This document shows positions 1 to 64,000 of a stretch of 64,000 nt of DNA, piece by piece. The first letter of the stretch is position 1. Every line of letters begins with the position of its first letter. Made by a program: the position numbers and the translations under genes. The notes beneath the pieces are model-generated. The model searched no databases, was not told the DNA's origin, and worked only from the letters and a program-made list of their open reading frames with translations. Source of the DNA: Clostridioides sp. ES-S-0010-02 (GTDB lineage Bacteria > Bacillota > Clostridia > Peptostreptococcales > Peptostreptococcaceae); NCBI GenBank assembly GCA_020641055.1, contig CP067345.1:3837317-3901316 (forward strand), read 5' to 3'.

Positions 1-2663
1 AAGTTGTAAAAATATCTGGTAAACCTATTTTATTTTTACATGCTGGTATTATTGAAAATTTGATTGGTCGTACTTTAAATAGCTCAGAATATTCTATAAG
101 CAATTGTAATGAACTATTTAAATCAACTAAAAATGATTCAGAGGATATCTTCTCAACATTACTTGGATATGATTCTAGCCTTAAATTAGCTATAGAAAAA
201 GCTAAATCTGCCATACTTTACCCTCCAAAAGGTCTTAATACATTACTTATAGGGCCTACTGGTGTTGGAAAAAGTACATTTGCTGAAACAATGTACAAAT
301 ATGCTATAGAAAGCAAAGTCTTTTCTTCTGAAAGTAAATTTGTAGTATTTAATTGTGCTGAATACGCAGAAAATGCTAACTTACTTCTTAGTAATTTATT
401 TGGTTATGTTAAAGGTTCTTTTACTGGTGCTAACAAGGATAAATTTGGGATAGTTGCACAGGCTAATGGTGGTATATTGTTTTTAGACGAAATACACAGA
501 TTACCCCCAGAAGGTCAAGAGATGCTTTTTCTTTTGATGGATAAAGGTATATACAGACGATTAGGAGAATCTGATGTCGTACACAGAGCTACAGTCTTTA
601 TTGTGTGTGCTACAACAGAAGATATACAGTCTTCCTTACTTGGAACTTTTCTAAGAAGAATTCCTGTTACAATTAACCTACCTGCTTTACAGGATAGGTC
701 TTTAAAAGAAAGATTATCTCTCATTAAGTATTTCTTCATTATAGAATCTAAATATACTAATGCAACTATAAGAGTTCATAAAGATGTAATTAAATCATTA
801 CTACTTTATGACTGTTTTGGTAATATAGGTCAACTTAAGTCTGATATACAACTTATGAGTGCAAGAGCATTTTTAAATTATAAGACTGAATTAAAAGATA
901 ACATAGAAATAGACTTGTCTCTTGTTCCTGACTATATTTACACTGGTCTTTTAAAGTTGAATGAAAATCGCAGTAATTTAAACAAATTATCAGAACTTGA
1001 TTATATGCTTTTTTATGAATTCAATGGTAACAACTTAGAAGTTGAGTATACAAAAGAACTATCTAAATACAATATAGATACATCAAACAATGGATTTAGA
1101 TACTCTACAGAGATTCCTTATCTAGAAAATGATATAAGGAGTATGTTTATAAATTATATGGAGAAATACTCTACAAAATTACTTTCAGTATCATCAGTGA
1201 CTCATTCTGATTATACAAGTAATGAGATTTTTAAAGTAATCAACCCAAAGATTTACTATGCTGTTGAACACTCTTTAAAAGAAGCTGAAAAAATATCTAG
1301 AAATAAATATACAAAACAGACTTATGTTGCTCTTTCAATGCATATAAGTGCTCTAATAGAAAATATAAACCAGGATACATATAATCCTAAGTACAATCTA
1401 TATAATGATAAAATTTTCTTAGAGAAAGATTTAAATATAGCTAAAATAGTTTTAAGTATAATTGAAAATGACCTACAGATATCTTTACCCAAAGATGAAG
1501 TAAAATTTATATCTATGTTTCTAAATAGTACATACCTTGAGCCTAATAATCACGCTGAAAGTATTGGAGTTATAATACTTGCTCATGGAAATTCAACAGC
1601 TAGCAGTATGTGTGATGTAGCCAATTCACTACTTGGTACAAACCATTGTAATGCAATTGACATGCCTTTGGATGTGAAAGTAAGTACTATACTTGACAAA
1701 GCTATAGAATTGGTAAAAGAATGTGATAAAGGTAAGGGAGTACTCCTTTTAACAGATATGGGTTCTCTTATAGCTTTTGGAGAACTTATTTCAGAAAAGA
1801 CAAAGATTAAAACACGCTCTATTGAAATGGTGTCTACTCCAATAGTTTTGGAAGCAGTAAGAAAAAGTACTCTACCAGAAATGACCTTAGATGAGTTAGC
1901 TAACTCTTTAAGCTCTTTAAATCCATATATTGGACGAGCTGCAATTGACTCATCAGAAATAGATTACCCTGAAAAATCAAGAGATTATGTTATAATAACT
2001 ACTTGTATAACAGGTTATGGTTCAGCTATGAAAGTTGCAGACTTTATAAATTCTTCACTTAAAAATATTAATAAATACAATATTAACTTAGTTCCTCATA
2101 ATATAGAGAGTTTTAAAATGTATAGGAATAAATTTAGTAATACTAAAATTTTAGCAGTTGTTGGTAGTGTAGACTTTAATGTTGCTAACACTCCATTTAT
2201 ACACATAGAAGAACTTCTAAATGGATATGGGCTTGATATGTTAAACAAGATAATAGAAGGTACATTCAATGCCAACATTATCACTAATATAAAGGAAACA
2301 AATCTATCATATAACAGCTTAATAATAAACTTTATGTCTCAGAACTTAGAATTATTGGACTCAGTTAAATTATTCAACTATGTTAATTCATCATTATTTT
2401 CAATAATAGAGTTAATAGACGAAGACCTTAAGAGTAAATTTAAACTTGGATATATATTACACTGCTCTTTTATGATAGAAAGATGTTTTAAAAATACAAC
2501 TTTTCCATATAATAACATTACTGATTTAATTGGTAAAAATTATAAATTATATGAATTAATACGAGAAGCTTTTAAAACAACTGAAGCTTACTTTAATATT
2601 TCGATACCAGATGAGGAAATTGCTTATATAATAGATATGATTAATGAATATCTAAATAAATAA
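1..2663 (+). CDS. levR: LevR-type sigma-54-dependent activator with PTS regulation domains, 5' partial
   Basis: The frame is open to the left edge, so the start lies outside the window; a TTG at 60 is only an internal codon. Visible order: AAA+ sigma-54 interaction domain with Walker A GPTGVGKST (nt about 250-280), the sigma-54 contact loop GSFTGA (nt 414-431, a variant of GAFTGA) and Walker B GGILFLDE; then a PRD; then an EIIA-mannose-like domain with LAHGN, whose histidine is at nt 1584-1586; then a C-terminal PRD. In this family PTS phosphorylation of the PRD and EIIA histidines tunes activation of a mannose-class PTS operon. The PTS operon at 6.8-10.5 kb has a sigma-54 promoter and is a plausible target, but a gene upstream of the window could equally be the partner. 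Confidence 0.9.
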   Translation, partial: VVKISGKPILFLHAGIIENLIGRTLNSSEYSISNCNELFKSTKNDSEDIFSTLLGYDSSLKLAIEKAKSAILYPPKGLNTLLIGPTGVGKSTFAETMYKYAIESKVFSSESKFVVFNCAEYAENANLLLSNLFGYVKGSFTGANKDKFGIVAQANGGILFLDEIHRLPPEGQEMLFLLMDKGIYRRLGESDVVHRATVFIVCATTEDIQSSLLGTFLRRIPVTINLPALQDRSLKERLSLIKYFFIIESKYTNATIRVHKDVIKSLLLYDCFGNIGQLKSDIQLMSARAFLNYKTELKDNIEIDLSLVPDYIYTGLLKLNENRSNLNKLSELDYMLFYEFNGNNLEVEYTKELSKYNIDTSNNGFRYSTEIPYLENDIRSMFINYMEKYSTKLLSVSSVTHSDYTSNEIFKVINPKIYYAVEHSLKEAEKISRNKYTKQTYVALSMHISALIENINQDTYNPKYNLYNDKIFLEKDLNIAKIVLSIIENDLQISLPKDEVKFISMFLNSTYLEPNNHAESIGVIILAHGNSTASSMCDVANSLLGTNHCNAIDMPLDVKVSTILDKAIELVKECDKGKGVLLLTDMGSLIAFGELISEKTKIKTRSIEMVSTPIVLEAVRKSTLPEMTLDELANSLSSLNPYIGRAAIDSSEIDYPEKSRDYVIITTCITGYGSAMKVADFINSSLKNINKYNINLVPHNIESFKMYRNKFSNTKILAVVGSVDFNVANTPFIHIEELLNGYGLDMLNKIIEGTFNANIITNIKETNLSYNSLIINFMSQNLELLDSVKLFNYVNSSLFSIIELIDEDLKSKFKLGYILHCSFMIERCFKNTTFPYNNITDLIGKNYKLYELIREAFKTTEAYFNISIPDEEIAYIIDMINEYLNK

Positions 2664-2719
2664 AACTGATAGTTCCTATCTTGCGCACATAATTAGTATA
2701 TGAAATGGAGGATGAAATT

Positions 2720-3949
2720 TTGAAAAGAAAAATAAAACACTTAGCAATACTTGCATTAATTTTTACATTTATAACACCTGGATTCTCATTTGCAGATAAT
2801 CCACCAGTCCCAAATTCGTCAAGGGCGGCATTGCTTATAGACCAAGATACTAGAAGAATATTATTTGAAAAAAATAGCGACGAAAAAATGCCTCTAGCTA
2901 GCTTAAGTAAGATGATGACATTTTTACTTGCAATAGAGGCAGTAGATAAGAATCAAGTTAAAGAAACTGATATAGTAAAAATAGACAAGTCTACAGCTTC
3001 TGTTGGAGGTTCTACTTGTAAGCTTAAAGATGGAGATGAAATACCTCTAGGAGAGCTTATGCAGGGTCTTATGCTTGTTTCTGGAAATGATGCAGCTATG
3101 GCCATAGCAAAATACATTGGTAAAGATGAAAAGAGTTTTGTAGATATGATGAATAAGAAAGCTGAAGAAATAGGAATGCATGATACGTATTATTTTAATC
3201 CAAATGGTCTTCCTAGATATACTGACCCAGAACGTAAAGAGCCTCCTATAGAAAACATATCAACAGCTCATGATATAGTTACTCTTGGAAAGTATATGTA
3301 TGACCATTATGAAAGTCAGGTTACTAGAATAACTACTATGCAAGTTTATAATGATACTAAAAAGGATTTTACACACTACAATACAAATCCTCTACTTGTT
3401 TCAGTTCCTGGTGTAGATGGAATAAAGACAGGTTATACAGATAATGCTGGATATTGTTTTGCATTTTCTATGATGGTTCCTAAAGATGCTAAAAATGAAA
3501 GAAATCATAGATTAATAGGTGTTGTGCTTGGTGATGGTAATAAGAAGAGTAGAATTTCTTCTTCTGCTAGTTTATTGAAATATGGTAAAGATAATTTCCA
3601 TTCTAAGAAGATAGCTCATAAAGGAGATACTATAGAAACTCCTTGTGTTGATGGTATTGATGATTTTAAGATAAAGGTTAAAGTGGATAAAGATTTATAT
3701 GGTGTTGTTTCAGATAATGAGAATATCAATCCTAAGATAGTGTTTAAGAGCATGAGCTATCCTATCAATAAGGGAGATATTGTTGGTGTTGCAAAGTATT
3801 ATAATGATTCTGGTAAGTTTGTTGGAAGTGTTAATGTGAAAAGTGAAAGCAATATAGGGTGTATCCCTTTGAAGGACAAGATTAAGATTAAGGTTGCTAA
3901 GATAAATAGAGAGCTTGAAGGTAAAAATTCTGTTTGTTTTAAGGCTTAG
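2720..3949 (+). CDS. dacF: D-alanyl-D-alanine carboxypeptidase (penicillin-binding protein, DacF/PBP5 type)
   Basis: Trims the terminal D-Ala from peptidoglycan pentapeptides outside the membrane. All three active-site motifs of the S11 family are present: S61-L-S-K64, S121-G-N and K236-T-G. An N-terminal signal peptide (KRKIKH followed by a hydrophobic stretch ending near FSFA-DN) exports it. A beta-rich C-terminal domain follows the catalytic domain. Start choice: an in-frame ATG exists at 2705, but GGAGG at 2707-2711 overlaps it and sits 8 nt before TTG 2720, which also puts the signal peptide at the very N-terminus, so TTG 2720 is preferred. The 3' flank is homologous to that of the PBP2a-like gene at 29.3 kb. 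The symbol is by family, not by proven orthology. Confidence 0.9.
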   Translation: MKRKIKHLAILALIFTFITPGFSFADNPPVPNSSRAALLIDQDTRRILFEKNSDEKMPLASLSKMMTFLLAIEAVDKNQVKETDIVKIDKSTASVGGSTCKLKDGDEIPLGELMQGLMLVSGNDAAMAIAKYIGKDEKSFVDMMNKKAEEIGMHDTYYFNPNGLPRYTDPERKEPPIENISTAHDIVTLGKYMYDHYESQVTRITTMQVYNDTKKDFTHYNTNPLLVSVPGVDGIKTGYTDNAGYCFAFSMMVPKDAKNERNHRLIGVVLGDGNKKSRISSSASLLKYGKDNFHSKKIAHKGDTIETPCVDGIDDFKIKVKVDKDLYGVVSDNENINPKIVFKSMSYPINKGDIVGVAKYYNDSGKFVGSVNVKSESNIGCIPLKDKIKIKVAKINRELEGKNSVCFKA

Positions 3950-3988
3950 TGCTTAGATAAAAGTTAAGAGATTGAATGAAAGTTGAAA

Positions 3989-4016
3989 GAGCTCCACTGT
4001 ATGGTGGGGTTTTTTG
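3989..4016 (+). terminator. Rho-independent terminator after the carboxypeptidase gene
   Basis: A short stem, CTCCAC pairing with GTGGGG around TGTATG, is followed by TTTTTTG, 40 nt after the stop codon. It has the same layout as the terminator of the PBP2a-like gene at 29241-29280. Confidence 0.75.
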
Positions 4017-4028
4017 TTGTTGTGTTTT

Positions 4029-4215
4029 TACAAAAAAATTAAAATAGTGGCAACAATTGAGGATGTGAGGGAGAGTTGCCACTATCTATATAGGGTATTA
4101 TATTATGTTTTTAAGCTAGTTTTTACTATCTTCTATGTTTATATAATAACTCTTGTGTGTGAATTTAATAGAGAATTCATGTGAATATTATGTGAAGTTT
4201 TATTTTTATCAAGAT
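4029..4215 (+). repeat. Inverted-repeat element, copy A (mate at 29045-29239)
   Basis: From about 4040 to 4157 this sequence matches the reverse complement of 29113-29239 with about two substitutions and a one-base indel before it starts to diverge; weaker but clear similarity continues to about 4215. The core opens with a perfect 11-bp inverted repeat, ATAGTGGCAAC (4044-4054) and GTTGCCACTAT (4075-4085), with a 20-nt spacer. No open reading frame or T-run explains it. It lies just beyond the terminator of a penicillin-binding protein gene, as does its mate. Function is unknown. Confidence 0.85.
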
Positions 4216-4318
4216 AATATTTAGAATATAATTTAAACCTGTAATCATATTTCAAACAACAACTTTATCCATCAGGGAAATAAATTAATTCAATGTATTC
4301 TTATAAAATAATACACAA

Positions 4319-5704
4319 CTATATAAAGATAATATAAAATTCTATCTTTCCATCACAAATTTCAACCTTATATCTAAAATTATTTTCTTCAAGTATAGTC
4401 TTAACTATTGTAAGACCAAGACCAGTACCTGAAAGTTCTTTACTTCTTGACTTCTCTAAGACATAAAAAGGCTTCCATATATCATCAATATCATCTTCTC
4501 TATCATAATCTATTCCATTTTTTATAGATAAAATAATCTTATCCTTATCTCTAAAAAGATTAATCTCTATCTCATTATCACTAGTATACTTTATTGCATT
4601 ACTAATCAAATTATTAAGTACCATGTCTATACTATCTTTATCAGAATTTATTATAAGATTTTTATCTTCTATATCGCATTTAACACTTATATTATCCTTA
4701 GATATCAATAATTCATAATTTTTTAAATTCTTAAGCAGTCTTTCCTTTAAATCTACTTCACACAAACTAACTTCTTTTTTCTCATATTTAGCCCAATATA
4801 AAAGAGTATTTATTGTATTAGACATATTTTCTGCCTGTTCAATTATTGTATCTGTATAAGTACCATCATCCAAACCATCTTTCATACCTATAGCATATGC
4901 TTTTATAAGTGCTATTGGAGTTTTCATTTCATGAGATGCATCAGATATAAAAGATTTTAAATTTTCATTTCTTTTATTTAATTCATTGTGTGCCTTTTCA
5001 AGCTTCACACTCATTATATTTATGCTATAAGCTAACTCCTCTATTTCATCATTCGTTTTTATAGCCTCAGTTCTAAAATTTAACTCAGATATATCCTTCG
5101 ATAAAAGCTTTAACTTTTCCATAGGTCTTATAATTCTGTTTGACAGTATAAATGTAAGTATAGTTATTATAATTACTGAAAATATCCCCATTATTATATT
5201 AAATCTATTTACTATACCAATTGTTTCTTCTGAATGTTCTATTGGTATAGATATAGCAAATAAATAATTATCCTTTTTCATAAACTTTACTAGTAGACTA
5301 TATTTGGTTTTTCCCTGATTATATATTTTATTAATACTTTTATTGTCAATATCTTTTAAAACACTTCCTTCAATCCAAAATTTATTTAAGCTCAAACCTT
5401 TATTCCAAAAAGCGTCTAGCAAATCTTGATTTATTTTATCCATACTATTTTTATTTTTGTAATTTTTATCTAATGTTACATATACAATGGCTGTATTACT
5501 TTTTTCTTCAATTAATTCAATATTTGACTTTAATTTATTCATATCCTTATGTTTTATTTCATTTTCAATGTTGTTCAATACATTTCTTTTTTCATGTAAA
5601 TAATACCTATGAATAAACATACTATTTATAGCTATAGATATTATATAAACAACTACAACTACTATTGATATACTTATAGATAGCTTCTTATTTAGTTTAG
5701 TCAT
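4319..5704 (-). CDS. Sensor histidine kinase, two membrane segments with HAMP
   Basis: Membrane kinase of a two-component pair. Order: TM1 (about residues 9-30), an extracellular sensor segment of about 135 residues, TM2 (about 170-192), HAMP (PMEKLKLLSKDISELNFR), HisKA with the phosphorylated histidine in SHEMKTPIALIKA, and a HATPase_c domain with N-box NNLISNAIKY and GTGLGLTIVK. Its ATG at 5704 overlaps the regulator stop by 8 nt, so the two are translationally coupled; GGAGG lies 7 nt upstream, favouring ATG 5704 over the adjacent TTG. The signal is not evident from the sequence. Confidence 0.9.
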   Translation of the reverse strand: MTKLNKKLSISISIVVVVVYIISIAINSMFIHRYYLHEKRNVLNNIENEIKHKDMNKLKSNIELIEEKSNTAIVYVTLDKNYKNKNSMDKINQDLLDAFWNKGLSLNKFWIEGSVLKDIDNKSINKIYNQGKTKYSLLVKFMKKDNYLFAISIPIEHSEETIGIVNRFNIIMGIFSVIIITILTFILSNRIIRPMEKLKLLSKDISELNFRTEAIKTNDEIEELAYSINIMSVKLEKAHNELNKRNENLKSFISDASHEMKTPIALIKAYAIGMKDGLDDGTYTDTIIEQAENMSNTINTLLYWAKYEKKEVSLCEVDLKERLLKNLKNYELLISKDNISVKCDIEDKNLIINSDKDSIDMVLNNLISNAIKYTSDNEIEINLFRDKDKIILSIKNGIDYDREDDIDDIWKPFYVLEKSRSKELSGTGLGLTIVKTILEENNFRYKVEICDGKIEFYIIFI

Positions 5705-6344
5705 CAAAATCCTCCAGACTATACCCTAATCCTCTGTAAGTTTTTATTATATCTTCTCCTACTTTTGTTCTCAGTCTTCTTATATGAGTATCTACTGTTC
5801 TAAAATCTCCATCATAATCCAATCCCCAGACTAAATCTAAAAGTCTTTCCCTAGATAAAACTATTCCTTTATTATTTACTAAGCAATGTATTAATTCCAA
5901 TTCTTTTTTAGTCAATAGTAGTTCATCATTACCTTTAAAAACTTTATTTGACTCAAAATCTATTTTTAAATCTCTTATATTAATTGTATCTTTATAATTT
6001 ACCAATTTCTTAGCCCTTATTATTAAGACTCTAGGGTCAAATGGCTTTTTAACATATTCATCTGCACCTATATTGAGTGCCTCGATTTCATCTTCGCTTT
6101 GACTTTTAGCTGTCAACATAAGTACCTTTGTGTTACTATTTTCCTTTATCTCTTTACAAACCTCTATTCCATCAATTACTGGCATCATCCAATCCAGTAT
6201 TGCTAAATCTATTTTATTTTCATAAAAAACATCTAAAGCCTCTTCCCCATTTTTTGCAGTAAATACATTGAAGCCTTCTTTTTTAAAATAAGCACAAAGT
6301 ATCTTAATCATACTCACTTCATCATCAGCAATTAATACATTCAT
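5697..6344 (-). CDS. OmpR-family response regulator
   Basis: First gene of the pair. Receiver domain with acidic pocket D7-D8, phospho-acceptor D51 in AILDWMMP, and the conserved lysine in YVKKPFD. The C-terminal winged-helix DNA-binding domain ends in RTVDTHIRRLRTKVGEDIIKTYRGLGYSL, quoted here only as a family landmark between residues 178 and 210. The 215-residue length is typical. It probably regulates its own operon; no ABC or resistance gene is attached, so the target is not evident. Confidence 0.9.
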   Translation of the reverse strand: MNVLIADDEVSMIKILCAYFKKEGFNVFTAKNGEEALDVFYENKIDLAILDWMMPVIDGIEVCKEIKENSNTKVLMLTAKSQSEDEIEALNIGADEYVKKPFDPRVLIIRAKKLVNYKDTINIRDLKIDFESNKVFKGNDELLLTKKELELIHCLVNNKGIVLSRERLLDLVWGLDYDGDFRTVDTHIRRLRTKVGEDIIKTYRGLGYSLEDFDD

Positions 6345-6831
6345 ATATTCACATCCCTAAATTTATTATATTTCATATTATATCCATTGTTTCAATTATA
6401 TAAAATATATGTTACAAGAAGTTTACAATTATTACTAAATACCAATATAAAATAGAGTACAGATAAGCTTTAATACTAAATCTATAAATTTAAACACATA
6501 GTTAACTCTGCAAAATTTTTAAATATAATTGTTACTCTCTAAATATTAATATAAAGCAGAAACCTACAAAATAACTCTTCTATATAAAATTAATATTTTT
6601 ATCCAATCCCATAAGATTTTATACATAAATAAAAAAGTATCTCACCTATGATTTAAAAATCATTTTGAGATACCTTTTACAAAATTATATATTCTACACT
6701 ACTTATCTAAGCTTAAAACTTAAAGCTTAAATCTTAATCTATTAATAATCTAATTTACCCTAATTGCTATTGTATTTTATAGATATAGCCAATTTATCTA
6801 AAATCCTCATCAATACATCATATGCATTTAT
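6345..6831. other. Intergenic region, 487 bp
   Basis: AT-rich spacer between the start of the regulator and the end of the EIID gene. It holds the promoter region of the two-component pair at its left end and a hairpin terminator at 6631-6678. No further ORF, RNA or repeat is seen. Confidence 0.5.
6631..6678. terminator. Bidirectional hairpin terminator
   Basis: GTATCTCacctATGATT pairs with AATCATtttGAGATAC, flanked by A-runs on the left and T-runs on the right. It probably ends the PTS operon on the minus strand, about 150 bp beyond the last gene. Confidence 0.7.
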
Positions 6832-7671
6832 TTAAAATAATCCTAATATACCTGTAATAGCACCTACCACTATCAATATACCCATTATTTTTATTGGAGA
6901 AAGACCTTTCTTTAAAGCAAAGAGTACCAATAAAGTAAGTACCAAAGGAATTAACCCTGGAAATATCTTATCAAGTAAATCTGTCTGAAGACTAAATTTA
7001 AAATCTCCACTAGTATAACTTATTGGTGTAGATAAATTAATAAATCTACCTACTAGTCCGCCCATAACTAAAGTCCCTAGTATAGAAGCACCTTCTATAA
7101 CTTTATTTACTATTCCACCCTGAAGTATACTTTCAACAGCTTTTTTACCATACTTGTATCCATTTGTCCACATTCCAAATGAAATTGAAGTCATTATTAT
7201 ATATTGAGCCAATACAAATAATATCGGTCCTGCAATTGATGCTCCTCCCTCAGTTAAACCAATACAAACAGCTAATACTATAGGTGTTATAACTCCTTGA
7301 GTTAAAGTATCTCCAATACCTGCCAATGGTCCCATTAAACCTGTCTTTATGGCATTCATACCATCACCACTTATTTCATCTGCACCATTAGCTTTTTCTT
7401 CTTCCATAGCTATTGTTATTCCATGTATAACACATCCACATATAGGCTCTGTATTAAAAAATGCCAAGTGAGTTTCTACTTCTTGCTTTAACTCTTCTTT
7501 ATCTGGATATAACTTTTTAAGTACTGGTAACATTGAATGTGAAAATGCTGTTGATTGTAATCTTTCATAATTGTAGTTAGATTGTGCAAAGAAAAACCAT
7601 CTTAGCCATGACTTTATCACATCTTTTTTGCTTAACGTTTTCTTAGCTACTTCACTTTTTGTATCTGACAT
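6832..7671 (-). CDS. Mannose/fructose/sorbose-family PTS, IID component
   Basis: Membrane subunit of a group translocation system; with IIC it forms the sugar channel. The 279 residues, the N-terminal FFFAQSNYNYERLQS and HSMLPVLKKLYP segments, the central MGPLAGIGDTLTQG motif and several C-terminal hydrophobic helices are typical of EIID-Man. It is the last gene of a minus-strand operon (IIA-IIB-IIC-IID after the dehydrogenase), 24 nt after IIC, with its own AAAGGGG site. The sugar cannot be read from the sequence; the dehydrogenase partner suggests a hexose or polyol. Confidence 0.93.
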   Translation of the reverse strand: MSDTKSEVAKKTLSKKDVIKSWLRWFFFAQSNYNYERLQSTAFSHSMLPVLKKLYPDKEELKQEVETHLAFFNTEPICGCVIHGITIAMEEEKANGADEISGDGMNAIKTGLMGPLAGIGDTLTQGVITPIVLAVCIGLTEGGASIAGPILFVLAQYIIMTSISFGMWTNGYKYGKKAVESILQGGIVNKVIEGASILGTLVMGGLVGRFINLSTPISYTSGDFKFSLQTDLLDKIFPGLIPLVLTLLVLFALKKGLSPIKIMGILIVVGAITGILGLF

Positions 7672-7695
7672 AATTTTTTCCCCTTTCTTATATAT

Positions 7696-8454
7696 TTAAG
7701 ATGTCGCACCATCTTTTCCATATTTAATTGAAGTAATTGTAAGAGCAAGTATTACTCCAATAACAGATATTACTATTATATCTACTTTAAAATAAACAGC
7801 CATTAATATACCTAATATGAAAAATGGCATAGTAAACTTATTTCCAATTAATTTTAAGTTCATAGCAATTCCTAACGCTGGTAACATAGCTCCAATTACA
7901 TTGAATACATGTAACACATTATCATTCATTACTTCTAACATTCCATCTATTGCATTTGGCCCAAAATAAACAACTAATAATGCTGGTATAAAACTCATTA
8001 CAAACAATAGTATCTGAGGTGGAACTATATTTATAAATGCTACTTTATCTATATTTCCTTTTTGAACCTCTCTATCTGCCCAGTGTGCAAAAAAAGAATT
8101 GACTGTCATTTTACCTATCCAAAGTACAGTTGCAACAGTACCTAATGGAACAGCTATTGCCATTGCAGTACTTACATCCAAATTAGATGCTATAGCTAAA
8201 GCAGTCCCCACATATCCTGCAAAAGCTGGGTCTCCCATTTGAGCCCCTCCTGCTGATATGAATCCTAAATATATCATATTTATACCTGCACCTATAATTG
8301 CTCCTTGAACTGGGTCTCCTAGTATAATTCCTGTTACAAATCCAGCTAATAAAGGTCTATTCCATGTAAAAAATCCAACATAAGTTAGCCATGGACTCCA
8401 AGAAAGATAATAAAAAATTGCTATTAAAACTGCTTGAATTAGTGAAATTTGCAT
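7696..8454 (-). CDS. Mannose/fructose/sorbose-family PTS, IIC component
   Basis: A multi-pass membrane protein of 252 residues. The family-typical segments RPLLAGFVTGIILGDPVQG and GAQMGDPAFAGYVGTALA are present. It forms the translocation channel with IID. The start is supported by AAGGAGGAA 7 nt before the ATG, and the spacing to IIB (43 nt) and IID (24 nt) is operon-like. Confidence 0.93.
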   Translation of the reverse strand: MQISLIQAVLIAIFYYLSWSPWLTYVGFFTWNRPLLAGFVTGIILGDPVQGAIIGAGINMIYLGFISAGGAQMGDPAFAGYVGTALAIASNLDVSTAMAIAVPLGTVATVLWIGKMTVNSFFAHWADREVQKGNIDKVAFINIVPPQILLFVMSFIPALLVVYFGPNAIDGMLEVMNDNVLHVFNVIGAMLPALGIAMNLKLIGNKFTMPFFILGILMAVYFKVDIIVISVIGVILALTITSIKYGKDGATS

Positions 8455-8497
8455 GTTCTTCCTCCTTATTTAATTTTAAATATTTACAAAATAGGTC

Positions 8498-8971
8498 TTA
8501 CAACAATGTTCCTACATCAATTTTCTTTGCATCTGGAACTATTTGTATAAAACACTTAACATTCTTTGATATTAATTCCCTAAATATTTCTTTCTCTTCA
8601 TCTGATACTGATATATTCTTATAAAAACTTTTTCTTCCAAGACCAGCACCCATACCCCCAACATTTAATTCTTTTAAATCTACTCCATTATTTACTAGAC
8701 CTAAAACAGTTTTAGGATATTTAACTAATACTATTAAATTTTCATCTCCATCATATGATTTTAAAACTTCAGAACCTGATTCTATATCATGCACTTCAAC
8801 CTTAACAGTTGAAGGTGCTGCCATTTGTAATACTTGAACTATAAAAGGGTCTTTTACAACTAAATCATCTACTATTACTATCCTCTTTGCTGATGTAATC
8901 TTACACCAAGCAGTTATAACTTGCCCATGTATTAATCTATCATCAATTCTTGTTAATGCTATATTGCTCAT
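8498..8971 (-). CDS. Mannose/fructose/sorbose-family PTS, IIB component
   Basis: Cytoplasmic phosphocarrier of 157 residues. The family signature RIDDRLIHGQV includes the phosphorylated histidine H15, which receives phosphate from IIA and passes it to the sugar. The full fold length is present. GGAGG precedes the ATG. It is encoded separately from IIA, 28 nt downstream of it. Confidence 0.93.
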   Translation of the reverse strand: MSNIALTRIDDRLIHGQVITAWCKITSAKRIVIVDDLVVKDPFIVQVLQMAAPSTVKVEVHDIESGSEVLKSYDGDENLIVLVKYPKTVLGLVNNGVDLKELNVGGMGAGLGRKSFYKNISVSDEEKEIFRELISKNVKCFIQIVPDAKKIDVGTLL

Positions 8972-8999
8972 AATAATTCCTCCAAAATTTTAATTTATT

Positions 9000-9407
9000 T
9001 TATATATTTAAAGCTGCTTTTACATCTTTAATTCCTGAAACTCCAACTTCTTCACATAAATTTTTTAAATCTTTTAATTTCATAGTATCTCTGTTTAAAA
9101 ACAGCTCTAAAAGCATAGGCAAATTTACACCTGTTAAACATTCTAATTCACATTCCTTAGCAAATTTATTTATTATAACAGCAGATGTATTGAAAGGAGT
9201 TCCTCCATAAAAATCAAGTAATACTAAAATACCTTCATCTTTATATTTTTCAATTCCATTTTCTAATTTTCTACTAAACTCATCTATACTGTCACCATGG
9301 TTTAATCCTAAAGTTTCTACTTTTTCTTGTTTCCCTACTATTAATTCAGCACTTTCTAACATTGCTTTAGCCATATTCCCATGTGCAGCTATAATTATTC
9401 CTGCCAT
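9000..9407 (-). CDS. Mannose/fructose/sorbose-family PTS, IIA component
   Basis: Cytoplasmic phosphocarrier that accepts phosphate from HPr. MAGIIIAAHGN holds the active histidine H9, and LLDFYGGTPFNTSA is the usual second loop. An in-frame ATG at 9416 is only 1 nt from the GAGAGG site, whereas the ATG at 9407 is 10 nt away, so the protein probably starts MAGII and has 135 residues. It lies between the dehydrogenase gene and IIB in one operon. Confidence 0.92.
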   Translation of the reverse strand: MAGIIIAAHGNMAKAMLESAELIVGKQEKVETLGLNHGDSIDEFSRKLENGIEKYKDEGILVLLDFYGGTPFNTSAVIINKFAKECELECLTGVNLPMLLELFLNRDTMKLKDLKNLCEEVGVSGIKDVKAALNI

Positions 9408-9470
9408 ATGAATCATACCTCTCTTAACTTTTTTATATACATTATAAATTACTATCTTTATTGCTCTACC

Positions 9471-10523
9471 TTAATTAGCCACATTAATCATTATCTTACC
9501 AAAGAAAATGTCTCTTTTGTATATTTTTTCAAAATAATCTGGCACTTCATCTAAGTTTATTCTGTGTGTCACCAATTTCTCAACATTCATGTCACCTTTT
9601 TGCATATGATACAAGCCAGCACTCCATTCTTTTCCTGGAAATGGAAATGAATTTCCAAACCAAGTTCCTTTCACAGTTAGCTCACTTCTCACTATCTTCT
9701 CAAATTGTTCTCTGCTTAAAGCTACATCTCCATATGGTACTCCTGCATACAGTACTGTCCCACCTTTTTTGGCTAATAATAATACCTGACCACATGTCAT
9801 TGGAGTTCCTGCTGATTCAATAACAATGTCTGCTCCAGCTCCATTAGTTAATTTTTTTATCTCTTCTACAATATTTTTTTCTTTTGCATTTATACAAATA
9901 TCTGCTCCTAATTCCTTCGCTAATTCTAATTTCTCATCAAATACATCTATAGCCACTATTTTTGTAGAACCAAATATTTTTGCCCATTGTATTGAAAATA
10001 AGCCTATTGGCCCTGTTCCAAGTACTACAACAGTATCTCCTACCTTAGTTTCTGACCTAAAAAGTCCATGCCCTGCTATACACACTGGTTCTAAAGCAGC
10101 AGCCGTTTCATAACTTATTTCTTCTGGTATTTTTATCAAATTTCTTTCCTTTACCTTTGTATATTCAGCAAAACATCCTCCAAGCTCTTTATTGCCTATT
10201 ATTGCTACATTATTACATCTTGAATACAACCCTTTTTTACATTCATCACATTCAAAACATGGCATAGCTGGACAAACAGCAACTCTATCTCCTATTTTAA
10301 AATCTTTTACTTCTATACCAACTTCTGCTACTTCTCCTGAAAATTCATGTCCTAAGATTTCTCCCACCATATGAGGGCCTGTCTTTGAGTATTTTGATAT
10401 ATCAGAGCCACATATACCAGCAACTTTTACTTTAACTATTACATCATCTTTTTCTAATATTTTAGGTATATCTGCATTCTCTACTCTTGTATCTCTTACA
10501 CCATAGAACTTAACTGACTTCAC
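9471..10523 (-). CDS. Zinc-dependent medium-chain alcohol/polyol dehydrogenase
   Basis: NAD(P)-dependent oxidation of a secondary alcohol, probably of the sugar or sugar phosphate brought in by the downstream PTS. Catalytic zinc ligands are in CGSD (C38) and GHE (H59, E60); the structural zinc cysteines are in CPAMPCFECDECKKGLYSRC; the Rossmann motif is VVLGTGPIGL. The sequence resembles sorbitol dehydrogenase and galactitol-1-phosphate 5-dehydrogenase. AGAGGTGG lies 5 nt before GTG 10523; an upstream in-frame GTG at 10532 overlaps that site and is less likely. As the first gene after a sigma-54 promoter it sets the context: sugar uptake with immediate oxidation. The substrate is not determined. 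Confidence 0.9.
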   Translation of the reverse strand: MKSVKFYGVRDTRVENADIPKILEKDDVIVKVKVAGICGSDISKYSKTGPHMVGEILGHEFSGEVAEVGIEVKDFKIGDRVAVCPAMPCFECDECKKGLYSRCNNVAIIGNKELGGCFAEYTKVKERNLIKIPEEISYETAAALEPVCIAGHGLFRSETKVGDTVVVLGTGPIGLFSIQWAKIFGSTKIVAIDVFDEKLELAKELGADICINAKEKNIVEEIKKLTNGAGADIVIESAGTPMTCGQVLLLAKKGGTVLYAGVPYGDVALSREQFEKIVRSELTVKGTWFGNSFPFPGKEWSAGLYHMQKGDMNVEKLVTHRINLDEVPDYFEKIYKRDIFFGKIMINVAN

Positions 10524-10588
10524 ATTAACCACCTCTATTGTTTATTTTATTTAGATATATACTCATCTTTTTTATGTAAAATATATAG

Positions 10589-10604
10589 AGCAATTTTTAT
10601 GCCA
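10589..10604 (-). promoter_or_regulatory. Sigma-54 (-24/-12) promoter of the dehydrogenase-PTS operon
   Basis: On the minus strand the sequence is TGGCATAAAAATTGCT, an exact fit to TGGCAYR-N4-TTGCW, 65-80 nt upstream of the dehydrogenase start. A LevR-type sigma-54 activator is encoded at the left edge of the window. Confidence 0.88.
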
Positions 10605-10632
10605 ACATTTGTAAATATAGTTTTCATGCCAT

Positions 10633-10715
10633 TTATCACACTGTTATTATATGTGTGTCAAAGTGTGTCAAAAAATTTTCCTACAAAAACTTATGTGTGT
10701 TAATACAAATGACAC
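10633..10715. promoter_or_regulatory. Candidate upstream activator sites for the sigma-54 promoter
   Basis: GTGTGTCA occurs twice in direct repeat (10653-10660 and 10663-10670), with the inverted form TGACAC at 10710-10715 and a related ATCACAC at 10634-10640. They lie 30-125 bp upstream of the -24/-12 element, where an enhancer-binding protein would sit. Confidence 0.5.
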
Positions 10716-10920
10716 TCACTTTCTTTCTGAGTACTTTTCTAAATTTTTTCATAAAATGTACTTTTTTTATTATTTTTATAAAAATGTTCGGAAAAATTCT
10801 CTATTTTTGTGATATAATATTAAATATAAGGCATCAATATAGATTTTTATACGAATACCAGAACTTTTTTGACACTAATGCCTTATTCAATATAATAATT
10901 TAATATTTTGGAGGTTGTTT

Positions 10921-11601
10921 ATGAAAAAAGTGTATCAAGGAAAGACTAAAGATGTTTTTGAATTAGATAATGGAAATTTCTTACTTAAATTTAAGGATGA
11001 TGTAACTGGCAAAGATGGTGTATTCGATCCAGGTGAAAATACTGTAGGGCTAAGCATAGATGGAATTGGTAAGGCTAATTTAGAAACATCTGTTAAGTTC
11101 TTTGAAATTCTAAACAATGCTGGAATTAAAACTCATTATGTAAGTGCTAATTTAGAAGATGCAACTATGGAAGTGTTACCAGCAAAAGTTTTTGGTAATG
11201 GATTAGAAGTTATTTGTCGTTATAGAGCTGTTGGTAGTTTCTTACGTCGTTATGGTTCATGTGTTGAAGAAGGAGCTAAGTTAGACTGTTATGTAGAAGC
11301 AACTTTAAAAGATGATGACCGTTGTGACCCACTTATAACATCTGAAGGTTTAGAAGCTTTAAATATTATGACTCAAGCTCAATTTGATTCAATGAAGAGT
11401 ATGACTCAAAAAATTTCTAACATAGTTCGTGATACTATAGCTGAAAAAGGACTTGAACTTTATGATATTAAGTTTGAATTTGGATTCTACAATAATGAAG
11501 TAATATTAATAGATGAGATAGCATCTGGAAATATGCGTGTTTATAAAGATGGTGTAATAGTTGACCCTATGGATTTAACTGCTTTATTATTAGCAAAATA
11601 A
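10921..11601 (+). CDS. purC: SAICAR synthetase-like protein (PurC family)
   Basis: Phosphoribosylaminoimidazole-succinocarboxamide synthase ligates aspartate to CAIR in purine synthesis. The family landmarks are [11 protein letters not shown] at the N-terminus (nucleotide loop), [17 protein letters not shown], and [14 protein letters not shown] near the C-terminus; 226 residues is normal for a single-domain bacterial PurC. TGGAGGT lies 5 nt before ATG 10921, which is preferred over the upstream TTG 10915. No other purine gene is adjacent, so this is an orphan, possibly a second copy or one with an altered substrate. Its use of CGT arginine codons differs from the AGA-rich neighbours, which hints at high expression or transfer. 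Confidence 0.85.
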
Positions 11602-11662
11602 TTATACAGAATATATACATATAATTTTCAAATACAAATCTAATAAACTTATAAATAAAAAC

Positions 11663-11738
11663 AAGCTATGAATCAGAAATTCTATAAAATATCAATTACT
11701 TTAAAACATTTTATAATTTCTAATTTCATAGCTTTTTT
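11663..11738 (+). terminator. Long hairpin terminator after purC
   Basis: AAGCTATGAA at 11663-11672 pairs with TTCATAGCTT ending in a T-run at 11732-11737, with inner pairing between AAATTCTATAAAAT and ATTTTATAATTT. A partial second copy of the right arm follows near 11753-11782. Confidence 0.7.
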
Positions 11739-11871
11739 ATTGTATTATTACAACATTTTATAATTTCTAACTTTATAGCATCTTTTATTCTGCCGATGCA
11801 CTTAATTCCTATAAATTAGCTTCTATATTCTATAACTATCACCTCCTACTATTTATCCTAATTCATACTTA

Positions 11872-12192
11872 TTAGTTACTAGATAATAATTTCAATCCTA
11901 CAATCCCCACTACAATAAGACCTATACATAAAATTCTAGCCATATTAACTGGTTCATTTAAAAGAGCAATTCCTACAATAGCAGTTCCAACTGTACCAAT
12001 TCCAGTCCATATGGCATATGACGTTCCAAGCGGAAGATGTTTAAGCGCCAATGATAAAAAATAAAAACTAACAATCATCCCAACAACAGTAAGTATACTT
12101 GGAGTCAACTTAGAAAATCCATGTGAATTTTTTAATTGAAATGCCCAAAAAACTTCAAATAGTCCTGCAATAAATAAAAATAACCATTTCAT
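11872..12192 (-). CDS. gdx: Guanidinium exporter, small multidrug resistance family
   Basis: A four-helix SMR protein that exports guanidinium in exchange for protons as an antiparallel dimer. All the residues that define the Gdx subtype are present: E13, W16, S42, Y59 and W62. The length of 106 residues is standard. GAGGG stands 9 nt before the ATG at 12192; the upstream ATG at 12213 overlaps that site and is rejected. A guanidine-I riboswitch lies in its leader, which confirms the substrate class independently of the protein. Confidence 0.93.
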
Positions 12193-12241
12193 ATAAATCA
12201 TCCCTCTTTTCAAATAATATATCTCTTTTTTAGCAATAAAA

Positions 12242-12372
12242 TAACCTGAGAAATATTATAAAATATCTCCCAGGTTTTTATCCTTCCGTGTTCACAACAA
12301 AATTATGTTGTGGGTTTTATCTTGGACCAGACCAATCATTAATAATTGCGGAACCCTATAAAACTCTAGTAT
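12242..12372 (-). promoter_or_regulatory. Guanidine-I (ykkC) riboswitch with terminator expression platform
   Basis: Read on the minus strand, the conserved blocks appear in order: AGGGTTCCGC (12357-12348), CTGGTCC (12330-12324), ACACGGAAGGATAAAA (ending near 12277) and CCTGGGAGA. The last block is also the 5' arm of a hairpin, AACCTGGGAGATATT pairing with AATATTTCTCAGGTT (12276-12243), followed by ATTTTATT. Guanidine binding should sequester that arm and let transcription continue into gdx. Confidence 0.93.
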
Positions 12373-12587
12373 TATTTTATTGTCTTTAAAATAATACTAG
12401 CAACATAGGTAAAAAAAGTCAATATATTGATATGATATAAATTATAAGAGTATAAATTAAAATATATATCTATAGTAATTTGTACTCTTTGGTTATATAA
12501 CATATTCAACTTACATATTTTGTATTTATATCTAATTTTTATTTAATATGTTATAATAACATAAAAATATCGAAAGGAGTAATTTTT

Positions 12588-13415
12588 ATGAATTCCTACA
12601 AAATTGCAGTGTGTCAGATGATTACTACAGAAAACAAGATTGAAAATATTAATCATGCTGTAGAAATGGTAACAGAAGCTGCCAATAATGGGGCTAAAAT
12701 TGTGGTTTTACCGGAAATGTTTAATTGTCCATATGAAAATAAATACTTTCCTAAATTTGCAGAAGAATATCCAGGTGAAACAACAAATACATTGAGTAAA
12801 CTAGCCGAAAAACATGGTATTTATCTAATTTCTGGTAGTATTCCAGAGTTAGAAGATAGCAAAATCTATAATACTTGTTATGTATTTGATAAAAATGGAA
12901 CTTTAATTGGAAAACATCGCAAAATGCACTTATTTGACATTGAAGTTACAGGAAAAGTTAGCTTTAAAGAATCTGATACTCTTACTGCTGGAAATGATGT
13001 TACTATAATAGATACTGAATATGGAAAGATGGGTATTGCTATTTGCTATGATATTCGTTTCCCTGAATTATCACGTTTAATGGCTCTTGAAGGTGCAGAA
13101 ATCGTTATCTTGCCAGCAGCATTCAATATGACAACTGGACCTGCACATTGGGAATTATCTATCAGAATGCGTGCTTTAGATAATCAGATATTTTATGTTG
13201 GTGCTGCACCTGCTCGAAATAAAGATGCTTCTTACATAGCTTTTGGTAATTCAAGAATTTCAGACCCTTGGGGAAAAATTATAGCTCAGGCTGATGAAAA
13301 GGAATGCATTATCTATGCTGATATTGATAGAGATTTAATTCCTGACATAAGACAACAATTACCATTACTTAAACATAGAAGAACAGACTTATATGAACTT
13401 AATATTTTAAAATAA
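12588..13415 (+). CDS. Carbon-nitrogen hydrolase, omega-amidase/Nit2-like
   Basis: Cytoplasmic amidase of the nitrilase superfamily. The catalytic triad is visible as E43 (VLPEMF), K112 (HRKMHL) and C153 (AICYDIRFPE). The sequence around these, including GNSRISDPWG and the C-terminal LPLLKHRR, is closest to omega-amidases, which hydrolyse 2-oxoglutaramate or 2-oxosuccinamate. AAAGGAG stands before the ATG. It is monocistronic, transcribed away from gdx and its riboswitch; a role in nitrogen release linked to guanidine is possible but not shown. Confidence 0.88.
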   Translation: MNSYKIAVCQMITTENKIENINHAVEMVTEAANNGAKIVVLPEMFNCPYENKYFPKFAEEYPGETTNTLSKLAEKHGIYLISGSIPELEDSKIYNTCYVFDKNGTLIGKHRKMHLFDIEVTGKVSFKESDTLTAGNDVTIIDTEYGKMGIAICYDIRFPELSRLMALEGAEIVILPAAFNMTTGPAHWELSIRMRALDNQIFYVGAAPARNKDASYIAFGNSRISDPWGKIIAQADEKECIIYADIDRDLIPDIRQQLPLLKHRRTDLYELNILK

Positions 13416-13423
13416 AAAATTAT

Positions 13424-13466
13424 AAAACCCCCTAAATTAATTATTTAAAATATTTATGGGGTTTTT
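13424..13466. terminator. Terminator after the amidase gene
   Basis: AAAACCCCC pairs with GGGGTTTTT across an AT-rich loop; the T-run is on the plus strand and an A-run precedes it, so it could also end the convergent gene at 13527. Confidence 0.75.
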
Positions 13467-13526
13467 ATTATGGTAATTATCCCAACTACTCTTAGTTACT
13501 AATTGATTAATAGTAGTCATTTTTTA

Positions 13527-14309
13527 TTAAATATCTTTACTTTTCTCACTTATCATATCTTCCAACTTTATATTTGGATTATGGTATCTCTTTTTATTTT
13601 TAGTTACATCTTTCCATTGAATCGCTTGCTTAGGACACCAATGTACACATGCTAAACAATGTTCACAATTGTGTAAAAACTTCGGTCTCCCCTTTTCAAC
13701 GTCTATATTATTTACAGAACATACTTTTGAACAAATACCACATTCTATACAGGTATCTTCAACTGAAAAATGGCTATCTTGATTTGCACAAGATGAAATA
13801 TATTTTTTATAAAACTTCTTGTATATAAAATTTGTTTTGCCAATTTTATTACTTTTCTTATTTACAATATCTTCTGACACTTCATTAACCTTGATTTCTG
13901 CTTTTCTAAGTAAATTATCAATTTTTTTATCATCTTTTATTTTAAACTCACAAATGTAATTAGAAACCATCTGTATCCTTGAACCTAGATTTAGTCCATG
14001 ACCCTTCTCTTTCAATAAAGCATTCACATCATGAAGCGCACTTCCACCTATCATGCCTCCACAAGTTACTACAGCAAAAATATATGGTTTATCACTTTTA
14101 ATATTTAGATTTGATATAAATTTAGAAACAAGATTAGGTAACTCCCAAAAATATAATGGAAATACAAATCCTATCATATCACTATTACAATCTACATCAG
14201 TTGTTTCACATATTCTAATTATATTTGCATTTATTTTATTCGATATACTCTCTGCTACACTTAGGCTATTTCCAGTTGATGTAAAATAATAAATAACTTT
14301 ATCTTTCAT
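13527..14309 (-). CDS. EFR1-type flavodoxin/ferredoxin fusion protein (copy 1)
   Basis: The N-terminal flavodoxin-like domain starts IYYFTSTGNSLSVAESI, where TSTGNS is the FMN phosphate loop. The C-terminal part has two 4Fe-4S motifs, CIECGICSKVC and CEHCLACVHWC with the following CP. Such proteins carry electrons in anaerobes, but their partners are mostly unknown. The 260-residue length is normal. A paralogue of similar order lies at 24487-25266. The gene is convergent with the amidase gene and divergent from the two-component genes at 14.6 kb. Confidence 0.82.
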   Translation of the reverse strand: MKDKVIYYFTSTGNSLSVAESISNKINANIIRICETTDVDCNSDMIGFVFPLYFWELPNLVSKFISNLNIKSDKPYIFAVVTCGGMIGGSALHDVNALLKEKGHGLNLGSRIQMVSNYICEFKIKDDKKIDNLLRKAEIKVNEVSEDIVNKKSNKIGKTNFIYKKFYKKYISSCANQDSHFSVEDTCIECGICSKVCSVNNIDVEKGRPKFLHNCEHCLACVHWCPKQAIQWKDVTKNKKRYHNPNIKLEDMISEKSKDI

Positions 14310-14499
14310 AAAATACTCCTCCCAAGATGCCCTTTTGGAAAATTATTCATCTTTATATATTAAAATTAGAATACTCAAATAAAGACTATTAACTACATGC
14401 TTAAATTTTCCAATAATTAGACACTTGATTTATTTAGTATATAAAAATATACTAATTTTAATCATTAAAACTATTATATTTTTATGTAAATTTAATAAT

Positions 14500-14526
14500 T
14501 TGAGAAATTCTTGAGATTTTTATACT
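14500..14526 (+). promoter_or_regulatory. Promoter with direct-repeat operator, shared with the ABC transporter at 19.3 kb
   Basis: TTGAGA at 14500-14505 and again at 14511-14516 are exactly 11 bp apart, one helical turn, with TATACT at 14521-14526 as a -10. The same 11-bp-spaced TTGAGA/TTGAG pair is at 19258-19273. This is the usual layout of an OmpR-family binding site. Confidence 0.55.
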
Positions 14527-14572
14527 AAAATAGAAGTTGTTTAAAAAGTTTTATTTAGAAAGGAGAATTTTT

Positions 14573-15247
14573 ATGAACAGTAAAATACTTGTTGTAGATG
14601 ACGAGAAAGGAATCACCACTTTATTAAAAGATTATTTTGAAATAAATGATTATGAAGTTTACACTGCTCAAAATGGAAAAGAAGCACTAGAAAAAATATC
14701 TAAAAATCCAGACATTATTCTACTTGATATAAACATGCCTGAAATAGATGGAATTGAAGTTTGCAGTAGAATTAGAAACTATATATCATGTCCTATCTTA
14801 TTTTTAACAGCCAAAATTGAAAACTATGATAAAATTAATGGTTTTCGTGTTGGTGCTGATGATTATATTGTAAAACCTTTTGATTTAGAGGAACTTGGGG
14901 CAAGAGTCTCTGCTCACTTAAGACGCGAACAAAGAAAATCAAATCATACTAAAGTCAATTTTTATAAAGATTTAGTAATAGACTATGAAAAAAGGTCAAT
15001 TTCCATTGATAATAACCAAGTTTCACTTTCAAAAAAAGAATTTGATATCGTAGAACTTCTCTCTACGAACCCTGGTCAAGTATTTGATAGAGAGAGAATT
15101 TATGATAGAATATGGGGCTATGATAAAAATGGAAATAGTGATGTTATAATGGAACATATCAGAAAAATACGAATTAAATTATCAAGATATACTCTTGAAA
15201 ATTACATAGAAACAGTATGGGGAGCTGGTTACAAATGGATAAAATAA
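14573..15247 (+). CDS. OmpR-family response regulator
   Basis: Receiver domain with D9-D10 and phospho-acceptor D52 (ILLDINMPEIDG), the lysine in YIVKPFD, and a C-terminal winged helix ending YIETVWGAGYKWI. AAAGGAG lies 7 nt before ATG 14573; an upstream TTG at 14537 would add twelve residues not typical of the family and is rejected. The kinase gene starts 13 nt before this gene ends. The repeat pair in its own promoter also occurs before the FtsX-type ABC operon 4.7 kb away, so that transporter is the likely target. Confidence 0.9.
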   Translation: MNSKILVVDDEKGITTLLKDYFEINDYEVYTAQNGKEALEKISKNPDIILLDINMPEIDGIEVCSRIRNYISCPILFLTAKIENYDKINGFRVGADDYIVKPFDLEELGARVSAHLRREQRKSNHTKVNFYKDLVIDYEKRSISIDNNQVSLSKKEFDIVELLSTNPGQVFDRERIYDRIWGYDKNGNSDVIMEHIRKIRIKLSRYTLENYIETVWGAGYKWIK

Positions 15248-16395
15248 AGAATATGTCATTAAAAAAATCTTTTTTCTTTCTCACTCTATCTTCATTAATT
15301 ATAGCATCAGTACTTACAACAGTCTCATACATTTTACTTAATTACATATATCACTCTATACAAGACAAATATTTACAAACTCCTTTATACACAGAAACTA
15401 TAACCATAGTGCAAAATAATTTAAATCAATATAGTGATTTTGATAAAGTATTGATTAATATAATTAGCACACTTCAGCTTATACTCCCACTCGTATTTTT
15501 TATAGGACTTCTATTATTGGCTGATATAATTTTTTATAAGGTAAAATTAAAGATACCTATTGAAATACTTAATAAAGGAGCAAACGAAATATCCAATAAT
15601 AACTTAGATTTTTACTTAGAATATAAGAGTAATGACGAATTAGGTAATCTGTGTAGTGCTTTTGAGAAAATGAGGTTGCAACTAAATAAAAATAATATAA
15701 AAATGTGGACTATGATAGACGATAGAAAACAGCTTAATGCTGCTTTTTCTCATGATTTAAGAAATCCTCTTACTGTTCTAAAGGGATACTCAGATTATTT
15801 AATAAAATACATGCCAACAGGAAAACTTAGTGATAAAAAAATTTTATCAACTGCACAACTTATGTCTGAACATATCAACAGAATTGAATACTATGTAAAT
15901 AGTATGAGTAATGCTCAACGATTAGAAGACCTAGTTATTACAAAATCTACATCAAGTATAAATGCTTTTGTAGAAAACTTAGATAGCAATATCTCCATTC
16001 TATCAAAACAAGCTGGAAAATCTTTTAAAATTACAAATAAAGTGGATAATATAAACGTATTATTTGATGAAAATATTATTCATAGAGTTATTGAAAATAT
16101 AATATCAAATGCATTTAGATATGCAAAAAATAAAATATCTATACTTATATACCTTGAGCAAGAATTCCTTACTTTCGTAATTGAAGATGATGGTGTGGGA
16201 TTTAGTGAAGAATCTATAAAATCAGCATTAAAACCTTTTTATAAAGATAAGACTTTAAATAATAACAACTTAAATTTTGGTATGGGTCTTTATATATCTA
16301 AAGTATTATGTGAGAAACATGGTGGCTCTATTTTTATTGAAAACAATCCAATTGGTGGTGCTAAAATTACAACAAAGTTCTCAACAAAAGACTAG
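15235..16395 (+). CDS. Sensor histidine kinase
   Basis: Membrane kinase of the regulator upstream. Order: TM1 (about residues 12-32), a short extracellular loop of about 50 residues, TM2 (about 80-100), HAMP, HisKA with SHDLRNPLTVLKGY, and HATPase_c with N-box ENIISNAFRY. The glycine-rich ATP lid reads FGMGLYISK. ATG 15235 is inside the regulator gene in another frame, so translation is coupled; the longer start at 15217 is less likely. The small sensor loop suits kinases that detect cell-envelope antibiotics or a transporter partner, which is an inference. Confidence 0.88.
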   Translation: MDKIKNMSLKKSFFFLTLSSLIIASVLTTVSYILLNYIYHSIQDKYLQTPLYTETITIVQNNLNQYSDFDKVLINIISTLQLILPLVFFIGLLLLADIIFYKVKLKIPIEILNKGANEISNNNLDFYLEYKSNDELGNLCSAFEKMRLQLNKNNIKMWTMIDDRKQLNAAFSHDLRNPLTVLKGYSDYLIKYMPTGKLSDKKILSTAQLMSEHINRIEYYVNSMSNAQRLEDLVITKSTSSINAFVENLDSNISILSKQAGKSFKITNKVDNINVLFDENIIHRVIENIISNAFRYAKNKISILIYLEQEFLTFVIEDDGVGFSEESIKSALKPFYKDKTLNNNNLNFGMGLYISKVLCEKHGGSIFIENNPIGGAKITTKFSTKD

Positions 16396-16515
16396 AGGTA
16401 CTTTAATTTTTAATCTAGATTTTCTTGTATAAAACATAATAAACTTTTAAGTTTTATTAAAATATACCCTATAGCGTACATTCTAATAAAAAGACGCAAC
16501 CTTAAACATAAATAT

Positions 16516-16548
16516 AATCTATCTGATTTTTTTAAATCAGATAGATTT
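16516..16548. terminator. Terminator between the kinase and diguanylate cyclase genes
   Basis: AATCTATCTGATTT pairs perfectly with AAATCAGATAGATT around a short T/A loop. The rest of 16396-16737 is AT-rich spacer without a recognisable gene. Confidence 0.7.
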
Positions 16549-16737
16549 ACACAACACATTTCAAATACATAAAAATCTATTTCGCTAATTAAATTTAATT
16601 TTTATAATACAATAATAAATTTATCTGTCAATTAACTCAGTCCATTATCATTCAAATAACATACTAATGCTTCTGCTTAAATAACTTCTTTACTCTTTAT
16701 GTATAAATTTATGTACAGATAAACTTGAAACTGTTTA

Positions 16738-18726
16738 TTAAATATTTTTTTCTTTCAATCTATCTGAACCTTCTAATACATCAGTATTATGTCGATAGCG
16801 TCCTGTTGCACGATGGTTATGATAAAATTCTTTTTTATCAGCATACATGAGTTCGTCTGCAGTTTTTATAATGAATTGAATATTTTCACAATTTTCTTCC
16901 CATTTTGAACCAATGGCAGCTTTACATTCATCATTCATAAAATTATTCCTTAATTTTTGAACTTTTTCATTGAATTCATTCTCACTTATATCTATGCAAA
17001 TAATTACAAATTCATCACCACCAATTCGATAGTAGGAACCTATTTCAAAGCTATTTTGAATGATTTTTGCACATGCTTTAAGCAACTCATCACCAGAATC
17101 ATGTCCCAAATTATCATTGATTTCCTTGAGTCCGTTTACATCTAAATATACTACGCCAATAGAATTTTTTTCGCCCACAAGGTTATCAATATCGTGAATA
17201 TAACGGTTTCTATTATAAAAAGAAGTAAGAGTGTCTAAATAACTTAAACGATAAAGAACTTCCTCATTTTCATTTCTATGCATTGCAATCATAATAAAAT
17301 AACTAAGAGTTTCAAGAAATGTAGCTGCATTTTCCGTTAAGTTTATAGAGGGGTTATCCAGTCCAATACATCCATCTAATTTTCCATTACGTTCTAATGG
17401 AACCATGACCAGACGCTTAATTTTCTGTTGTAAAAGAATCTCATATTCAAATTCCATAGTCAATTTTAAGTCTTCTATATCATGAATAACTACATTGCCT
17501 CGCTTTTGAAACACATTGAGCCACATTGCAAAATCTGACTGTGGTAAATCCTGTAGGTTATCAATTTGTGGAATTATACCTTCTTTACACCATTCTGCAA
17601 TATTAGATAGATTATCACCATGAAATAAGAAAATGTAGGCACGTTCAGCTAAAAACAAATTTCCTACCTGTTCCAATACATAATTAGTAGCATCTAACGT
17701 TTCATGATTGCGATAAAGTTCTCGAATACACTCAACAAGAACATTATCTCTCTTCAAACGGCTCTCTAGTTCAATTTTTTCATTAGTTGCTTCAGTAATA
17801 TCAAATGCAATTTCCATTCTTGCTGTGCGGCCCTCCCACTCCATTAATCTATCTTTTAATAAGTAGTGGCGTTTAGTGATTGGGTTTGTATGTTCCCAAG
17901 TATAATTTTCATCCTTTTTTAGAATAGAATTCTGACAGAATGAACATGGAGAATCAAATCCCTGCAATACTTTATAACACTTCAAATGCTCTTCGTCATT
18001 GATATTGAAAGTTTTCTTTCCAGCTTCATTGACAAATAGCAAATCATAGGTATCAATGTCTGATATATACATTAGTTCTGTTATTTCATTTATAGGAACA
18101 AGCAATTCTTGCAACCTTTTTGATAACTGTTCGTTTTTTAGTTTATTCTCATTTTCAACTTCAATCAATCTTCTGCGACGTTTATCTTGGCAGAAAGCAA
18201 AAACAGTACATAGCCCTGCCATCAATATAAACACTATATTAATATAAAACAATAAATTTCGAGCATCTTGAACGATTTTATCAGTATATACCTCTGCAGC
18301 CATTACCAACTGGTCCGCTAAGTTAAAGTAATCTTCACTCATCTCAAACAGTTTGTCCCCAGAACCGCCATCTCTATAACTCATGATTTCTACCTTAATA
18401 TCTGACCAATCCTTTTTCATTTCTACTAATAATGATTGATACTCTTCACTTTCAAGTCTTATTAAATTAAGTTCAGCACTTCCATTAGAAAGCCCTGTTA
18501 GTATATCATCTAGATGTGCAATCAAACTATCATCCTGTACATGAGCAAGTTCTTTTTTTATCAGTCTCTGTGTAGCACCACGGATAATACCTGTATAATT
18601 GATAACACGTGCATCTCCCTCAAGGTTGTTGATAGAACGAACTGACAATATACCTGTCAAAATTAGGGCAATGCTCAAGATAAGTGGAACTGCACCTATT
18701 CGCAGTTTTGCGAATACTATCTTCAT
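16738..18726 (-). CDS. Membrane-anchored diguanylate cyclase with periplasm-type sensor, PAS, GAF and GGDEF domains
   Basis: Makes cyclic di-GMP. TM1 (about residues 9-28) and TM2 (about 155-177) enclose an extracellular helical sensor of the PilJ/nitrate-sensor type containing RGATQRLIKKEL. A PAS-like region with a CSFCQNS cysteine pair follows, then a GAF-like domain, then GGDEF with an intact RIGGDEFVII active site. The RxxD inhibitory site expected five residues upstream is absent. ATG 18726 is chosen, with GGGAAG 10 nt upstream; TTG 18744 also has a GGGAGG. Both sites come from a 19-bp tandem repeat just upstream. This gene separates the two-component pair from its probable transporter target. 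Confidence 0.9.
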   Translation of the reverse strand: MKIVFAKLRIGAVPLILSIALILTGILSVRSINNLEGDARVINYTGIIRGATQRLIKKELAHVQDDSLIAHLDDILTGLSNGSAELNLIRLESEEYQSLLVEMKKDWSDIKVEIMSYRDGGSGDKLFEMSEDYFNLADQLVMAAEVYTDKIVQDARNLLFYINIVFILMAGLCTVFAFCQDKRRRRLIEVENENKLKNEQLSKRLQELLVPINEITELMYISDIDTYDLLFVNEAGKKTFNINDEEHLKCYKVLQGFDSPCSFCQNSILKKDENYTWEHTNPITKRHYLLKDRLMEWEGRTARMEIAFDITEATNEKIELESRLKRDNVLVECIRELYRNHETLDATNYVLEQVGNLFLAERAYIFLFHGDNLSNIAEWCKEGIIPQIDNLQDLPQSDFAMWLNVFQKRGNVVIHDIEDLKLTMEFEYEILLQQKIKRLVMVPLERNGKLDGCIGLDNPSINLTENAATFLETLSYFIMIAMHRNENEEVLYRLSYLDTLTSFYNRNRYIHDIDNLVGEKNSIGVVYLDVNGLKEINDNLGHDSGDELLKACAKIIQNSFEIGSYYRIGGDEFVIICIDISENEFNEKVQKLRNNFMNDECKAAIGSKWEENCENIQFIIKTADELMYADKKEFYHNHRATGRYRHNTDVLEGSDRLKEKNI

Positions 18727-19257
18727 ATTGTATAGTCTTCCCAATATTCTATAGTCCTCCCAATATCTGGTTTAATTTTATGTTTACAATTATTATATCA
18801 CAATAATAATCCATAACAGCTTTATATTTCAAAGCTACAGTTAATTTTATTAGTAGTTATCCTCCTCCTATATCAACCACTATGAACAAATAAAAATATT
18901 AAGTAAAAATGTTCATAGCAACTCCTACTTTATTTTGGAATCTTTTTCTTTAATAGTAAATTACATCCATTTAACCCTTATACCCCTACGAATTGAATTG
19001 TACTCAACAAATACCCTTAAATCTGCCTAGTTTTAATAAATTTTCTTTAAATATTTTCTTTAAACTAATTAAACTTCTCTAAGGAAATTTCATTTTAATT
19101 TTTTATTCTTATTTCTTTATTAAATTATAATTTCTATTGAGATTCAAAATAATAGATATAGATAAGTCTATCTATCTTATTTTTTAACACAGTATTTCAA
19201 ATATATTTATATCCTTTTTGTCTATAATTTACTTTTATTTATATAATTGTATAAAAG
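18727..19257. other. Intergenic region between divergent genes
   Basis: At 18728-18765 a 19-bp unit beginning ATATTGGGARGACTATA (minus strand) is repeated twice in tandem and supplies two ribosome-binding-like sites for the diguanylate cyclase. The remainder is AT-rich and shows no gene, riboswitch or further repeat that I can support. Confidence 0.5.
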
Positions 19258-19284
19258 TTGAGAGAAAATTGAGTTTTATGACTT
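19258..19284 (+). promoter_or_regulatory. Direct-repeat operator before the ABC transporter operon
   Basis: TTGAGA at 19258-19263 and TTGAG at 19269-19273 repeat the 11-bp spacing of the pair at 14500-14516 and are likewise followed by an AT-rich -10-like TATGACT. It lies about 50 nt before the ATPase start. Confidence 0.55.
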
Positions 19285-19319
19285 ACACTCTTCTTATATA
19301 AAAAAGGAGTGTGTTTTTT

Positions 19320-19988
19320 ATGATTATAAAAGCAAAACAACTATCAAAAATATATGGTTCTAATAACAACAAAGTTATTGCATTAAACAACATTGATTTA
19401 GAAATAAACTCAGGTGAATTTGTTTCTATCATTGGACCTTCTGGAAGTGGAAAAAGTACACTTTTACATATCTTGAGTGGATTAGATAGTCCTACATCTG
19501 GGCAGGTATTACTTGATGGGAAAGATATGTATAAATATAGTGAAAAGGAACTTTCCACTCTTAGAAGAAAATGTTTTGGATTTGTATTTCAACAGTTTAA
19601 TCTACTACCAGTTTTGACAGCTTCAGAAAATATTTCAATGCCTGTATTATTAGATAAAAGACAACCTGATAAAGAATACTTAAATGAAATTTCATCATTG
19701 CTTGGAATCTCAGATAGATTGCATCATCTTCCACATGAACTCTCAGGAGGTCAGCAACAAAGAGTTGCTATTGCTAGAGCATTAATTGCAAAGCCAAATG
19801 TAATATTTGCAGATGAACCTACAGGAAACTTAGACAGCAAAAGTGGTAGTGAAGTTATGAATCTTCTTATTAAAACATCAAAACAATTTAAAAAGACTCT
19901 AGTAGTAATAACTCATGATGATAGGATTGCAAAGCTTGCTGACAGACAGCTTTCAATAATTGATGGTGTACTTATGGAGGTGAAATAG
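19320..19988 (+). CDS. ABC transporter ATPase, MacB/LolD/BceA type
   Basis: Nucleotide-binding subunit. Walker A GPSGSGKST, Q-loop FGFVFQQFNLLP, signature LSGGQQQRVAIARAL, Walker B VIFADEP and the H-loop ITHD are all intact. AAAGGAG lies 9 nt before ATG 19320; GTG 19311 touches that site and is rejected. The permease gene starts 2 nt after the stop. This type powers FtsX-domain permeases used for export or for resistance to cell-wall-active peptides. Confidence 0.93.
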   Translation: MIIKAKQLSKIYGSNNNKVIALNNIDLEINSGEFVSIIGPSGSGKSTLLHILSGLDSPTSGQVLLDGKDMYKYSEKELSTLRRKCFGFVFQQFNLLPVLTASENISMPVLLDKRQPDKEYLNEISSLLGISDRLHHLPHELSGGQQQRVAIARALIAKPNVIFADEPTGNLDSKSGSEVMNLLIKTSKQFKKTLVVITHDDRIAKLADRQLSIIDGVLMEVK

Positions 19989-19990
19989 TA

Positions 19991-22465
19991 ATGAAGAATT
20001 ACCTTTCACTTTCAATAAAAGAGTTAAAAAACCAAAAACTTATGACTACATTAATTGTTATTGCAATAATAATGTCAACTATAATGACAACTGTAGTAGG
20101 TCAATCAATTGGCATACTTCAAAACTTAAGAAAAGAGCAAGCTCGCTCTTTTAATGGTGATAGACATGTATCCTTTCACCAACTCAATAAAACTCAAGTT
20201 GATAAACTAAAAAAAGATAATAGAATCTACCAAGCTGGTCTTTCAACAACACTTGGTACTAGTAAAATAAAGAATACAGGTATCTCTATACTTGTAAAAG
20301 AATACGATAAAATAGGACTTTCCAACTATCCAAAACTAATGAAACTAAAGTTTGGAAATCTTCCTAAAAATAAAAATGAGATTGCTTTAGATGAAAACAC
20401 CTTACAACTTATGGGAATAAAACCAAAACTTGGTATAACTATTCCTATGGATTTAAATATCTCACTCTTAAATGATACAGAACAACCCTATGGTTATAAA
20501 ACCAATTTTAAACTAAGTGGTATTTTAGAAAATGACTACACAGGCTATGCAAGTGGAATAGTAAATAGTGTTGTAGGTAAAGGTACATCAGAAAATCTAT
20601 TACCTAAAAGATATGCTTTATCATCATTGGATTTTAAAATAAAGCAACAAAATAAATTTCAGGAAATTGTAAATCAATTAGCCAAAAAAGTCAATATTTC
20701 TCGTAGTTCAATTCAATACAACTGGGTTTATTTAAATACATTAGGAATTAACTTTGAAGGAGATAAAAACAGTTCCAATAGTGATAGCATGTCTATAATT
20801 ATAATAATATCTTTATTTGTTGCACTCTTAGTACTACTGGCCTCTGGACTTGTAATCTATAATATTTTAAAAATTTCTGTTACAAAGAAAATCAAAGAGT
20901 ATGGATGTTTAAGAGCAATTGGAGCTGAACCAAGGCAACTATATAAAATTATTATCTTACAAATTTTATTTTTATGCGCTATCGCTATACCTATTGGAGC
21001 TATAATTGGAATTGTTTCTTCTGAAAGCATAACTGAGATGGTTACGAATATTTTAAATCCAGATATATTTTTAGTAAATGACAGTAAACAAATGCCTGAG
21101 ATTATACAGAGAAATTCAACAGCATACTTAATTCCACTATTATTAAGTGTTAGTATTTCACTAGTATTTTCATTTGTTGCGGCTTTACCATCAGCAATAT
21201 ATGCTTCACATGTTTCTCCTAAAATTGCTATGGCTGGTAGCACTATCAAAATCAAAAGAAAAATTAAGATTAAACGAGAAAAACCAATCAAAAACTTCGA
21301 AAGACATCTAGCATGGCTAAATCTAAAAAGAAATAAAGGTAGAACTATAATAACTATACTATCATTATTTATGAGTATAACAGTATTTGTTGCACTGAGT
21401 GAATTTTCTAATGTATTAGATGTATCCAAATCGGTTAGTGACTTAAAAAAAGGAGATTTTTCTTTAATAAATGAAGTGCCTGGCTTTGATAAATCTACGC
21501 TAGATAAAATAGTTAACATGAAAAATATCAATCGTACCTCTTTTATCAAATACTCTGAATATAAACAAGGGGAAATAAATACAGATATTAACTTTGAAAA
21601 TGGTTCTGAAATGTTAAAAGTTATTGGAGTTGATGAACAAACTCTTAAAGAATTAATACCTTCTGTAAAAGATTCTTTATTGGAGGATTTCAAAAATGGC
21701 TCTCTATGTCTTATAAAAAATCCAATTGCTATTTCTACATCAGATACAAAATTTAAGGCTACAAATCTAAAACCAAAGGATAATATTACAATTAATAAAA
21801 AACAATTAAAAGTATACAATACTGTAGATAAAATGATTAATTTGCAGGGTAATGGTTGGTTAAATGGTATTGATGTTATTGTATATGATACTGTATATGA
21901 CACCCTAACAAATAAAAATAGATTCAGTCAGATAAATGTTTATGCTAAAGATAAATCAAATTTAGAAGAAATAAAATTATCTATTGAACAAATTTGCAAA
22001 AACAATCCAGGTTCTCGTTGGATATCGTATATTGAATCAGACAACCAACTTAAAGAAAGTTTCAAACAAATACAATTTTTAGCATGGACTATTATACTAT
22101 TTGTAGGTTTGATTGGTACTTTAAACATTATTAACACAACTCATACAAACATTAATACTAGAATTAATGAAATTGGAGTTAAGAGAGCTATTGGTATGAG
22201 TAACAGTAGTTTATACAAAATGTTTTTATGGGAAGGTTGTTATTATGGAATCTCTGCTTCTATATTTGGTTCAATTGCAGGATATGCCAGTGCTATTATA
22301 ATAAACATGGCTACTATAGAAAAAATTGATTTTACTAATATCCCAATTGTTTCGATTTCACAAGCTACACTTGTTTCTATAGTTGCATGTATTATAGCCA
22401 CTCTTATTCCTTTAAGGAGAATTAAAAAAATGGATATTATTGATTGTATAGATATTATAGAATGA
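19991..22465 (+). CDS. FtsX-domain ABC transporter permease
   Basis: An 824-residue membrane protein with two FtsX blocks: TM near residues 15-35 followed by a large extracellular domain, three TM segments around 265-405, a second extracellular domain from about 460 to 690, and three TM segments from about 697 to the end. The NEIGVKRAIGMSNSSLYKMF and KEYGCLRAIGAEPRQL segments are characteristic. It forms one operon with the ATPase. Substrate unknown; the shared operator with the two-component system points to antibiotic or peptide detoxification. Confidence 0.9.
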   Translation: MKNYLSLSIKELKNQKLMTTLIVIAIIMSTIMTTVVGQSIGILQNLRKEQARSFNGDRHVSFHQLNKTQVDKLKKDNRIYQAGLSTTLGTSKIKNTGISILVKEYDKIGLSNYPKLMKLKFGNLPKNKNEIALDENTLQLMGIKPKLGITIPMDLNISLLNDTEQPYGYKTNFKLSGILENDYTGYASGIVNSVVGKGTSENLLPKRYALSSLDFKIKQQNKFQEIVNQLAKKVNISRSSIQYNWVYLNTLGINFEGDKNSSNSDSMSIIIIISLFVALLVLLASGLVIYNILKISVTKKIKEYGCLRAIGAEPRQLYKIIILQILFLCAIAIPIGAIIGIVSSESITEMVTNILNPDIFLVNDSKQMPEIIQRNSTAYLIPLLLSVSISLVFSFVAALPSAIYASHVSPKIAMAGSTIKIKRKIKIKREKPIKNFERHLAWLNLKRNKGRTIITILSLFMSITVFVALSEFSNVLDVSKSVSDLKKGDFSLINEVPGFDKSTLDKIVNMKNINRTSFIKYSEYKQGEINTDINFENGSEMLKVIGVDEQTLKELIPSVKDSLLEDFKNGSLCLIKNPIAISTSDTKFKATNLKPKDNITINKKQLKVYNTVDKMINLQGNGWLNGIDVIVYDTVYDTLTNKNRFSQINVYAKDKSNLEEIKLSIEQICKNNPGSRWISYIESDNQLKESFKQIQFLAWTIILFVGLIGTLNIINTTHTNINTRINEIGVKRAIGMSNSSLYKMFLWEGCYYGISASIFGSIAGYASAIIINMATIEKIDFTNIPIVSISQATLVSIVACIIATLIPLRRIKKMDIIDCIDIIE

Positions 22466-22554
22466 TAATAATAAATTAATATCTATAAATAAAACATAAT
22501 AAGTTATCTTTTTAAAACTATAATCCTATAGATTTTTTGATTATATATCTTTAT

Positions 22555-22597
22555 GACCACAAATATTGCTATCGCCTTTATTTATGGTCTTTTTTTA
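22555..22597 (+). terminator. Terminator after the ABC operon
   Basis: GACCACAAATA pairs with TTTATGGTC and is followed by seven T. From 22598 to 22819 nothing further is seen. Confidence 0.7.
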
Positions 22598-22819
22598 TGT
22601 TTTCATTTGGTGTATATTTACATATACTCTCGTATCTTGATATATTTTATGGTTTAAAAGTAGTAAATTAGCAAAAATAGTATATAAGTTTAATACAATT
22701 TGTAAAATCAAACGATTTTGAGAAAAATCACATTAATTGACTTTTAAATACACAGTTATCTATTTCTTTTGATTTTCTACAGTATGTCAGCTAGATTTAA
22801 TTTGCCTAATTTAAAGTAT

Positions 22820-23335
22820 TTATTCATCTATAAGATTATATTTCTTTATACATCTAACATAATTTGCTACTAAATAATAATTATTTATATCATCTTCATC
22901 TAATCCTTTAAATGCAGTTATTTCATCAGCAAGTTCACTACTACCTTCCACAAAAACACAACCTGTTTCAAATTCCATACCTACAACAATAGAACAACCA
23001 CTATAAACTTCTTCTTGATTTTCATATAAAGTCTTTGCTTTTCCTTCATTTTGAATTGTAAATACAATAGGTTTTAATTCTTTATTGCTCGGTATCTTTT
23101 TTGAAAAAGGTTTGTTTAACTTAATATTATTAATGACTACATTTTTAAATTCTTCCGAAGCTTCTTCTTTTAGTGTATACTTTTGTTTCAAATATTCTAC
23201 TAATTCCAAAATAGACTTAGCATTTACATTTAAAGTACTTCTATATTTTTCATATACAGCTTTCCATTCTCTAACTTTTTGTTGTGATACTTCCTGTGTA
23301 TCTATATTTATTTTTCCTTCTGGCATTTTTTTCAT
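22820..23335 (-). CDS. Uncharacterised 171-residue protein
   Basis: I do not recognise a family. GGAG lies 7 nt before the ATG, and codon use matches the neighbours, so it looks real. The protein is soluble and charged: a basic helical N-terminal half (KVREWKAVYEKYRSTLNV, LVEYLKQKY) and a C-terminal half with GCSIVVGMEFETGCVFVEG and an acidic tail. No signal peptide or membrane segment is present. It is monocistronic. Confidence 0.7.
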   Translation of the reverse strand: MKKMPEGKINIDTQEVSQQKVREWKAVYEKYRSTLNVNAKSILELVEYLKQKYTLKEEASEEFKNVVINNIKLNKPFSKKIPSNKELKPIVFTIQNEGKAKTLYENQEEVYSGCSIVVGMEFETGCVFVEGSSELADEITAFKGLDEDDINNYYLVANYVRCIKKYNLIDE

Positions 23336-23707
23336 ATAAAATCTCCATCCAATCTTTATGTAATCTTATTAATACATTTCATTATAAAAACATTGATTTA
23401 TTAATTTTAATATTTACATCGTACTTCTAAAAACTTTACAAGTCAATGTAATTTTGCTATCTTTGGTTTATAACAGTTTAGAATTAATTTCTTTTATAAT
23501 GGTAATAGATTAATATTATTTCTGGAGGGCATATTTATGTTTTTAAATAGAATTGAACTTTTCAAAGGATATTCTTTATATAAGTTATTAATTAATAAAC
23601 ATGACATTATGTTGTCATGTTTATTGTGCTATTATGTTTTTAAAATTCTTTTGCTTTACAATTACTTTTTATAGTATTTAAGGCTTAAAATTAAGGAGCT
23701 TAAACAT
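23336..23707. other. Intergenic region with a possible leader ORF
   Basis: Apart from the candidate 45-codon ORF and hairpin at 23537-23674, this stretch shows only AT-rich spacer and, at its right end, the AAGGAG site of the next gene. Confidence 0.4.
23537..23674 (+). CDS. Possible 45-residue small protein or leader peptide
   Basis: ATG 23537 follows a strong GGAGGG by 8 nt and opens 45 codons starting MFLNRIELFKGYS, ending in a hydrophobic tail with YYVFKILLLYNYF. A perfect 13-bp inverted repeat, AATAAACATGACA (23594-23606) and its complement (23613-23625), lies inside it, which is more like an RNA structure than a gene. It could be a leader peptide, a small membrane peptide or a gene remnant. 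It was identified only from the ribosome binding site and the open frame. Confidence 0.25.
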   Translation: MFLNRIELFKGYSLYKLLINKHDIMLSCLLCYYVFKILLLYNYFL

Positions 23708-24331
23708 ATGAAGATAAATATAAAATCAACTTTAAATGAATTTATTAAAAATAATAATCTTTTTGAGGATAATGAAGTCTTATCATATCTTCCCAATATA
23801 ACAATAGATACAGACTCTATAAAAACTATAATGATTAACGAAGTTGTACCAAGTAATCCTAATGATGATTTTTATAGTTTAGATGAGCATGCTGACTACT
23901 TAAAAAATACAATCCCTTTATTCCAAAATGCAGGTATAAAAGTATCTAGCATAAACGATATCTTAAATCTAGGCATATATATAACAAATGCAGTAAAATT
24001 ACCTAAATCAGAATATACAATAACTCGCGACACTATTCAATCGCACATGCCTATTTTAGAAGAAGAAATTAAATTATTCAGTAATCTAAAGGTAATAATG
24101 TTAATGGGAGATGTAGCAAAAAAATCTTTTAATATGATTACTAAAAAACATACAAAAAAGAATGCAGTTCCTTCTATTTCAACATACAAACTTCGTAATA
24201 ATGAACTTTATTATGACAATTTACGAATATTCCCATCATATATTATGACTGGTGGAAACTTATTGATTGAAAAATCAAAATTCGAAATGGCCTCAGAAGA
24301 TATTCAAAAAATGATAGAACTTATAAAATAA
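23708..24331 (+). CDS. Uracil-DNA glycosylase superfamily-like protein
   Basis: A 207-residue soluble protein. TIMINEVVPSNPNDDFY resembles the first motif (water-activating loop) of UDG-superfamily enzymes, VIMLMGDVAKKSF the central strand, and FPSYIMTGGNLL sits where the second motif (HPS-like) is expected. The canonical histidine is replaced by phenylalanine in FPS, so glycosylase activity is uncertain. Homologues in clostridia are generally annotated only as UDG-like. It is monocistronic, with a hairpin on each side. Confidence 0.65.
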   Translation: MKINIKSTLNEFIKNNNLFEDNEVLSYLPNITIDTDSIKTIMINEVVPSNPNDDFYSLDEHADYLKNTIPLFQNAGIKVSSINDILNLGIYITNAVKLPKSEYTITRDTIQSHMPILEEEIKLFSNLKVIMLMGDVAKKSFNMITKKHTKKNAVPSISTYKLRNNELYYDNLRIFPSYIMTGGNLLIEKSKFEMASEDIQKMIELIK

Positions 24332-24338
24332 TAGAAAA

Positions 24339-24372
24339 GTGCCTCATAAAAACGCTTTGAGGCACTCTACTT
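24339..24372. terminator. Terminator between convergent genes
   Basis: GTGCCTCA pairs with TGAGGCAC around TAAAAACGCTT. It lies just after the UDG-like gene. Confidence 0.75.
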
Positions 24373-24486
24373 TTCAAATCATAAGTTATAATTATAGTAC
24401 TTTTTTTATAGTAAATTTAAATTTTTATTTAATATTATTTATCACTAACCTTTAATATTGTCCATCATTGAACAAATCAAACATAT

Positions 24487-25266
24487 CTATTTATCTAAAA
24501 ATATATCCTTTACTGTAACATCTGGATGGTGATACTTCTTTCTATCTGTCAAAAACGATTTTTTTATATTAATAGCCTCTTTTGGACACCAATGAAAACA
24601 GGCTAAACATCTTTCACACTCATTACCCCACTTTGGTTTTCTGTCAACTATACTTATGTTTTCTAATGGACAAACTCTTTTGCATGTTCCGCACCCATTA
24701 CAATTATCTTCTGCAAAAAATTTAGTGGTGGCAATCTGCATGTTTTTACCTACTAGACGAAGTACAACACTATCTATATGTGACTTTAAATTGTTTTTTC
24801 CCTCTATATTTCCAAATTCCAAGTTATTGATACATTTTGCAACTTCAGCTACTCTATTAGTTTGACTTCTCAATCTTTCCTCTTCAACATCTGGAGGTGT
24901 TATCAAAGCATTTCCAGGCATATTAATTAAAAAACCAGCAGATAATTTTTTACCCTTTTTCTTAAGTAATTTATCTATAGTAAATAAACTGTGTCCAGCC
25001 ACCCCATTGCAAGTGGCAATAGCATATATATGAGTATTACTATTAAAATTTAACTTATCTATAAAAAACTTTACTATATCAGGAACATCAGCGAAATAAA
25101 CTGGAAAAACAATTATCAATATATCTTCATTTACGTCTATATGTCTTTCTTTTCTATGTATAGCTAAAGGTATTACTTCCCCATTTTCATTTAACATTTC
25201 TTTTAAAGTCTTTGAAACCACTAAAGAGTTTCCTGTTCCAGAAAAATAATAAATCTTAGAACTCAT
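24487..25266 (-). CDS. EFR1-type flavodoxin/ferredoxin fusion protein (copy 2)
   Basis: N-terminal flavodoxin-like domain with FSGTGNSLVVSKT as phosphate loop, and two C-terminal 4Fe-4S motifs, CNGCGTCKRVC and CERCLACFHWC. The domain order and the CxHWCPKEAI end match the paralogue at 13.5 kb. It is the last of three minus-strand genes with a MarR regulator and a flavodoxin-family reductase, so it probably belongs to the same redox response. Electron partner unknown. Confidence 0.82.
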   Translation of the reverse strand: MSSKIYYFSGTGNSLVVSKTLKEMLNENGEVIPLAIHRKERHIDVNEDILIIVFPVYFADVPDIVKFFIDKLNFNSNTHIYAIATCNGVAGHSLFTIDKLLKKKGKKLSAGFLINMPGNALITPPDVEEERLRSQTNRVAEVAKCINNLEFGNIEGKNNLKSHIDSVVLRLVGKNMQIATTKFFAEDNCNGCGTCKRVCPLENISIVDRKPKWGNECERCLACFHWCPKEAINIKKSFLTDRKKYHHPDVTVKDIFLDK

Positions 25267-25335
25267 CCCTATCCCTCTTTCTATTGTTTTGTATCATCAA
25301 TGAGTTAAAAAGACTTCTTAAAACATAGTTTATAC

Positions 25336-25761
25336 TTATTTACTGAGTTTATCTAAAGCTTCAGTAAATAAAGACAGCTCCTCATCTGAAATAGTTTTAA
25401 ATGTCTCTGTTGCATATATATCTGCAATTTTATTTAATGGCTCTTCTAATTCTCTGCCTACATCTGTTAAAAATATTTGAAATTTTCGTCTATCTTTAAC
25501 ATCTACTTTACGAACAATCAAGCCTTTATTTTTCATAACATCTAAAATTCTTGTTGTATTAGATTTATCCTTACATGATTTTTCGCACAAATCTATTTGA
25601 GAAATTCCATCTTGTTCCCATAGAAATCTTAATAAAGCATAATGATCAGTTGTTATATCATACCCATTTTGCTTAAACATCTTTTTTAAATCTTCTTTTA
25701 CTTTCAATGAAGTACTTATTAACTTACTTGTAACTTCATATAATTTCTCAAAATCTCTCAT
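25336..25761 (-). CDS. MarR-family transcriptional regulator
   Basis: A 141-residue winged-helix protein. The recognition region DLCEKSCKDKSNTTRILDVMKNKGLIVRKVD and the DRRKFQIFLTD wing are typical of MarR. ATG 25761, just after GGAGGT, is preferred; a longer frame begins at 25797 inside the upstream gene. It lies between a flavoprotein gene and an EFR1 gene and probably controls all three from the operator at 26471-26498. Confidence 0.88.
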   Translation of the reverse strand: MRDFEKLYEVTSKLISTSLKVKEDLKKMFKQNGYDITTDHYALLRFLWEQDGISQIDLCEKSCKDKSNTTRILDVMKNKGLIVRKVDVKDRRKFQIFLTDVGRELEEPLNKIADIYATETFKTISDEELSLFTEALDKLSK

Positions 25762-25772
25762 AATACCTCCAT

Positions 25773-26450
25773 CTAAATAATACCTTGCGCCTCCCATCTA
25801 TCAATTATTCCTTTATATTGCTCAATATTTTTAAATGCCATTGGCTTTAAAATAATATTCATAGCAATAAAGTCGTAGATTTGAGAAAACACAGGTGGAT
25901 TTTTCTTTTCCTCTATACAATAAACAAATTTTTTAGATACCTTTTGTATCTTTGATTCTACTCTTTCAACTATAGGATTTTGATTAAATCCAACCTTTAC
26001 AGATAAATGACCACAAACATAACCTCCTGAATCTAAAACCATTGATTTCATAAAAGAAATAGCTTTTGAACCACGAGCATTTTCATATGTTGTAACTGCT
26101 ATACATGGTTTATGATACAATAATCGCTCTAACATCATATGAGCTCTATCTGTAAACACCTTAAAAAGACCAGTTACACTACTTCCATAAGTTGGACTAC
26201 CAAATATAACGCCATCACTCTTAGTAATTATATCATGAATATACTCTACTTTATCATTTTGATTAATACACTTACCTATTTTATAACAATTTAAACAACC
26301 AATGCAATATGATGGATTGACTTCACTTAGATTAAAAAAATTGATTTTGACATTTGGTTTAATTTTTTTTATATCTTTGCATAACTGAGTCAAAACCTTT
26401 GATGTTGCCCCATTTTTTCTAGGGCTTCCATTTATAACTGTAATTATCAT
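25773..26450 (-). CDS. NAD(P)H-dependent FMN reductase/flavodoxin family protein
   Basis: A 225-residue cytoplasmic flavoprotein. ITVINGSPRKNGATSK is the FMN phosphate-binding loop of the iron-sulfur flavoprotein/NADPH-FMN reductase family; SPTYGSSVTG and the CIGCLNCYKIGKC cysteine cluster are also visible, the last suggesting a compact iron-sulfur or metal site as in Isf. It is the first gene of the operon and precedes the MarR gene by 11 nt. Substrate unknown; quinone or drug reduction is possible. Confidence 0.85.
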   Translation of the reverse strand: MIITVINGSPRKNGATSKVLTQLCKDIKKIKPNVKINFFNLSEVNPSYCIGCLNCYKIGKCINQNDKVEYIHDIITKSDGVIFGSPTYGSSVTGLFKVFTDRAHMMLERLLYHKPCIAVTTYENARGSKAISFMKSMVLDSGGYVCGHLSVKVGFNQNPIVERVESKIQKVSKKFVYCIEEKKNPPVFSQIYDFIAMNIILKPMAFKNIEQYKGIIDRWEAQGII

Positions 26451-26470
26451 AATTTATACCTCCATTTTAG

Positions 26471-26498
26471 TTGTTATATCAACAATAAGTATATCAAC
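26471..26498 (-). promoter_or_regulatory. Candidate MarR operator
   Basis: TATATCAAC occurs twice (26475-26483 and 26490-26498) 15 bp apart, and TTGTTatatcAACAA at 26471-26485 is a perfect short palindrome. They lie 20-50 nt upstream of the flavoprotein start. Confidence 0.5.
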
Positions 26499-26646
26499 CA
26501 TTTTTTCAACTGTCAATATAATCCTTATATTTAATTTTTTACCATACATACAGATTAATTAGTCATAGATATACAGCTTAATTAATACTATTTATATTTA
26601 AATACATGTACTTTCTAGATGACTAAAAATGAACTATTTAAAAAAA

Positions 26647-26694
26647 TTGACAAAGCAAACTAATGATAATATACTTTATATATTACAAATGTAA
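26647..26694 (+). promoter_or_regulatory. blaI promoter with BlaI operator
   Basis: TTGACA (26647-26652) and TATACT (26670-26675) are 17 bp apart. The dyad TTACAAATGTAA (26683-26694) lies just downstream of the -10 and matches the TTAC-N4-GTAA motif found before the PBP2a-like and beta-lactamase genes. Binding there would give autorepression. Confidence 0.85.
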
Positions 26695-26711
26695 GTATAA
26701 GGAGGTATCTT

Positions 26712-27098
26712 ATGAAAAAACTACCACAGATTTCAGAAGCAGAATATCAAGTAATGAAAATCATCTGGAAATATGCTCCTATTAGTACGAATGAAGTGAT
26801 TGAAAAGCTAGTAAAAACAAGTAAGTGGAGTCCTAAGACTATTCAGACAATGTTGTTGCGTTTGGTTAAAAAGGGAGCTTTGGCATATGAAAAAAATAGC
26901 AGAGTCTTTGTTTATACTCCAATTGTTAAAGAAGAAGAGTATGTATCTACAGAAAGTAGTTCTTTTTTAAATCGCTTTTATAATGGAACACTTAATTCTA
27001 TGGTACTAAATTTTTTAGAGAATGATAAATTATCAGAAGATGATATAGAAGAATTAAGACATATTTTAGATAAAAGGAAAACTAAGGAGGATAAGTAA
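26712..27098 (+). CDS. blaI: BlaI/MecI-family repressor
   Basis: A 128-residue winged-helix dimeric repressor. ISEAEYQVMKIIWKYAPIS, WSPKTIQTMLLRLVKKGAL and the SSFLNRFYNGTLNSM dimerisation region are hallmarks of the family. In the family, activated BlaR1 triggers cleavage of BlaI in the dimerisation region, frequently at an Asn-Phe bond; here an LNF sequence occurs at VLNFLEND, close to where that bond is expected. AAGGAGG lies 7 nt before the ATG. It overlaps functionally with blaR1, which starts 2 nt after its stop. Confidence 0.93.
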   Translation: MKKLPQISEAEYQVMKIIWKYAPISTNEVIEKLVKTSKWSPKTIQTMLLRLVKKGALAYEKNSRVFVYTPIVKEEEYVSTESSSFLNRFYNGTLNSMVLNFLENDKLSEDDIEELRHILDKRKTKEDK

Positions 27099-27100
27099 GT

Positions 27101-28903
27101 ATGTATGCTCCATTTTTTATTCGATTCTTGCTTAGCACAATAACCTTATCTTTTTTAATTATTATAATTTTGCTTGCTAAAAAAATATTAAAAAAACATA
27201 TTTCTGCAATGTATCAATACAATATCGGGTTTATGATACTTATAATGTTAATAATCCCATTTATTCCGCTTAAATATATTAATCATTTAAATATATTTAG
27301 CTATATATCTAGTTTTACTCAGATTGAAAATAATACAGCAAATACTTCTATTGTAAAAAACTCTTCAGACAGTATAATTAATAATTCAAATGCATTAAAA
27401 GATTTTTCAGTATCTTTGAGTCAATCTAATTTCGATAATTTAAATATTTTATTGCTAACATTATGGATAATTGGAATTACAACCATGATAATTATTACAG
27501 TTCATTGTAATTTTAAAATAGGAAATATAAAAAAATCAGTACAAATTTTAGAAGATGAAGAGATACTTTCACTTTTTAAGCACTGTAAAGAAAATATAGG
27601 TTTAGATAAGAATTTTATACTATGTAAATCATCTATTATAAATACACCTATTACATTTGGATACTTTAGGCCACATATTATATTACCAAGCGAATCTATA
27701 TCTAAATTATCTTTAAAAGACATAAGATATATTTTACTTCATGAATTACAACACTCTAAAAACAAAGATATTTTAGTAAATTATCTAATGTGTTTTTTCC
27801 AAATATTATATTGGTTTAATCCTCTTATCTGGTATGCACTTAAAGAAATGAGATTAGACCGTGAGATTGCATGTGATATTTCAGTTTTAAAAAGACTTGA
27901 TGAGAATAGCTACATAGAATATGGACATACCATAATAAATTTTATAGACAATCTATCAAAGCCATCTAATCTCACACTTACTTCAGATATTGGTGGTTCA
28001 AAAAAGCAAATAAAAAGACGTATATTAAAGATAACAGATTTCCAAATTGAGTCAAAAGCTTTAAAACTTAAAAGTATTTTAATTTTTACAATAATAGCTT
28101 TAATTGTATTTGGAAGTAGCCCTACACTATCCATTATGGCAGATGTCAATGAAAAATATAATATTACAAGTAATCAAACTTTATATGAAGATTTAAGTCA
28201 GTATTTCAAGGGTTTTGATGGAAGTTTTGTAATGTATGATTTAGAGTCAAATCAGTATCATATTTATAATGAAGAAAAAAGTAAAACGAGAATTTCACCA
28301 GACTCCACTTATAAAATTTATAGTGCTTTGTTGGGATTAGAAAATGGTGTGATAACAAGAGATAATTCATACATTCATTGGGATGGGAAGTATTCTACTA
28401 ATGATTCTTGGAACAAAGACCATGACTTATTTTCTGCTATGGAAAACTCCGTTAACTGGTATTTTCAAGATTTAGACAAAAAAAATGGTATGAAGAAAGT
28501 ACAAACTTATCTAAAAAAAATTAACTATGGAAATTGTGATGTTTCATCTGGGATATCAAACTATTGGTTAGAATCTTCTTTGAAAATCTCACCTATTGAA
28601 CAGGTAAATTTACTTAAAGATTTTTATACAAATAAATTTGAATTTAAAGATGACAATATAAAAACTGTAAAAGATTCATTATTGATATCTAAAGAAGCTG
28701 GAGTATCGCTTTATGGAAAAACTGGTACTGCTAATATAAATGGAAAAGATGTAAATGGTTGGTTTATAGGCTATGTAGAAAAAAATGGAAATACTTATTT
28801 ATTTGCAACAAACATTCAAAGTAAAGATTATTCTAATGGTATCACAGCATCCAAAATAACATTGTCTATTTTAAATGATAAAAAAATATATAAGACAAAT
28901 TAA
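27101..28903 (+). CDS. blaR1: BlaR1-family beta-lactam sensor and metalloprotease
   Basis: Membrane signal transducer of 600 residues. The N-terminal half has about four TM segments and an M56 zinc protease domain with HELQH at residues 214-218 and the downstream DREIACD. A last TM near 325-345 leads to an extracellular penicillin-binding sensor with S402-T-Y-K405, YGNCD and K540-T-G. The sensor is closest to class D beta-lactamases, including the one at 44.1 kb: both share YGNCD and WLESSLKISP. Acylation of S402 by a beta-lactam should activate the protease and relieve BlaI repression. Confidence 0.93.
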   Translation: MYAPFFIRFLLSTITLSFLIIIILLAKKILKKHISAMYQYNIGFMILIMLIIPFIPLKYINHLNIFSYISSFTQIENNTANTSIVKNSSDSIINNSNALKDFSVSLSQSNFDNLNILLLTLWIIGITTMIIITVHCNFKIGNIKKSVQILEDEEILSLFKHCKENIGLDKNFILCKSSIINTPITFGYFRPHIILPSESISKLSLKDIRYILLHELQHSKNKDILVNYLMCFFQILYWFNPLIWYALKEMRLDREIACDISVLKRLDENSYIEYGHTIINFIDNLSKPSNLTLTSDIGGSKKQIKRRILKITDFQIESKALKLKSILIFTIIALIVFGSSPTLSIMADVNEKYNITSNQTLYEDLSQYFKGFDGSFVMYDLESNQYHIYNEEKSKTRISPDSTYKIYSALLGLENGVITRDNSYIHWDGKYSTNDSWNKDHDLFSAMENSVNWYFQDLDKKNGMKKVQTYLKKINYGNCDVSSGISNYWLESSLKISPIEQVNLLKDFYTNKFEFKDDNIKTVKDSLLISKEAGVSLYGKTGTANINGKDVNGWFIGYVEKNGNTYLFATNIQSKDYSNGITASKITLSILNDKKIYKTN

Positions 28904-28919
28904 TGCAAATATACTTTTA

Positions 28920-28953
28920 AAATTACAATAAAAAAATTTGATGGTTGTAATTT
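28920..28953 (+). terminator. Terminator after blaR1
   Basis: AAATTACAA pairs with TTGTAATTT across a 16-nt A/T-rich loop, followed by GTTT. The T-run is weak. Confidence 0.5.
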
Positions 28954-29044
28954 GTTTACACATATCTATATAAATACTCTAAATATGGGATTTTATTTAT
29001 AAATAGTTTAAATATTTATGTAAGTTTTTATTTATTTACATAAA

Positions 29045-29239
29045 ACCTAATACTTTTTCTTTAAGATTTAAAAACTTCATACAATATTCAAATTAATTCT
29101 CTATAAAATTCATATACAAGGTTTATTATATAAACATAGAAGATAGTAAAACTAGCTTAAAAACATAATATAATACCCTATACAAATAGTGGCAACTCTC
29201 CCTCACATCCTCAATTGTTGCCACTATTTTATTTTTTGA
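29045..29239 (-). repeat. Inverted-repeat element, copy B (mate at 4029-4215)
   Basis: Reverse complement of copy A. The 11-bp inverted repeat is at 29186-29196 and 29217-29227, with the same 20-nt spacer sequence in opposite orientation. The near-identical core runs to about 29113 and diverged similarity to about 29045. On the other side, similarity reaches the terminator and the region up to the stop codon of the PBP2a-like gene. Relative to its own neighbouring gene it points the same way as copy A does. Confidence 0.85.
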
Positions 29240-29240
29240 A

Positions 29241-29280
29241 CTAATAAAAAACTTCACTATATAGTGAAGTCTCTTATTAG
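29241..29280 (-). terminator. Terminator of the PBP2a-like gene
   Basis: A long stem: ACTTCACTAT pairs with ATAGTGAAGT and outer arms CTAATAA with TTATTAG; T-run on the minus strand. Confidence 0.8.
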
Positions 29281-29331
29281 TTTGACTTTTATCTAAAAAT
29301 AAGCCAAAAATATAATCTCTAATACATCATA

Positions 29332-31410
29332 TTAATCTTCAAATACTGATTTTATAATAGGTATAACATAATGGCTTCCTCCACGATGTTTCACATCTTC
29401 GACCATAGCTAATGCTAAATACTGTTTGTCACTATTTTCATCAACTGTAAAAGCATTAAACCATCCAAGCTCTGTTCCAGTAGTATCATCTTTTGATGCT
29501 TTAATTTCTGCTGTACCAGTTTTTCCAGCAATAGTAACTCCTTCAGTTTTAGCACTATGGCCTGTTCCATTTGGATTTTCAATAACTTGAATTAAATCAT
29601 CACGAATAATTTTCACAGACTCTTTAGAAAACACATCTTTTTTCCAGAATTCAGCCTGTGGATTTTCTTTAAATTCAAGATAAGGCCTTATCATACTTCC
29701 ATCATTGACAAAAGTTGAATATATTGATGCCATATGTACTGGATTTACAAGTACTTTACCTTGACCATACCCACTATCTGCTAATTGTATTTCTGTATCA
29801 AATTTATTGTCAGTACCAAATTTTGAAGAAGCTAATCCAAATTCAAATGGTATACTTTCTTCAAATCCCAGTTTTAACAATTCTTTTGATAATACATTTT
29901 CACCTATTTTTAATGCTGCTTTGGCAAAGTAAATATTATCAGAGTAAATCAATGCATTTTTCATATTTACAGTATTTCCATAATCCTTTAATGTAGTTAC
30001 CTTATAACTTCCCCAACTAGAATCTTTTTGCCAACTAAGACCACTATGTCCAAAATTTTCATTAGGATTAATCTTTCCTGTTGTTATACCAATACCAGCA
30101 GTAACTGGTTTAAAAGAAGACCCAGGGCATAGTCTGGCTTTAAATCTATTATACATTGGTTTATTTTCATTTTCATTGAGTTCCTTCCATCTATCCCCTG
30201 ACATACCTAGTATAAATTCATTTGGATTGTATGATGGACTACTTACAAGAGATAAAATCTCTCCTGTTTTAGGATTCATAACTACTGCGCAACCTTTATC
30301 ATTTTTCAACTGGTCATATAATTTACTCTGTATCTTCGAATCAATGGTCAGTTTGACATCTTCCCCATCTTGCTTTGGAACAATTGCTAAAGTTTCTTTT
30401 TTATCTCCATATCTATCAGCTATGATAATCTCACATCCATCAATACCACGTATTCTGTCTTCCAATAAACTTTCTAAACCAATTTTACCTATTATGCTAT
30501 TAACATTGTAGTTCTTTCCCTTTTTTTCTTTTAATATTTCTGCATTCACATTTTGAACATACCCAGTTAAATGACCAGCTTTTTCACCTAGTGGATATGC
30601 TCTTACCTCTGTATTAGATATTTTAACTCCTGAAATGCTAAGTAATGATTCTTGTAATGATTTATCTTTTTCTTTTACAGATCCATCTGGATTTTCTTCT
30701 ATTTTTTCAATAGTTTTTATAGGTACCATTGAATTTTCTTTTACCCAAGATGCATCTAATTTTTTTTGGATTTTCTCAACTGGTATATCTAGTAAATCAG
30801 ATAGTTTTTTTAGGTCTTCTACATTATTACTCATCTTTCCAGGCACTAATCCTATAACAGATGCAAGACCTTGACCAGCAAGTACTTCACCATTTCTATC
30901 TAAAATATTTCCTCTTTTAGCTTTAAGTGTTGATACTAGAACCTTATTATCATTTTCAAGTTCTGGAAATATAACTTTTGACTGCCATCTTATTTTATAG
31001 TTTTTTTGCTTGTCTTTAGTCAACAATACTTCATTTGAAAATGAGATTTCTCCTGCTAAAGTGTTTATTTTAGAATCATAATTTATTTTTGTACCTTCAT
31101 CTTCATCTTTTTTAATGCCCTTAATATCAATACTTATATTGTGTGCACTAATTCCTTCGTATATTTTTTTATTTCTAGAGATAAAATCTTCTTTTTTGTT
31201 TTCTAGTTTACTTTTCTCATCTAATAGATTGTACATTTTTTCATATTGTCTTTCATTTGCGAAAGACATATACTGTTTTAATACTTCATCTGGTTTGATT
31301 TTATTAAATCCATTCAATACAAAATTAATTGTAAGACCAATAATAACTGTAACTAAACAGATTAAAGCTCCAAGGATTAGTAATTTCTTTGTTTTTATCT
31401 TTTTTTTCAT
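29332..31410 (-). CDS. PBP2a/PBP5fm-like class B transpeptidase (low-affinity type)
   Basis: Cross-links peptidoglycan outside the membrane. One N-terminal TM (about residues 9-31), a MecA_N-type NTF2-like domain (about 38-150), a PBP dimer domain with RGNILDRNGEVLA, and a transpeptidase domain with S431-S-F-K434, SDN and K630-T-G. The MecA_N domain places it in subclass B1 with PBP2a and enterococcal PBP5, whose members react slowly with beta-lactams; low affinity here is inferred. AAGGGGG stands before ATG 31410; the upstream ATG 31482 reads through the operator and is rejected. It is convergent with blaI-blaR1 and has two BlaI-type operators. Confidence 0.9.
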   Translation of the reverse strand: MKKKIKTKKLLILGALICLVTVIIGLTINFVLNGFNKIKPDEVLKQYMSFANERQYEKMYNLLDEKSKLENKKEDFISRNKKIYEGISAHNISIDIKGIKKDEDEGTKINYDSKINTLAGEISFSNEVLLTKDKQKNYKIRWQSKVIFPELENDNKVLVSTLKAKRGNILDRNGEVLAGQGLASVIGLVPGKMSNNVEDLKKLSDLLDIPVEKIQKKLDASWVKENSMVPIKTIEKIEENPDGSVKEKDKSLQESLLSISGVKISNTEVRAYPLGEKAGHLTGYVQNVNAEILKEKKGKNYNVNSIIGKIGLESLLEDRIRGIDGCEIIIADRYGDKKETLAIVPKQDGEDVKLTIDSKIQSKLYDQLKNDKGCAVVMNPKTGEILSLVSSPSYNPNEFILGMSGDRWKELNENENKPMYNRFKARLCPGSSFKPVTAGIGITTGKINPNENFGHSGLSWQKDSSWGSYKVTTLKDYGNTVNMKNALIYSDNIYFAKAALKIGENVLSKELLKLGFEESIPFEFGLASSKFGTDNKFDTEIQLADSGYGQGKVLVNPVHMASIYSTFVNDGSMIRPYLEFKENPQAEFWKKDVFSKESVKIIRDDLIQVIENPNGTGHSAKTEGVTIAGKTGTAEIKASKDDTTGTELGWFNAFTVDENSDKQYLALAMVEDVKHRGGSHYVIPIIKSVFED

Positions 31411-31435
31411 ACAAACCCCCTTATTCTTCAATATA

Positions 31436-31447
31436 TTACATATGTAA
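31436..31447 (-). promoter_or_regulatory. BlaI-type operator 2 in the PBP2a-like leader
   Basis: TTACATATGTAA, a perfect palindrome, lies 26 nt before the ATG, within the transcribed leader. Confidence 0.75.
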
Positions 31448-31567
31448 GCTTTAAATTTAAAATAAGCCCATAAATATATCAATTATATACTTTTTTATTG
31501 GTCTATTGTTTTTAAATATACTCATAAAAAATATGTATCTTAAATATTATAATTGATAGTAATTTAT

Positions 31568-31596
31568 ATATTACATATGTAAGTTTTAAAAGTCAA
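31568..31596 (-). promoter_or_regulatory. PBP2a-like gene promoter with BlaI-type operator 1
   Basis: Minus-strand TTGACT (31596-31591) and TAATAT (31573-31568) are 17 bp apart. The spacer contains TTACATATGTAA (31571-31582), which overlaps the -10. The same -35, spacer start (TTTTAAAACTTAC) and -10 occur in the blaX promoter. Confidence 0.88.
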
Positions 31597-31689
31597 TATT
31601 ATTATTACTATCTTTAATAAATTTCTTTCTTAATTTAAAATAAATTAAGTTATCTTACACCTAACTGTTTTATACTATATAAATTTAAA

Positions 31690-31739
31690 TTGACAAAGCG
31701 ACATAAGTGTCTTATAATCAAAAGCGACACGCATGTCGC
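31690..31739 (+). promoter_or_regulatory. Promoter and twin operators of the tetR-cat operon
   Basis: TTGACA (31690-31695) and TATAAT (31713-31718) are 17 bp apart. GCGACATAAGTGTC fills the spacer (31698-31711) and a perfect palindrome GCGACAcgcaTGTCGC follows at 31724-31739, so a TetR dimer at either site would block initiation. Confidence 0.8.
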
Positions 31740-31754
31740 AAAGGAGGAAAATCT

Positions 31755-32333
31755 ATGGCAACAAAGGGAATACAAACTAAACAATTTATTATTGATACTT
31801 CAATAAGGTTATTTTCTGAAAAAGGCTACAGTAATGTAACTATGAAAGATGTTTGTGAAGCATGTAATTTAAGTCGTGGTGGTCTATACAGACATTTTAA
31901 TTCAACAAAAGAAATTTTTATTGATATGCTAAATTCTCATAAAGACAATGCTAAAAATTTATTAGATGAAAGTATCAAAGAAAATATATCAGCTAGGCAA
32001 ATGTTAGAGTATTTTCTTAATCAACAAAAGTCAGAAATACAAAGTGAATATTCTGGACTAGATTTTGCAATCCATGAATTTGCTTTTGTAGAAAAAGACC
32101 AGCGTGATTATATGAACAAAAGATATAACTCAGCTATTACAATACTTTCGAAGTTAATAGATTATGGACAATCTAAAAATGAATTTAAAAAATGTAATTC
32201 TACAATACTTGCAACACACATAATGTTCTTGTTTGATAGTATGAAGACATCCGCACCTGTTTTAATACTTACAGATAACGATATTGATAATCAAATAAAT
32301 CTTATAAAGGATATGGTGATTTTATATGAATAA
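31755..32333 (+). CDS. TetR-family regulator of the adjacent acetyltransferase
   Basis: A 192-residue regulator. The N-terminal helix-turn-helix is complete (SEKGYSNVTMKDVCEACNL, then SRGGLYRHFNSTKEIF); the C-terminal ligand domain is not assignable. AAAGGAGG stands 7 nt before ATG 31755, so the longer frame from 31707, which runs through the operator, is rejected. It overlaps the acetyltransferase gene by 8 nt. Autoregulation is likely from the twin GCGACA operators in its promoter. Confidence 0.88.
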   Translation: MATKGIQTKQFIIDTSIRLFSEKGYSNVTMKDVCEACNLSRGGLYRHFNSTKEIFIDMLNSHKDNAKNLLDESIKENISARQMLEYFLNQQKSEIQSEYSGLDFAIHEFAFVEKDQRDYMNKRYNSAITILSKLIDYGQSKNEFKKCNSTILATHIMFLFDSMKTSAPVLILTDNDIDNQINLIKDMVILYE

Positions 32334-32985
32334 ACAACAATTCCATAAAATTGACTTACAAAACTGGGAACGATATACACATTTTTATTATTTTTCAAAG
32401 ATGACAAATGTAGGATTTGATTTAACTATAGAAATAGATATTACTCATTTACTTGATGAAACGAAAAAGAAAAATATCAAATTTTATCCAGCATATCTAT
32501 ATATAGTAACAACTTGTTTAAATCGATATAAAGAACTAAAGATTGCATATGATGAAAATGAACTAGGATATTGGGATACTTTAACTCCATTCTATGCAAT
32601 TTTTCATGATGATAATAAAACTTTTTCATCAATATGGACAGAATACAATAAAGATTTTTCAATATTCTATAAGAGTTACTTAAATGATGTTGAACAATAT
32701 GGAAAAAATTATGGTTTTTTAGCAAAACCTAATCCTCCAAAAAATTGCTATACTGTTTCATGTCTTCCATTGATTAGTTTTAAAAGCTTTACTGTACATA
32801 ATCATGGTCTTGAAAATTATTATTTCCCTACAGTTGAATCAGGTAAGTATCATCAAAAAGATGAAAAAATACTTCTCCCTCTTTCTATAACAGTACATCA
32901 TGCAGCTACTGATGGATACCATGTAAGTTGTTTTATTGATGATATACAAAAAATGTGCTTTAATACTGATACATGGCTATTCTAA
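32326..32985 (+). CDS. Chloramphenicol acetyltransferase, type A family
   Basis: Acetylates chloramphenicol-like alcohols with acetyl-CoA as a trimer. The catalytic motif VHHAATDGYH has H192 and D196 in the positions of the classical HHAVCDGFH; the N-terminal WERYTHFYYF and FYPAYLYIVTTC are also family-typical. 219 residues is standard. It is translationally coupled to the upstream TetR gene and lacks the leader-peptide attenuator usual for inducible cat genes. Whether the substrate is chloramphenicol or another small molecule is not certain. Confidence 0.85.
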   Translation: MNKQQFHKIDLQNWERYTHFYYFSKMTNVGFDLTIEIDITHLLDETKKKNIKFYPAYLYIVTTCLNRYKELKIAYDENELGYWDTLTPFYAIFHDDNKTFSSIWTEYNKDFSIFYKSYLNDVEQYGKNYGFLAKPNPPKNCYTVSCLPLISFKSFTVHNHGLENYYFPTVESGKYHQKDEKILLPLSITVHHAATDGYHVSCFIDDIQKMCFNTDTWLF

Positions 32986-33033
32986 AAAACATCTGTATTA
33001 TAACCATGTATTATAATATTTATAATCTAGGAT

Positions 33034-33079
33034 AAACAATCACATTGCACTGATAGGATAATGTGATTGTTTACTTATT
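33034..33079. terminator. Terminator between cat and the ABC-2 operon
   Basis: AAACAATCACATT pairs with AATGTGATTGTTT; T-rich on the right and A-rich on the left, so it can serve both convergent operons. Confidence 0.8.
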
Positions 33080-33114
33080 TTAATTATAACTATTTATTTT
33101 TTCTTTAATTTTAT

Positions 33115-34167
33115 TTAGTTCTCAATTTTATTTAAATATTTTACTCTTTTAGTGCATCCCACAGTTAACAAAATTAAAGCTACTATTATTGCTGTTAAAA
33201 TATAAATATAGTTCATATTAGAAAACCATCCTTTCCCATCTTCCATGTAAGTGGAAATACTTATAAAGCATCGTATAGGACTTATGATACTCATATTTTG
33301 CAACATAGTAGGCATTTTATCAATTGGAATAAATGAACCACCAGCAAGTGATAATATAAGAGATATACCAGTAGCAAATAAATTTGCATACATCTCTTTA
33401 TTAAACAAGGAAGATACAAATGTTCCAAAAGAAGTTGCCAAAGCCGATATCCATACACCCATTAAAAGTAAATTTATATAACTGATACTAATATCAATAT
33501 TAAATAATTTAATAATAGTTATAGAAACTAGATATTGAAAATATGTGATTGCAAAGTTATATAGCATATTCCCTAACACATATCCTCTTATATTTTGTGG
33601 TGAATATAATATTCTTGTAAATGTACCCGAATTCTTATCTTTAATAATCATTGATGCTGTAATAGTAGATGTTATCATTAAAAATAATACAATAAAAGCA
33701 ATTATTCTTTGCAAAACCCCTAATGTATTTTCTTGTAGTTTACTTATATTTATAGGTGTTGAATCTTCTTTATATGATTCTATTAAATACTCTAATATAT
33801 TATTTGTACTTTTATCTTTTATAGAATAAAGTTCGAAATTACCCTTATTAAAATATATAACAGCAGAATATTTTCCAGTTATAATATCAGTTTTAACTGT
33901 TTTAAAATCTGCAGTTTCAACATCAATTCCTTGAGTACTTTTTAATGCCTTAACCATATCTGTATAAATATTCTTTTCAGATTCATTTAAAACTTGCTCA
34001 TTTTTATACTCACTTAAAATACCAATATTAAAAGATGGTTTACTTATGTAGTTTGCCATTACTCCAAGTATTACTATAATTATTGGAAATAAGAGTGTTA
34101 CTAAAAATCCTGATTTTTTATTTATATTTCTTTTAAAATTATTATTAAAAATACCTATTAAGTTCAC
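33115..34167 (-). CDS. ABC-2 type transporter permease (long subunit)
   Basis: A 350-residue membrane protein: TM1 near residue 25, a large extracellular domain (about 45-155) and five C-terminal TM segments with SGTFTRILYSPQNIRGYVLG, the ABC-2 permease coupling region. It ends the minus-strand operon ATPase-permease-permease and shares one base with the stop of the preceding permease. Together they probably export a drug, lipid or peptide; PadR regulation two genes upstream suits multidrug export. Confidence 0.88.
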   Translation of the reverse strand: MNLIGIFNNNFKRNINKKSGFLVTLLFPIIIVILGVMANYISKPSFNIGILSEYKNEQVLNESEKNIYTDMVKALKSTQGIDVETADFKTVKTDIITGKYSAVIYFNKGNFELYSIKDKSTNNILEYLIESYKEDSTPINISKLQENTLGVLQRIIAFIVLFLMITSTITASMIIKDKNSGTFTRILYSPQNIRGYVLGNMLYNFAITYFQYLVSITIIKLFNIDISISYINLLLMGVWISALATSFGTFVSSLFNKEMYANLFATGISLILSLAGGSFIPIDKMPTMLQNMSIISPIRCFISISTYMEDGKGWFSNMNYIYILTAIIVALILLTVGCTKRVKYLNKIEN

Positions 34168-34907
34168 TATATAAATGCCTCCTTTTTAAAAAATTTAACT
34201 GTAAGTACTGTAATTAAAATACTTATCATTACAAATATAGATGATATATAAAAAATAGGTTGAAAATTATTATCATAAATACAAGTAACTATACTCCTAT
34301 TGACCCAAGTCAATGGTGATATATTAATTACTAATGAAACAATTGGGTTTAATGAACTAACTGGAAAAAATACTCCTCCTAAGAAACCAAAAATCACTAT
34401 TGGTATATTAATGATATTACGTAGTATATCTAAGTTTTTGCATGCAAGACCTAAAAATAAACCTATAGCTGATACTACAGTTGATTCACACACTAAAAGA
34501 AAAATAATAACTAAAAAATTTCCACCAAAACTTATCTGAAAAACACTTTTTATTATCATTAAAGTTATTACATTGCACAGTGAAAGTATAATTGTACAAG
34601 AAAAAAGTTTTGAAAGTACTAGTGCTGTTATAGAAATAGGAGAAATCATATAACGATATGATGTACTAGAAATTTTCTCATCTTGTGACGCATATGAAAC
34701 ACTAATAATTCCCATAAGTACACAAAATGGTATTGTGACAATAGTATAATAGTTATATGATGTAAATTCTGTTCCATAAGATTTTGATGTTAAATATCCT
34801 AATAACATTATGGTTATTAATGGAAAAACAATATTATAAAATAAAATAAAAAAATCTTTACTTCTTCTCTTTATTCCTAATCTAAACAATGGTAAAAAAT
34901 ATCTCAT
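34167..34907 (-). CDS. ABC-2 type transporter permease (short subunit)
   Basis: A 246-residue protein with six predicted TM segments and no large external domain, the other half of a heteromeric ABC-2 channel. EKISSTSYRYMISPISITALVLSK is the region expected to contact the ATPase (quoted as a landmark around residues 77-99). It starts 3 nt after the ATPase stop. Confidence 0.87.
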   Translation of the reverse strand: MRYFLPLFRLGIKRRSKDFFILFYNIVFPLITIMLLGYLTSKSYGTEFTSYNYYTIVTIPFCVLMGIISVSYASQDEKISSTSYRYMISPISITALVLSKLFSCTIILSLCNVITLMIIKSVFQISFGGNFLVIIFLLVCESTVVSAIGLFLGLACKNLDILRNIINIPIVIFGFLGGVFFPVSSLNPIVSLVINISPLTWVNRSIVTCIYDNNFQPIFYISSIFVMISILITVLTVKFFKKEAFI

Positions 34908-34910
34908 ATA

Positions 34911-35669
34911 TTATTCCTCCAAATCTCTCAAATTTGTACCTGTAAGATATAAAAAAATATCCTCCAAGGTCTTGAAACCAAGTTTTAAATACTTATCTTT
35001 ATATACGCTCTTATCTAAGTCTTCTAAAATTACTCCTTTGTCAATTAAAACAATCCTATTACATAAAGCTTCTATTTCCTCCATATAGTGACTAGTGTAA
35101 ATAATTGTTGTACCATTCTTATTAATCGTTTTAATTGCTTCCATAATTTTATTTCTCGATTGAGGGTCAATTCCAACTGTTGGCTCATCCATAATGAGAA
35201 TTTTAGGACTATGTGCGATTGCACAAGCTATATTTAATCTGCGTTTCATTCCTCCAGAAAATTTTGATGGAAGTTCTTTGTGTCTACCCCAAAGTCCAAC
35301 AAACTCTAAGGCTTCTTTAGTTCGAGATTTGAGTTCGTTTCCTCTAAAACCATACAATGAACAAAAGAATTTAACATTATCATATGCACTTAAATCTTCA
35401 TATATTGCCAGCTCTTGTGGCACAACACCAATAGCACTTTTAAAAACATTTTGCTGATTTTTGATACTTTTACCTTTATAATATATATCTCCACTATCTG
35501 GAGATACAATTGTAGTAAACATATTAATAGAGGTGCTTTTTCCTGCTCCATTTGGCCCAATAAAACCTAAAATGTCCCCTTCTAGTATTTTAAAACTCTC
35601 CCTTGATACAACTTCCTTATTTTTATATCTTTTAGATAACTTTTCAATCTCTAATAGTACATTTTCCAT
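34911..35669 (-). CDS. ABC transporter ATPase (ABC-2 exporter, CcmA/DrrA type)
   Basis: Powers the two downstream permeases. Walker A GPNGAGKST, Q-loop VVPQELAIYEDL, signature FSGGMKRRLNIACAI, Walker B ILIMDEPTVGIDP and an H-loop in YTSHYMEE are intact. The 252-residue length is slightly short for drug exporters, which often have an extra C-terminal segment. It is the first gene of the operon; an operator-like dyad lies between it and the padR gene. Confidence 0.92.
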   Translation of the reverse strand: MENVLLEIEKLSKRYKNKEVVSRESFKILEGDILGFIGPNGAGKSTSINMFTTIVSPDSGDIYYKGKSIKNQQNVFKSAIGVVPQELAIYEDLSAYDNVKFFCSLYGFRGNELKSRTKEALEFVGLWGRHKELPSKFSGGMKRRLNIACAIAHSPKILIMDEPTVGIDPQSRNKIMEAIKTINKNGTTIIYTSHYMEEIEALCNRIVLIDKGVILEDLDKSVYKDKYLKLGFKTLEDIFLYLTGTNLRDLEE

Positions 35670-35700
35670 TTATAAAACCTCCTAATATTTTAACCAATAT

Positions 35701-35725
35701 TATATATCCAATGTTGTATATATTG
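35701..35725 (-). promoter_or_regulatory. Candidate PadR operator before the ABC-2 operon
   Basis: ATATCCAATGTTGTATAT is a near-palindrome about 35 nt before the ATPase start. A related sequence with CAACGTTG and TATATA lies before padR at 36524-36556. Confidence 0.5.
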
Positions 35726-35734
35726 TTTTTTTAA

Positions 35735-35757
35735 AACACGAGTCTTTGACCCGTGTT
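35735..35757 (-). terminator. Terminator after padR
   Basis: AACACGgGTC pairs with GACtCGTGTT on the minus strand, followed by TTTTAAAAAA. Confidence 0.6.
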
Positions 35758-35770
35758 ATTATGAATAAAC

Positions 35771-36496
35771 TTATTTTTTATTTTGTAATTTTAGTATTAT
35801 TTTATCTATATTTTCTATAGCTTTGTCTGGATTATTAATTATTTCATCTCTGAGTTTTTGAACCTCTAATAGTTCACTTGTTGCCTCATTTGCAAATAAA
35901 AAGTCTTCTTCTATATTTGAAAAATCTATAGATTTAATGACGTTCTGTGTTTCATAACCAACAGATATGTACTTATCAATATTATTTAGTATTTCCTCAT
36001 GCCATAGTATTTGATAATTCAAATTATCAATTGTCATATCAAAGGCAATTTTTTCTGTTGGAAGGCTTTTTTTATCAATCTTTTTAATTTCTTTCCAGTT
36101 TTCCCAATACTTTTTCTGCTCTATCAGATGCTTTATATGCTTTTCAAGATTGGTTTGTATAGTATCTCTTGGTAATACATCTAAAATATTATACAACAAA
36201 AACTTATTTGAACCTATTGGAACTATAGGCATTTGCAGTTCTTTTTGTAATTCTTCTCTTAGCTCCACTTTACCACTTTGTGTAATCTCATAAATCTTAC
36301 GAATTCTAGCACCATTTTTTTCTTCTCTCAAAACTCTAACTAATCCATCTTTTTCTAACTTTGTCAAAGCATAGTAGATTGAACCAGATTGTATTTTGGT
36401 CCATCTATCTGCACCAGAAACTTGTAAAAATTTTTGAATTTCATATCCATGTGTTGGCTTAATATTTAAATAATATAAAATTAAAGTACGTATCAG
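35771..36496 (-). CDS. PadR-family transcriptional regulator, probable CTG start
   Basis: Reading upstream of the first standard start codon (TTG 36367), the frame stays open and encodes the whole PadR winged helix: RTLILYYLNIKPTHGYEI, then QSGSIYYALTKLEKDGLV. A stop lies just before, so the start must be in 36496-36502. The best candidate is CTG at 36496, 9 nt after AAGGTGG; ATT at 36502 is too close. This gives 241 residues with the usual C-terminal coiled region. A rare start would keep expression low. It is upstream of the ABC-2 exporter on the same strand and probably represses it. Confidence 0.8.
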   Translation of the reverse strand: MIRTLILYYLNIKPTHGYEIQKFLQVSGADRWTKIQSGSIYYALTKLEKDGLVRVLREEKNGARIRKIYEITQSGKVELREELQKELQMPIVPIGSNKFLLYNILDVLPRDTIQTNLEKHIKHLIEQKKYWENWKEIKKIDKKSLPTEKIAFDMTIDNLNYQILWHEEILNNIDKYISVGYETQNVIKSIDFSNIEEDFLFANEATSELLEVQKLRDEIINNPDKAIENIDKIILKLQNKK

Positions 36497-36523
36497 AAAA
36501 ATTCACCACCTTATACTCTATCT

Positions 36524-36556
36524 TGGATATTATACTATCACCAACGTTGTATATAG
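36524..36556 (-). promoter_or_regulatory. Candidate PadR autoregulatory site
   Basis: The palindromic core CAACGTTG at 36542-36549, followed by TATATA, resembles the site at 35701-35725 before the ABC-2 operon. Confidence 0.45.
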
Positions 36557-36599
36557 TCAATAGTTATTATTTTAAATAATGTATCATAAGTTATTATTT

Positions 36600-37208
36600 T
36601 TATTCTTTAGTACAAGGGCTTCCATGAGACATACATATCCAGTTGTATTTTAAATTTTCTAACTCATTTACAGATTTCATCATTTTTTCAGAGTCCCAGT
36701 TCCACAGATTAGGATATGGAATTATATTTCCGTTCTTATTCTTAACTAAGTCTCCTGCAAACAAAACATCTTCAAAAAGCATACAAACATGTCCTGGTGT
36801 ATGTCCTGGTGTATGAATAATTTTTATATTTCCAACTTGCATATTGTCTCTATAAGGCTCTATATCTTTAATAATTCTTTTTGCAATTGTCTTTCCAATA
36901 AATTTTTTGAATCCAGGTCTATCCTTCTCTCCTATAATAAATGGGATATCTTCCATATGAGCCCACACTTTTGCTCCTGTATATTCTTTCAATAACTTAA
37001 TATTAGACATATGGTCAACATCATGATGAGTCAGTAAAATATGCTTAATATCAGTTAGTTGAATCCCAAGTGTTTTTAATTCTTTAATTATACCATTCCC
37101 CATAAAAGGAAGTCCTGTATCTATCAATGTAATCTCTTCATCAAACACAATAAAACAATTTGCACCACGAGTACTATCTAACAACAAGATATTTTCTTTT
37201 ATTTGCAT
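36600..37208 (-). CDS. Metallo-beta-lactamase-fold hydrolase
   Basis: A 202-residue binuclear metal hydrolase. THHDVDHM supplies the HxHxDH-type ligands (here HHDVDH), TPGHTPGH the next histidine, FAGD the bridging aspartate and SHGS the last histidine. This pattern fits the glyoxalase II-like/quorum-lactonase branch rather than true beta-lactamases, and there is no signal peptide. It is divergent from a TetR gene that shares a palindromic region, so it is probably induced by that regulator's ligand. Confidence 0.85.
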   Translation of the reverse strand: MQIKENILLLDSTRGANCFIVFDEEITLIDTGLPFMGNGIIKELKTLGIQLTDIKHILLTHHDVDHMSNIKLLKEYTGAKVWAHMEDIPFIIGEKDRPGFKKFIGKTIAKRIIKDIEPYRDNMQVGNIKIIHTPGHTPGHVCMLFEDVLFAGDLVKNKNGNIIPYPNLWNWDSEKMMKSVNELENLKYNWICMSHGSPCTKE

Positions 37209-37296
37209 AAATAAATCCCCCTTTTTTATATTTTACCTATATAATTAATTAGTAAAGTTATAATAAATTATAGTGCTTTACATTAATTTTATTCGC

Positions 37297-37340
37297 AATA
37301 GTATACCGTTGTTATATAAGTATACCACTAGTATACTATT
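37297..37340. promoter_or_regulatory. TetR operator region between the metallo-hydrolase and tetR
   Basis: AATAGTATAC (37297-37306) and GTATACTATT (37331-37340) form a perfect 10-bp inverted repeat, and AGTATACcactaGTATACT (37319-37337) is a second palindrome inside it. It sits between divergent promoters. Confidence 0.7.
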
Positions 37341-37374
37341 TTATCAATGGAATCAGTAAAAAGGAGTGTTTTAT

Positions 37375-38013
37375 ATGCCAGAATTATCAAAAAGAGATAA
37401 AGAAAAAATCCAAAGAGAAAATGAAATTGTTGTCAAAGCAGAAAAATTATTTTGTCTTAATGGATTTGATAACACCTCTATGAATGAACTAGCAAAGGAA
37501 ACAGAATATACAAAACGTACTATATATAAATATTTCTCATGCAAGGAAGATTTGTTTTTTGCTGTTGTACTAAGAGGGTATAAAAGACTTTGGGATAGTG
37601 TTAAAATAGAAAGTTCAAGAGGTAAAACTGGATTTGAAAGATTAAAATTTTCATATTCTGCATTTCATAAATTCTACTGTAAAGAGCCTTCTTTATTAGC
37701 TTTAATGGGAATGATTGGACTTGTACAATCTAAAAACTCAGACTTAGAGATACCTTTTAAAGAAAAGTTTTTTTCTTTCAATAAATTTATGTTTGAAGAA
37801 ATACAAGAACTATTTGAAATAGGAAAAGTTGATGGAAGTATTAGGTCAGATATTGAGATACCCACTCTTATGTATTCATCAATATTTACACTTACAGGAT
37901 TTTTTAATTTATTATCTATAACAGGAAAATCGTATCTCAACAATTTTAATATAGAAGAAAAAAAATTTATTGAAACCACTCTTGGTCTTTTGATAGATTC
38001 ACTTAAAGCGTAG
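37375..38013 (+). CDS. TetR-family regulator divergent from the metallo-hydrolase
   Basis: A 212-residue regulator. Helix-turn-helix landmarks are CLNGFDNTSMNELAKETEYTK and TIYKYFSCKEDLFF. ATG 37375, 8 nt after AAGGAGT, is preferred to GTG 37366. The C-terminal domain is of the TetR_C type seen in regulators of efflux or detoxification genes. The shared palindromes suggest that it controls both itself and the hydrolase. Confidence 0.87.
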   Translation: MPELSKRDKEKIQRENEIVVKAEKLFCLNGFDNTSMNELAKETEYTKRTIYKYFSCKEDLFFAVVLRGYKRLWDSVKIESSRGKTGFERLKFSYSAFHKFYCKEPSLLALMGMIGLVQSKNSDLEIPFKEKFFSFNKFMFEEIQELFEIGKVDGSIRSDIEIPTLMYSSIFTLTGFFNLLSITGKSYLNNFNIEEKKFIETTLGLLIDSLKA

Positions 38014-38174
38014 TTTTAATTTATAAGTTTTTTGACAGGAATTTTATTTTCTGTGCAGGATAATCTAGAGGATAAAATGATAACTTTGTTGTAGAACAAG
38101 GATTTCCATTGTGTATGATTTTGTGTATCTGTATAATATCTGTATAAATAGAAATTTACGTTGGAGGGCTGTGT

Positions 38175-38372
38175 ATGGAAGAAAAAGATAAAAGAAATAG
38201 TTATGTTACTTTATTTATGTTTATAGGTGCAGGTATTGGTATTGCTATCGGTTTTGCGATTGGTATCTCTCAAGGAAAAACTGGAATATCTATGTGTTAT
38301 GGATTAGTATTTGGAATGATAGTAGGAGCTGGTCTTGGAACTATTATAGAAAAGAGCAATAGTAAAGATTAA
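38175..38372 (+). CDS. Small glycine-rich membrane protein, 65 residues
   Basis: Two predicted membrane helices, residues about 10-32 and 38-56, rich in spaced glycines (GAGIGIAIGFAIGISQG, GMIVGAGLGT), with a charged N-terminus MEEKDKR and a lysine/serine tail. GGAGGG lies 7 nt before the ATG. I do not recognise the family. It precedes a two-component/ABC module and might be an accessory membrane protein of it, but there is no direct evidence. Confidence 0.65.
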   Translation: MEEKDKRNSYVTLFMFIGAGIGIAIGFAIGISQGKTGISMCYGLVFGMIVGAGLGTIIEKSNSKD

Positions 38373-38486
38373 AACAAATTCCAGTTTGGTAACTGAATAT
38401 TCAATATCACACAAGCAGTTAGTTATTTATGCTGATAACCATATTTTTACACTATAATTTCTTTTAAATGAAAGGACTGAAAATAA

Positions 38487-39149
38487 ATGGCAAAAATACT
38501 TCTTTTAGAAGATGATGATACAATTGCATTTGGGATAAAAGCTTCCCTAGAAAAGAAAAACCATGTAGTTTGTTGTTATAGTACAATCACTGAAGCTAAG
38601 AAAAAATTTGACAAAGATATCAATTTAATTCTACTTGATTTAAATTTACCTGATGGGATTGGATATGAATTTTGTAAATATGTTAAAAATATAAGAGATA
38701 TTCCAGTGATATTTTTGACAGTGCGCGATGATGAAAAAGATATTGTACAAGGTTTGGATATGGGTGCAGACGACTATGTGGTTAAGCCATTCTTACTTTC
38801 AGTACTTCAATCTAGAATTAATGCTGTACTTAGACGTACTCATTCTAACACTACTAGCACTCTTACATGTGAAAATATAAGATTGAATAAAGATGAAGTC
38901 AAAGTATATTTGGACAATATTGAAATCTCTTTGACAGCAGGAGAATACAAACTACTCCTAAGTCTAATGGAGAATAAAAATAAAGCACTTACTCGTGCAA
39001 AACTATTAGAAATGCTCTGGGATATAGATGGCAACTTTGTAAATGATAATACTCTTACTGTTACAATAAAGCGACTTAGAGAAAAACTAAAAAATCCATC
39101 CTGTATAAAAACCTTGAGAGGTATAGGATACAGAATGGAGGACAGCTAG
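38487..39149 (+). CDS. OmpR-family response regulator, BceR-like context
   Basis: Receiver with D9-D10, phospho-acceptor D51 (LILLDLNLPDG) and YVVKPF, and a winged helix ending LRGIGYRMED. 220 residues. The kinase GTG overlaps this stop by one base. The module with an FtsX-type ABC pair encoded convergently just downstream resembles peptide-antibiotic detoxification modules. Confidence 0.9.
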   Translation: MAKILLLEDDDTIAFGIKASLEKKNHVVCCYSTITEAKKKFDKDINLILLDLNLPDGIGYEFCKYVKNIRDIPVIFLTVRDDEKDIVQGLDMGADDYVVKPFLLSVLQSRINAVLRRTHSNTTSTLTCENIRLNKDEVKVYLDNIEISLTAGEYKLLLSLMENKNKALTRAKLLEMLWDIDGNFVNDNTLTVTIKRLREKLKNPSCIKTLRGIGYRMEDS

Positions 39150-40330
39150 TGAAAATAAAAAAATATATCAATAATACTGTTATTTTTATAGTATTCTGTT
39201 TAGTTATTACTATTTTGTTAAGTATAATTCTAACAACTGTAACTTCTTCTGAAGAATATAATATGATAGCTAAAACCATTGGTACATCCTATCAACTTAA
39301 TCCTAAATCTACAGAACATATTTTAGAATCACTAAAAAATTCAGATTCTCATGACTTTAATGTGGGAAATGAGATTTTATTAAAACATGGTTATACTAAA
39401 AATACATTTTGGTATAAAAACTTTTTTTATTTCATGATAGTGTCCTTTATTATAGTGTCAACAATGGCTATAGTTATGTTTATAATTCAGTATAGAGAAA
39501 AAAGAAAAAATATGAATAGAATAAATATGCTTACGAGCTATTTAGAAGAAGTAAATTTAGGAAAAGAATCTGTACTTTTACGTTGTGAAGATGAGTTTTC
39601 ACATCTTGAAGACGAGATATACAAAACTGTGGGAGAACTTCGTTGCTCAAAAGAATTTGCTTTAAAAGAAAGACAAACTCTTTCAGATAATCTTGCAGAT
39701 ATCGCACATCAACTTAAAACTCCAATTACTTCTATGTCGCTCATGGCACAGTTACTTACAGAAAGTTGTCCAGATGAAGAAATAGATTACCTCAACAGAC
39801 TTACAAATCAAATATTAAGATTAGAAAGATTGGTGTCATCCTTACTTACTTTGTCAAAGTTAGATGCAAGTACTTTAATATTTGAAAGTAAGCTTATAGA
39901 TGTCCATTCTCTTCTTACTCATGCAGTTGAACCTATAGAAGAAATTTTAAAAGAAAAAAACCAGACATTTCTTATTGAAGACTCTTCGTTTGTAGAATTT
40001 AACATTGATATTAACTGGACTTTGGAAGCTCTTTTAAATATTCTTAAAAACTGTAGTGAACATGTAGAAGATGGTGGACAGATTGTTGCTTATTATAGTA
40101 AAAACCCTCTATACATTGAAATTATTATAGAAGATAATGGTAAAGGTTTTGCTCAAGAAGACCTGCCATATATTTTTAATCGATTTTATCGTGGTAAAAA
40201 TGCTAGCAAATACAGCATTGGTATAGGTCTTGCTCTATCAAAGTCTATTATCGAAAATCAAAATGGTACTATACATGCAGAAAATTGTCATCATGGCGGT
40301 GCAAGATTCATAATTAAGTTTTATACATAA
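39149..40330 (+). CDS. Sensor histidine kinase paired with the BceR-like regulator
   Basis: TM1 near residues 10-30, an extracellular loop of about 55 residues, TM2 near 90-112, then HisKA with AHQLKTPITSM and HATPase_c with N-box NILKNCSEH and SIGIGLALSK. GTG 39149 is 8 nt after GGAGG inside the regulator's last codons. The loop is somewhat larger than in intramembrane-sensing BceS kinases, so sensing may be partly direct. Confidence 0.88.
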   Translation: MKIKKYINNTVIFIVFCLVITILLSIILTTVTSSEEYNMIAKTIGTSYQLNPKSTEHILESLKNSDSHDFNVGNEILLKHGYTKNTFWYKNFFYFMIVSFIIVSTMAIVMFIIQYREKRKNMNRINMLTSYLEEVNLGKESVLLRCEDEFSHLEDEIYKTVGELRCSKEFALKERQTLSDNLADIAHQLKTPITSMSLMAQLLTESCPDEEIDYLNRLTNQILRLERLVSSLLTLSKLDASTLIFESKLIDVHSLLTHAVEPIEEILKEKNQTFLIEDSSFVEFNIDINWTLEALLNILKNCSEHVEDGGQIVAYYSKNPLYIEIIIEDNGKGFAQEDLPYIFNRFYRGKNASKYSIGIGLALSKSIIENQNGTIHAENCHHGGARFIIKFYT

Positions 40331-40332
40331 AA

Positions 40333-40366
40333 AACTGGATTATAGGAAAACACCTATAATCCAGTT
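40333..40366. terminator. Bidirectional terminator
   Basis: AACTGGATTATAGG pairs perfectly with CCTATAATCCAGTT across AAAACA; it lies between the convergent kinase and permease genes. Confidence 0.8.
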
Positions 40367-40459
40367 ACATTATATCTTATTTATCATTTATACATTATTT
40401 ATAACTTACACACAATATTATTTAAAGTTGCTTTTAAAAAATATTCAAATAAATCTTGT

Positions 40460-43120
40460 TTATATTGTCTCATTTTTTATAGATTCTACTATGTTTTCAT
40501 TATTTAATTGTTTACATCCCATAATATACGATGCTATTACTACAATAAGTATCAATATGGTAAAACTCGTCACTATGGATATTGGTGCAAATAATAAGTA
40601 CTCCATAAAACTTATTTCATTTATATGGATGAAAGCATACAATATAGCTATTTGCACAGGAATACTGAGTAATAATGGTGTAAGACCAAAAAATAATCCT
40701 TCTAAGATAATCATCTTTTTCATGCCATTTGGAGACAATCCTGCAGAACGTAACATAGCAAATTCTTGTCGCCTACTTCTAAGATTCCCTGAAACAGTCG
40801 CCCATACATTTGATAAACCAATTGCAGCTAACAATGCTGTAATAAATCCTACTATTAAATTCATAGTTATTTGTCCACTATCACTTAACTCTTCATTTTC
40901 TACAACATCATTAATCCTATAATCACCTGACCCATAATATTGGTTGCAAATAGATTCAAACTCTTTTCTTACTTTAGAAATATTATCATGATTATCTATT
41001 TTAAATAGCCCTGTTATCCTATTTGATTTTAATCTACGATTTTCATGGTAATTTTTAGACACATCTTGTACTGTAGACATTGGTACTACTTGAATTAGTG
41101 TGTATCTACCAAGCCTTTCTGCTATTTGTGGAAGTGTATCTGTAATAGTTCCTACTTTCATGTTAAAAGTATAATTTCCCTCATCTTCATCATATACTTT
41201 TTCATTCAATGTAATGTTATCTCCTACAGAAAGATTTAAATAATCTATATATACTTTATCCCTACGTGTACTACGCTCAACATCTTCCTCACGATTATAT
41301 ACAATTGAAATTGGATTTTTTGTATCATAATATGGTTTGGGGTCTATAGAAAGTTGTTTGCAATATTTTGCAAAACTCTCATCATCAAGTCCAATCATAG
41401 TTGAAGTGATACGAAACTTACCATCACGTTCTATAGGAGAATATTTTTTAGCTGAGACTATATTTTTAAATCCTCCACTCTTTGCAAGCTCTTTTGAAGC
41501 ATCTTTTTCAGTTAACCAAGTTGCTGCAGACATTTTTAGATAATATAATGAACTCTCTACACCTTGTGTATTGTTTAATTGCTCTAAAAACTGTTTTTCT
41601 GTAGGTTCACTATTTTCCAAATACAATGATATATCCCTTTGACTCGCATAAATATCACTACCATAAACACTCTCTGCACCTTTTTGACATGCAATTATAT
41701 TTAGAAAGCTTGTCAATAATAAAAAAGAAAGTGTTAAAGATATTGTTGCAGTACGATAAGATTTTTTACGGGCACGAAGCGCATTTACTGCAAGTTCTCC
41801 TTCTATACCAAATAACCTTGTTAATGAGTATTTATTAGAACTTTTAATTTTAACACTATCACCTTGTCTGATTGCTTCTATAGGTGCTAGTTTTGATACT
41901 CTACGTGCTGGTATCAGTGCGGAAACCCATACTGTTATTATTGTAAGTAAAACAGCTGGTAAGAAAGCAGGAATACCATAAGTAAAGATTACCTGTTGAT
42001 TATCAATATTAATATTTACTGAATTAATATAACTTACAAGGCCATTACACAATGCCCACCCTAAAAATAAGCCTATAGGTAAAGGGATAATTGTCAATAA
42101 AAAACCTTCAAAAACTACAGACTTTTTAATCTGCTTTGGAGATGCTCCAATGCTAGCTAGTATGCCCAATTGAGTAAGTCTAGCATTTGCTGATAATGCA
42201 AAAGCATTATAAATCACCATTACAAATACAGCCACTGTAAAGATTGCTATTGTTAAATACATAAGAGGTGTTGAAAATTTTTCTATACTGTTCATAGATG
42301 CTTTCTGTTCTGGAGAAAAGACTAACATCTTTAAAAGATAATTACTATTATACTTAAGATTGTATTTTCCATATTCATTCATTTTCCATCCTAATGATTT
42401 AGCAAGCTTTGGAAGCTCTTTATATGTATCTCTAATATTTTTAAATCGCAAATATACAGTAATATTATCACTAGGCTTTATACTTGCTCTATCAAGATAA
42501 CCAAGAGCTGTATATGCAGGTACAACTGATGAAGTAGTAACATCTATTTTCCCTACTATTGTCAACACAGTTTCTGAAATCTTTCTAAAACTTTCACCTT
42601 TTGCTGTTGGTGCTGTAGGTACAATATAATTTCCATTTAAAACCCTATCTCCTATTGGGATAGTAATCTTATCACCAACTTTTACATTTGGATTACTTTC
42701 AAAATATTGTTTTGAGAGTGCAATTTCATTAGCATTATTTGGTCGACGCCCCTCTAGTATAGTGTCTTTTTCTGGCATAGAATTCCAATATTCTGATGTG
42801 GCATTTCTATAAATTATGTAATCCCTTTTATCATCATTAATTTTACCTACATACCATTGTCCTTTAATCATCACATCATCAACTGAAGAGAAATTTTCAA
42901 TTAATGATAAGTCACTTCCATGAGTTTCATCAAATAATTCTCCATGCCAATTACCTTCTTTCTCAACTGAAAGTCTTATAAAATCACTCCACATTGTATA
43001 TAATAATCCACATAAAGAAGACATCATAGTTGTAGTAAGTAATATAGCCAACATTATAGCTATACTACTACGCTTATTACGACGTACAAAATCTAAGGTG
43101 TATTCTTGAAGAATATTCAT
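40460..43120 (-). CDS. FtsX-domain ABC transporter permease, 886 residues
   Basis: TM1 near residues 19-38, an extracellular domain to about 270, three TM segments (about 278-400), a fourth near 455, a second extracellular domain, and three final TM segments (about 770-865). ASIGASPKQIKKSVVFEGF and LRSAGLSPNGMKKMIILEG are the repeated FtsX signature regions, showing an internal duplication. It overlaps the ATPase stop by 4 nt. Substrate unknown, but the adjacent two-component system suggests cell-wall-active peptides. Confidence 0.9.
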   Translation of the reverse strand: MNILQEYTLDFVRRNKRSSIAIMLAILLTTTMMSSLCGLLYTMWSDFIRLSVEKEGNWHGELFDETHGSDLSLIENFSSVDDVMIKGQWYVGKINDDKRDYIIYRNATSEYWNSMPEKDTILEGRRPNNANEIALSKQYFESNPNVKVGDKITIPIGDRVLNGNYIVPTAPTAKGESFRKISETVLTIVGKIDVTTSSVVPAYTALGYLDRASIKPSDNITVYLRFKNIRDTYKELPKLAKSLGWKMNEYGKYNLKYNSNYLLKMLVFSPEQKASMNSIEKFSTPLMYLTIAIFTVAVFVMVIYNAFALSANARLTQLGILASIGASPKQIKKSVVFEGFLLTIIPLPIGLFLGWALCNGLVSYINSVNINIDNQQVIFTYGIPAFLPAVLLTIITVWVSALIPARRVSKLAPIEAIRQGDSVKIKSSNKYSLTRLFGIEGELAVNALRARKKSYRTATISLTLSFLLLTSFLNIIACQKGAESVYGSDIYASQRDISLYLENSEPTEKQFLEQLNNTQGVESSLYYLKMSAATWLTEKDASKELAKSGGFKNIVSAKKYSPIERDGKFRITSTMIGLDDESFAKYCKQLSIDPKPYYDTKNPISIVYNREEDVERSTRRDKVYIDYLNLSVGDNITLNEKVYDEDEGNYTFNMKVGTITDTLPQIAERLGRYTLIQVVPMSTVQDVSKNYHENRRLKSNRITGLFKIDNHDNISKVRKEFESICNQYYGSGDYRINDVVENEELSDSGQITMNLIVGFITALLAAIGLSNVWATVSGNLRSRRQEFAMLRSAGLSPNGMKKMIILEGLFFGLTPLLLSIPVQIAILYAFIHINEISFMEYLLFAPISIVTSFTILILIVVIASYIMGCKQLNNENIVESIKNETI

Positions 43121-43800
43121 TTCTTCACCACCTTTTCAGAAACTATCATACCATCTTCCATAGTTATAATGCGATTTGCTTCTAATGCTATTTTTTCATC
43201 ATGAGTAATAAGAAGTATTGTTTGATTAAATCGTTTATTTGATAAGTTTAGTAAATCTACAATTTCTTCAGAATTTTTTCTATCAAGATTACCTGTTGGT
43301 TCATCTGCTAATAAAATAGCTGGTCTATATATTAAACTTCTAGCTATAGCTACTCTTTGCTGTTGCCCACCTGAAAGTTGACCTGGAAGATGTTTTAGCC
43401 TATCAGTTAATCCCAAGGTAGATACAATTTCCGAAAACCTATCTTCATCCACTTTCCTCTTATCAAGTAACATTGGTAATAATATATTTTTTCTAACATC
43501 AAGAGTAGGTATAAGATTATAAAATTGATATATAAGCCCTACTTTTCTGCGTCGAAAAATTGCCAATGCTTCTTCTTTTAAGCTTGCTATCTCAGTATCT
43601 TCAATATAAATTTTTCCAGATGTAGGTCTATCTACTCCTCCAAGCATATGGAGTAATGTAGATTTTCCAGAACCAGAGGCTCCTACTATGGATACAAAAT
43701 CACCTTTTTGAACTGATAAATTCAAATTATTAAGAGCCGTCACCATAGTTTGATTTGAGCCATATGTCTTTGTTAAATTTTCACATTTTAGTATTTCCAT
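43117..43800 (-). CDS. ABC transporter ATPase of the 40-44 kb module
   Basis: 227 residues with Walker A GASGSGKST, VGLIYQFYNLIP, signature LSGGQQQRVAIARSL, Walker B ILLADEP and ITHDEK. It is close in sequence to the ATPase at 19.3 kb, so the two modules are paralogous. The upstream region (43801-44017) is AT-rich; I see no repeat like the 19.3 kb operator there. Confidence 0.93.
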   Translation of the reverse strand: MEILKCENLTKTYGSNQTMVTALNNLNLSVQKGDFVSIVGASGSGKSTLLHMLGGVDRPTSGKIYIEDTEIASLKEEALAIFRRRKVGLIYQFYNLIPTLDVRKNILLPMLLDKRKVDEDRFSEIVSTLGLTDRLKHLPGQLSGGQQQRVAIARSLIYRPAILLADEPTGNLDRKNSEEIVDLLNLSNKRFNQTILLITHDEKIALEANRIITMEDGMIVSEKVVKK

Positions 43801-44017
43801 ATATAATCATCTCCTTTATAGTTAAAGTTTAGCAATCCAAAATGACATTATAGTGACACTTCAAACTAAATGTTGACTCTCTCTCAAAATACTTTTTTCA
43901 ATTAAATATGATACTTTACATAAACACCTTATAAATTTTAACCAATATAAGATTATTTTTTATTAAAATTTTGCTCATATCCTTTTACATATACTTAAAA
44001 TAATATAAATAAAATAA

Positions 44018-44056
44018 AAACTATGCAATATATTTATCAATTCATTGCATAGTTAC
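44018..44056 (-). terminator. Terminator after the beta-lactamase gene
   Basis: AACTATGCAAT pairs with ATTGCATAGTT across an AT-rich loop, with T-runs on the minus strand. Confidence 0.7.
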
Positions 44057-44094
44057 TTAAATCTACCTAATATTTTAGTATAAAGTTATGTCTA

Positions 44095-45030
44095 TTATAT
44101 AGTACTGTAATAGTTATTAATTATATCAATTGCAATCTCTTTTACTTTTGGTCCTCCAATTTTTTTATTAGAATCATCTGATTTAATAGCAAAGTAATAT
44201 GTATCATCTTCATTTTCTACCATCCCAACAAACCATGCATCAACACATTGCTTCTTTTCATCAAATCCTGTTCCAGTTTTACCATATACATTTATTTTCT
44301 TATCATTTGTATCTATTTTCATAATCTCCTTCAAGAGATTAATATTCTCTTTTTTAAAACTTGTATCACCCTCAAAAATTTTAGTTAATACTTGTGTTTG
44401 CTCTTTGGGAGAGATTTTTAATGAAGATTCTAACCAGAACCCATTTAAATCTTTACTTCCATTTTTTAAATTTCCTTCCCACTCACTAATGTCACAATTC
44501 CCATATTTTAGATTATCTAGTGTATTTTGAACAAATTTAGCACCAACTTGATTCATCAGTTTTCTATGATACCAAACACAAGATACTTTAAATGCTTCTT
44601 CTAAATTAAGATTTCTATTCCAATCTTCAATCTCATAAATTGTGCCATTATACCCCATAACTGATTCTTTTGAATTTACTATTCCTTTTTCTAAACCAAT
44701 TAATGTTGAAATTATTTTAAAAGTAGAACAAGGTGAAGCCCTTGTTTCAATTAACTCTTTATTGTATATATTATATTCTTTATTTTTACTACTATAAAAA
44801 ACAGCCCCTCCACTAACATCTTTAAAACAATTACTATAATCAACTACATTAACTTTATCTTTTTTCTGTTGTGTACTATCTTTACTATCCAATTCATTTG
44901 ATTTAAAATTTGTATTGTTACTCTTAATATTTTGTTCTTTACTCTTTTGATTACTTTCCATTGAATGTTTTGCTATAAATGCAATGATTAATAGAATAAT
45001 TATTAAAATAAAACTTGTCTTTCTTTTCAT
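44095..45030 (-). CDS. blaCDD: Class D beta-lactamase, CDD type
   Basis: Hydrolyses beta-lactams outside the membrane. The N-terminal hydrophobic segment (residues 6-20) lacks a clear signal peptidase I site and is followed by a Ser/Lys/Asn-rich linker, so the enzyme may stay membrane-attached. Active-site motifs: S102-T-F-K105, S150-C-V152, YGNCD (YGN) and K251-T-G. WLESSLKISP is also conserved. GGAAGGAG precedes the ATG. The upstream membrane-protein gene (blaX-like) ends 28 nt before it, and a BlaI-type palindromic promoter precedes both. The name is given on the basis of recognisable arrangement and family. Confidence 0.92.
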   Translation of the reverse strand: MKRKTSFILIIILLIIAFIAKHSMESNQKSKEQNIKSNNTNFKSNELDSKDSTQQKKDKVNVVDYSNCFKDVSGGAVFYSSKNKEYNIYNKELIETRASPCSTFKIISTLIGLEKGIVNSKESVMGYNGTIYEIEDWNRNLNLEEAFKVSCVWYHRKLMNQVGAKFVQNTLDNLKYGNCDISEWEGNLKNGSKDLNGFWLESSLKISPKEQTQVLTKIFEGDTSFKKENINLLKEIMKIDTNDKKINVYGKTGTGFDEKKQCVDAWFVGMVENEDDTYYFAIKSDDSNKKIGGPKVKEIAIDIINNYYSTI

Positions 45031-45058
45031 ATCTTACTCCTTCCCTATATATGTATAT

Positions 45059-45775
45059 TTATAATCCTCCTTTAAAATAATAGACATCATCTGTCATATA
45101 CTCTAAACGTGGAGCTTGAATGTGTTTATTTATAAAATCTAACTCTGGCTTATTTCTTTTTAAATCTTTAAAGAATACAATCCCATCAACAGATTGTAAT
45201 TCAGCTCCAAAGAAAAAACAAACTGATTTTTTATTACCAACTATCTTAGTTACATCTACATTTCTATTTAACTTATTTATTTTATTTACTACTTCTTCTG
45301 AAAAAATATTTTCTAACTCCTTTTTGCCAAGTTTAATATTTAGATTATATTCAGAATTTAACTTTTTCTCATCACATGCTTTTAAAACTGCTTGTACAAC
45401 CTCTATATAATCCTTTTTGTAAAGTTGGAATCTAAAACTTTCACTTGGTCCAGGAAGAAATATAGTAGATATACTTATAAAAGTACAAACTATACATCCG
45501 ATTACTTTTCTTTTATTTAAATCTTTTCTAAGATGTAGTTTAATAATATGTACACAAATCCATATGAAAGCAATCAACATTAATGGTATTGCAAATAATC
45601 CTATGAATAGTAAAATCACTCCTCCTCTCAATATAATATTTCCACAAAGAAATAAGAAGTCACTTACAAGAAATAAAGCTACAGGAATAATTATTCCTTT
45701 TATATTTTCTTTACCTAATATAATTATGTTGATTAAAGCTATTATAAAAACAGCTATTATAACTATCAGTAACAT
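45059..45775 (-). CDS. blaX: Membrane protein co-transcribed with the beta-lactamase (BlaX-like)
   Basis: 238 residues: four predicted TM segments in the first 120 residues, then a soluble domain (from about 125) with KDYIEVVQAVLKACDEKKL and a C-terminal YMTDDVYYFKGGL. AAAGGAG stands before the ATG. Position directly upstream of the class D enzyme in one operon suggests that it helps membrane placement or activity of the enzyme, as proposed for BlaX; I see no catalytic motif. Confidence 0.75.
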   Translation of the reverse strand: MLLIVIIAVFIIALINIIILGKENIKGIIIPVALFLVSDFLFLCGNIILRGGVILLFIGLFAIPLMLIAFIWICVHIIKLHLRKDLNKRKVIGCIVCTFISISTIFLPGPSESFRFQLYKKDYIEVVQAVLKACDEKKLNSEYNLNIKLGKKELENIFSEEVVNKINKLNRNVDVTKIVGNKKSVCFFFGAELQSVDGIVFFKDLKRNKPELDFINKHIQAPRLEYMTDDVYYFKGGL

Positions 45776-45820
45776 TGTTCTCTCCTTTCAAGTAGTAAAA
45801 TTATGTCTGAGTATACACTT

Positions 45821-45874
45821 AAAACTTACTATTGTAATATTTAAAATATTACAATAGTAAGTTTTAAAAGTCAA
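45821..45874 (-). promoter_or_regulatory. blaX-bla promoter embedded in a 45-bp palindrome with two BlaI-type operators
   Basis: 45821-45842 and 45844-45865 are perfect reverse complements around one base. Each arm holds one TTAC-N4-GTAA dyad: TTACTATTGTAA (45826-45837) and TTACAATAGTAA (45849-45860). Minus-strand -35 TTGACT (45874-45869) and -10 TAATAT (45851-45846) have a 17-bp spacer, and the right-hand dyad overlaps the -10. Confidence 0.88.
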
Positions 45875-45875
45875 G

Positions 45876-46110
45876 TTATTTAAATCTTTTAAACTAGCTT
45901 ATTTTTACTAAATTCTAAATAAGTTTTATAATAGGAGTTTTGTTTTTATATGTAGCATACTAATTAATACTGTTTACACTGTAAGTAAATTTAAAAATAA
46001 TATCTGTAATATAGCAGAATATATCATGAAAATAAATTTTAATCTTATTATAATATAACTACATAATATAATTATGCTACTAAAATATATAAAGAAAGGG
46101 CTTAGTATTT
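45876..46110. other. Intergenic region before the UvrA2 gene
   Basis: AT-rich spacer between divergent genes; it must hold the UvrA2 promoter, with AAAGGG near 46094-46099, but no clear operator is visible. Confidence 0.4.
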
Positions 46111-48354
46111 ATGTCAGATATCATAATAAAGGGACTTACACATAATAATTTAAAAAACATCTCACTTAAACTTCCAAAAAACAAAATCATTGTCTTTACT
46201 GGAGTTTCTGGCTCTGGAAAATCAAGTATTGTATTTGACACAATTGCGGCAGAATCACAAAGACAAATGAATGAAACATATTCAGCATTTATTAGAGGTC
46301 GACTTCCAAAATACAAAAAACCTCATGTAGAACTGATTGATAATTTAACTGCTTCTGTAATCGTGGACCAGTCTCCTCTTGGTGGCAATGCACGTTCTAC
46401 AGTAGGAACTATAAGCGATTTGTATTCTTCACTAAGATTATTATTTTCTAGAATTGGCAAACCATATATAGGAACAACATCATATTTTTCGTTTAATGAC
46501 CCAAATGGTATGTGTAAAAACTGTTCTGGAATTGGTAGAGTCAAAGCGATTAATATTGAGTCTATTCTAAATCCTGAAAATTCATGGAATTCAGGTTGTG
46601 TAAATGACTCTCTATTTAAACCTAATTCATGGTATTGGAAACAGTATACTGAATCTGGACTATTTGATTTAGATAAACCTCTGAAGGATTATTCTATGGA
46701 GGAATATAATTTATTGCTATATGGCTCAAAAGATGGAAAAAGCAAACCTGAAAATTCAAAAGTTGAAGGTATTTTTAATAAATACAATCAAACATATCTA
46801 AATCGAGATATTAGCAATATGAGCAAACACACCAAAGAAAAGTCGGAAAGACTTATAACTGATGAGGAATGTCCTGAATGTCATGGAAAAAGATTAAATA
46901 AAGATGCTCTTAACTGCACTATTTTAGGGTATTCTATAGCAGATATGAGTAATATGGAATTTACTGAACTTTACAATTTACTCTCTCAAATAAATGATGA
47001 TAGAGTTGAAACTGTTGTAGATACTCTTACTGATGGCTTGAAAAGAATGATTGATATTGGACTTCCTTATTTACATCTAAATAGAGAATCAACTTCTCTA
47101 TCTGGAGGAGAAGCTCAGAGATTAAAACTTGTACGCTATATGGGAAGTAGCCTCACAGGTCTAACCTATATTTTTGATGAACCCAGCACTGGAATGCACC
47201 CAAGAGATGTACATCGTATGAATCAATTATTAAAAAGACTTAGAGACAGAGGAAATACAGTTCTGGTGGTAGAACATGATAAAGACGTCATATCTATAGC
47301 AGATGAGATTATAGATATTGGTCCAAATGCTGGTAAACATGGGGGAAATATTATATTTCAAGGTACCTATAATGAATTACTTCTAGCAAATACACTTACT
47401 TCAAAAGCTATGAATTTGTCATTATCTCTAAAATCTAATACTCGTAAACCAAAAAACTTTCTTCCCATTAGAGGAGCTTGTTTGTATAATCTAAAAAATG
47501 TTGATATAGATATACCGGTTGGAATCATGACAGTTGTTACTGGAGTTGCTGGTTCTGGAAAAAGTACTTTGATTTCTAGTATTTTTGCAAAAAAATATGA
47601 AAAAGATGTTATTAAAATTGACCAAAACCCTATCACGACTACAAATCGCTCTATGCCAGCTACATTTCTTGGTTTTTTTGATGAAATAAGAAAACTTTTT
47701 GCTAAAGAAAATAATGTTGGTGAAAGTTTATTCAGCTTTAATTCTAAAGGGGCTTGTCCTATTTGTAATGGAAAAGGAGTACTTGTTACAGAACTGGTAT
47801 TTATGGACCCTGTTGTTAATATATGTGAAGCTTGTAGAGGTACTCGATATAATGAAGAAGTCCTGTCAAAATTGTATAAGGGTAAAAATATAGTTGAAGT
47901 TCTTTCCATGACAGTAGATGAATCACTTGAATTCTTTACGGAAAAGAAACTTTGTAAAATATTACAAACTATGAAAGATGTTGGATTATCTTATATGACT
48001 TTAGGTCAGCCACTTAGTACACTATCTGGCGGAGAATGTCAAAGAATTAAACTAGCAAAAAATCTTAATAAAAAAGGTACTATATATATTCTAGATGAAC
48101 CAACTACTGGTCTTCATATGTCTGACATTGACAAGCTTATGTTGATTTTTGAAAGAATAGTAGACAGAGGTAATACAATTATTATCATTGAACATAATTT
48201 AGATGTTTTAAAGCAAGCAGATTGGGTGATAGATATTGGACCTGATGGTGGTAAAAATGGTGGTCAGGTAGTATTTGAAGGTACTCCATCAGAAATGTTA
48301 AAAAAAGGTAATACTATAACATCAGACTTTCTTAGAAAATCAATAAAAAAATAA
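46111..48354 (+). CDS. uvrA2: UvrA2-type excinuclease paralogue (class II UvrA, DrrC-like)
   Basis: A 747-residue tandem ABC ATPase that binds DNA. First half: Walker A GVSGSGKSS, zinc-like CKNCSGIG and CPECHGKR, signature LSGGEAQRLKL. Second half: GVAGSGKST, CPICNGKG/CEACRGTR, signature LSGGECQRIKL, then YILDEPTTGLH. It is about 200 residues shorter than UvrA because the UvrB-binding domain is missing, which defines class II. Known class II members help tolerate DNA-binding drugs. Gene neighbours in this region are mostly drug-response genes. Confidence 0.9.
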   Translation: MSDIIIKGLTHNNLKNISLKLPKNKIIVFTGVSGSGKSSIVFDTIAAESQRQMNETYSAFIRGRLPKYKKPHVELIDNLTASVIVDQSPLGGNARSTVGTISDLYSSLRLLFSRIGKPYIGTTSYFSFNDPNGMCKNCSGIGRVKAINIESILNPENSWNSGCVNDSLFKPNSWYWKQYTESGLFDLDKPLKDYSMEEYNLLLYGSKDGKSKPENSKVEGIFNKYNQTYLNRDISNMSKHTKEKSERLITDEECPECHGKRLNKDALNCTILGYSIADMSNMEFTELYNLLSQINDDRVETVVDTLTDGLKRMIDIGLPYLHLNRESTSLSGGEAQRLKLVRYMGSSLTGLTYIFDEPSTGMHPRDVHRMNQLLKRLRDRGNTVLVVEHDKDVISIADEIIDIGPNAGKHGGNIIFQGTYNELLLANTLTSKAMNLSLSLKSNTRKPKNFLPIRGACLYNLKNVDIDIPVGIMTVVTGVAGSGKSTLISSIFAKKYEKDVIKIDQNPITTTNRSMPATFLGFFDEIRKLFAKENNVGESLFSFNSKGACPICNGKGVLVTELVFMDPVVNICEACRGTRYNEEVLSKLYKGKNIVEVLSMTVDESLEFFTEKKLCKILQTMKDVGLSYMTLGQPLSTLSGGECQRIKLAKNLNKKGTIYILDEPTTGLHMSDIDKLMLIFERIVDRGNTIIIIEHNLDVLKQADWVIDIGPDGGKNGGQVVFEGTPSEMLKKGNTITSDFLRKSIKK

Positions 48355-48599
48355 GAACAATGGTGTAAATAAAACTACAGAAAAAATGCTTTTTATTTTA
48401 AAAAATATCTATTAAAGTATGGAATAAGAATACACATAATTATATATTTTATTTATGGCTTGTACAGTTCTAATTACCTCAAATAGTACTTCTGATATTT
48501 TGTTAATTCTATAGAAGACACTTTAATCTATAGAATTAATAAAATGATTAACAAAATCTCAGTATTTCCCCTATCAGAAATCAACAAGGGAAAAATCGT

Positions 48600-48830
48600 T
48601 TTATCCAGTGCTGGCGTAGTTTAAAGTGCCTCCTCCTTGATATAGTAGCGGATACATTGCTTTAATTAGCGCTAAGCTTCATGTTCCGACTTACTTTACC
48701 ACACAATCATCTGCCTTCACATCGTTTTCGGTTCCTATTCCCACTTCGTTCTACCTGATACCAGCCGCAGTTTTATTAACAGCTATGTTGCCTGTGATTA
48801 ACTGGACCACATCCACAACATTAAAATGAC
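48600..48830 (-). other. Foreign-looking remnant, possibly group II intron debris
   Basis: Visibly richer in G+C than its surroundings and without an open frame longer than about 25 codons. On the minus strand it contains blocks such as GAACGAAGTGGGAATAGGAA, GATGTGAAGGCAGATGATTG and GCAATGTATCCGCTACTAT, which I associate with clostridial group II intron ribozyme sequence. It is cut off abruptly at the tetR promoter. The identification is from memory and weak. Confidence 0.3.
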
Positions 48831-48909
48831 ACATTCGTCATTTTAACATTGACATGACATAGAAAAGAGAGTATAGTATATCATATAATAATGACGATAA
48901 AGTCATTTT
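48821..48909 (+). promoter_or_regulatory. Promoter and twin operators of the tetR-CPBP pair
   Basis: TTAAAATGACacattcGTCATTTTAA (48821-48846, given as two 10-bp arms and a spacer) and AATGACgataaaGTCATT (48890-48907) flank a promoter with TTGACA (48849-48854) and TATAGT (48872-48877) 17 bp apart. Both dyads share TGAC-N6-GTCA. Confidence 0.75.
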
Positions 48910-48925
48910 AAGGGAGGTTGATGTA

Positions 48926-49591
48926 ATGCCAAAAGTAAATGAACAGTATTTGGAGGAAAAACGGGATCAGATACTGGATGCTGCATTTGATGTTTGCATG
49001 TCCAAGCCAGTATATACAGTTAAAATGAAAGATATTATTGAGAAAACAGGCTTTAGTCACGGGCTTGTATATCGTTATTTTACTAATTTGGAGGATATCC
49101 TATTTGCCCTCATTAACAGAGACACATCAATTATTGACGTGTCTGCTAAAGTTGATGAAATACTGCACTCAGGACATTCTCCAGAAGATGTTGTAAAGCA
49201 GCTGTTTTCGCTATATTTTGATGCGATTATGATTGGCATCACTGGGTACGGTAAGATTTTAAATGAAATGCTTTCTACGCTTGCCAGCGACCAGCAATAT
49301 TATCAGAGGTTTCGGGCAAATGTGAAGGTTGCATCCCATAGCGATTATTTACAAACGCAAGCATATCAATATATTGAAGAGCAAATACAAAAAGGCTATT
49401 TCTCTCCTAAACAGACGTTAGATGAAATATATTCTTTCATTACAGTATGTCTCAGCGGAATCGAAAGGGACTTGATTCTAACAAGGTGCTACCCTGCTAT
49501 GCAATATATTCAGTTGAATACGGATGGATTACTGTTCAGCCTGTGTACATCTGTCCTTTTCATGTTGGGAAGCAGTAACCAGTCTGTCTGA
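48926..49591 (+). CDS. TetR-family regulator, probably horizontally acquired
   Basis: 221 residues; helix-turn-helix SKPVYTVKMKDIIEKTGFS and GLVYRYFTNLEDILFAL, then a ligand domain. GGGAGG precedes the ATG. Base composition and codon choice (CTG, CGG, GCC, CAG) differ from all genes to its left, marking this and the next gene as imported. It has its own twin operators and sits 56 nt before the CPBP gene, so it probably represses both. Confidence 0.87.
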   Translation: MPKVNEQYLEEKRDQILDAAFDVCMSKPVYTVKMKDIIEKTGFSHGLVYRYFTNLEDILFALINRDTSIIDVSAKVDEILHSGHSPEDVVKQLFSLYFDAIMIGITGYGKILNEMLSTLASDQQYYQRFRANVKVASHSDYLQTQAYQYIEEQIQKGYFSPKQTLDEIYSFITVCLSGIERDLILTRCYPAMQYIQLNTDGLLFSLCTSVLFMLGSSNQSV

Positions 49592-49647
49592 AAATAAGGA
49601 CAACAAGAATGAGTCCATAGTTTATTTACAATGAGGAGGTTATGCTG

Positions 49648-50433
49648 ATGTGGAATTATTATGAGAAAAAACCAATACTACAATACTTATTGCTTGTATT
49701 TTTAATTGCATGGAGTGCTACAACAATCGTCATAATAGGCGAACGGCTTGAATGGTTTGCAGGACCGATTGGAACTGTCGTATACTACTTACTAGTTGGT
49801 TTCTCAATTGGATTTGCTCCAGCTTATGCTGTTACGATTCTTCTTAAAAAAAGCGGACAGATTCACGGGATTAAAGAACTTTGTGAACGTATCGTCAGAA
49901 CCAATCATATATCCAGCTCTCGCGCCCTGATTGTTGCTATTTTCTTTGCCAGCCAGATTGTGATCAATATCCTTTGCAATCGATATCTGGGAAAACCTTG
50001 GTATACGATACTACTTATGTTTCCATTCATGATTATAGGTGGCGGATTGGAAGAGCTTGGCTGGCGCGGTTTTTTGCAGCCAGCATTAGAGCAAAAACTC
50101 CCTTTTTTTGCTGCATGTCTTCTCACAGGCGTGATATGGGCCATTTGGCATCTTCCGCTCTGGTTGCTACAGAACGCAAACCAATCCTCCATGAACTTCA
50201 TCTCGTTTTTGTGTTGGTGTATCGCGATGTCTTTTATGTTAGCAGTCTTATACAGGCTGACTGGAAGTGTCATGATCTGTGTGTGTTTTCATGCGTGGTG
50301 CAATGCGATTGGTGGTCTATTCACAATGGACCTTCTTATCCAGCCAATACAAGCAAAGTCAATTGTGCTTCTAGGTCTCCAAGTTATTTTAGCTATGATT
50401 GCTTACATCCATATGAATTTGTCTTGGAAGTAA
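49648..50433 (+). CDS. CPBP-family intramembrane metalloprotease (CAAX/bacteriocin-processing type)
   Basis: A membrane protein with about eight TM segments. The defining motifs are present: EELGWRGFLQP (EExxxR), WAIWHLPLWL (FxxxH-like) and CFHAWCNAIGG (HxxxN/D). GGAGG is 8 nt before ATG 49648 and only 2 nt before ATG 49642, so the shorter start is preferred. In bacteria such proteins process peptides or confer self-immunity to bacteriocins; the substrate here is unknown. Foreign-looking codon use matches the TetR gene. Confidence 0.85.
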   Translation: MWNYYEKKPILQYLLLVFLIAWSATTIVIIGERLEWFAGPIGTVVYYLLVGFSIGFAPAYAVTILLKKSGQIHGIKELCERIVRTNHISSSRALIVAIFFASQIVINILCNRYLGKPWYTILLMFPFMIIGGGLEELGWRGFLQPALEQKLPFFAACLLTGVIWAIWHLPLWLLQNANQSSMNFISFLCWCIAMSFMLAVLYRLTGSVMICVCFHAWCNAIGGLFTMDLLIQPIQAKSIVLLGLQVILAMIAYIHMNLSWK

Positions 50434-50492
50434 CTCAGAAGATACAATGCTTCATATCGAAATGCAAGTTTGCTGAACTATAAGAAGTTCAT

Positions 50493-50846
50493 ATGGCTAA
50501 AGAAAATGCAAATATACCTAACAAAACCGTTTATTTGCTTTCTATGACAGATTATATTGAGTTGAAAGGTACACTTGTATCATTTATTCAAAATTTTAAT
50601 TATAACCTTGTTCCTTTTATGATTACTATTTTTTTTATTAAATTCTTAGATAGAAAAGAATCAGTTGATATTCTTACAAAACGATTAGAATATCTTGAAA
50701 AAAGCAATATAGGTACTTCAAAGCAAATAGAAATTTTGAAATCCCAAGACTTGCCTGCATATATTATTTTCAACGTCAAGCACAGTGCACAAATTATTCA
50801 AACAGATATAATATCAACGAAAAAACTTATTAACACGATAAAATAA
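50493..50846 (+). CDS. Uncharacterised 117-residue protein, one membrane segment
   Basis: One hydrophobic stretch (about residues 42-56, VPFMITIFFIKFL) separates a short N-terminal part from a lysine-rich C-terminal helix with coiled-coil character (ESVDILTKRLEYLEKSN). The ribosome binding site (AGAAG) is weak. AT-rich codon use returns here, unlike the preceding CPBP gene. It ends inside the antisense recombinase remnant. It may be a truncated gene; no function can be assigned. Confidence 0.45.
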   Translation: MAKENANIPNKTVYLLSMTDYIELKGTLVSFIQNFNYNLVPFMITIFFIKFLDRKESVDILTKRLEYLEKSNIGTSKQIEILKSQDLPAYIIFNVKHSAQIIQTDIISTKKLINTIK

Positions 50847-51110
50847 ATTGATTAAACTGGAGAATCGTAAGTGATACCCCAGTTTCTTTCAAATAATGGC
50901 GACACGGGTTCTTGCCTTGATAAACTTCTGGTAAGGGCATATACGCCCTTAGCCAGCCATATCCTCTGATCGGAGGACTACCTTCTTGGCTACCCTTGCG
51001 GTAACGCTCATGCACAACAAGGATTTTTTCAACAAACTCATTAAGCATAGTTGTTGTCATGGTGTCAAAGTTTTTGTATTTGTCAATGAGGTCAATAAGC
51101 TCCCCCATTA
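50830..51110 (-). pseudogene. C-terminal remnant of a large serine recombinase
   Basis: On the minus strand the frame reads LIDKYKNFDTMTTTMLNEF then VEKILVVHERYRKGSQ, which is the conserved tail region of TnpX/TndX-type large serine recombinases of conjugative and mobilisable transposons. The catalytic and zinc-ribbon domains are absent, and after KGSQ the sequence (EGSPPIRGYGWLRAYM...) no longer matches that family, so it is fused to other DNA. It marks the right end of a decayed mobile element. Confidence 0.65.
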
Positions 51111-51222
51111 AGAGTACAAGCGGAAAAGCACATGAAATCAGATTTTCAAGTAATTGAGTGTCAAGATGTTATACCTCATAATAAGTTAGAAAAATCAATC
51201 TTTACAATGTAAACTATATATC

Positions 51223-53340
51223 TCAATTAAGTTCTATCAACTGTGTTAAATTTCCAGTGTATGTAAGCTTAAGTTTATGCATAGCCCGTGTACAAGCAAT
51301 ATATAATAAACTACGGTCGTAATCATTGTAATATGTTTTATTATTTACTGAAGGAATAACAACTTCATCAAACTCTAGCCCCTTTGACATCTTAATAGAA
51401 GTAATTGATACACCTTTTACAAAACTAGAACTTTCAGGAGATATTAAATTAACATCATATTCTTGCTTAATAACATCATATATTGCTTTAGCCTTGCTGT
51501 TGGTTTTTAGTATAATACCAAGGGTAGCATTGTTGCTTTCCTCAAACTGCTCAATCTCCATTTTTATCTTATCTATCTCATCTGGTTCGTTACTGCATTT
51601 AATCACAACAGGCTCCTCACCATGTCTTTCAATAGCCTCCAGCGAAGTTATATTTTGAATTTTCTTGGCAAAATTAATAATCTCAAAAGTAGAACGATAA
51701 CTCTTGTTTAACATTACTAGCTCTCCATCATCATAAATATGTACCATATCATCTAATGTATGTAAATGATTAGGGTTGATTAGTTGTCCAAAATCTCCAA
51801 GAATAGTTTTTTTACATTTGAAAAGCAAGTTTATTACAGCATATTGAATAGGAGTGTAATCCTGCATTTCATCAATAACAATGTGTCTTATCACTTTGTC
51901 TTCTTGTAATCCCTCATATGCAGCATGAAGATATATAAATGGATACACATCTGCCCACTCAAGAGTATTCTTTGATGGCATTACAAACATATCTTGAATA
52001 TTCATCTGTTTGAAGAAGTCCTTATATAGTGCTAGAGTATTTTTTATTGTTAGCATTCTATTTAAACTTTTCAGTATATTTTTTACTTTTGGTAAGTCAT
52101 CTTCCATAATATTATCTGATTCAAATCTATAATGAATATCTTCTGCTACCATCTCCAGTCTTCGCTTAACTGGATATTTATTGTATGCATCAAATCTTTT
52201 TCGTATCCAGTCACTTTTAGCTATAAAACCTCCAAAAGTGTAATCTTTAGGAATAAAGACCATATTTGGCATTTGCTTTATATATTTATCCATAAGCTTT
52301 AAAAAATCTAGTGTAGATTTGAAACGTACTCTTTTTTCCCATTGTGCATCATTTACTTCCAGAGAATCTTTTTCTCCCTCAAAATTAATAATTCTTTCTA
52401 ATTGAACTTCTGCTATATCTTCAAAACTTAATTCACATAGTGGTTCTTCTCCTAGCTCAGGAAGTACATTAGAGATATAGTCACCAAAAACTTTATTAGG
52501 TGATAGAATAATTACATTATTTGCTGATATCTTATCTTTAAAACGATAAAGAAGAAAAGCAATTCTATGTAAAGCTATAGATGTTTTTCCAGAACCAGCT
52601 ACTCCTTGAATAATGAGGGTGTCAGCCTTGTCATTTCTAATAATTTGATTCTGCTCTTTTTGTATTGTTGAAATAATGGATTTCATCTTTTCATCTGAAG
52701 TATTACTAAGTTCCTTTTGAAGAATATCATCTTGTATATTCATAGAACTTTCAAGTACATACTCCAGTGTTCCATTTTTAATTTTAAACTGTCGTTTACG
52801 TGTTATTTCTCCATCTATCCATCCAAGTGGTGCATTATACCCTGCTGGTCCTATCTCACAGTCATAAAACATACTGGCCATTGGAGAACGCCAATCTAGT
52901 ATTAGAAGTTCATTTTCATAATCAAATGCAAATCGACCAATATAATACTTTGAATCATAACCTTCATCTTTTAGTTGAAAATCTATCCTAGCAAAATATG
53001 GCGAATCTTTCATTTTAGCAATCTTGTCTCGAACTTTTACCATAAAAGCCCCATAACTATCTATTTGCTTTAGTGCCAGTTCATTTTGGAACATTTCATG
53101 TGGGTCTATCTCTCCACGATTTTTTACCATATATAATTTAGCATCCATGTAATCTTTATCTAGTTTATCAACTGAATTTTCTGCATTCTCCAAAGCATTA
53201 TCCAGCTTATTATTTATATCTATAAGGTATGCAATCTCATCTGGAAAAGATGTTGCTAACTCCATCTCTTGTCCAGATATATTATGTTTAGGATTGGATG
53301 TAATAGAATTACAACTTTCTAATTGCTGATTTTTAGACAT
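51223..53340 (-). CDS. helD: HelD-like RNA polymerase-associated helicase
   Basis: Superfamily 1 (UvrD-like) ATPase of about 705 residues. The N-terminal coiled-coil arm (about 35-90), then IQGVAGSGKTSIALHR as Walker A, HIVIDEMQDYTPIQYAV as Walker B, LNKSYRSTFEI and the C-terminal SITSIKMSKGLEFDEVVIP and YIACTRAMHKL motifs are present. HelD releases stalled RNA polymerase; some relatives protect it from rifamycins. ATG 53340, 6 nt after AAGGAGG, is preferred to the start at 53358. Monocistronic on the minus strand. Confidence 0.88.
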   Translation of the reverse strand: MSKNQQLESCNSITSNPKHNISGQEMELATSFPDEIAYLIDINNKLDNALENAENSVDKLDKDYMDAKLYMVKNRGEIDPHEMFQNELALKQIDSYGAFMVKVRDKIAKMKDSPYFARIDFQLKDEGYDSKYYIGRFAFDYENELLILDWRSPMASMFYDCEIGPAGYNAPLGWIDGEITRKRQFKIKNGTLEYVLESSMNIQDDILQKELSNTSDEKMKSIISTIQKEQNQIIRNDKADTLIIQGVAGSGKTSIALHRIAFLLYRFKDKISANNVIILSPNKVFGDYISNVLPELGEEPLCELSFEDIAEVQLERIINFEGEKDSLEVNDAQWEKRVRFKSTLDFLKLMDKYIKQMPNMVFIPKDYTFGGFIAKSDWIRKRFDAYNKYPVKRRLEMVAEDIHYRFESDNIMEDDLPKVKNILKSLNRMLTIKNTLALYKDFFKQMNIQDMFVMPSKNTLEWADVYPFIYLHAAYEGLQEDKVIRHIVIDEMQDYTPIQYAVINLLFKCKKTILGDFGQLINPNHLHTLDDMVHIYDDGELVMLNKSYRSTFEIINFAKKIQNITSLEAIERHGEEPVVIKCSNEPDEIDKIKMEIEQFEESNNATLGIILKTNSKAKAIYDVIKQEYDVNLISPESSSFVKGVSITSIKMSKGLEFDEVVIPSVNNKTYYNDYDRSLLYIACTRAMHKLKLTYTGNLTQLIELN

Positions 53341-53591
53341 TTGAATCCTCCTTGCCAATTAAGTATTATCTTAAATCATTATACTGAATTGAATTTTATA
53401 TTTTTTAATCATTCTTGCTCTTTGATTCAAATTTAGTTTTTGCTTTAAATTTCAGCCTCAAAATTTATATTTCTTTTTAAATAAAAAATACATTTTCTTA
53501 TATTTATAATCAAAATTATGAGAAACATGGACAGCAAAATAAATACACCTAAAAATGTAAAATTATTTTTTAATACAATAGATTATTAGTA

Positions 53592-54446
53592 CTATTCAGT
53601 GTCTTTTTCATTTTCAGAAGACAGAATAAATTTTTGAGTAGGATACCCAAATTCAGTCAATAATTCAGCTTCTGCAAAACCTAACTTCTTTATCATATTC
53701 CGATGTCCTGTATCAGCTTTATCTCCTTCTCTAAAAGTTGTGATTGAGATAGATTTATCTATCAAAAAATTCTCAATAACCTTTTTTAGAAACACCTGTG
53801 CAATATCTGAATTACGATATTGAGGGTGTATTCCAAAAAAGTCAATGCTCCCAGTTTCTTTATTAAATACCATATTTGCAATAGCAATGTTATTAAACTT
53901 TAATATCAAGGCTCTTTCTTCCAAAATATATTGTTTTAATTGAGAGATATATTCTTCCTCCTGTAAGTTTGGGAATCCATCTATGACTAATCTCACTAAA
54001 CTCATCCATGATGGTATATCAGATATTTTAGCAAGTGTAATATCTTTTTCTAATTCCGATATATCTTTTGAAAATAGATTTTCTTTTTTCAAAACAAATC
54101 TTAGCTGCAAAGGATAAAATTCTTGTTCTTTTCGATATTTATTTGGAGATTTTTTATACATATCTTTAAATACAGAAGTAAATGCTTGTTGACTTTCATA
54201 GCCAGCTATCAATGCAATTTCAATAATTGTTTTTTTAGAAAATACTAATAGTTTTGCTGCCTCTGTGAGTTTTCTTCGTTTTATATAATCATGCATTGTC
54301 AACCCAACAGAAGTTGTAAAAGTTCTATGTAGATGATATTTTGAATAATGAACAGCATTAGCAACTATATCTAAATCCAGCTTTTCTGATAAATGCTCCT
54401 CTATATAATCAATAGCAGTTATAACATTATTTACTTTATAAAACAT
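53592..54446 (-). CDS. AraC-type regulator fused to a GNAT acetyltransferase domain
   Basis: The N-terminal 100 residues form a two-helix-turn-helix AraC domain (HYSKYHLHRTFTTSVGLTM, IIEIALIAGYESQQAFTSVF, YKKSPNKYRK). The C-terminal half, after about residue 140, has a GNAT core with FFGIHPQYRNSDIAQVFLKK as acetyl-CoA loop. The GNAT part may act as ligand sensor rather than enzyme. AAGGAGGAG is 7 nt before ATG 54446; the frame from 54470 reads through that site and is rejected. Confidence 0.85.
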   Translation of the reverse strand: MFYKVNNVITAIDYIEEHLSEKLDLDIVANAVHYSKYHLHRTFTTSVGLTMHDYIKRRKLTEAAKLLVFSKKTIIEIALIAGYESQQAFTSVFKDMYKKSPNKYRKEQEFYPLQLRFVLKKENLFSKDISELEKDITLAKISDIPSWMSLVRLVIDGFPNLQEEEYISQLKQYILEERALILKFNNIAIANMVFNKETGSIDFFGIHPQYRNSDIAQVFLKKVIENFLIDKSISITTFREGDKADTGHRNMIKKLGFAEAELLTEFGYPTQKFILSSENEKDTE

Positions 54447-54648
54447 TGCAGCTCTCCTCCTTTTATCCATGAGACATTATATCAATTACTTCTTAGTCAT
54501 ATTTAATAAATCTTGCTATTTTTTATAATGTGAAAATTATTTTTTATATGTTTATCTCATCCTGTAACCTATTTTTCAATTTTCTTACATATTTCTAACT
54601 TAATAATATCCATTTTTTCATATAATATAATCATTGAAAAAGAAAAAT

Positions 54649-54692
54649 AGAGTATTTCATTTGAGATTCTTAATATTCTCTTGAAATACTCT
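54649..54692 (-). terminator. Terminator after the LysR remnant
   Basis: AGAGTATTTCA pairs with TGAAATACTCT on either side of a 22-nt loop; T-rich on the minus strand. The rest of 54447-54782 is spacer including the AraC-GNAT promoter region. Confidence 0.65.
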
Positions 54693-54782
54693 TCTTTATA
54701 TAAATATTTCTTTATTTTTAAATATACACTTAATTTATTTAACTCTAAATAAACTTTTAACTTTAAGATTTACTATCTTCTA

Positions 54783-55475
54783 TTATTTAATTAAAGACTC
54801 CAACCCTTTAATTTTCAATAGTTTTTCGTTTAATAAATCTAAAAATTTATCTATTATTTCCTGTTTATTAGATTCTTTAACTAAATAATAAATAAACCTA
54901 TCTGGTGGAGCATCTTTTATGTAATGTATCTCGATATTAGATATTTCTTTAAGGTGATATGCTACTGATACTGGCACAATGGCCCATACATTTTCTTGTC
55001 TCATAAAATACTCTAAAAGAGACATTTGGTCTAAAAATACTTTAGGTTGAAGAGTTGAACGAAACCAAAAATTATGCCACAAATCATATTCAGGATTCCA
55101 TGGAAGTCTTATTTCATCGGCAACATCTAAAACAGATGGATGCAATTCTCCATTGTATTTTGAGCCATAACTTGTTACCAGTAACATGGCTTCTTTAAAT
55201 ATTGGTATTGTTTCTATGTCATTAAAAAACATATCATCTGAAATAAGAGCTATATCAACTTCCCCCTTGGAAACATAATCATATGCTTCATAAGAATGAT
55301 AGTTATAAAAATTTACATTATACTCTGGATATGTATTCATAAAACAGGAAAATACATCTGGAAGTATGTATGAGCTAACACTTCCTATAGAGGATATATT
55401 TATAATTTTACTTCTATCAATCTTAGTTATATACTTAGCTTCTTGTAAGAGAGTTTTATATTTTTCTGCTAAGGC
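54783..55475 (-). pseudogene. LysR-family regulator lacking its DNA-binding domain
   Basis: From about LAEKYKTLLQEAKYI onward this is an intact LysR linker and effector domain (IGSVSSYILPDVFSCFMNTYPEYNV quoted as a landmark near residues 50-75). The N-terminal helix-turn-helix is missing: upstream codons belong to the antisense of the MATE remnant and form an artificial hydrophobic leader up to 55538. No ribosome binding site precedes it. A single deletion explains this and the neighbouring truncation. Confidence 0.8.
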
Positions 55476-55791
55476 TAGTATTAAATTTATGATGAATAAT
55501 GCCACTGATAGAATTATGGTAAATGGCATAGAGTACATGAAAACTATCGCTATTTTCTATGTTTTATGTTTTATAGGAAGTGCATTTGTTGGATGGTATA
55601 GAGGAAGTGGAAAAGTAAATATCCCTGTAATTGGAACCGTCTTACATATATCAATTCGTGTTATTATTTCTTATTTGTTTATTCAACAATTTGGTTTAAA
55701 GACAATTGCATTTGCTACTGGCATAGGATGGGTTTCTGTTGTGACATTTCAGTATATTATTTTTTGTAGGTCAAAAAAAATAGAAAGGTGA
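55476..55791 (+). pseudogene. C-terminal fragment of a MATE efflux pump
   Basis: From about ATDRIMVNGIEYMKTIAIF the frame encodes the last three helices of a MATE transporter, including SAFVGWYRGSGKVNIPVIGT, and ends normally with a terminator overlapping its end. The first two thirds are missing. It was once divergent from the LysR gene on its left. Confidence 0.78.
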
Positions 55792-55814
55792 ACTCTATCC
55801 AAAGTTCACCTTTT
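55784..55814 (+). terminator. Terminator after the MATE remnant
   Basis: AAAGGTGAACT pairs with AGTTCACCTTT, loop CTATCCAA, followed by T. Confidence 0.75.
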
Positions 55815-55987
55815 ATGTAAATAACTTTTTTTATTTTGATACATATTAATCTAATTTATAATATATCAGAGTTAAGATTAACAAATTAAACTTTTGAGTA
55901 TATAATATATTACCCTAAGCTATTTATTAATAACTCTATTTTAAAGTTAATCCTGTGTTTGAGTTAATCCCATATTTTGAGCTAATT

Positions 55988-56344
55988 TTATTTTGTATGC
56001 TGAACATACTCTATAATTGTGCCATCTGGATGTTTTACTGTCATATTATATCCTGTAGGAACTTTTTTCTTATCTCTTATTACTACTGCTCCACTTTGTA
56101 GCAGATGACTTCTCCATTCATCCACAGAATCAACCATAAAAGTAGCTTTCGTTTCTGTAAATGGCTTAAGAGCAGTATCAGAACCAGATAACAGCAAAAC
56201 ATTTCCTACTTGAGCCAACTCTAACCCCACTTCTTTATAAGAAAAACGTAAAGAACATTTATCTTTTAAAAGATTTTCATAAAAAGGAATTGCATTTTCT
56301 ATATCCTTAATATAAAAACGTGTTAATACATCATATATCTTCAT
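55988..56344 (-). CDS. VOC (glyoxalase/bleomycin-resistance fold) protein
   Basis: 118 residues forming one VOC unit: VLTRFYIKDIENAIPFYENLL, then VGLELAQVGNVLLLSG, and a C-terminal VKHPDGTIIEYVQH with the last metal-ligand-type glutamate. Small single-module members bind small molecules or metals; the substrate is unknown. Monocistronic; it starts with ATG at 56344 after an AAAGGAG. Confidence 0.82.
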   Translation of the reverse strand: MKIYDVLTRFYIKDIENAIPFYENLLKDKCSLRFSYKEVGLELAQVGNVLLLSGSDTALKPFTETKATFMVDSVDEWRSHLLQSGAVVIRDKKKVPTGYNMTVKHPDGTIIEYVQHTK

Positions 56345-56558
56345 ATTATTTACTCCTTTATTTATCTGTCTTGTTTCTTCTCGATTATATCATTTTGCAA
56401 ATATTATGATAATATCTCAATCATTAAACCACAACTATAATAATTACCCTAACAAGTCCTTATTATCACATAACAGGTAGTAACTTTCAATAAAAACGTC
56501 TATTAGTCACTCATCAAGTAACAATTCAATCTGTCATATCATAAACAATCCATATAAA

Positions 56559-56607
56559 AAACAAGTTAACTACCATTCATAGTAAAATGGTAGTTAACTT
56601 GTTTTTT
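56559..56607. terminator. Strong bidirectional terminator
   Basis: A perfect 19-bp stem (AAACAAGTTAACTACCATT with its complement) around a short loop, T-runs on both strands. The rest of 56345-56656 shows no gene. Confidence 0.85.
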
Positions 56608-56656
56608 ATTACAGCTAAACCTATGTATCCACAGAATTTCTATTCTGTTTTGTTAT

Positions 56657-57136
56657 TTATAGAATAGGTAACATCATTTTAGTGAGATACTCACTTTCAG
56701 GACGATTTAAATCATTCAAGTACTGATAATAGATATCTCCATGAAGTTCATATCCACTATCCTTAGCCCACAAAAATAATTCTTCAAGTGTAGGGTCTTG
56801 CAGTTCATATGGTCCTAAATCAATTGCAGTTATTATTTTCTGTGTTGGAACAATCTTTTGCAAAATTTCATTTTCTGTATCCATATTATTAAATACAGAA
56901 TGATTAGCTACAGGAAAACCTACTTCAACATCTAATTTTTCTAAGTCCATGTTATGAAAGCATACAATTGGTGCTCCTGCAGACAATATTCCCTTTTCTT
57001 CCAGATAGTTGGAAATTTTTCGAAAACTTTGCTGTGAAAACTCTGAAAATTCTACCATAAAGTCAATAGTTTTTCGTATTGCTAAAATGCAATACGAAGG
57101 CTGTTCAGCCATCGTTATATTAGATATTCTAGCCAT
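56657..57136 (-). CDS. GyrI-like small-molecule-binding protein
   Basis: 159 residues with the layout of an AraC effector-binding (GyrI-like/SOUL) domain: ISNYLEEKGILSAGAPIVCFHN, VEVGFPV and an IDLGPYELQDPTLEELFLWAKDSG end region, here used only as landmarks. There is no DNA-binding domain. Such stand-alone domains bind or sequester hydrophobic drugs, or inhibit gyrase. Ligand unknown. Confidence 0.78.
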   Translation of the reverse strand: MARISNITMAEQPSYCILAIRKTIDFMVEFSEFSQQSFRKISNYLEEKGILSAGAPIVCFHNMDLEKLDVEVGFPVANHSVFNNMDTENEILQKIVPTQKIITAIDLGPYELQDPTLEELFLWAKDSGYELHGDIYYQYLNDLNRPESEYLTKMMLPIL

Positions 57137-57462
57137 TTCATATCCTCCATTACTTTATTTTTATTTCTTAGCCTCTGTTTCGTAGTTTTTATTCTTAGTT
57201 GCATCTTTATATTAACAGTATAACAAAACCAATATTATGATGCTTGTCACACAGTGCTCTTATTTTGAGTAAATACAAATGGATTGAAAATAATGAATAA
57301 CTCAAATAAGAAATAGTACTGCTTATTATAAATCACTAGTATTCATCCTTGAAATTCATAAAGAAAATCAATATTAATCTTGTAGTTCTTCTAATATATA
57401 AATAACATTAGGATTAAACATATTTTCTAGGTTACTACTTTTAGAGTCATTTTTTGCATAAA
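57137..57462. other. Intergenic region
   Basis: AT-rich spacer between two minus-strand units. Apart from the promoter region of the GyrI-like gene I see nothing in it. Confidence 0.4.
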
Positions 57463-57494
57463 ATTAAGAGATAGTTTAATAGCTATCTCTTAAA
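57463..57494 (-). terminator. Terminator of the beta-glucoside operon
   Basis: TTAAGAGATAG pairs with CTATCTCTTAA around a short loop, about 70 nt beyond the antiterminator stop. Confidence 0.75.
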
Positions 57495-57562
57495 ATAATT
57501 CTACTATTTAAATTTAACTAAATCTTATTTTTATTATCAAGTTACTAATATACTAAAACATT

Positions 57563-58407
57563 TTAACAGTTTTCATCTAGCTCCCCTAGAATCTTATGAA
57601 TATGAATCATTAAATATAATTCCTCCTGACGAGGCAATTTTCTAGAGTATTCCTTGTGTATATAGGCTCCTATTTTCTTTACACATTCATATTCTTCCTT
57701 ACAATTTTTACGCACTTGATTATATATAAAATCTATCTTTTCTTTTGATGGTTCATTAGCCAGAAATCTTTGAGAAAAAGCCTTTAGATGCATTACAAAT
57801 CTCATATAATAAAATGATTCTTTATTATATACAATAGAAAAGTGATAATGAACTATTTGTAAAATGGCATTCACAATTTTAGCACTTCTCTTGTTTCTAT
57901 CACTATAAGGATTGTCTTGTTGTGCATTTATAAAATGGCCTGCTATATTACCAATTTCCTCTTCTGGTAGGTCTCAAGAACCTCCTTAAAAACAGTAATC
58001 GCATATTTTCCTATATCATATTCTTTTGGATTAAATTCTTTAATTTCAAACAAATAGTAATTCTCAATCATTATACCTTCTTTAAAGCGTCTCACTGCAA
58101 AGGCGATGTGGTCAGTTAAAGCCAAATATATATGGTTCATAAGTTTTAAATTATACTTTTCTATTCCATATGAGATTATCATTTGAGCTATACCAAAGTA
58201 TTCTGCATCTATTTCTGATGCAAGTTGTACAATGCTCTTTTTTATATTTTCATCATGAAGAACGAAAGTTTTTTCTATATCTTCTTTATTTAACTCAGAC
58301 CCAATCTTATAATTATGACCAATTCCTTTTCCCATCAATATTATCTCTTCGTCATTATCATCCTTTGCAAGTAGCAACGAATTATTTAATACCTTTGTAA
58401 TGTACAT
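57563..58407 (-). pseudogene. bglG: BglG/LicT-family antiterminator, frameshifted
   Basis: The first frame (58407-57943) encodes the RNA-binding domain (ITKVLNNSLLLAKDDNDEEI, KGIGHNYKIG) and PRD1 with YLALTDHIAFAVRR. At about 57970 the frame is lost. The other frame continues with LPEEEIGNIAGHFINAQQ, then PRD2 down to 57563. Loss of one base in GAGACCTACC (expected GAG-AAC-CTA-CC) explains it. The two parts add up to about 280 residues, normal for LicT. The RNA-binding part and PRD1 would still be made, as a protein of 154 residues. It is the last gene of the operon. Confidence 0.85.
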
Positions 58408-58431
58408 ACTAAAAACCTCAATATATTATAT

Positions 58432-59865
<1,434 letters not shown>

Positions 59866-59923
59866 TTAATCGTTTTATTTGTTGCTTTATTGCACTAAGC
59901 CAATTTTTATAGTTCTAATCAAT

Positions 59924-61816
<1,893 letters not shown>

Positions 61817-61845
61817 TTATAGGCTTTTTGTTTTTATGGCCAATT

Positions 61846-61946
61846 AAACAAAAAAATCGAACCAAATAAATAGATTATACCCATAGTACTATATAGGTAA
61901 CCTATAAAAATTGATTCGATCTTGCCTGCATCACCAGTAACACGTC
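61846..61946 (-). promoter_or_regulatory. LicT-type RAT site and leader terminator
   Basis: On the minus strand TGTTACTGGTGATGCAGGCA (from 61941) matches the ribonucleic antiterminator pattern (TGTTACT ... GCAGGCAA). It overlaps the 5' arm ATCGAATC of a terminator whose other arm is GGTTCGAT followed by seven T (about 61863-61848). Binding of the antiterminator would prevent the stem. Confidence 0.85.
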
Positions 61947-61974
61947 TACTGTAATATTCAAATTTGTTAACTTT

Positions 61975-62003
61975 ATAGTAACATAAGCGTTTTCTTAATT
62001 CAA
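61975..62003 (-). promoter_or_regulatory. Promoter of the beta-glucoside operon with a cre-like site
   Basis: Minus-strand TTGAAT (62003-61998) and TACTAT (61980-61975), 17 bp apart. The spacer TAAGAAAACGCTTA resembles a catabolite-responsive element, so CcpA may block the promoter when preferred sugars are present. Confidence 0.6.
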
Positions 62004-62091
62004 CTATAAAATATAATTTTTCAACAAATAATTCTTATTGTTATATCGAAATTTATTTTTAAAATTTTAAAATACTTGATTTACTAAACAA

Positions 62092-62125
62092 AATGGTATA
62101 TTATTTCCATTATAAACATACCATT
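62092..62125 (+). promoter_or_regulatory. Inverted repeat before the MFS gene
   Basis: AATGGTAT (62092-62099) and ATACCATT (62118-62125), 18 bp apart, just upstream of the GGAGG site; a possible operator for the GntR protein encoded after the transporter. Confidence 0.5.
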
Positions 62126-62136
62126 CGGAGGATAAT

Positions 62137-63324
62137 ATGAAAAAAATATTTAATCAAAAATTACTTTTACTCTCTATTGTTGTATTTTTCTGGTTTTCAC
62201 AATACGTATACATACCTTTTCAAAATCCATATTTAAGTATATGTCACGTATCTACAAACATGATTGGTATAATAATAGGCTCATATGGAATCTCACAATG
62301 CTTACTAAGACTTCCTATTGGGGTTTTTGCAGATTCTATAAACAAACATAAAATATTTATACTATGTGGAATTTTATTTGCTGGTTTGGCATCTCTTATA
62401 AGAGTTATTTCTCCTGGAGGAGAAGGATTTCTTATAGCTAATATCTTATCTGGAATAGCATCATCAACTTGGATTTCTTACATGGTTCACTACACTGATT
62501 TTTTTTCCATAGAACATCAACAAAAAGCTACAAGTACAATAATTTTGGTAAACAACCTAGGAATGTTAATTGGATTTGTCATGAGTACCTTATTTTATGA
62601 AAAATTAGGAATGGTAAATTTGTGTATTATGAGTGTAATATCTTCAATCATTGGTACACTTCTAGCCTTAAATGTAAAAAATCATCACTCAGGAAAAATA
62701 ACCGAAAAAATCCCATTTAAAAATTATTTATCTATATGCAAAGACAAAAGACTTGTATTTTTTTCTTTTATGGCATTGATTCAACAAGGAATCCAAATGT
62801 CTACAACAATGTCATTTACTACTCAAATTCTTAAAGAACTAGGCTCTAGCTCTACCATTATAGGCTTATCTTCTATATTTTACATGGTATGTGCTGTTGT
62901 ATCTTCTGGATTTGCTTCTACTAAATTTTGTACAAAGCATGGACCAAAATTTTGGATTCCCTCAGTGTTTTTTTTGATTTCAGTTTATTGCTTTCTAGTT
63001 CCAACAGTAAAAAGTATTAATATAATATTTATGCTACAATCGTTACCAGGAATATCTACAGGTATACTTCTTTCTTACCTTACTAGTGAGTCTATGAAAA
63101 ATATACCAAAATATCAAAAATCTACTGCAATGGGATTTTTTCAAGCAGTTTATGCTATAGGAATGTCTATATTTCCAATGCTAGTGGGTAAAATATCAGA
63201 TTATATTTCAATACAATATGGTTATTTTACTTTAGCTTTTATTGCTATAATTGCTTCCATATTATCTTATACATACTATAAAAAATTAAATTTACCTCTT
63301 AATTGTGATATAATACACTCATAA
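62137..63324 (+). CDS. Major facilitator superfamily transporter
   Basis: 395 residues, twelve predicted TM segments in two halves. LRLPIGVFADSINKHKIF is the loop 2-3 region in the position of the MFS A-motif. CGGAGG lies before the ATG. Family and substrate cannot be resolved from sequence alone; the GntR gene 24 nt downstream suggests regulation by a metabolite such as a sugar acid. Confidence 0.85.
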   Translation: MKKIFNQKLLLLSIVVFFWFSQYVYIPFQNPYLSICHVSTNMIGIIIGSYGISQCLLRLPIGVFADSINKHKIFILCGILFAGLASLIRVISPGGEGFLIANILSGIASSTWISYMVHYTDFFSIEHQQKATSTIILVNNLGMLIGFVMSTLFYEKLGMVNLCIMSVISSIIGTLLALNVKNHHSGKITEKIPFKNYLSICKDKRLVFFSFMALIQQGIQMSTTMSFTTQILKELGSSSTIIGLSSIFYMVCAVVSSGFASTKFCTKHGPKFWIPSVFFLISVYCFLVPTVKSINIIFMLQSLPGISTGILLSYLTSESMKNIPKYQKSTAMGFFQAVYAIGMSIFPMLVGKISDYISIQYGYFTLAFIAIIASILSYTYYKKLNLPLNCDIIHS

Positions 63325-63348
63325 AAAATTATATGTTTAGGAGTTTTT

Positions 63349-64000
63349 ATGACAAATTTAAGTGCCACTGAACAAATTATTGATTATATTAAAGTAAATA
63401 TTCTAAATGGAAATTTTAAAATTAATAGTAAATTGCCAAGTGAAAGAAAGATTGCTGAACTATTTAATATAAGTAGAATTCCTGTAAGGAATGCTATAGA
63501 CAAACTTTGTAAAGAAGGAATACTTAGGTCTATTCCCTATTCAAGCCCCATAGTTGAAGGATTTAAAAAAGTTGACCTTTTTTCTGATAATGAAGTTTAT
63601 AAAAATCATAATATACAAGAATTTTACGTTGAATCTTTAAGAGCAAGACAACTTATAGAAAGTGAAGCTACTAAGTTAGCCATTTTAAATGCTACTTCTG
63701 AAGAACTTCAGAGAATAAGATATGCTTACTTGAAATCTGTAGAAGAACTAGACAAAGTTTCACAAGGCTTAATAGAAGAATGTTATGACGCTGACCTGCA
63801 ATTTCACAAAGAAATAATTTTAGCTTCTCATAATCCAATTTTTATAAAGTATTATGAATTAATACCTAAAACTGTGTCTTCTAATCAACACTTTGGCTTT
63901 AAATATAGAAATTCACTACAAGATATGATTAGTCATCACAATGAGATAATGATGGCTTTTGATAGTAAAGATGCTAATTTGGGTTATACATCAATGTATA
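63349..64000 (+). CDS. GntR-family (FadR/VanR subgroup) regulator, 3' partial
   Basis: ATG 63349 after TAGGAG; the frame is open to the right edge (217 codons visible). The winged helix is complete: PSERKIAELFNISRIPVRNAI, here a landmark around residues 34-54, followed by the FCD-type helical ligand domain with LRARQLIESEATKLAI, DLQFHKEIILASHN and SHHNEIMMAF, whose D/H/H residues usually bind a metal and a carboxylate ligand. It probably controls the upstream MFS gene. Confidence 0.87.
   Translation, partial: MTNLSATEQIIDYIKVNILNGNFKINSKLPSERKIAELFNISRIPVRNAIDKLCKEGILRSIPYSSPIVEGFKKVDLFSDNEVYKNHNIQEFYVESLRARQLIESEATKLAILNATSEELQRIRYAYLKSVEELDKVSQGLIEECYDADLQFHKEIILASHNPIFIKYYELIPKTVSSNQHFGFKYRNSLQDMISHHNEIMMAFDSKDANLGYTSMY

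Follow-up and report, generated by a model that had tools for sequence, protein, structure and literature searches.

A six-member family of sibling small RNAs in Clostridioides and a candidate two-component system for its control

Sets of homologous small RNAs (sRNAs) that answer to one two-component system (TCS) are known from Streptococcus and Listeria. The csRNAs, controlled by CiaR, number 2-6 per Streptococcus species, with five in S. pneumoniae (PMC4211561). In Listeria, the LhrC RNAs are controlled by LisR, and their CU-rich loop pairs with the Shine-Dalgarno region (PMC5880928). In C. difficile, two sRNAs reported in 2013 are relevant here. RCd6 is intergenic and adjoins blaR CD0470; it gives a ~100-nt Northern band, is 12-fold higher in exponential phase, and has the published promoter "TATATA 17 bp TTAAAT". 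SQ1498 lies between CD2112 and CD2113, a kinase gene, and gives a 150-nt band that varies 10-fold, being high in exponential phase (PMC3649979). The two were presented as separate sRNAs, and the part of the report drawn on here gives no kinship, operator or regulator for them and says that the mechanisms of regulation remained undetermined (PMC3649979). RCd6 has also been reported to be Hfq-associated (PMC11651100).

Here two neighbouring members of such a set are described from the genome of Clostridioides sp. ES-S-0010-02. With a probability of about 0.8, they belong to a six-member family of sibling sRNAs under two-component control, working in the mode of the csRNAs and LhrC.

Copies A and B and their siblings

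The window (the whole 64,000-nt stretch of DNA that was analysed) contains two inverted copies of ~160 bp, A (~4032-4196) and B (~29076-29237), which match with a BLAST E of 8.2e-61 and 93% identity over query positions 10-165, as expected from a preliminary description of a near-identical inverted pair. This genome has six paralogous small-RNA genes, A and B among them, five of the places being found by BLAST and the sixth by a covariance model. Each unit is laid out as four 11-bp direct repeats (approximately TTCAYATAAAA), a σA-like promoter, an RNA of ~100 nt, and a terminator. The features in the window are:

2705..3949, plus strand: D-Ala-D-Ala carboxypeptidase (PF00768), convergent with the copy A RNA
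4032..4133, minus strand: copy A predicted sRNA, ~102 nt, with the hairpin at 4044-4085 and the 3' end TTTTAATTTTTTT; start placed by its spacing from the -10
4140..4168, minus strand: copy A promoter, -35 TTAAAT (4163-4168), 17-bp spacer, -10 TATATA (4140-4145); hexamers and spacing equal those of the published RCd6 promoter
4153..4196, minus strand: copy A operator, four 11-bp direct repeats TTCACATAATA TTCACATGAAT TCTCTATTAAA TTCACACACAA (11-mer PWM score 35.8)
27101..28903, plus strand: blaR1-like sensor, the upstream neighbour of copy B (NCBIfam NF000326, 774 bits vs cut-off 400)
29076..29119, plus strand: copy B operator, TTCATACAATA TTCAAATTAAT TCTCTATAAAA TTCATATACAA (PWM score 35.4)
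29104..29132, plus strand: copy B promoter, -35 TAAAAT (29104-29109, one base off published RCd6), 17-bp spacer, -10 TATATA (29127-29132)
29139..29237, plus strand: copy B predicted sRNA, ~99 nt, with the hairpin at 29184-29229 and a predicted start; very probably the RCd6 (CD630_n00170) locus
29332..31482, minus strand: transpeptidase with a MecA_N domain, PBP2a/PBP4(5)-like but under those curated cut-offs, convergent with the copy B RNA

The identical 11-bp arms and 20-nt spacer described earlier are found, perfectly paired, in copy A (4044-4054/4075-4085); copy B has 13-bp arms (29184-29196/29217-29229). On the strand taken as transcribed, the RNA fold z-score is -4.5 for A and -4.0 for B, values that 0/200 shuffles equalled in either case; the other strand of A has a z of -2.1, with 5/200 shuffles as good. 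The likely sRNA strand is opposite to the one first assumed and reads toward the stop codons of the carboxypeptidase and the PBP. The preliminary description, while right about the pair, missed this likely transcript, the upstream 4x11-bp repeats and the further genomic copies. Weaker similarity toward both stop codons is indeed present and, by eye, is mainly a terminator-like hairpin 3' of each gene. The position in PBP 3' flanks, from which the pair had been defined, is incidental because four of the six copies in the genome are situated elsewhere; these other copies also have the hairpin.

The hairpin presents a CU-rich loop of 14-15 nt, CUCCCUCACAUCCUC, which is near-invariant in most of the distant copies; the stem varies freely. 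Among 27 distinct relatives (a set that left out copies A-E and was drawn from 20 loci outside Clostridioides together with the 8 TCS-linked copies of the genus), all 13 stem pairs have changed on both sides, and 97.6% of cells are paired (0/500 shuffles). Within the genus alone, compensatory change affects 6/13 pairs among 10 distinct hairpins, which were hand-picked, with loops padded with N to align the stems (alignment A7, of 9 rows, was handled likewise); rows A_G005 and Bx_G005 were left out of the Clostridioides copy set that supplied them. Alignment A9 was fitted to the covariance model R1, favouring R1's structure, and the MAFFT alignments A1, A3, A5 and A6, in which strands or the 3' stem were misplaced, were excluded from the counts. 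Together with an operator, promoter and hairpin shared by six loci, this covariation supports the earlier suggestion that the core functions at the RNA level. In the 64-kb window only the Rfam model Guanidine-I exceeded its threshold, away from the copies; the best Rfam score at the copy A core was 15.9 bits vs a cut-off of 110.

Copy B is very probably RCd6, on the basis of neighbours, promoter and size: both adjoin blaR, 99 nt are predicted vs ~100, and the -10 and 17-bp spacing are equal, although the -35 is TAAAAT in this genome vs the published TTAAAT. By neighbours and size, the kinase-linked copy is probably SQ1498, since the order kinase-RNA-hypothetical is alike and 151 nt are predicted (in genome G004) vs 150 nt. 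Transcription, size and growth-phase control are taken from the published data on copy B, as very probably RCd6. Another C. difficile sRNA, SpoY, is presumably neither copy D nor copy E, to judge from rough map positions. SpoY is derived from a 5'UTR, sharing its start site with CDIF630_00827 (PMC10267692).

Inversion, gene conversion and mobility

From operator through hairpin, 12 of 159 alignment columns distinguish A from B, whereas A differs from the same copy of the relative G008 at 2 and B at 3; the recent gene conversion proposed earlier is thus not seen in this genome. Elsewhere the A-B differences number 1 (G004), 2 (G009), 8 (G006), 11 (G008) and 11 (G010), the comparison leaving out A_G005, A_G007, Bx_G005 and By_G005, which are cut by contig ends. 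Because the differences are just 1 and 2 in G004 and G009, the alignments suggest recent conversion in these two genomes only.

It had also been proposed that recombination between the copies could flip the 25-kb segment. The inverted orientation of the pair and its near-identity in some species (G004 and G009, as above) would suit such a recombination site, and the draft contigs of G005 end within A and B, which leaves its state unreadable. However, in the 7/8 genomes that can be read, no A or B locus carries the carboxypeptidase together with blaR, blaI or PBP, as the inverted state would, so the segment is not inverted in any of them; PBP, B and blaR share one contig in five (G000, which is this genome, G004, G006 with a partial PBP, G007 and G008). 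Moreover, the four copies outside the pair have all the same features, and we regard a recombination site as extremely unlikely. Since the inverted pair consists of two sibling sRNA genes, it is probably part of a regulatory circuit and not a DNA-inversion site.

Several dispersed intergenic copies with a hairpin core, plus an extra copy, X, in G006, might also point to a mobile palindromic element (a MITE or an IS200/IS605-type end) that spread by copying to six places. Yet, X aside, the A-E and TCS-linked positions are each filled in 8/8 Clostridioides genomes; stem substitutions are compensatory, with the loop and promoter conserved; and a search of phages and plasmids with the copy A core gave no match. 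Such an origin is hardly credible.

Operator repeats and the candidate regulator

In five of this genome's own copies, the identity at lags 11, 22 and 33 was equalled by 0/5000 shuffles, and the four repeats are present at all six. Across the window, the best 11-mer PWM site outside A and B scores 12.8. A four-repeat pattern allowing <=3 mismatches has 5 matches in the 4.26-Mb genome, all before these RNAs, against 0 in the control; copy B, with >3 mismatches, is missed by this pattern despite its high PWM score. A two-repeat pattern was uninformative (41 matches vs control 52). When the PWM was trained on the Clostridioides A-E and X copies only, the site just upstream of the RNA ranked first in its own locus at 23 of 24 other loci and second at one. 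Operators are weaker (PWM 10.8-15.4) at the TCS-linked copies in G004, G005, G007 and G010. A scan of 30 of the genome's 38 Trans_reg_C loci reached a maximum of 17.4 vs 28-36 for the sRNA operators of the genus.

The candidate regulator is an OmpR-family response regulator (RR) encoded at G000:C1:2024433-2025098, adjoining a copA-like gene. Outside Clostridioides, an RR/HK pair lies directly upstream of the RNA at 13/20 loci, with RRs 79-89% identical. A TCS-linked RNA copy is found in 8/8 Clostridioides genomes, always in the order kinase-RNA-hypothetical. An insert separates the kinase from the RNA in G000 and G008; in G000 this sixth copy also has a degenerate loop. At the loci read, polA, copA (at L158) and an ABC transporter (at L189) were named by eye from their open reading frames. 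A second TCS, beside copy A (4319-6344), was rejected as the regulator: the inner flanks of the A loci of G004, G008 and G010 contain no match of at least 50% identity.

The RNA, scored present at an R1 E <=0.05 (our own threshold, by which G064, E 0.6, counts as absent), occurs in 36/71 genomes of the window's family, Peptostreptococcaceae. An RR ortholog (E <=1e-90, likewise our own threshold) is present in 36/36 of these, the frame being interrupted in G052; the RR is absent from 18/71 genomes, and the RNA is found in 0/18 of them (Fisher p 1.5e-7, kinship uncorrected). Conversely, 17/53 RR-bearing genomes are without detectable RNA. At the 10 of these 17 RR loci that were read, operator-like sites appear in L250 alone, and a model search of 12 loci, including RR loci of RNA-less genomes, gave no match better than E 0.78. 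Outside the family, a match in G374 (class level, 391 genomes, E 0.0026) has no loop and is taken as chance.

All six copies are apparently switched by one signalling system, and, to judge by linkage and co-occurrence, their expression may depend on this RR. Alternatively, the same family may obey a different OmpR-type regulator, the adjacent TCS being linked only by locus ancestry. The genome has 34 other Trans_reg_C genes above the curated cut-off; the 7.5 kb covered at six g10 and g13 loci contains no RR/HK; and in this genome the four-repeat pattern finds no site before the RR gene itself. Against this, the RR is kept in every RNA-bearing genome though absent from a quarter of the family, and neither RR nor RNA is present in G040 (g13) or in two g8 genomes, of which one is 84% complete. 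We judge a different regulator to be distinctly improbable and retain the linked RR as the candidate.

Proposed circuit and comparison with known systems

In the circuit that we propose, the phosphorylated OmpR-family RR, most likely the product of the gene above, would bind the four tandem 11-bp repeats, which cover a weak σA promoter from about -63 to about -20, and binding would turn the RNA on. The predicted RNA, ~100 nt (A, B) or ~150 nt (kinase-linked), would have an A-rich single-stranded 5' part, the hairpin presenting the CU-rich loop, and then a U-tract or separate terminator. Most likely the loop would pair with mRNAs at G-rich ribosome-binding regions, probably assisted by Hfq, and so alter their translation. 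For comparison, SpoY binds G-rich motifs resembling ribosome-binding sites (PMC10267692).

It is also conceivable, though unlikely, that the RNA acts mainly as a protein-binding sponge through its constant loop and not by mRNA pairing. The near-invariance of the loop beside a stem free to vary would fit such a role, as would the lack of enrichment of complementary sites: the 15-nt complement of the loop has 64 non-self sites in the genome vs 59 in the control, and loop pairing to 41 ribosome-binding sites of the window, of genes hand-picked from its list of open reading frames, was not above that of shuffled loops (119/300). On the other side, the sibling sRNA LhrC4 pairs its CU-rich loop with the Shine-Dalgarno region (PMC5880928), and the reported association of RCd6 with Hfq (PMC11651100) argues for pairing. 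Within the set of 41, which overall did not exceed shuffled loops, the leader of the regulator gene at 5697-6344, a candidate target, forms the second-best duplex with the loop (-14.3 kcal/mol).

Tentatively, and with somewhat less than even confidence, we suggest a TCS whose only strong targets in C. difficile are the six sRNA promoters and whose output would be wholly post-transcriptional, through one constant loop; a single regulator-kinase-sRNA cassette beside copA, ancestral in the bacterial family, would have multiplied to six in Clostridioides.

A search of open-licence papers found no published description of this family, which spans 13 genera without any Rfam model match. The grouping brings together RCd6 and SQ1498, until now orphan sRNAs of a major gut pathogen, as probable members of one set of six siblings and provides a candidate regulator and a candidate operator for both, a question standing since 2013. 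The five remaining siblings may help to explain why overexpression or depletion of a single RNA had no effect in 2013, and, with a loop in common, one sibling's sequencing reads or probes may be assigned to another.

As in csRNA- and LhrC-type families, the genome has several homologous sRNA genes with an operator common to each promoter; transcription is published only for B (very probably RCd6) and the sixth copy (probably SQ1498). The CiaR repeat, TTTAAG-N5-TTTAAG, differs from the four TTCAYATAAAA repeats of this family. The csRNAs, which are set apart by their occurrence in other bacteria and by the lack of an Rfam match to the core, are likewise several siblings under one TCS, in distal and tandem copies (PMC4211561). 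The five alike, TCS-induced RNAs LhrC1-5 under LisR offer a second parallel (PMC5880928); LhrC, too, is set apart by the lack of an Rfam match, and, unlike LhrC, the Clostridioides family has as its loop a fixed string of 14-15 nt.

Copies of the element and their distribution in the genus

Both parts of the inverted pair that the preliminary description placed at 4040-4157 and 29113-29239 are present in the sequence, and a BLAST search of this core against the whole genome finds it at five places: copies A and B, both in the window, and copies C, D and E.

Copies of the element (A and B, window positions; C to E, genome positions)
Copy A, 4133 to 4032: predicted RNA of 102 nt from a putative start site; promoter TTAAAT/TATATA, 17 bp apart
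Copy B, 29139 to 29237: predicted RNA of 99 nt from a putative start site; promoter TAAAAT/TATATA, 17 bp apart
Copy C, 1377610-1377714: flanked by a threonine-aldolase-like gene and by dapF (gene names by eye)
Copies D and E, 3235486 and 3236036: 550 bp apart, flanking a 73-aa ORF

Read on the strand opposite to that of the preliminary description, the copies share a common order, in which four 11-bp direct repeats (the operator) are followed by a promoter, a hairpin, and a terminator. By eye, copies C, D and E carry a separate terminator hairpin plus a T-run, and in A and B the T-runs come immediately after the hairpin. Identity of the five copies at lags of 11, 22 and 33 lies above that of all 5000 shuffles, and an 11-mer weight matrix scores 35.8 for A, 35.4 for B, and no more than 12.8 elsewhere in the window.

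The pattern TTGAGGATGTNAGGGAGNGTT has 39 matches, all in one genus, Clostridioides (8 of 71 genomes of the family, which we take to be Peptostreptococcaceae); this number counts one copy in genome G005 twice because it is split across two contigs. A scan of the genome_contigs collection gives 21 stretches, 18 of them from Clostridioides. Positions A-E are filled in all eight Clostridioides genomes, and only one of these, G006, has an extra A/B-type copy, X, close to a contig end (G006:C76:10550, locus L083). Draft contigs C9, C12 and C13 of G005 terminate within copies A and B, as expected with near-identical repeats that exceed the assembler's word.

Recombination between A and B had been proposed to invert the 25-kb segment; the inverted state is found in no genome, with seven of the eight readable. 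Recent gene conversion, also proposed, is not borne out in this genome, where A and B differ at 12 of 159 positions, and the near-identity of the two copies in G004 (1 difference) and G009 (2) suggests occasional conversion there. The window also contains a Guanidine-I riboswitch (12265-12370, minus strand, 95.2 bits).

Covariation and wider distribution of the hairpin

The hairpin core had been suggested to be functional, and its stem pairs do change compensatorily, both within the genus and in a wider set. All ten distinct genus hairpins can form each of the 13 stem pairs, and 6 of these pairs are changed on both sides. The wider alignment, fitted to a covariance model, has 28 rows (27 distinct), made up of 20 loci from other genera and 8 Clostridioides copies linked to a two-component system. 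Here changes on both sides occur at 13/13 pairs, 97.6% of cells are paired, and cells changed on both sides number 100 versus 27.5 in shuffles (0/500 shuffles). The stem is variable and the loop, CUCCCUCACAUCCUC, is near-constant in most copies; the loop varies in some copies of another genus (g14), in G003, and in the linked Clostridioides copies. Folding z-scores are -4.5 (A) and -4.0 (B).

The covariance model of the sRNA detects it in 36/71 genomes of the family (E up to 0.05). All 33 genomes with a match (E up to 0.01) in an order-wide search of 297 are within the family, and of four matching genomes in a class-wide search of 391, one (G374) is outside it, with a match that lacks the loop.

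Linkage to a two-component system

The analysis covered 20 loci from 19 genomes outside the genus, and in 13 of these loci the RNA lies directly after an OmpR-type response regulator (RR)-histidine kinase pair, on the same strand. A sixth sRNA copy follows the orthologous pair in 8/8 Clostridioides, whose RRs are 99-100% identical. In the loci read that far (L158, L178 and L189), a copA-like gene precedes the pair (in L158 presumably copA, from an ORF judged by eye). Inserts part the sixth copy from the kinase in two genomes, both of which have a degenerate sixth-copy loop.

Inserts between kinase and sixth sRNA
This genome (G000), L189:5893-8424: cassette, presumably ABC-transporter-like (ORFs judged by eye)
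G008, L198:4204-5873: unnamed 306-codon frame

Of the seven unlinked loci, the two inspected (L165, L176) both adjoin what we take by eye to be polA. At a third, L162 (genus g8), the RNA is near a relative (38% identity) of the 326-aa protein adjoining copy E (L007:4366-5346), for which a Pfam search gives no match.

When Clostridioides A-E and X are its sole training set, an operator matrix places the highest-scoring site of the locus directly upstream of the RNA at 23 of 24 loci (20 of the 24 being distant and 4 linked) and the second-best there at the remaining one. A four-repeat pattern that tolerates as many as 3 mismatches matches at five places genome-wide, namely at A, C, D, E and the sixth copy, whereas the control gives 0; copy B is missed. 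Since the pattern derives from these copies, it could overlook a site of different construction.

The RR ortholog and the RNA occur together in 36 genomes, the RNA alone in 0, and neither in 18 (Fisher p 1.5e-7, uncorrected for phylogeny). In one of the 36, G052, the reading frame of the RR is broken. However, 17 genomes with the RR and no RNA count against the regulator link. At ten RR-only loci inspected, operator-like sites are found solely in L250 (G018): the first follows the kinase, and the second is divergent from the RR gene. This second site (4429-4472, plus strand, four repeats, score 18.7) is followed by TATAAT and AAGGAG and therefore perhaps fronts a protein-coding gene that the same regulator controls. 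Overall, the copies form a conserved sRNA family of six members, probably controlled by a two-component system dedicated to it.

Targets and relation to known sRNAs

A search for the 15-nt complement of the loop, allowing up to 3 mismatches, yields 69 genomic sites, 5 of them the sRNA copies themselves, versus 59 for the control. Loop pairing with 41 ribosome-binding sites of the window is no stronger than that of shuffled loops (-7.76 kcal/mol versus -7.62; 119/300). Since both tests are negative, pairing with specific mRNAs is suggested only by analogy to the sibling sRNAs LhrC (Listeria) and csRNAs (Streptococcus), which are controlled by two-component systems, and not by a result here. For the response-regulator gene that lies in the window itself, the leader (6344-6370) has GGGATGTGA, complementary to the sRNA loop, at its ribosome-binding site (duplex -14.3 kcal/mol).

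In C. difficile 630, RCd6 is encoded in the intergenic stretch beside blaR (CD0470), has the promoter TATATA-17 bp-TTAAAT, and gives a Northern band of ~100 nt that is 12-fold more abundant in exponential phase; SQ1498 lies between the hypothetical gene CD2112 and the sensor-kinase gene CD2113, with a -10 TATAAA and a 150-nt band (10-fold) (PMC3649979). Their regulation is described there as yet to be determined, and over- or antisense expression had no detectable effect on predicted targets (PMC3649979). RCd6 is reported to be Hfq-associated and repressed in infected mice (PMC11651100). The passages on RCd6 and SQ1498 consulted here draw no link between them, and the family, its operator and the regulator link are apparently new as judged from the open-licence literature. 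Two members are probably already known singly: copy B is very probably RCd6, which it fits in neighbours, promoter (although its -35 is TAAAAT rather than TTAAAT) and predicted size (99 nt), and the copy linked to the two-component system is probably SQ1498, which it fits in neighbours, promoter and predicted size (151 nt in G004).
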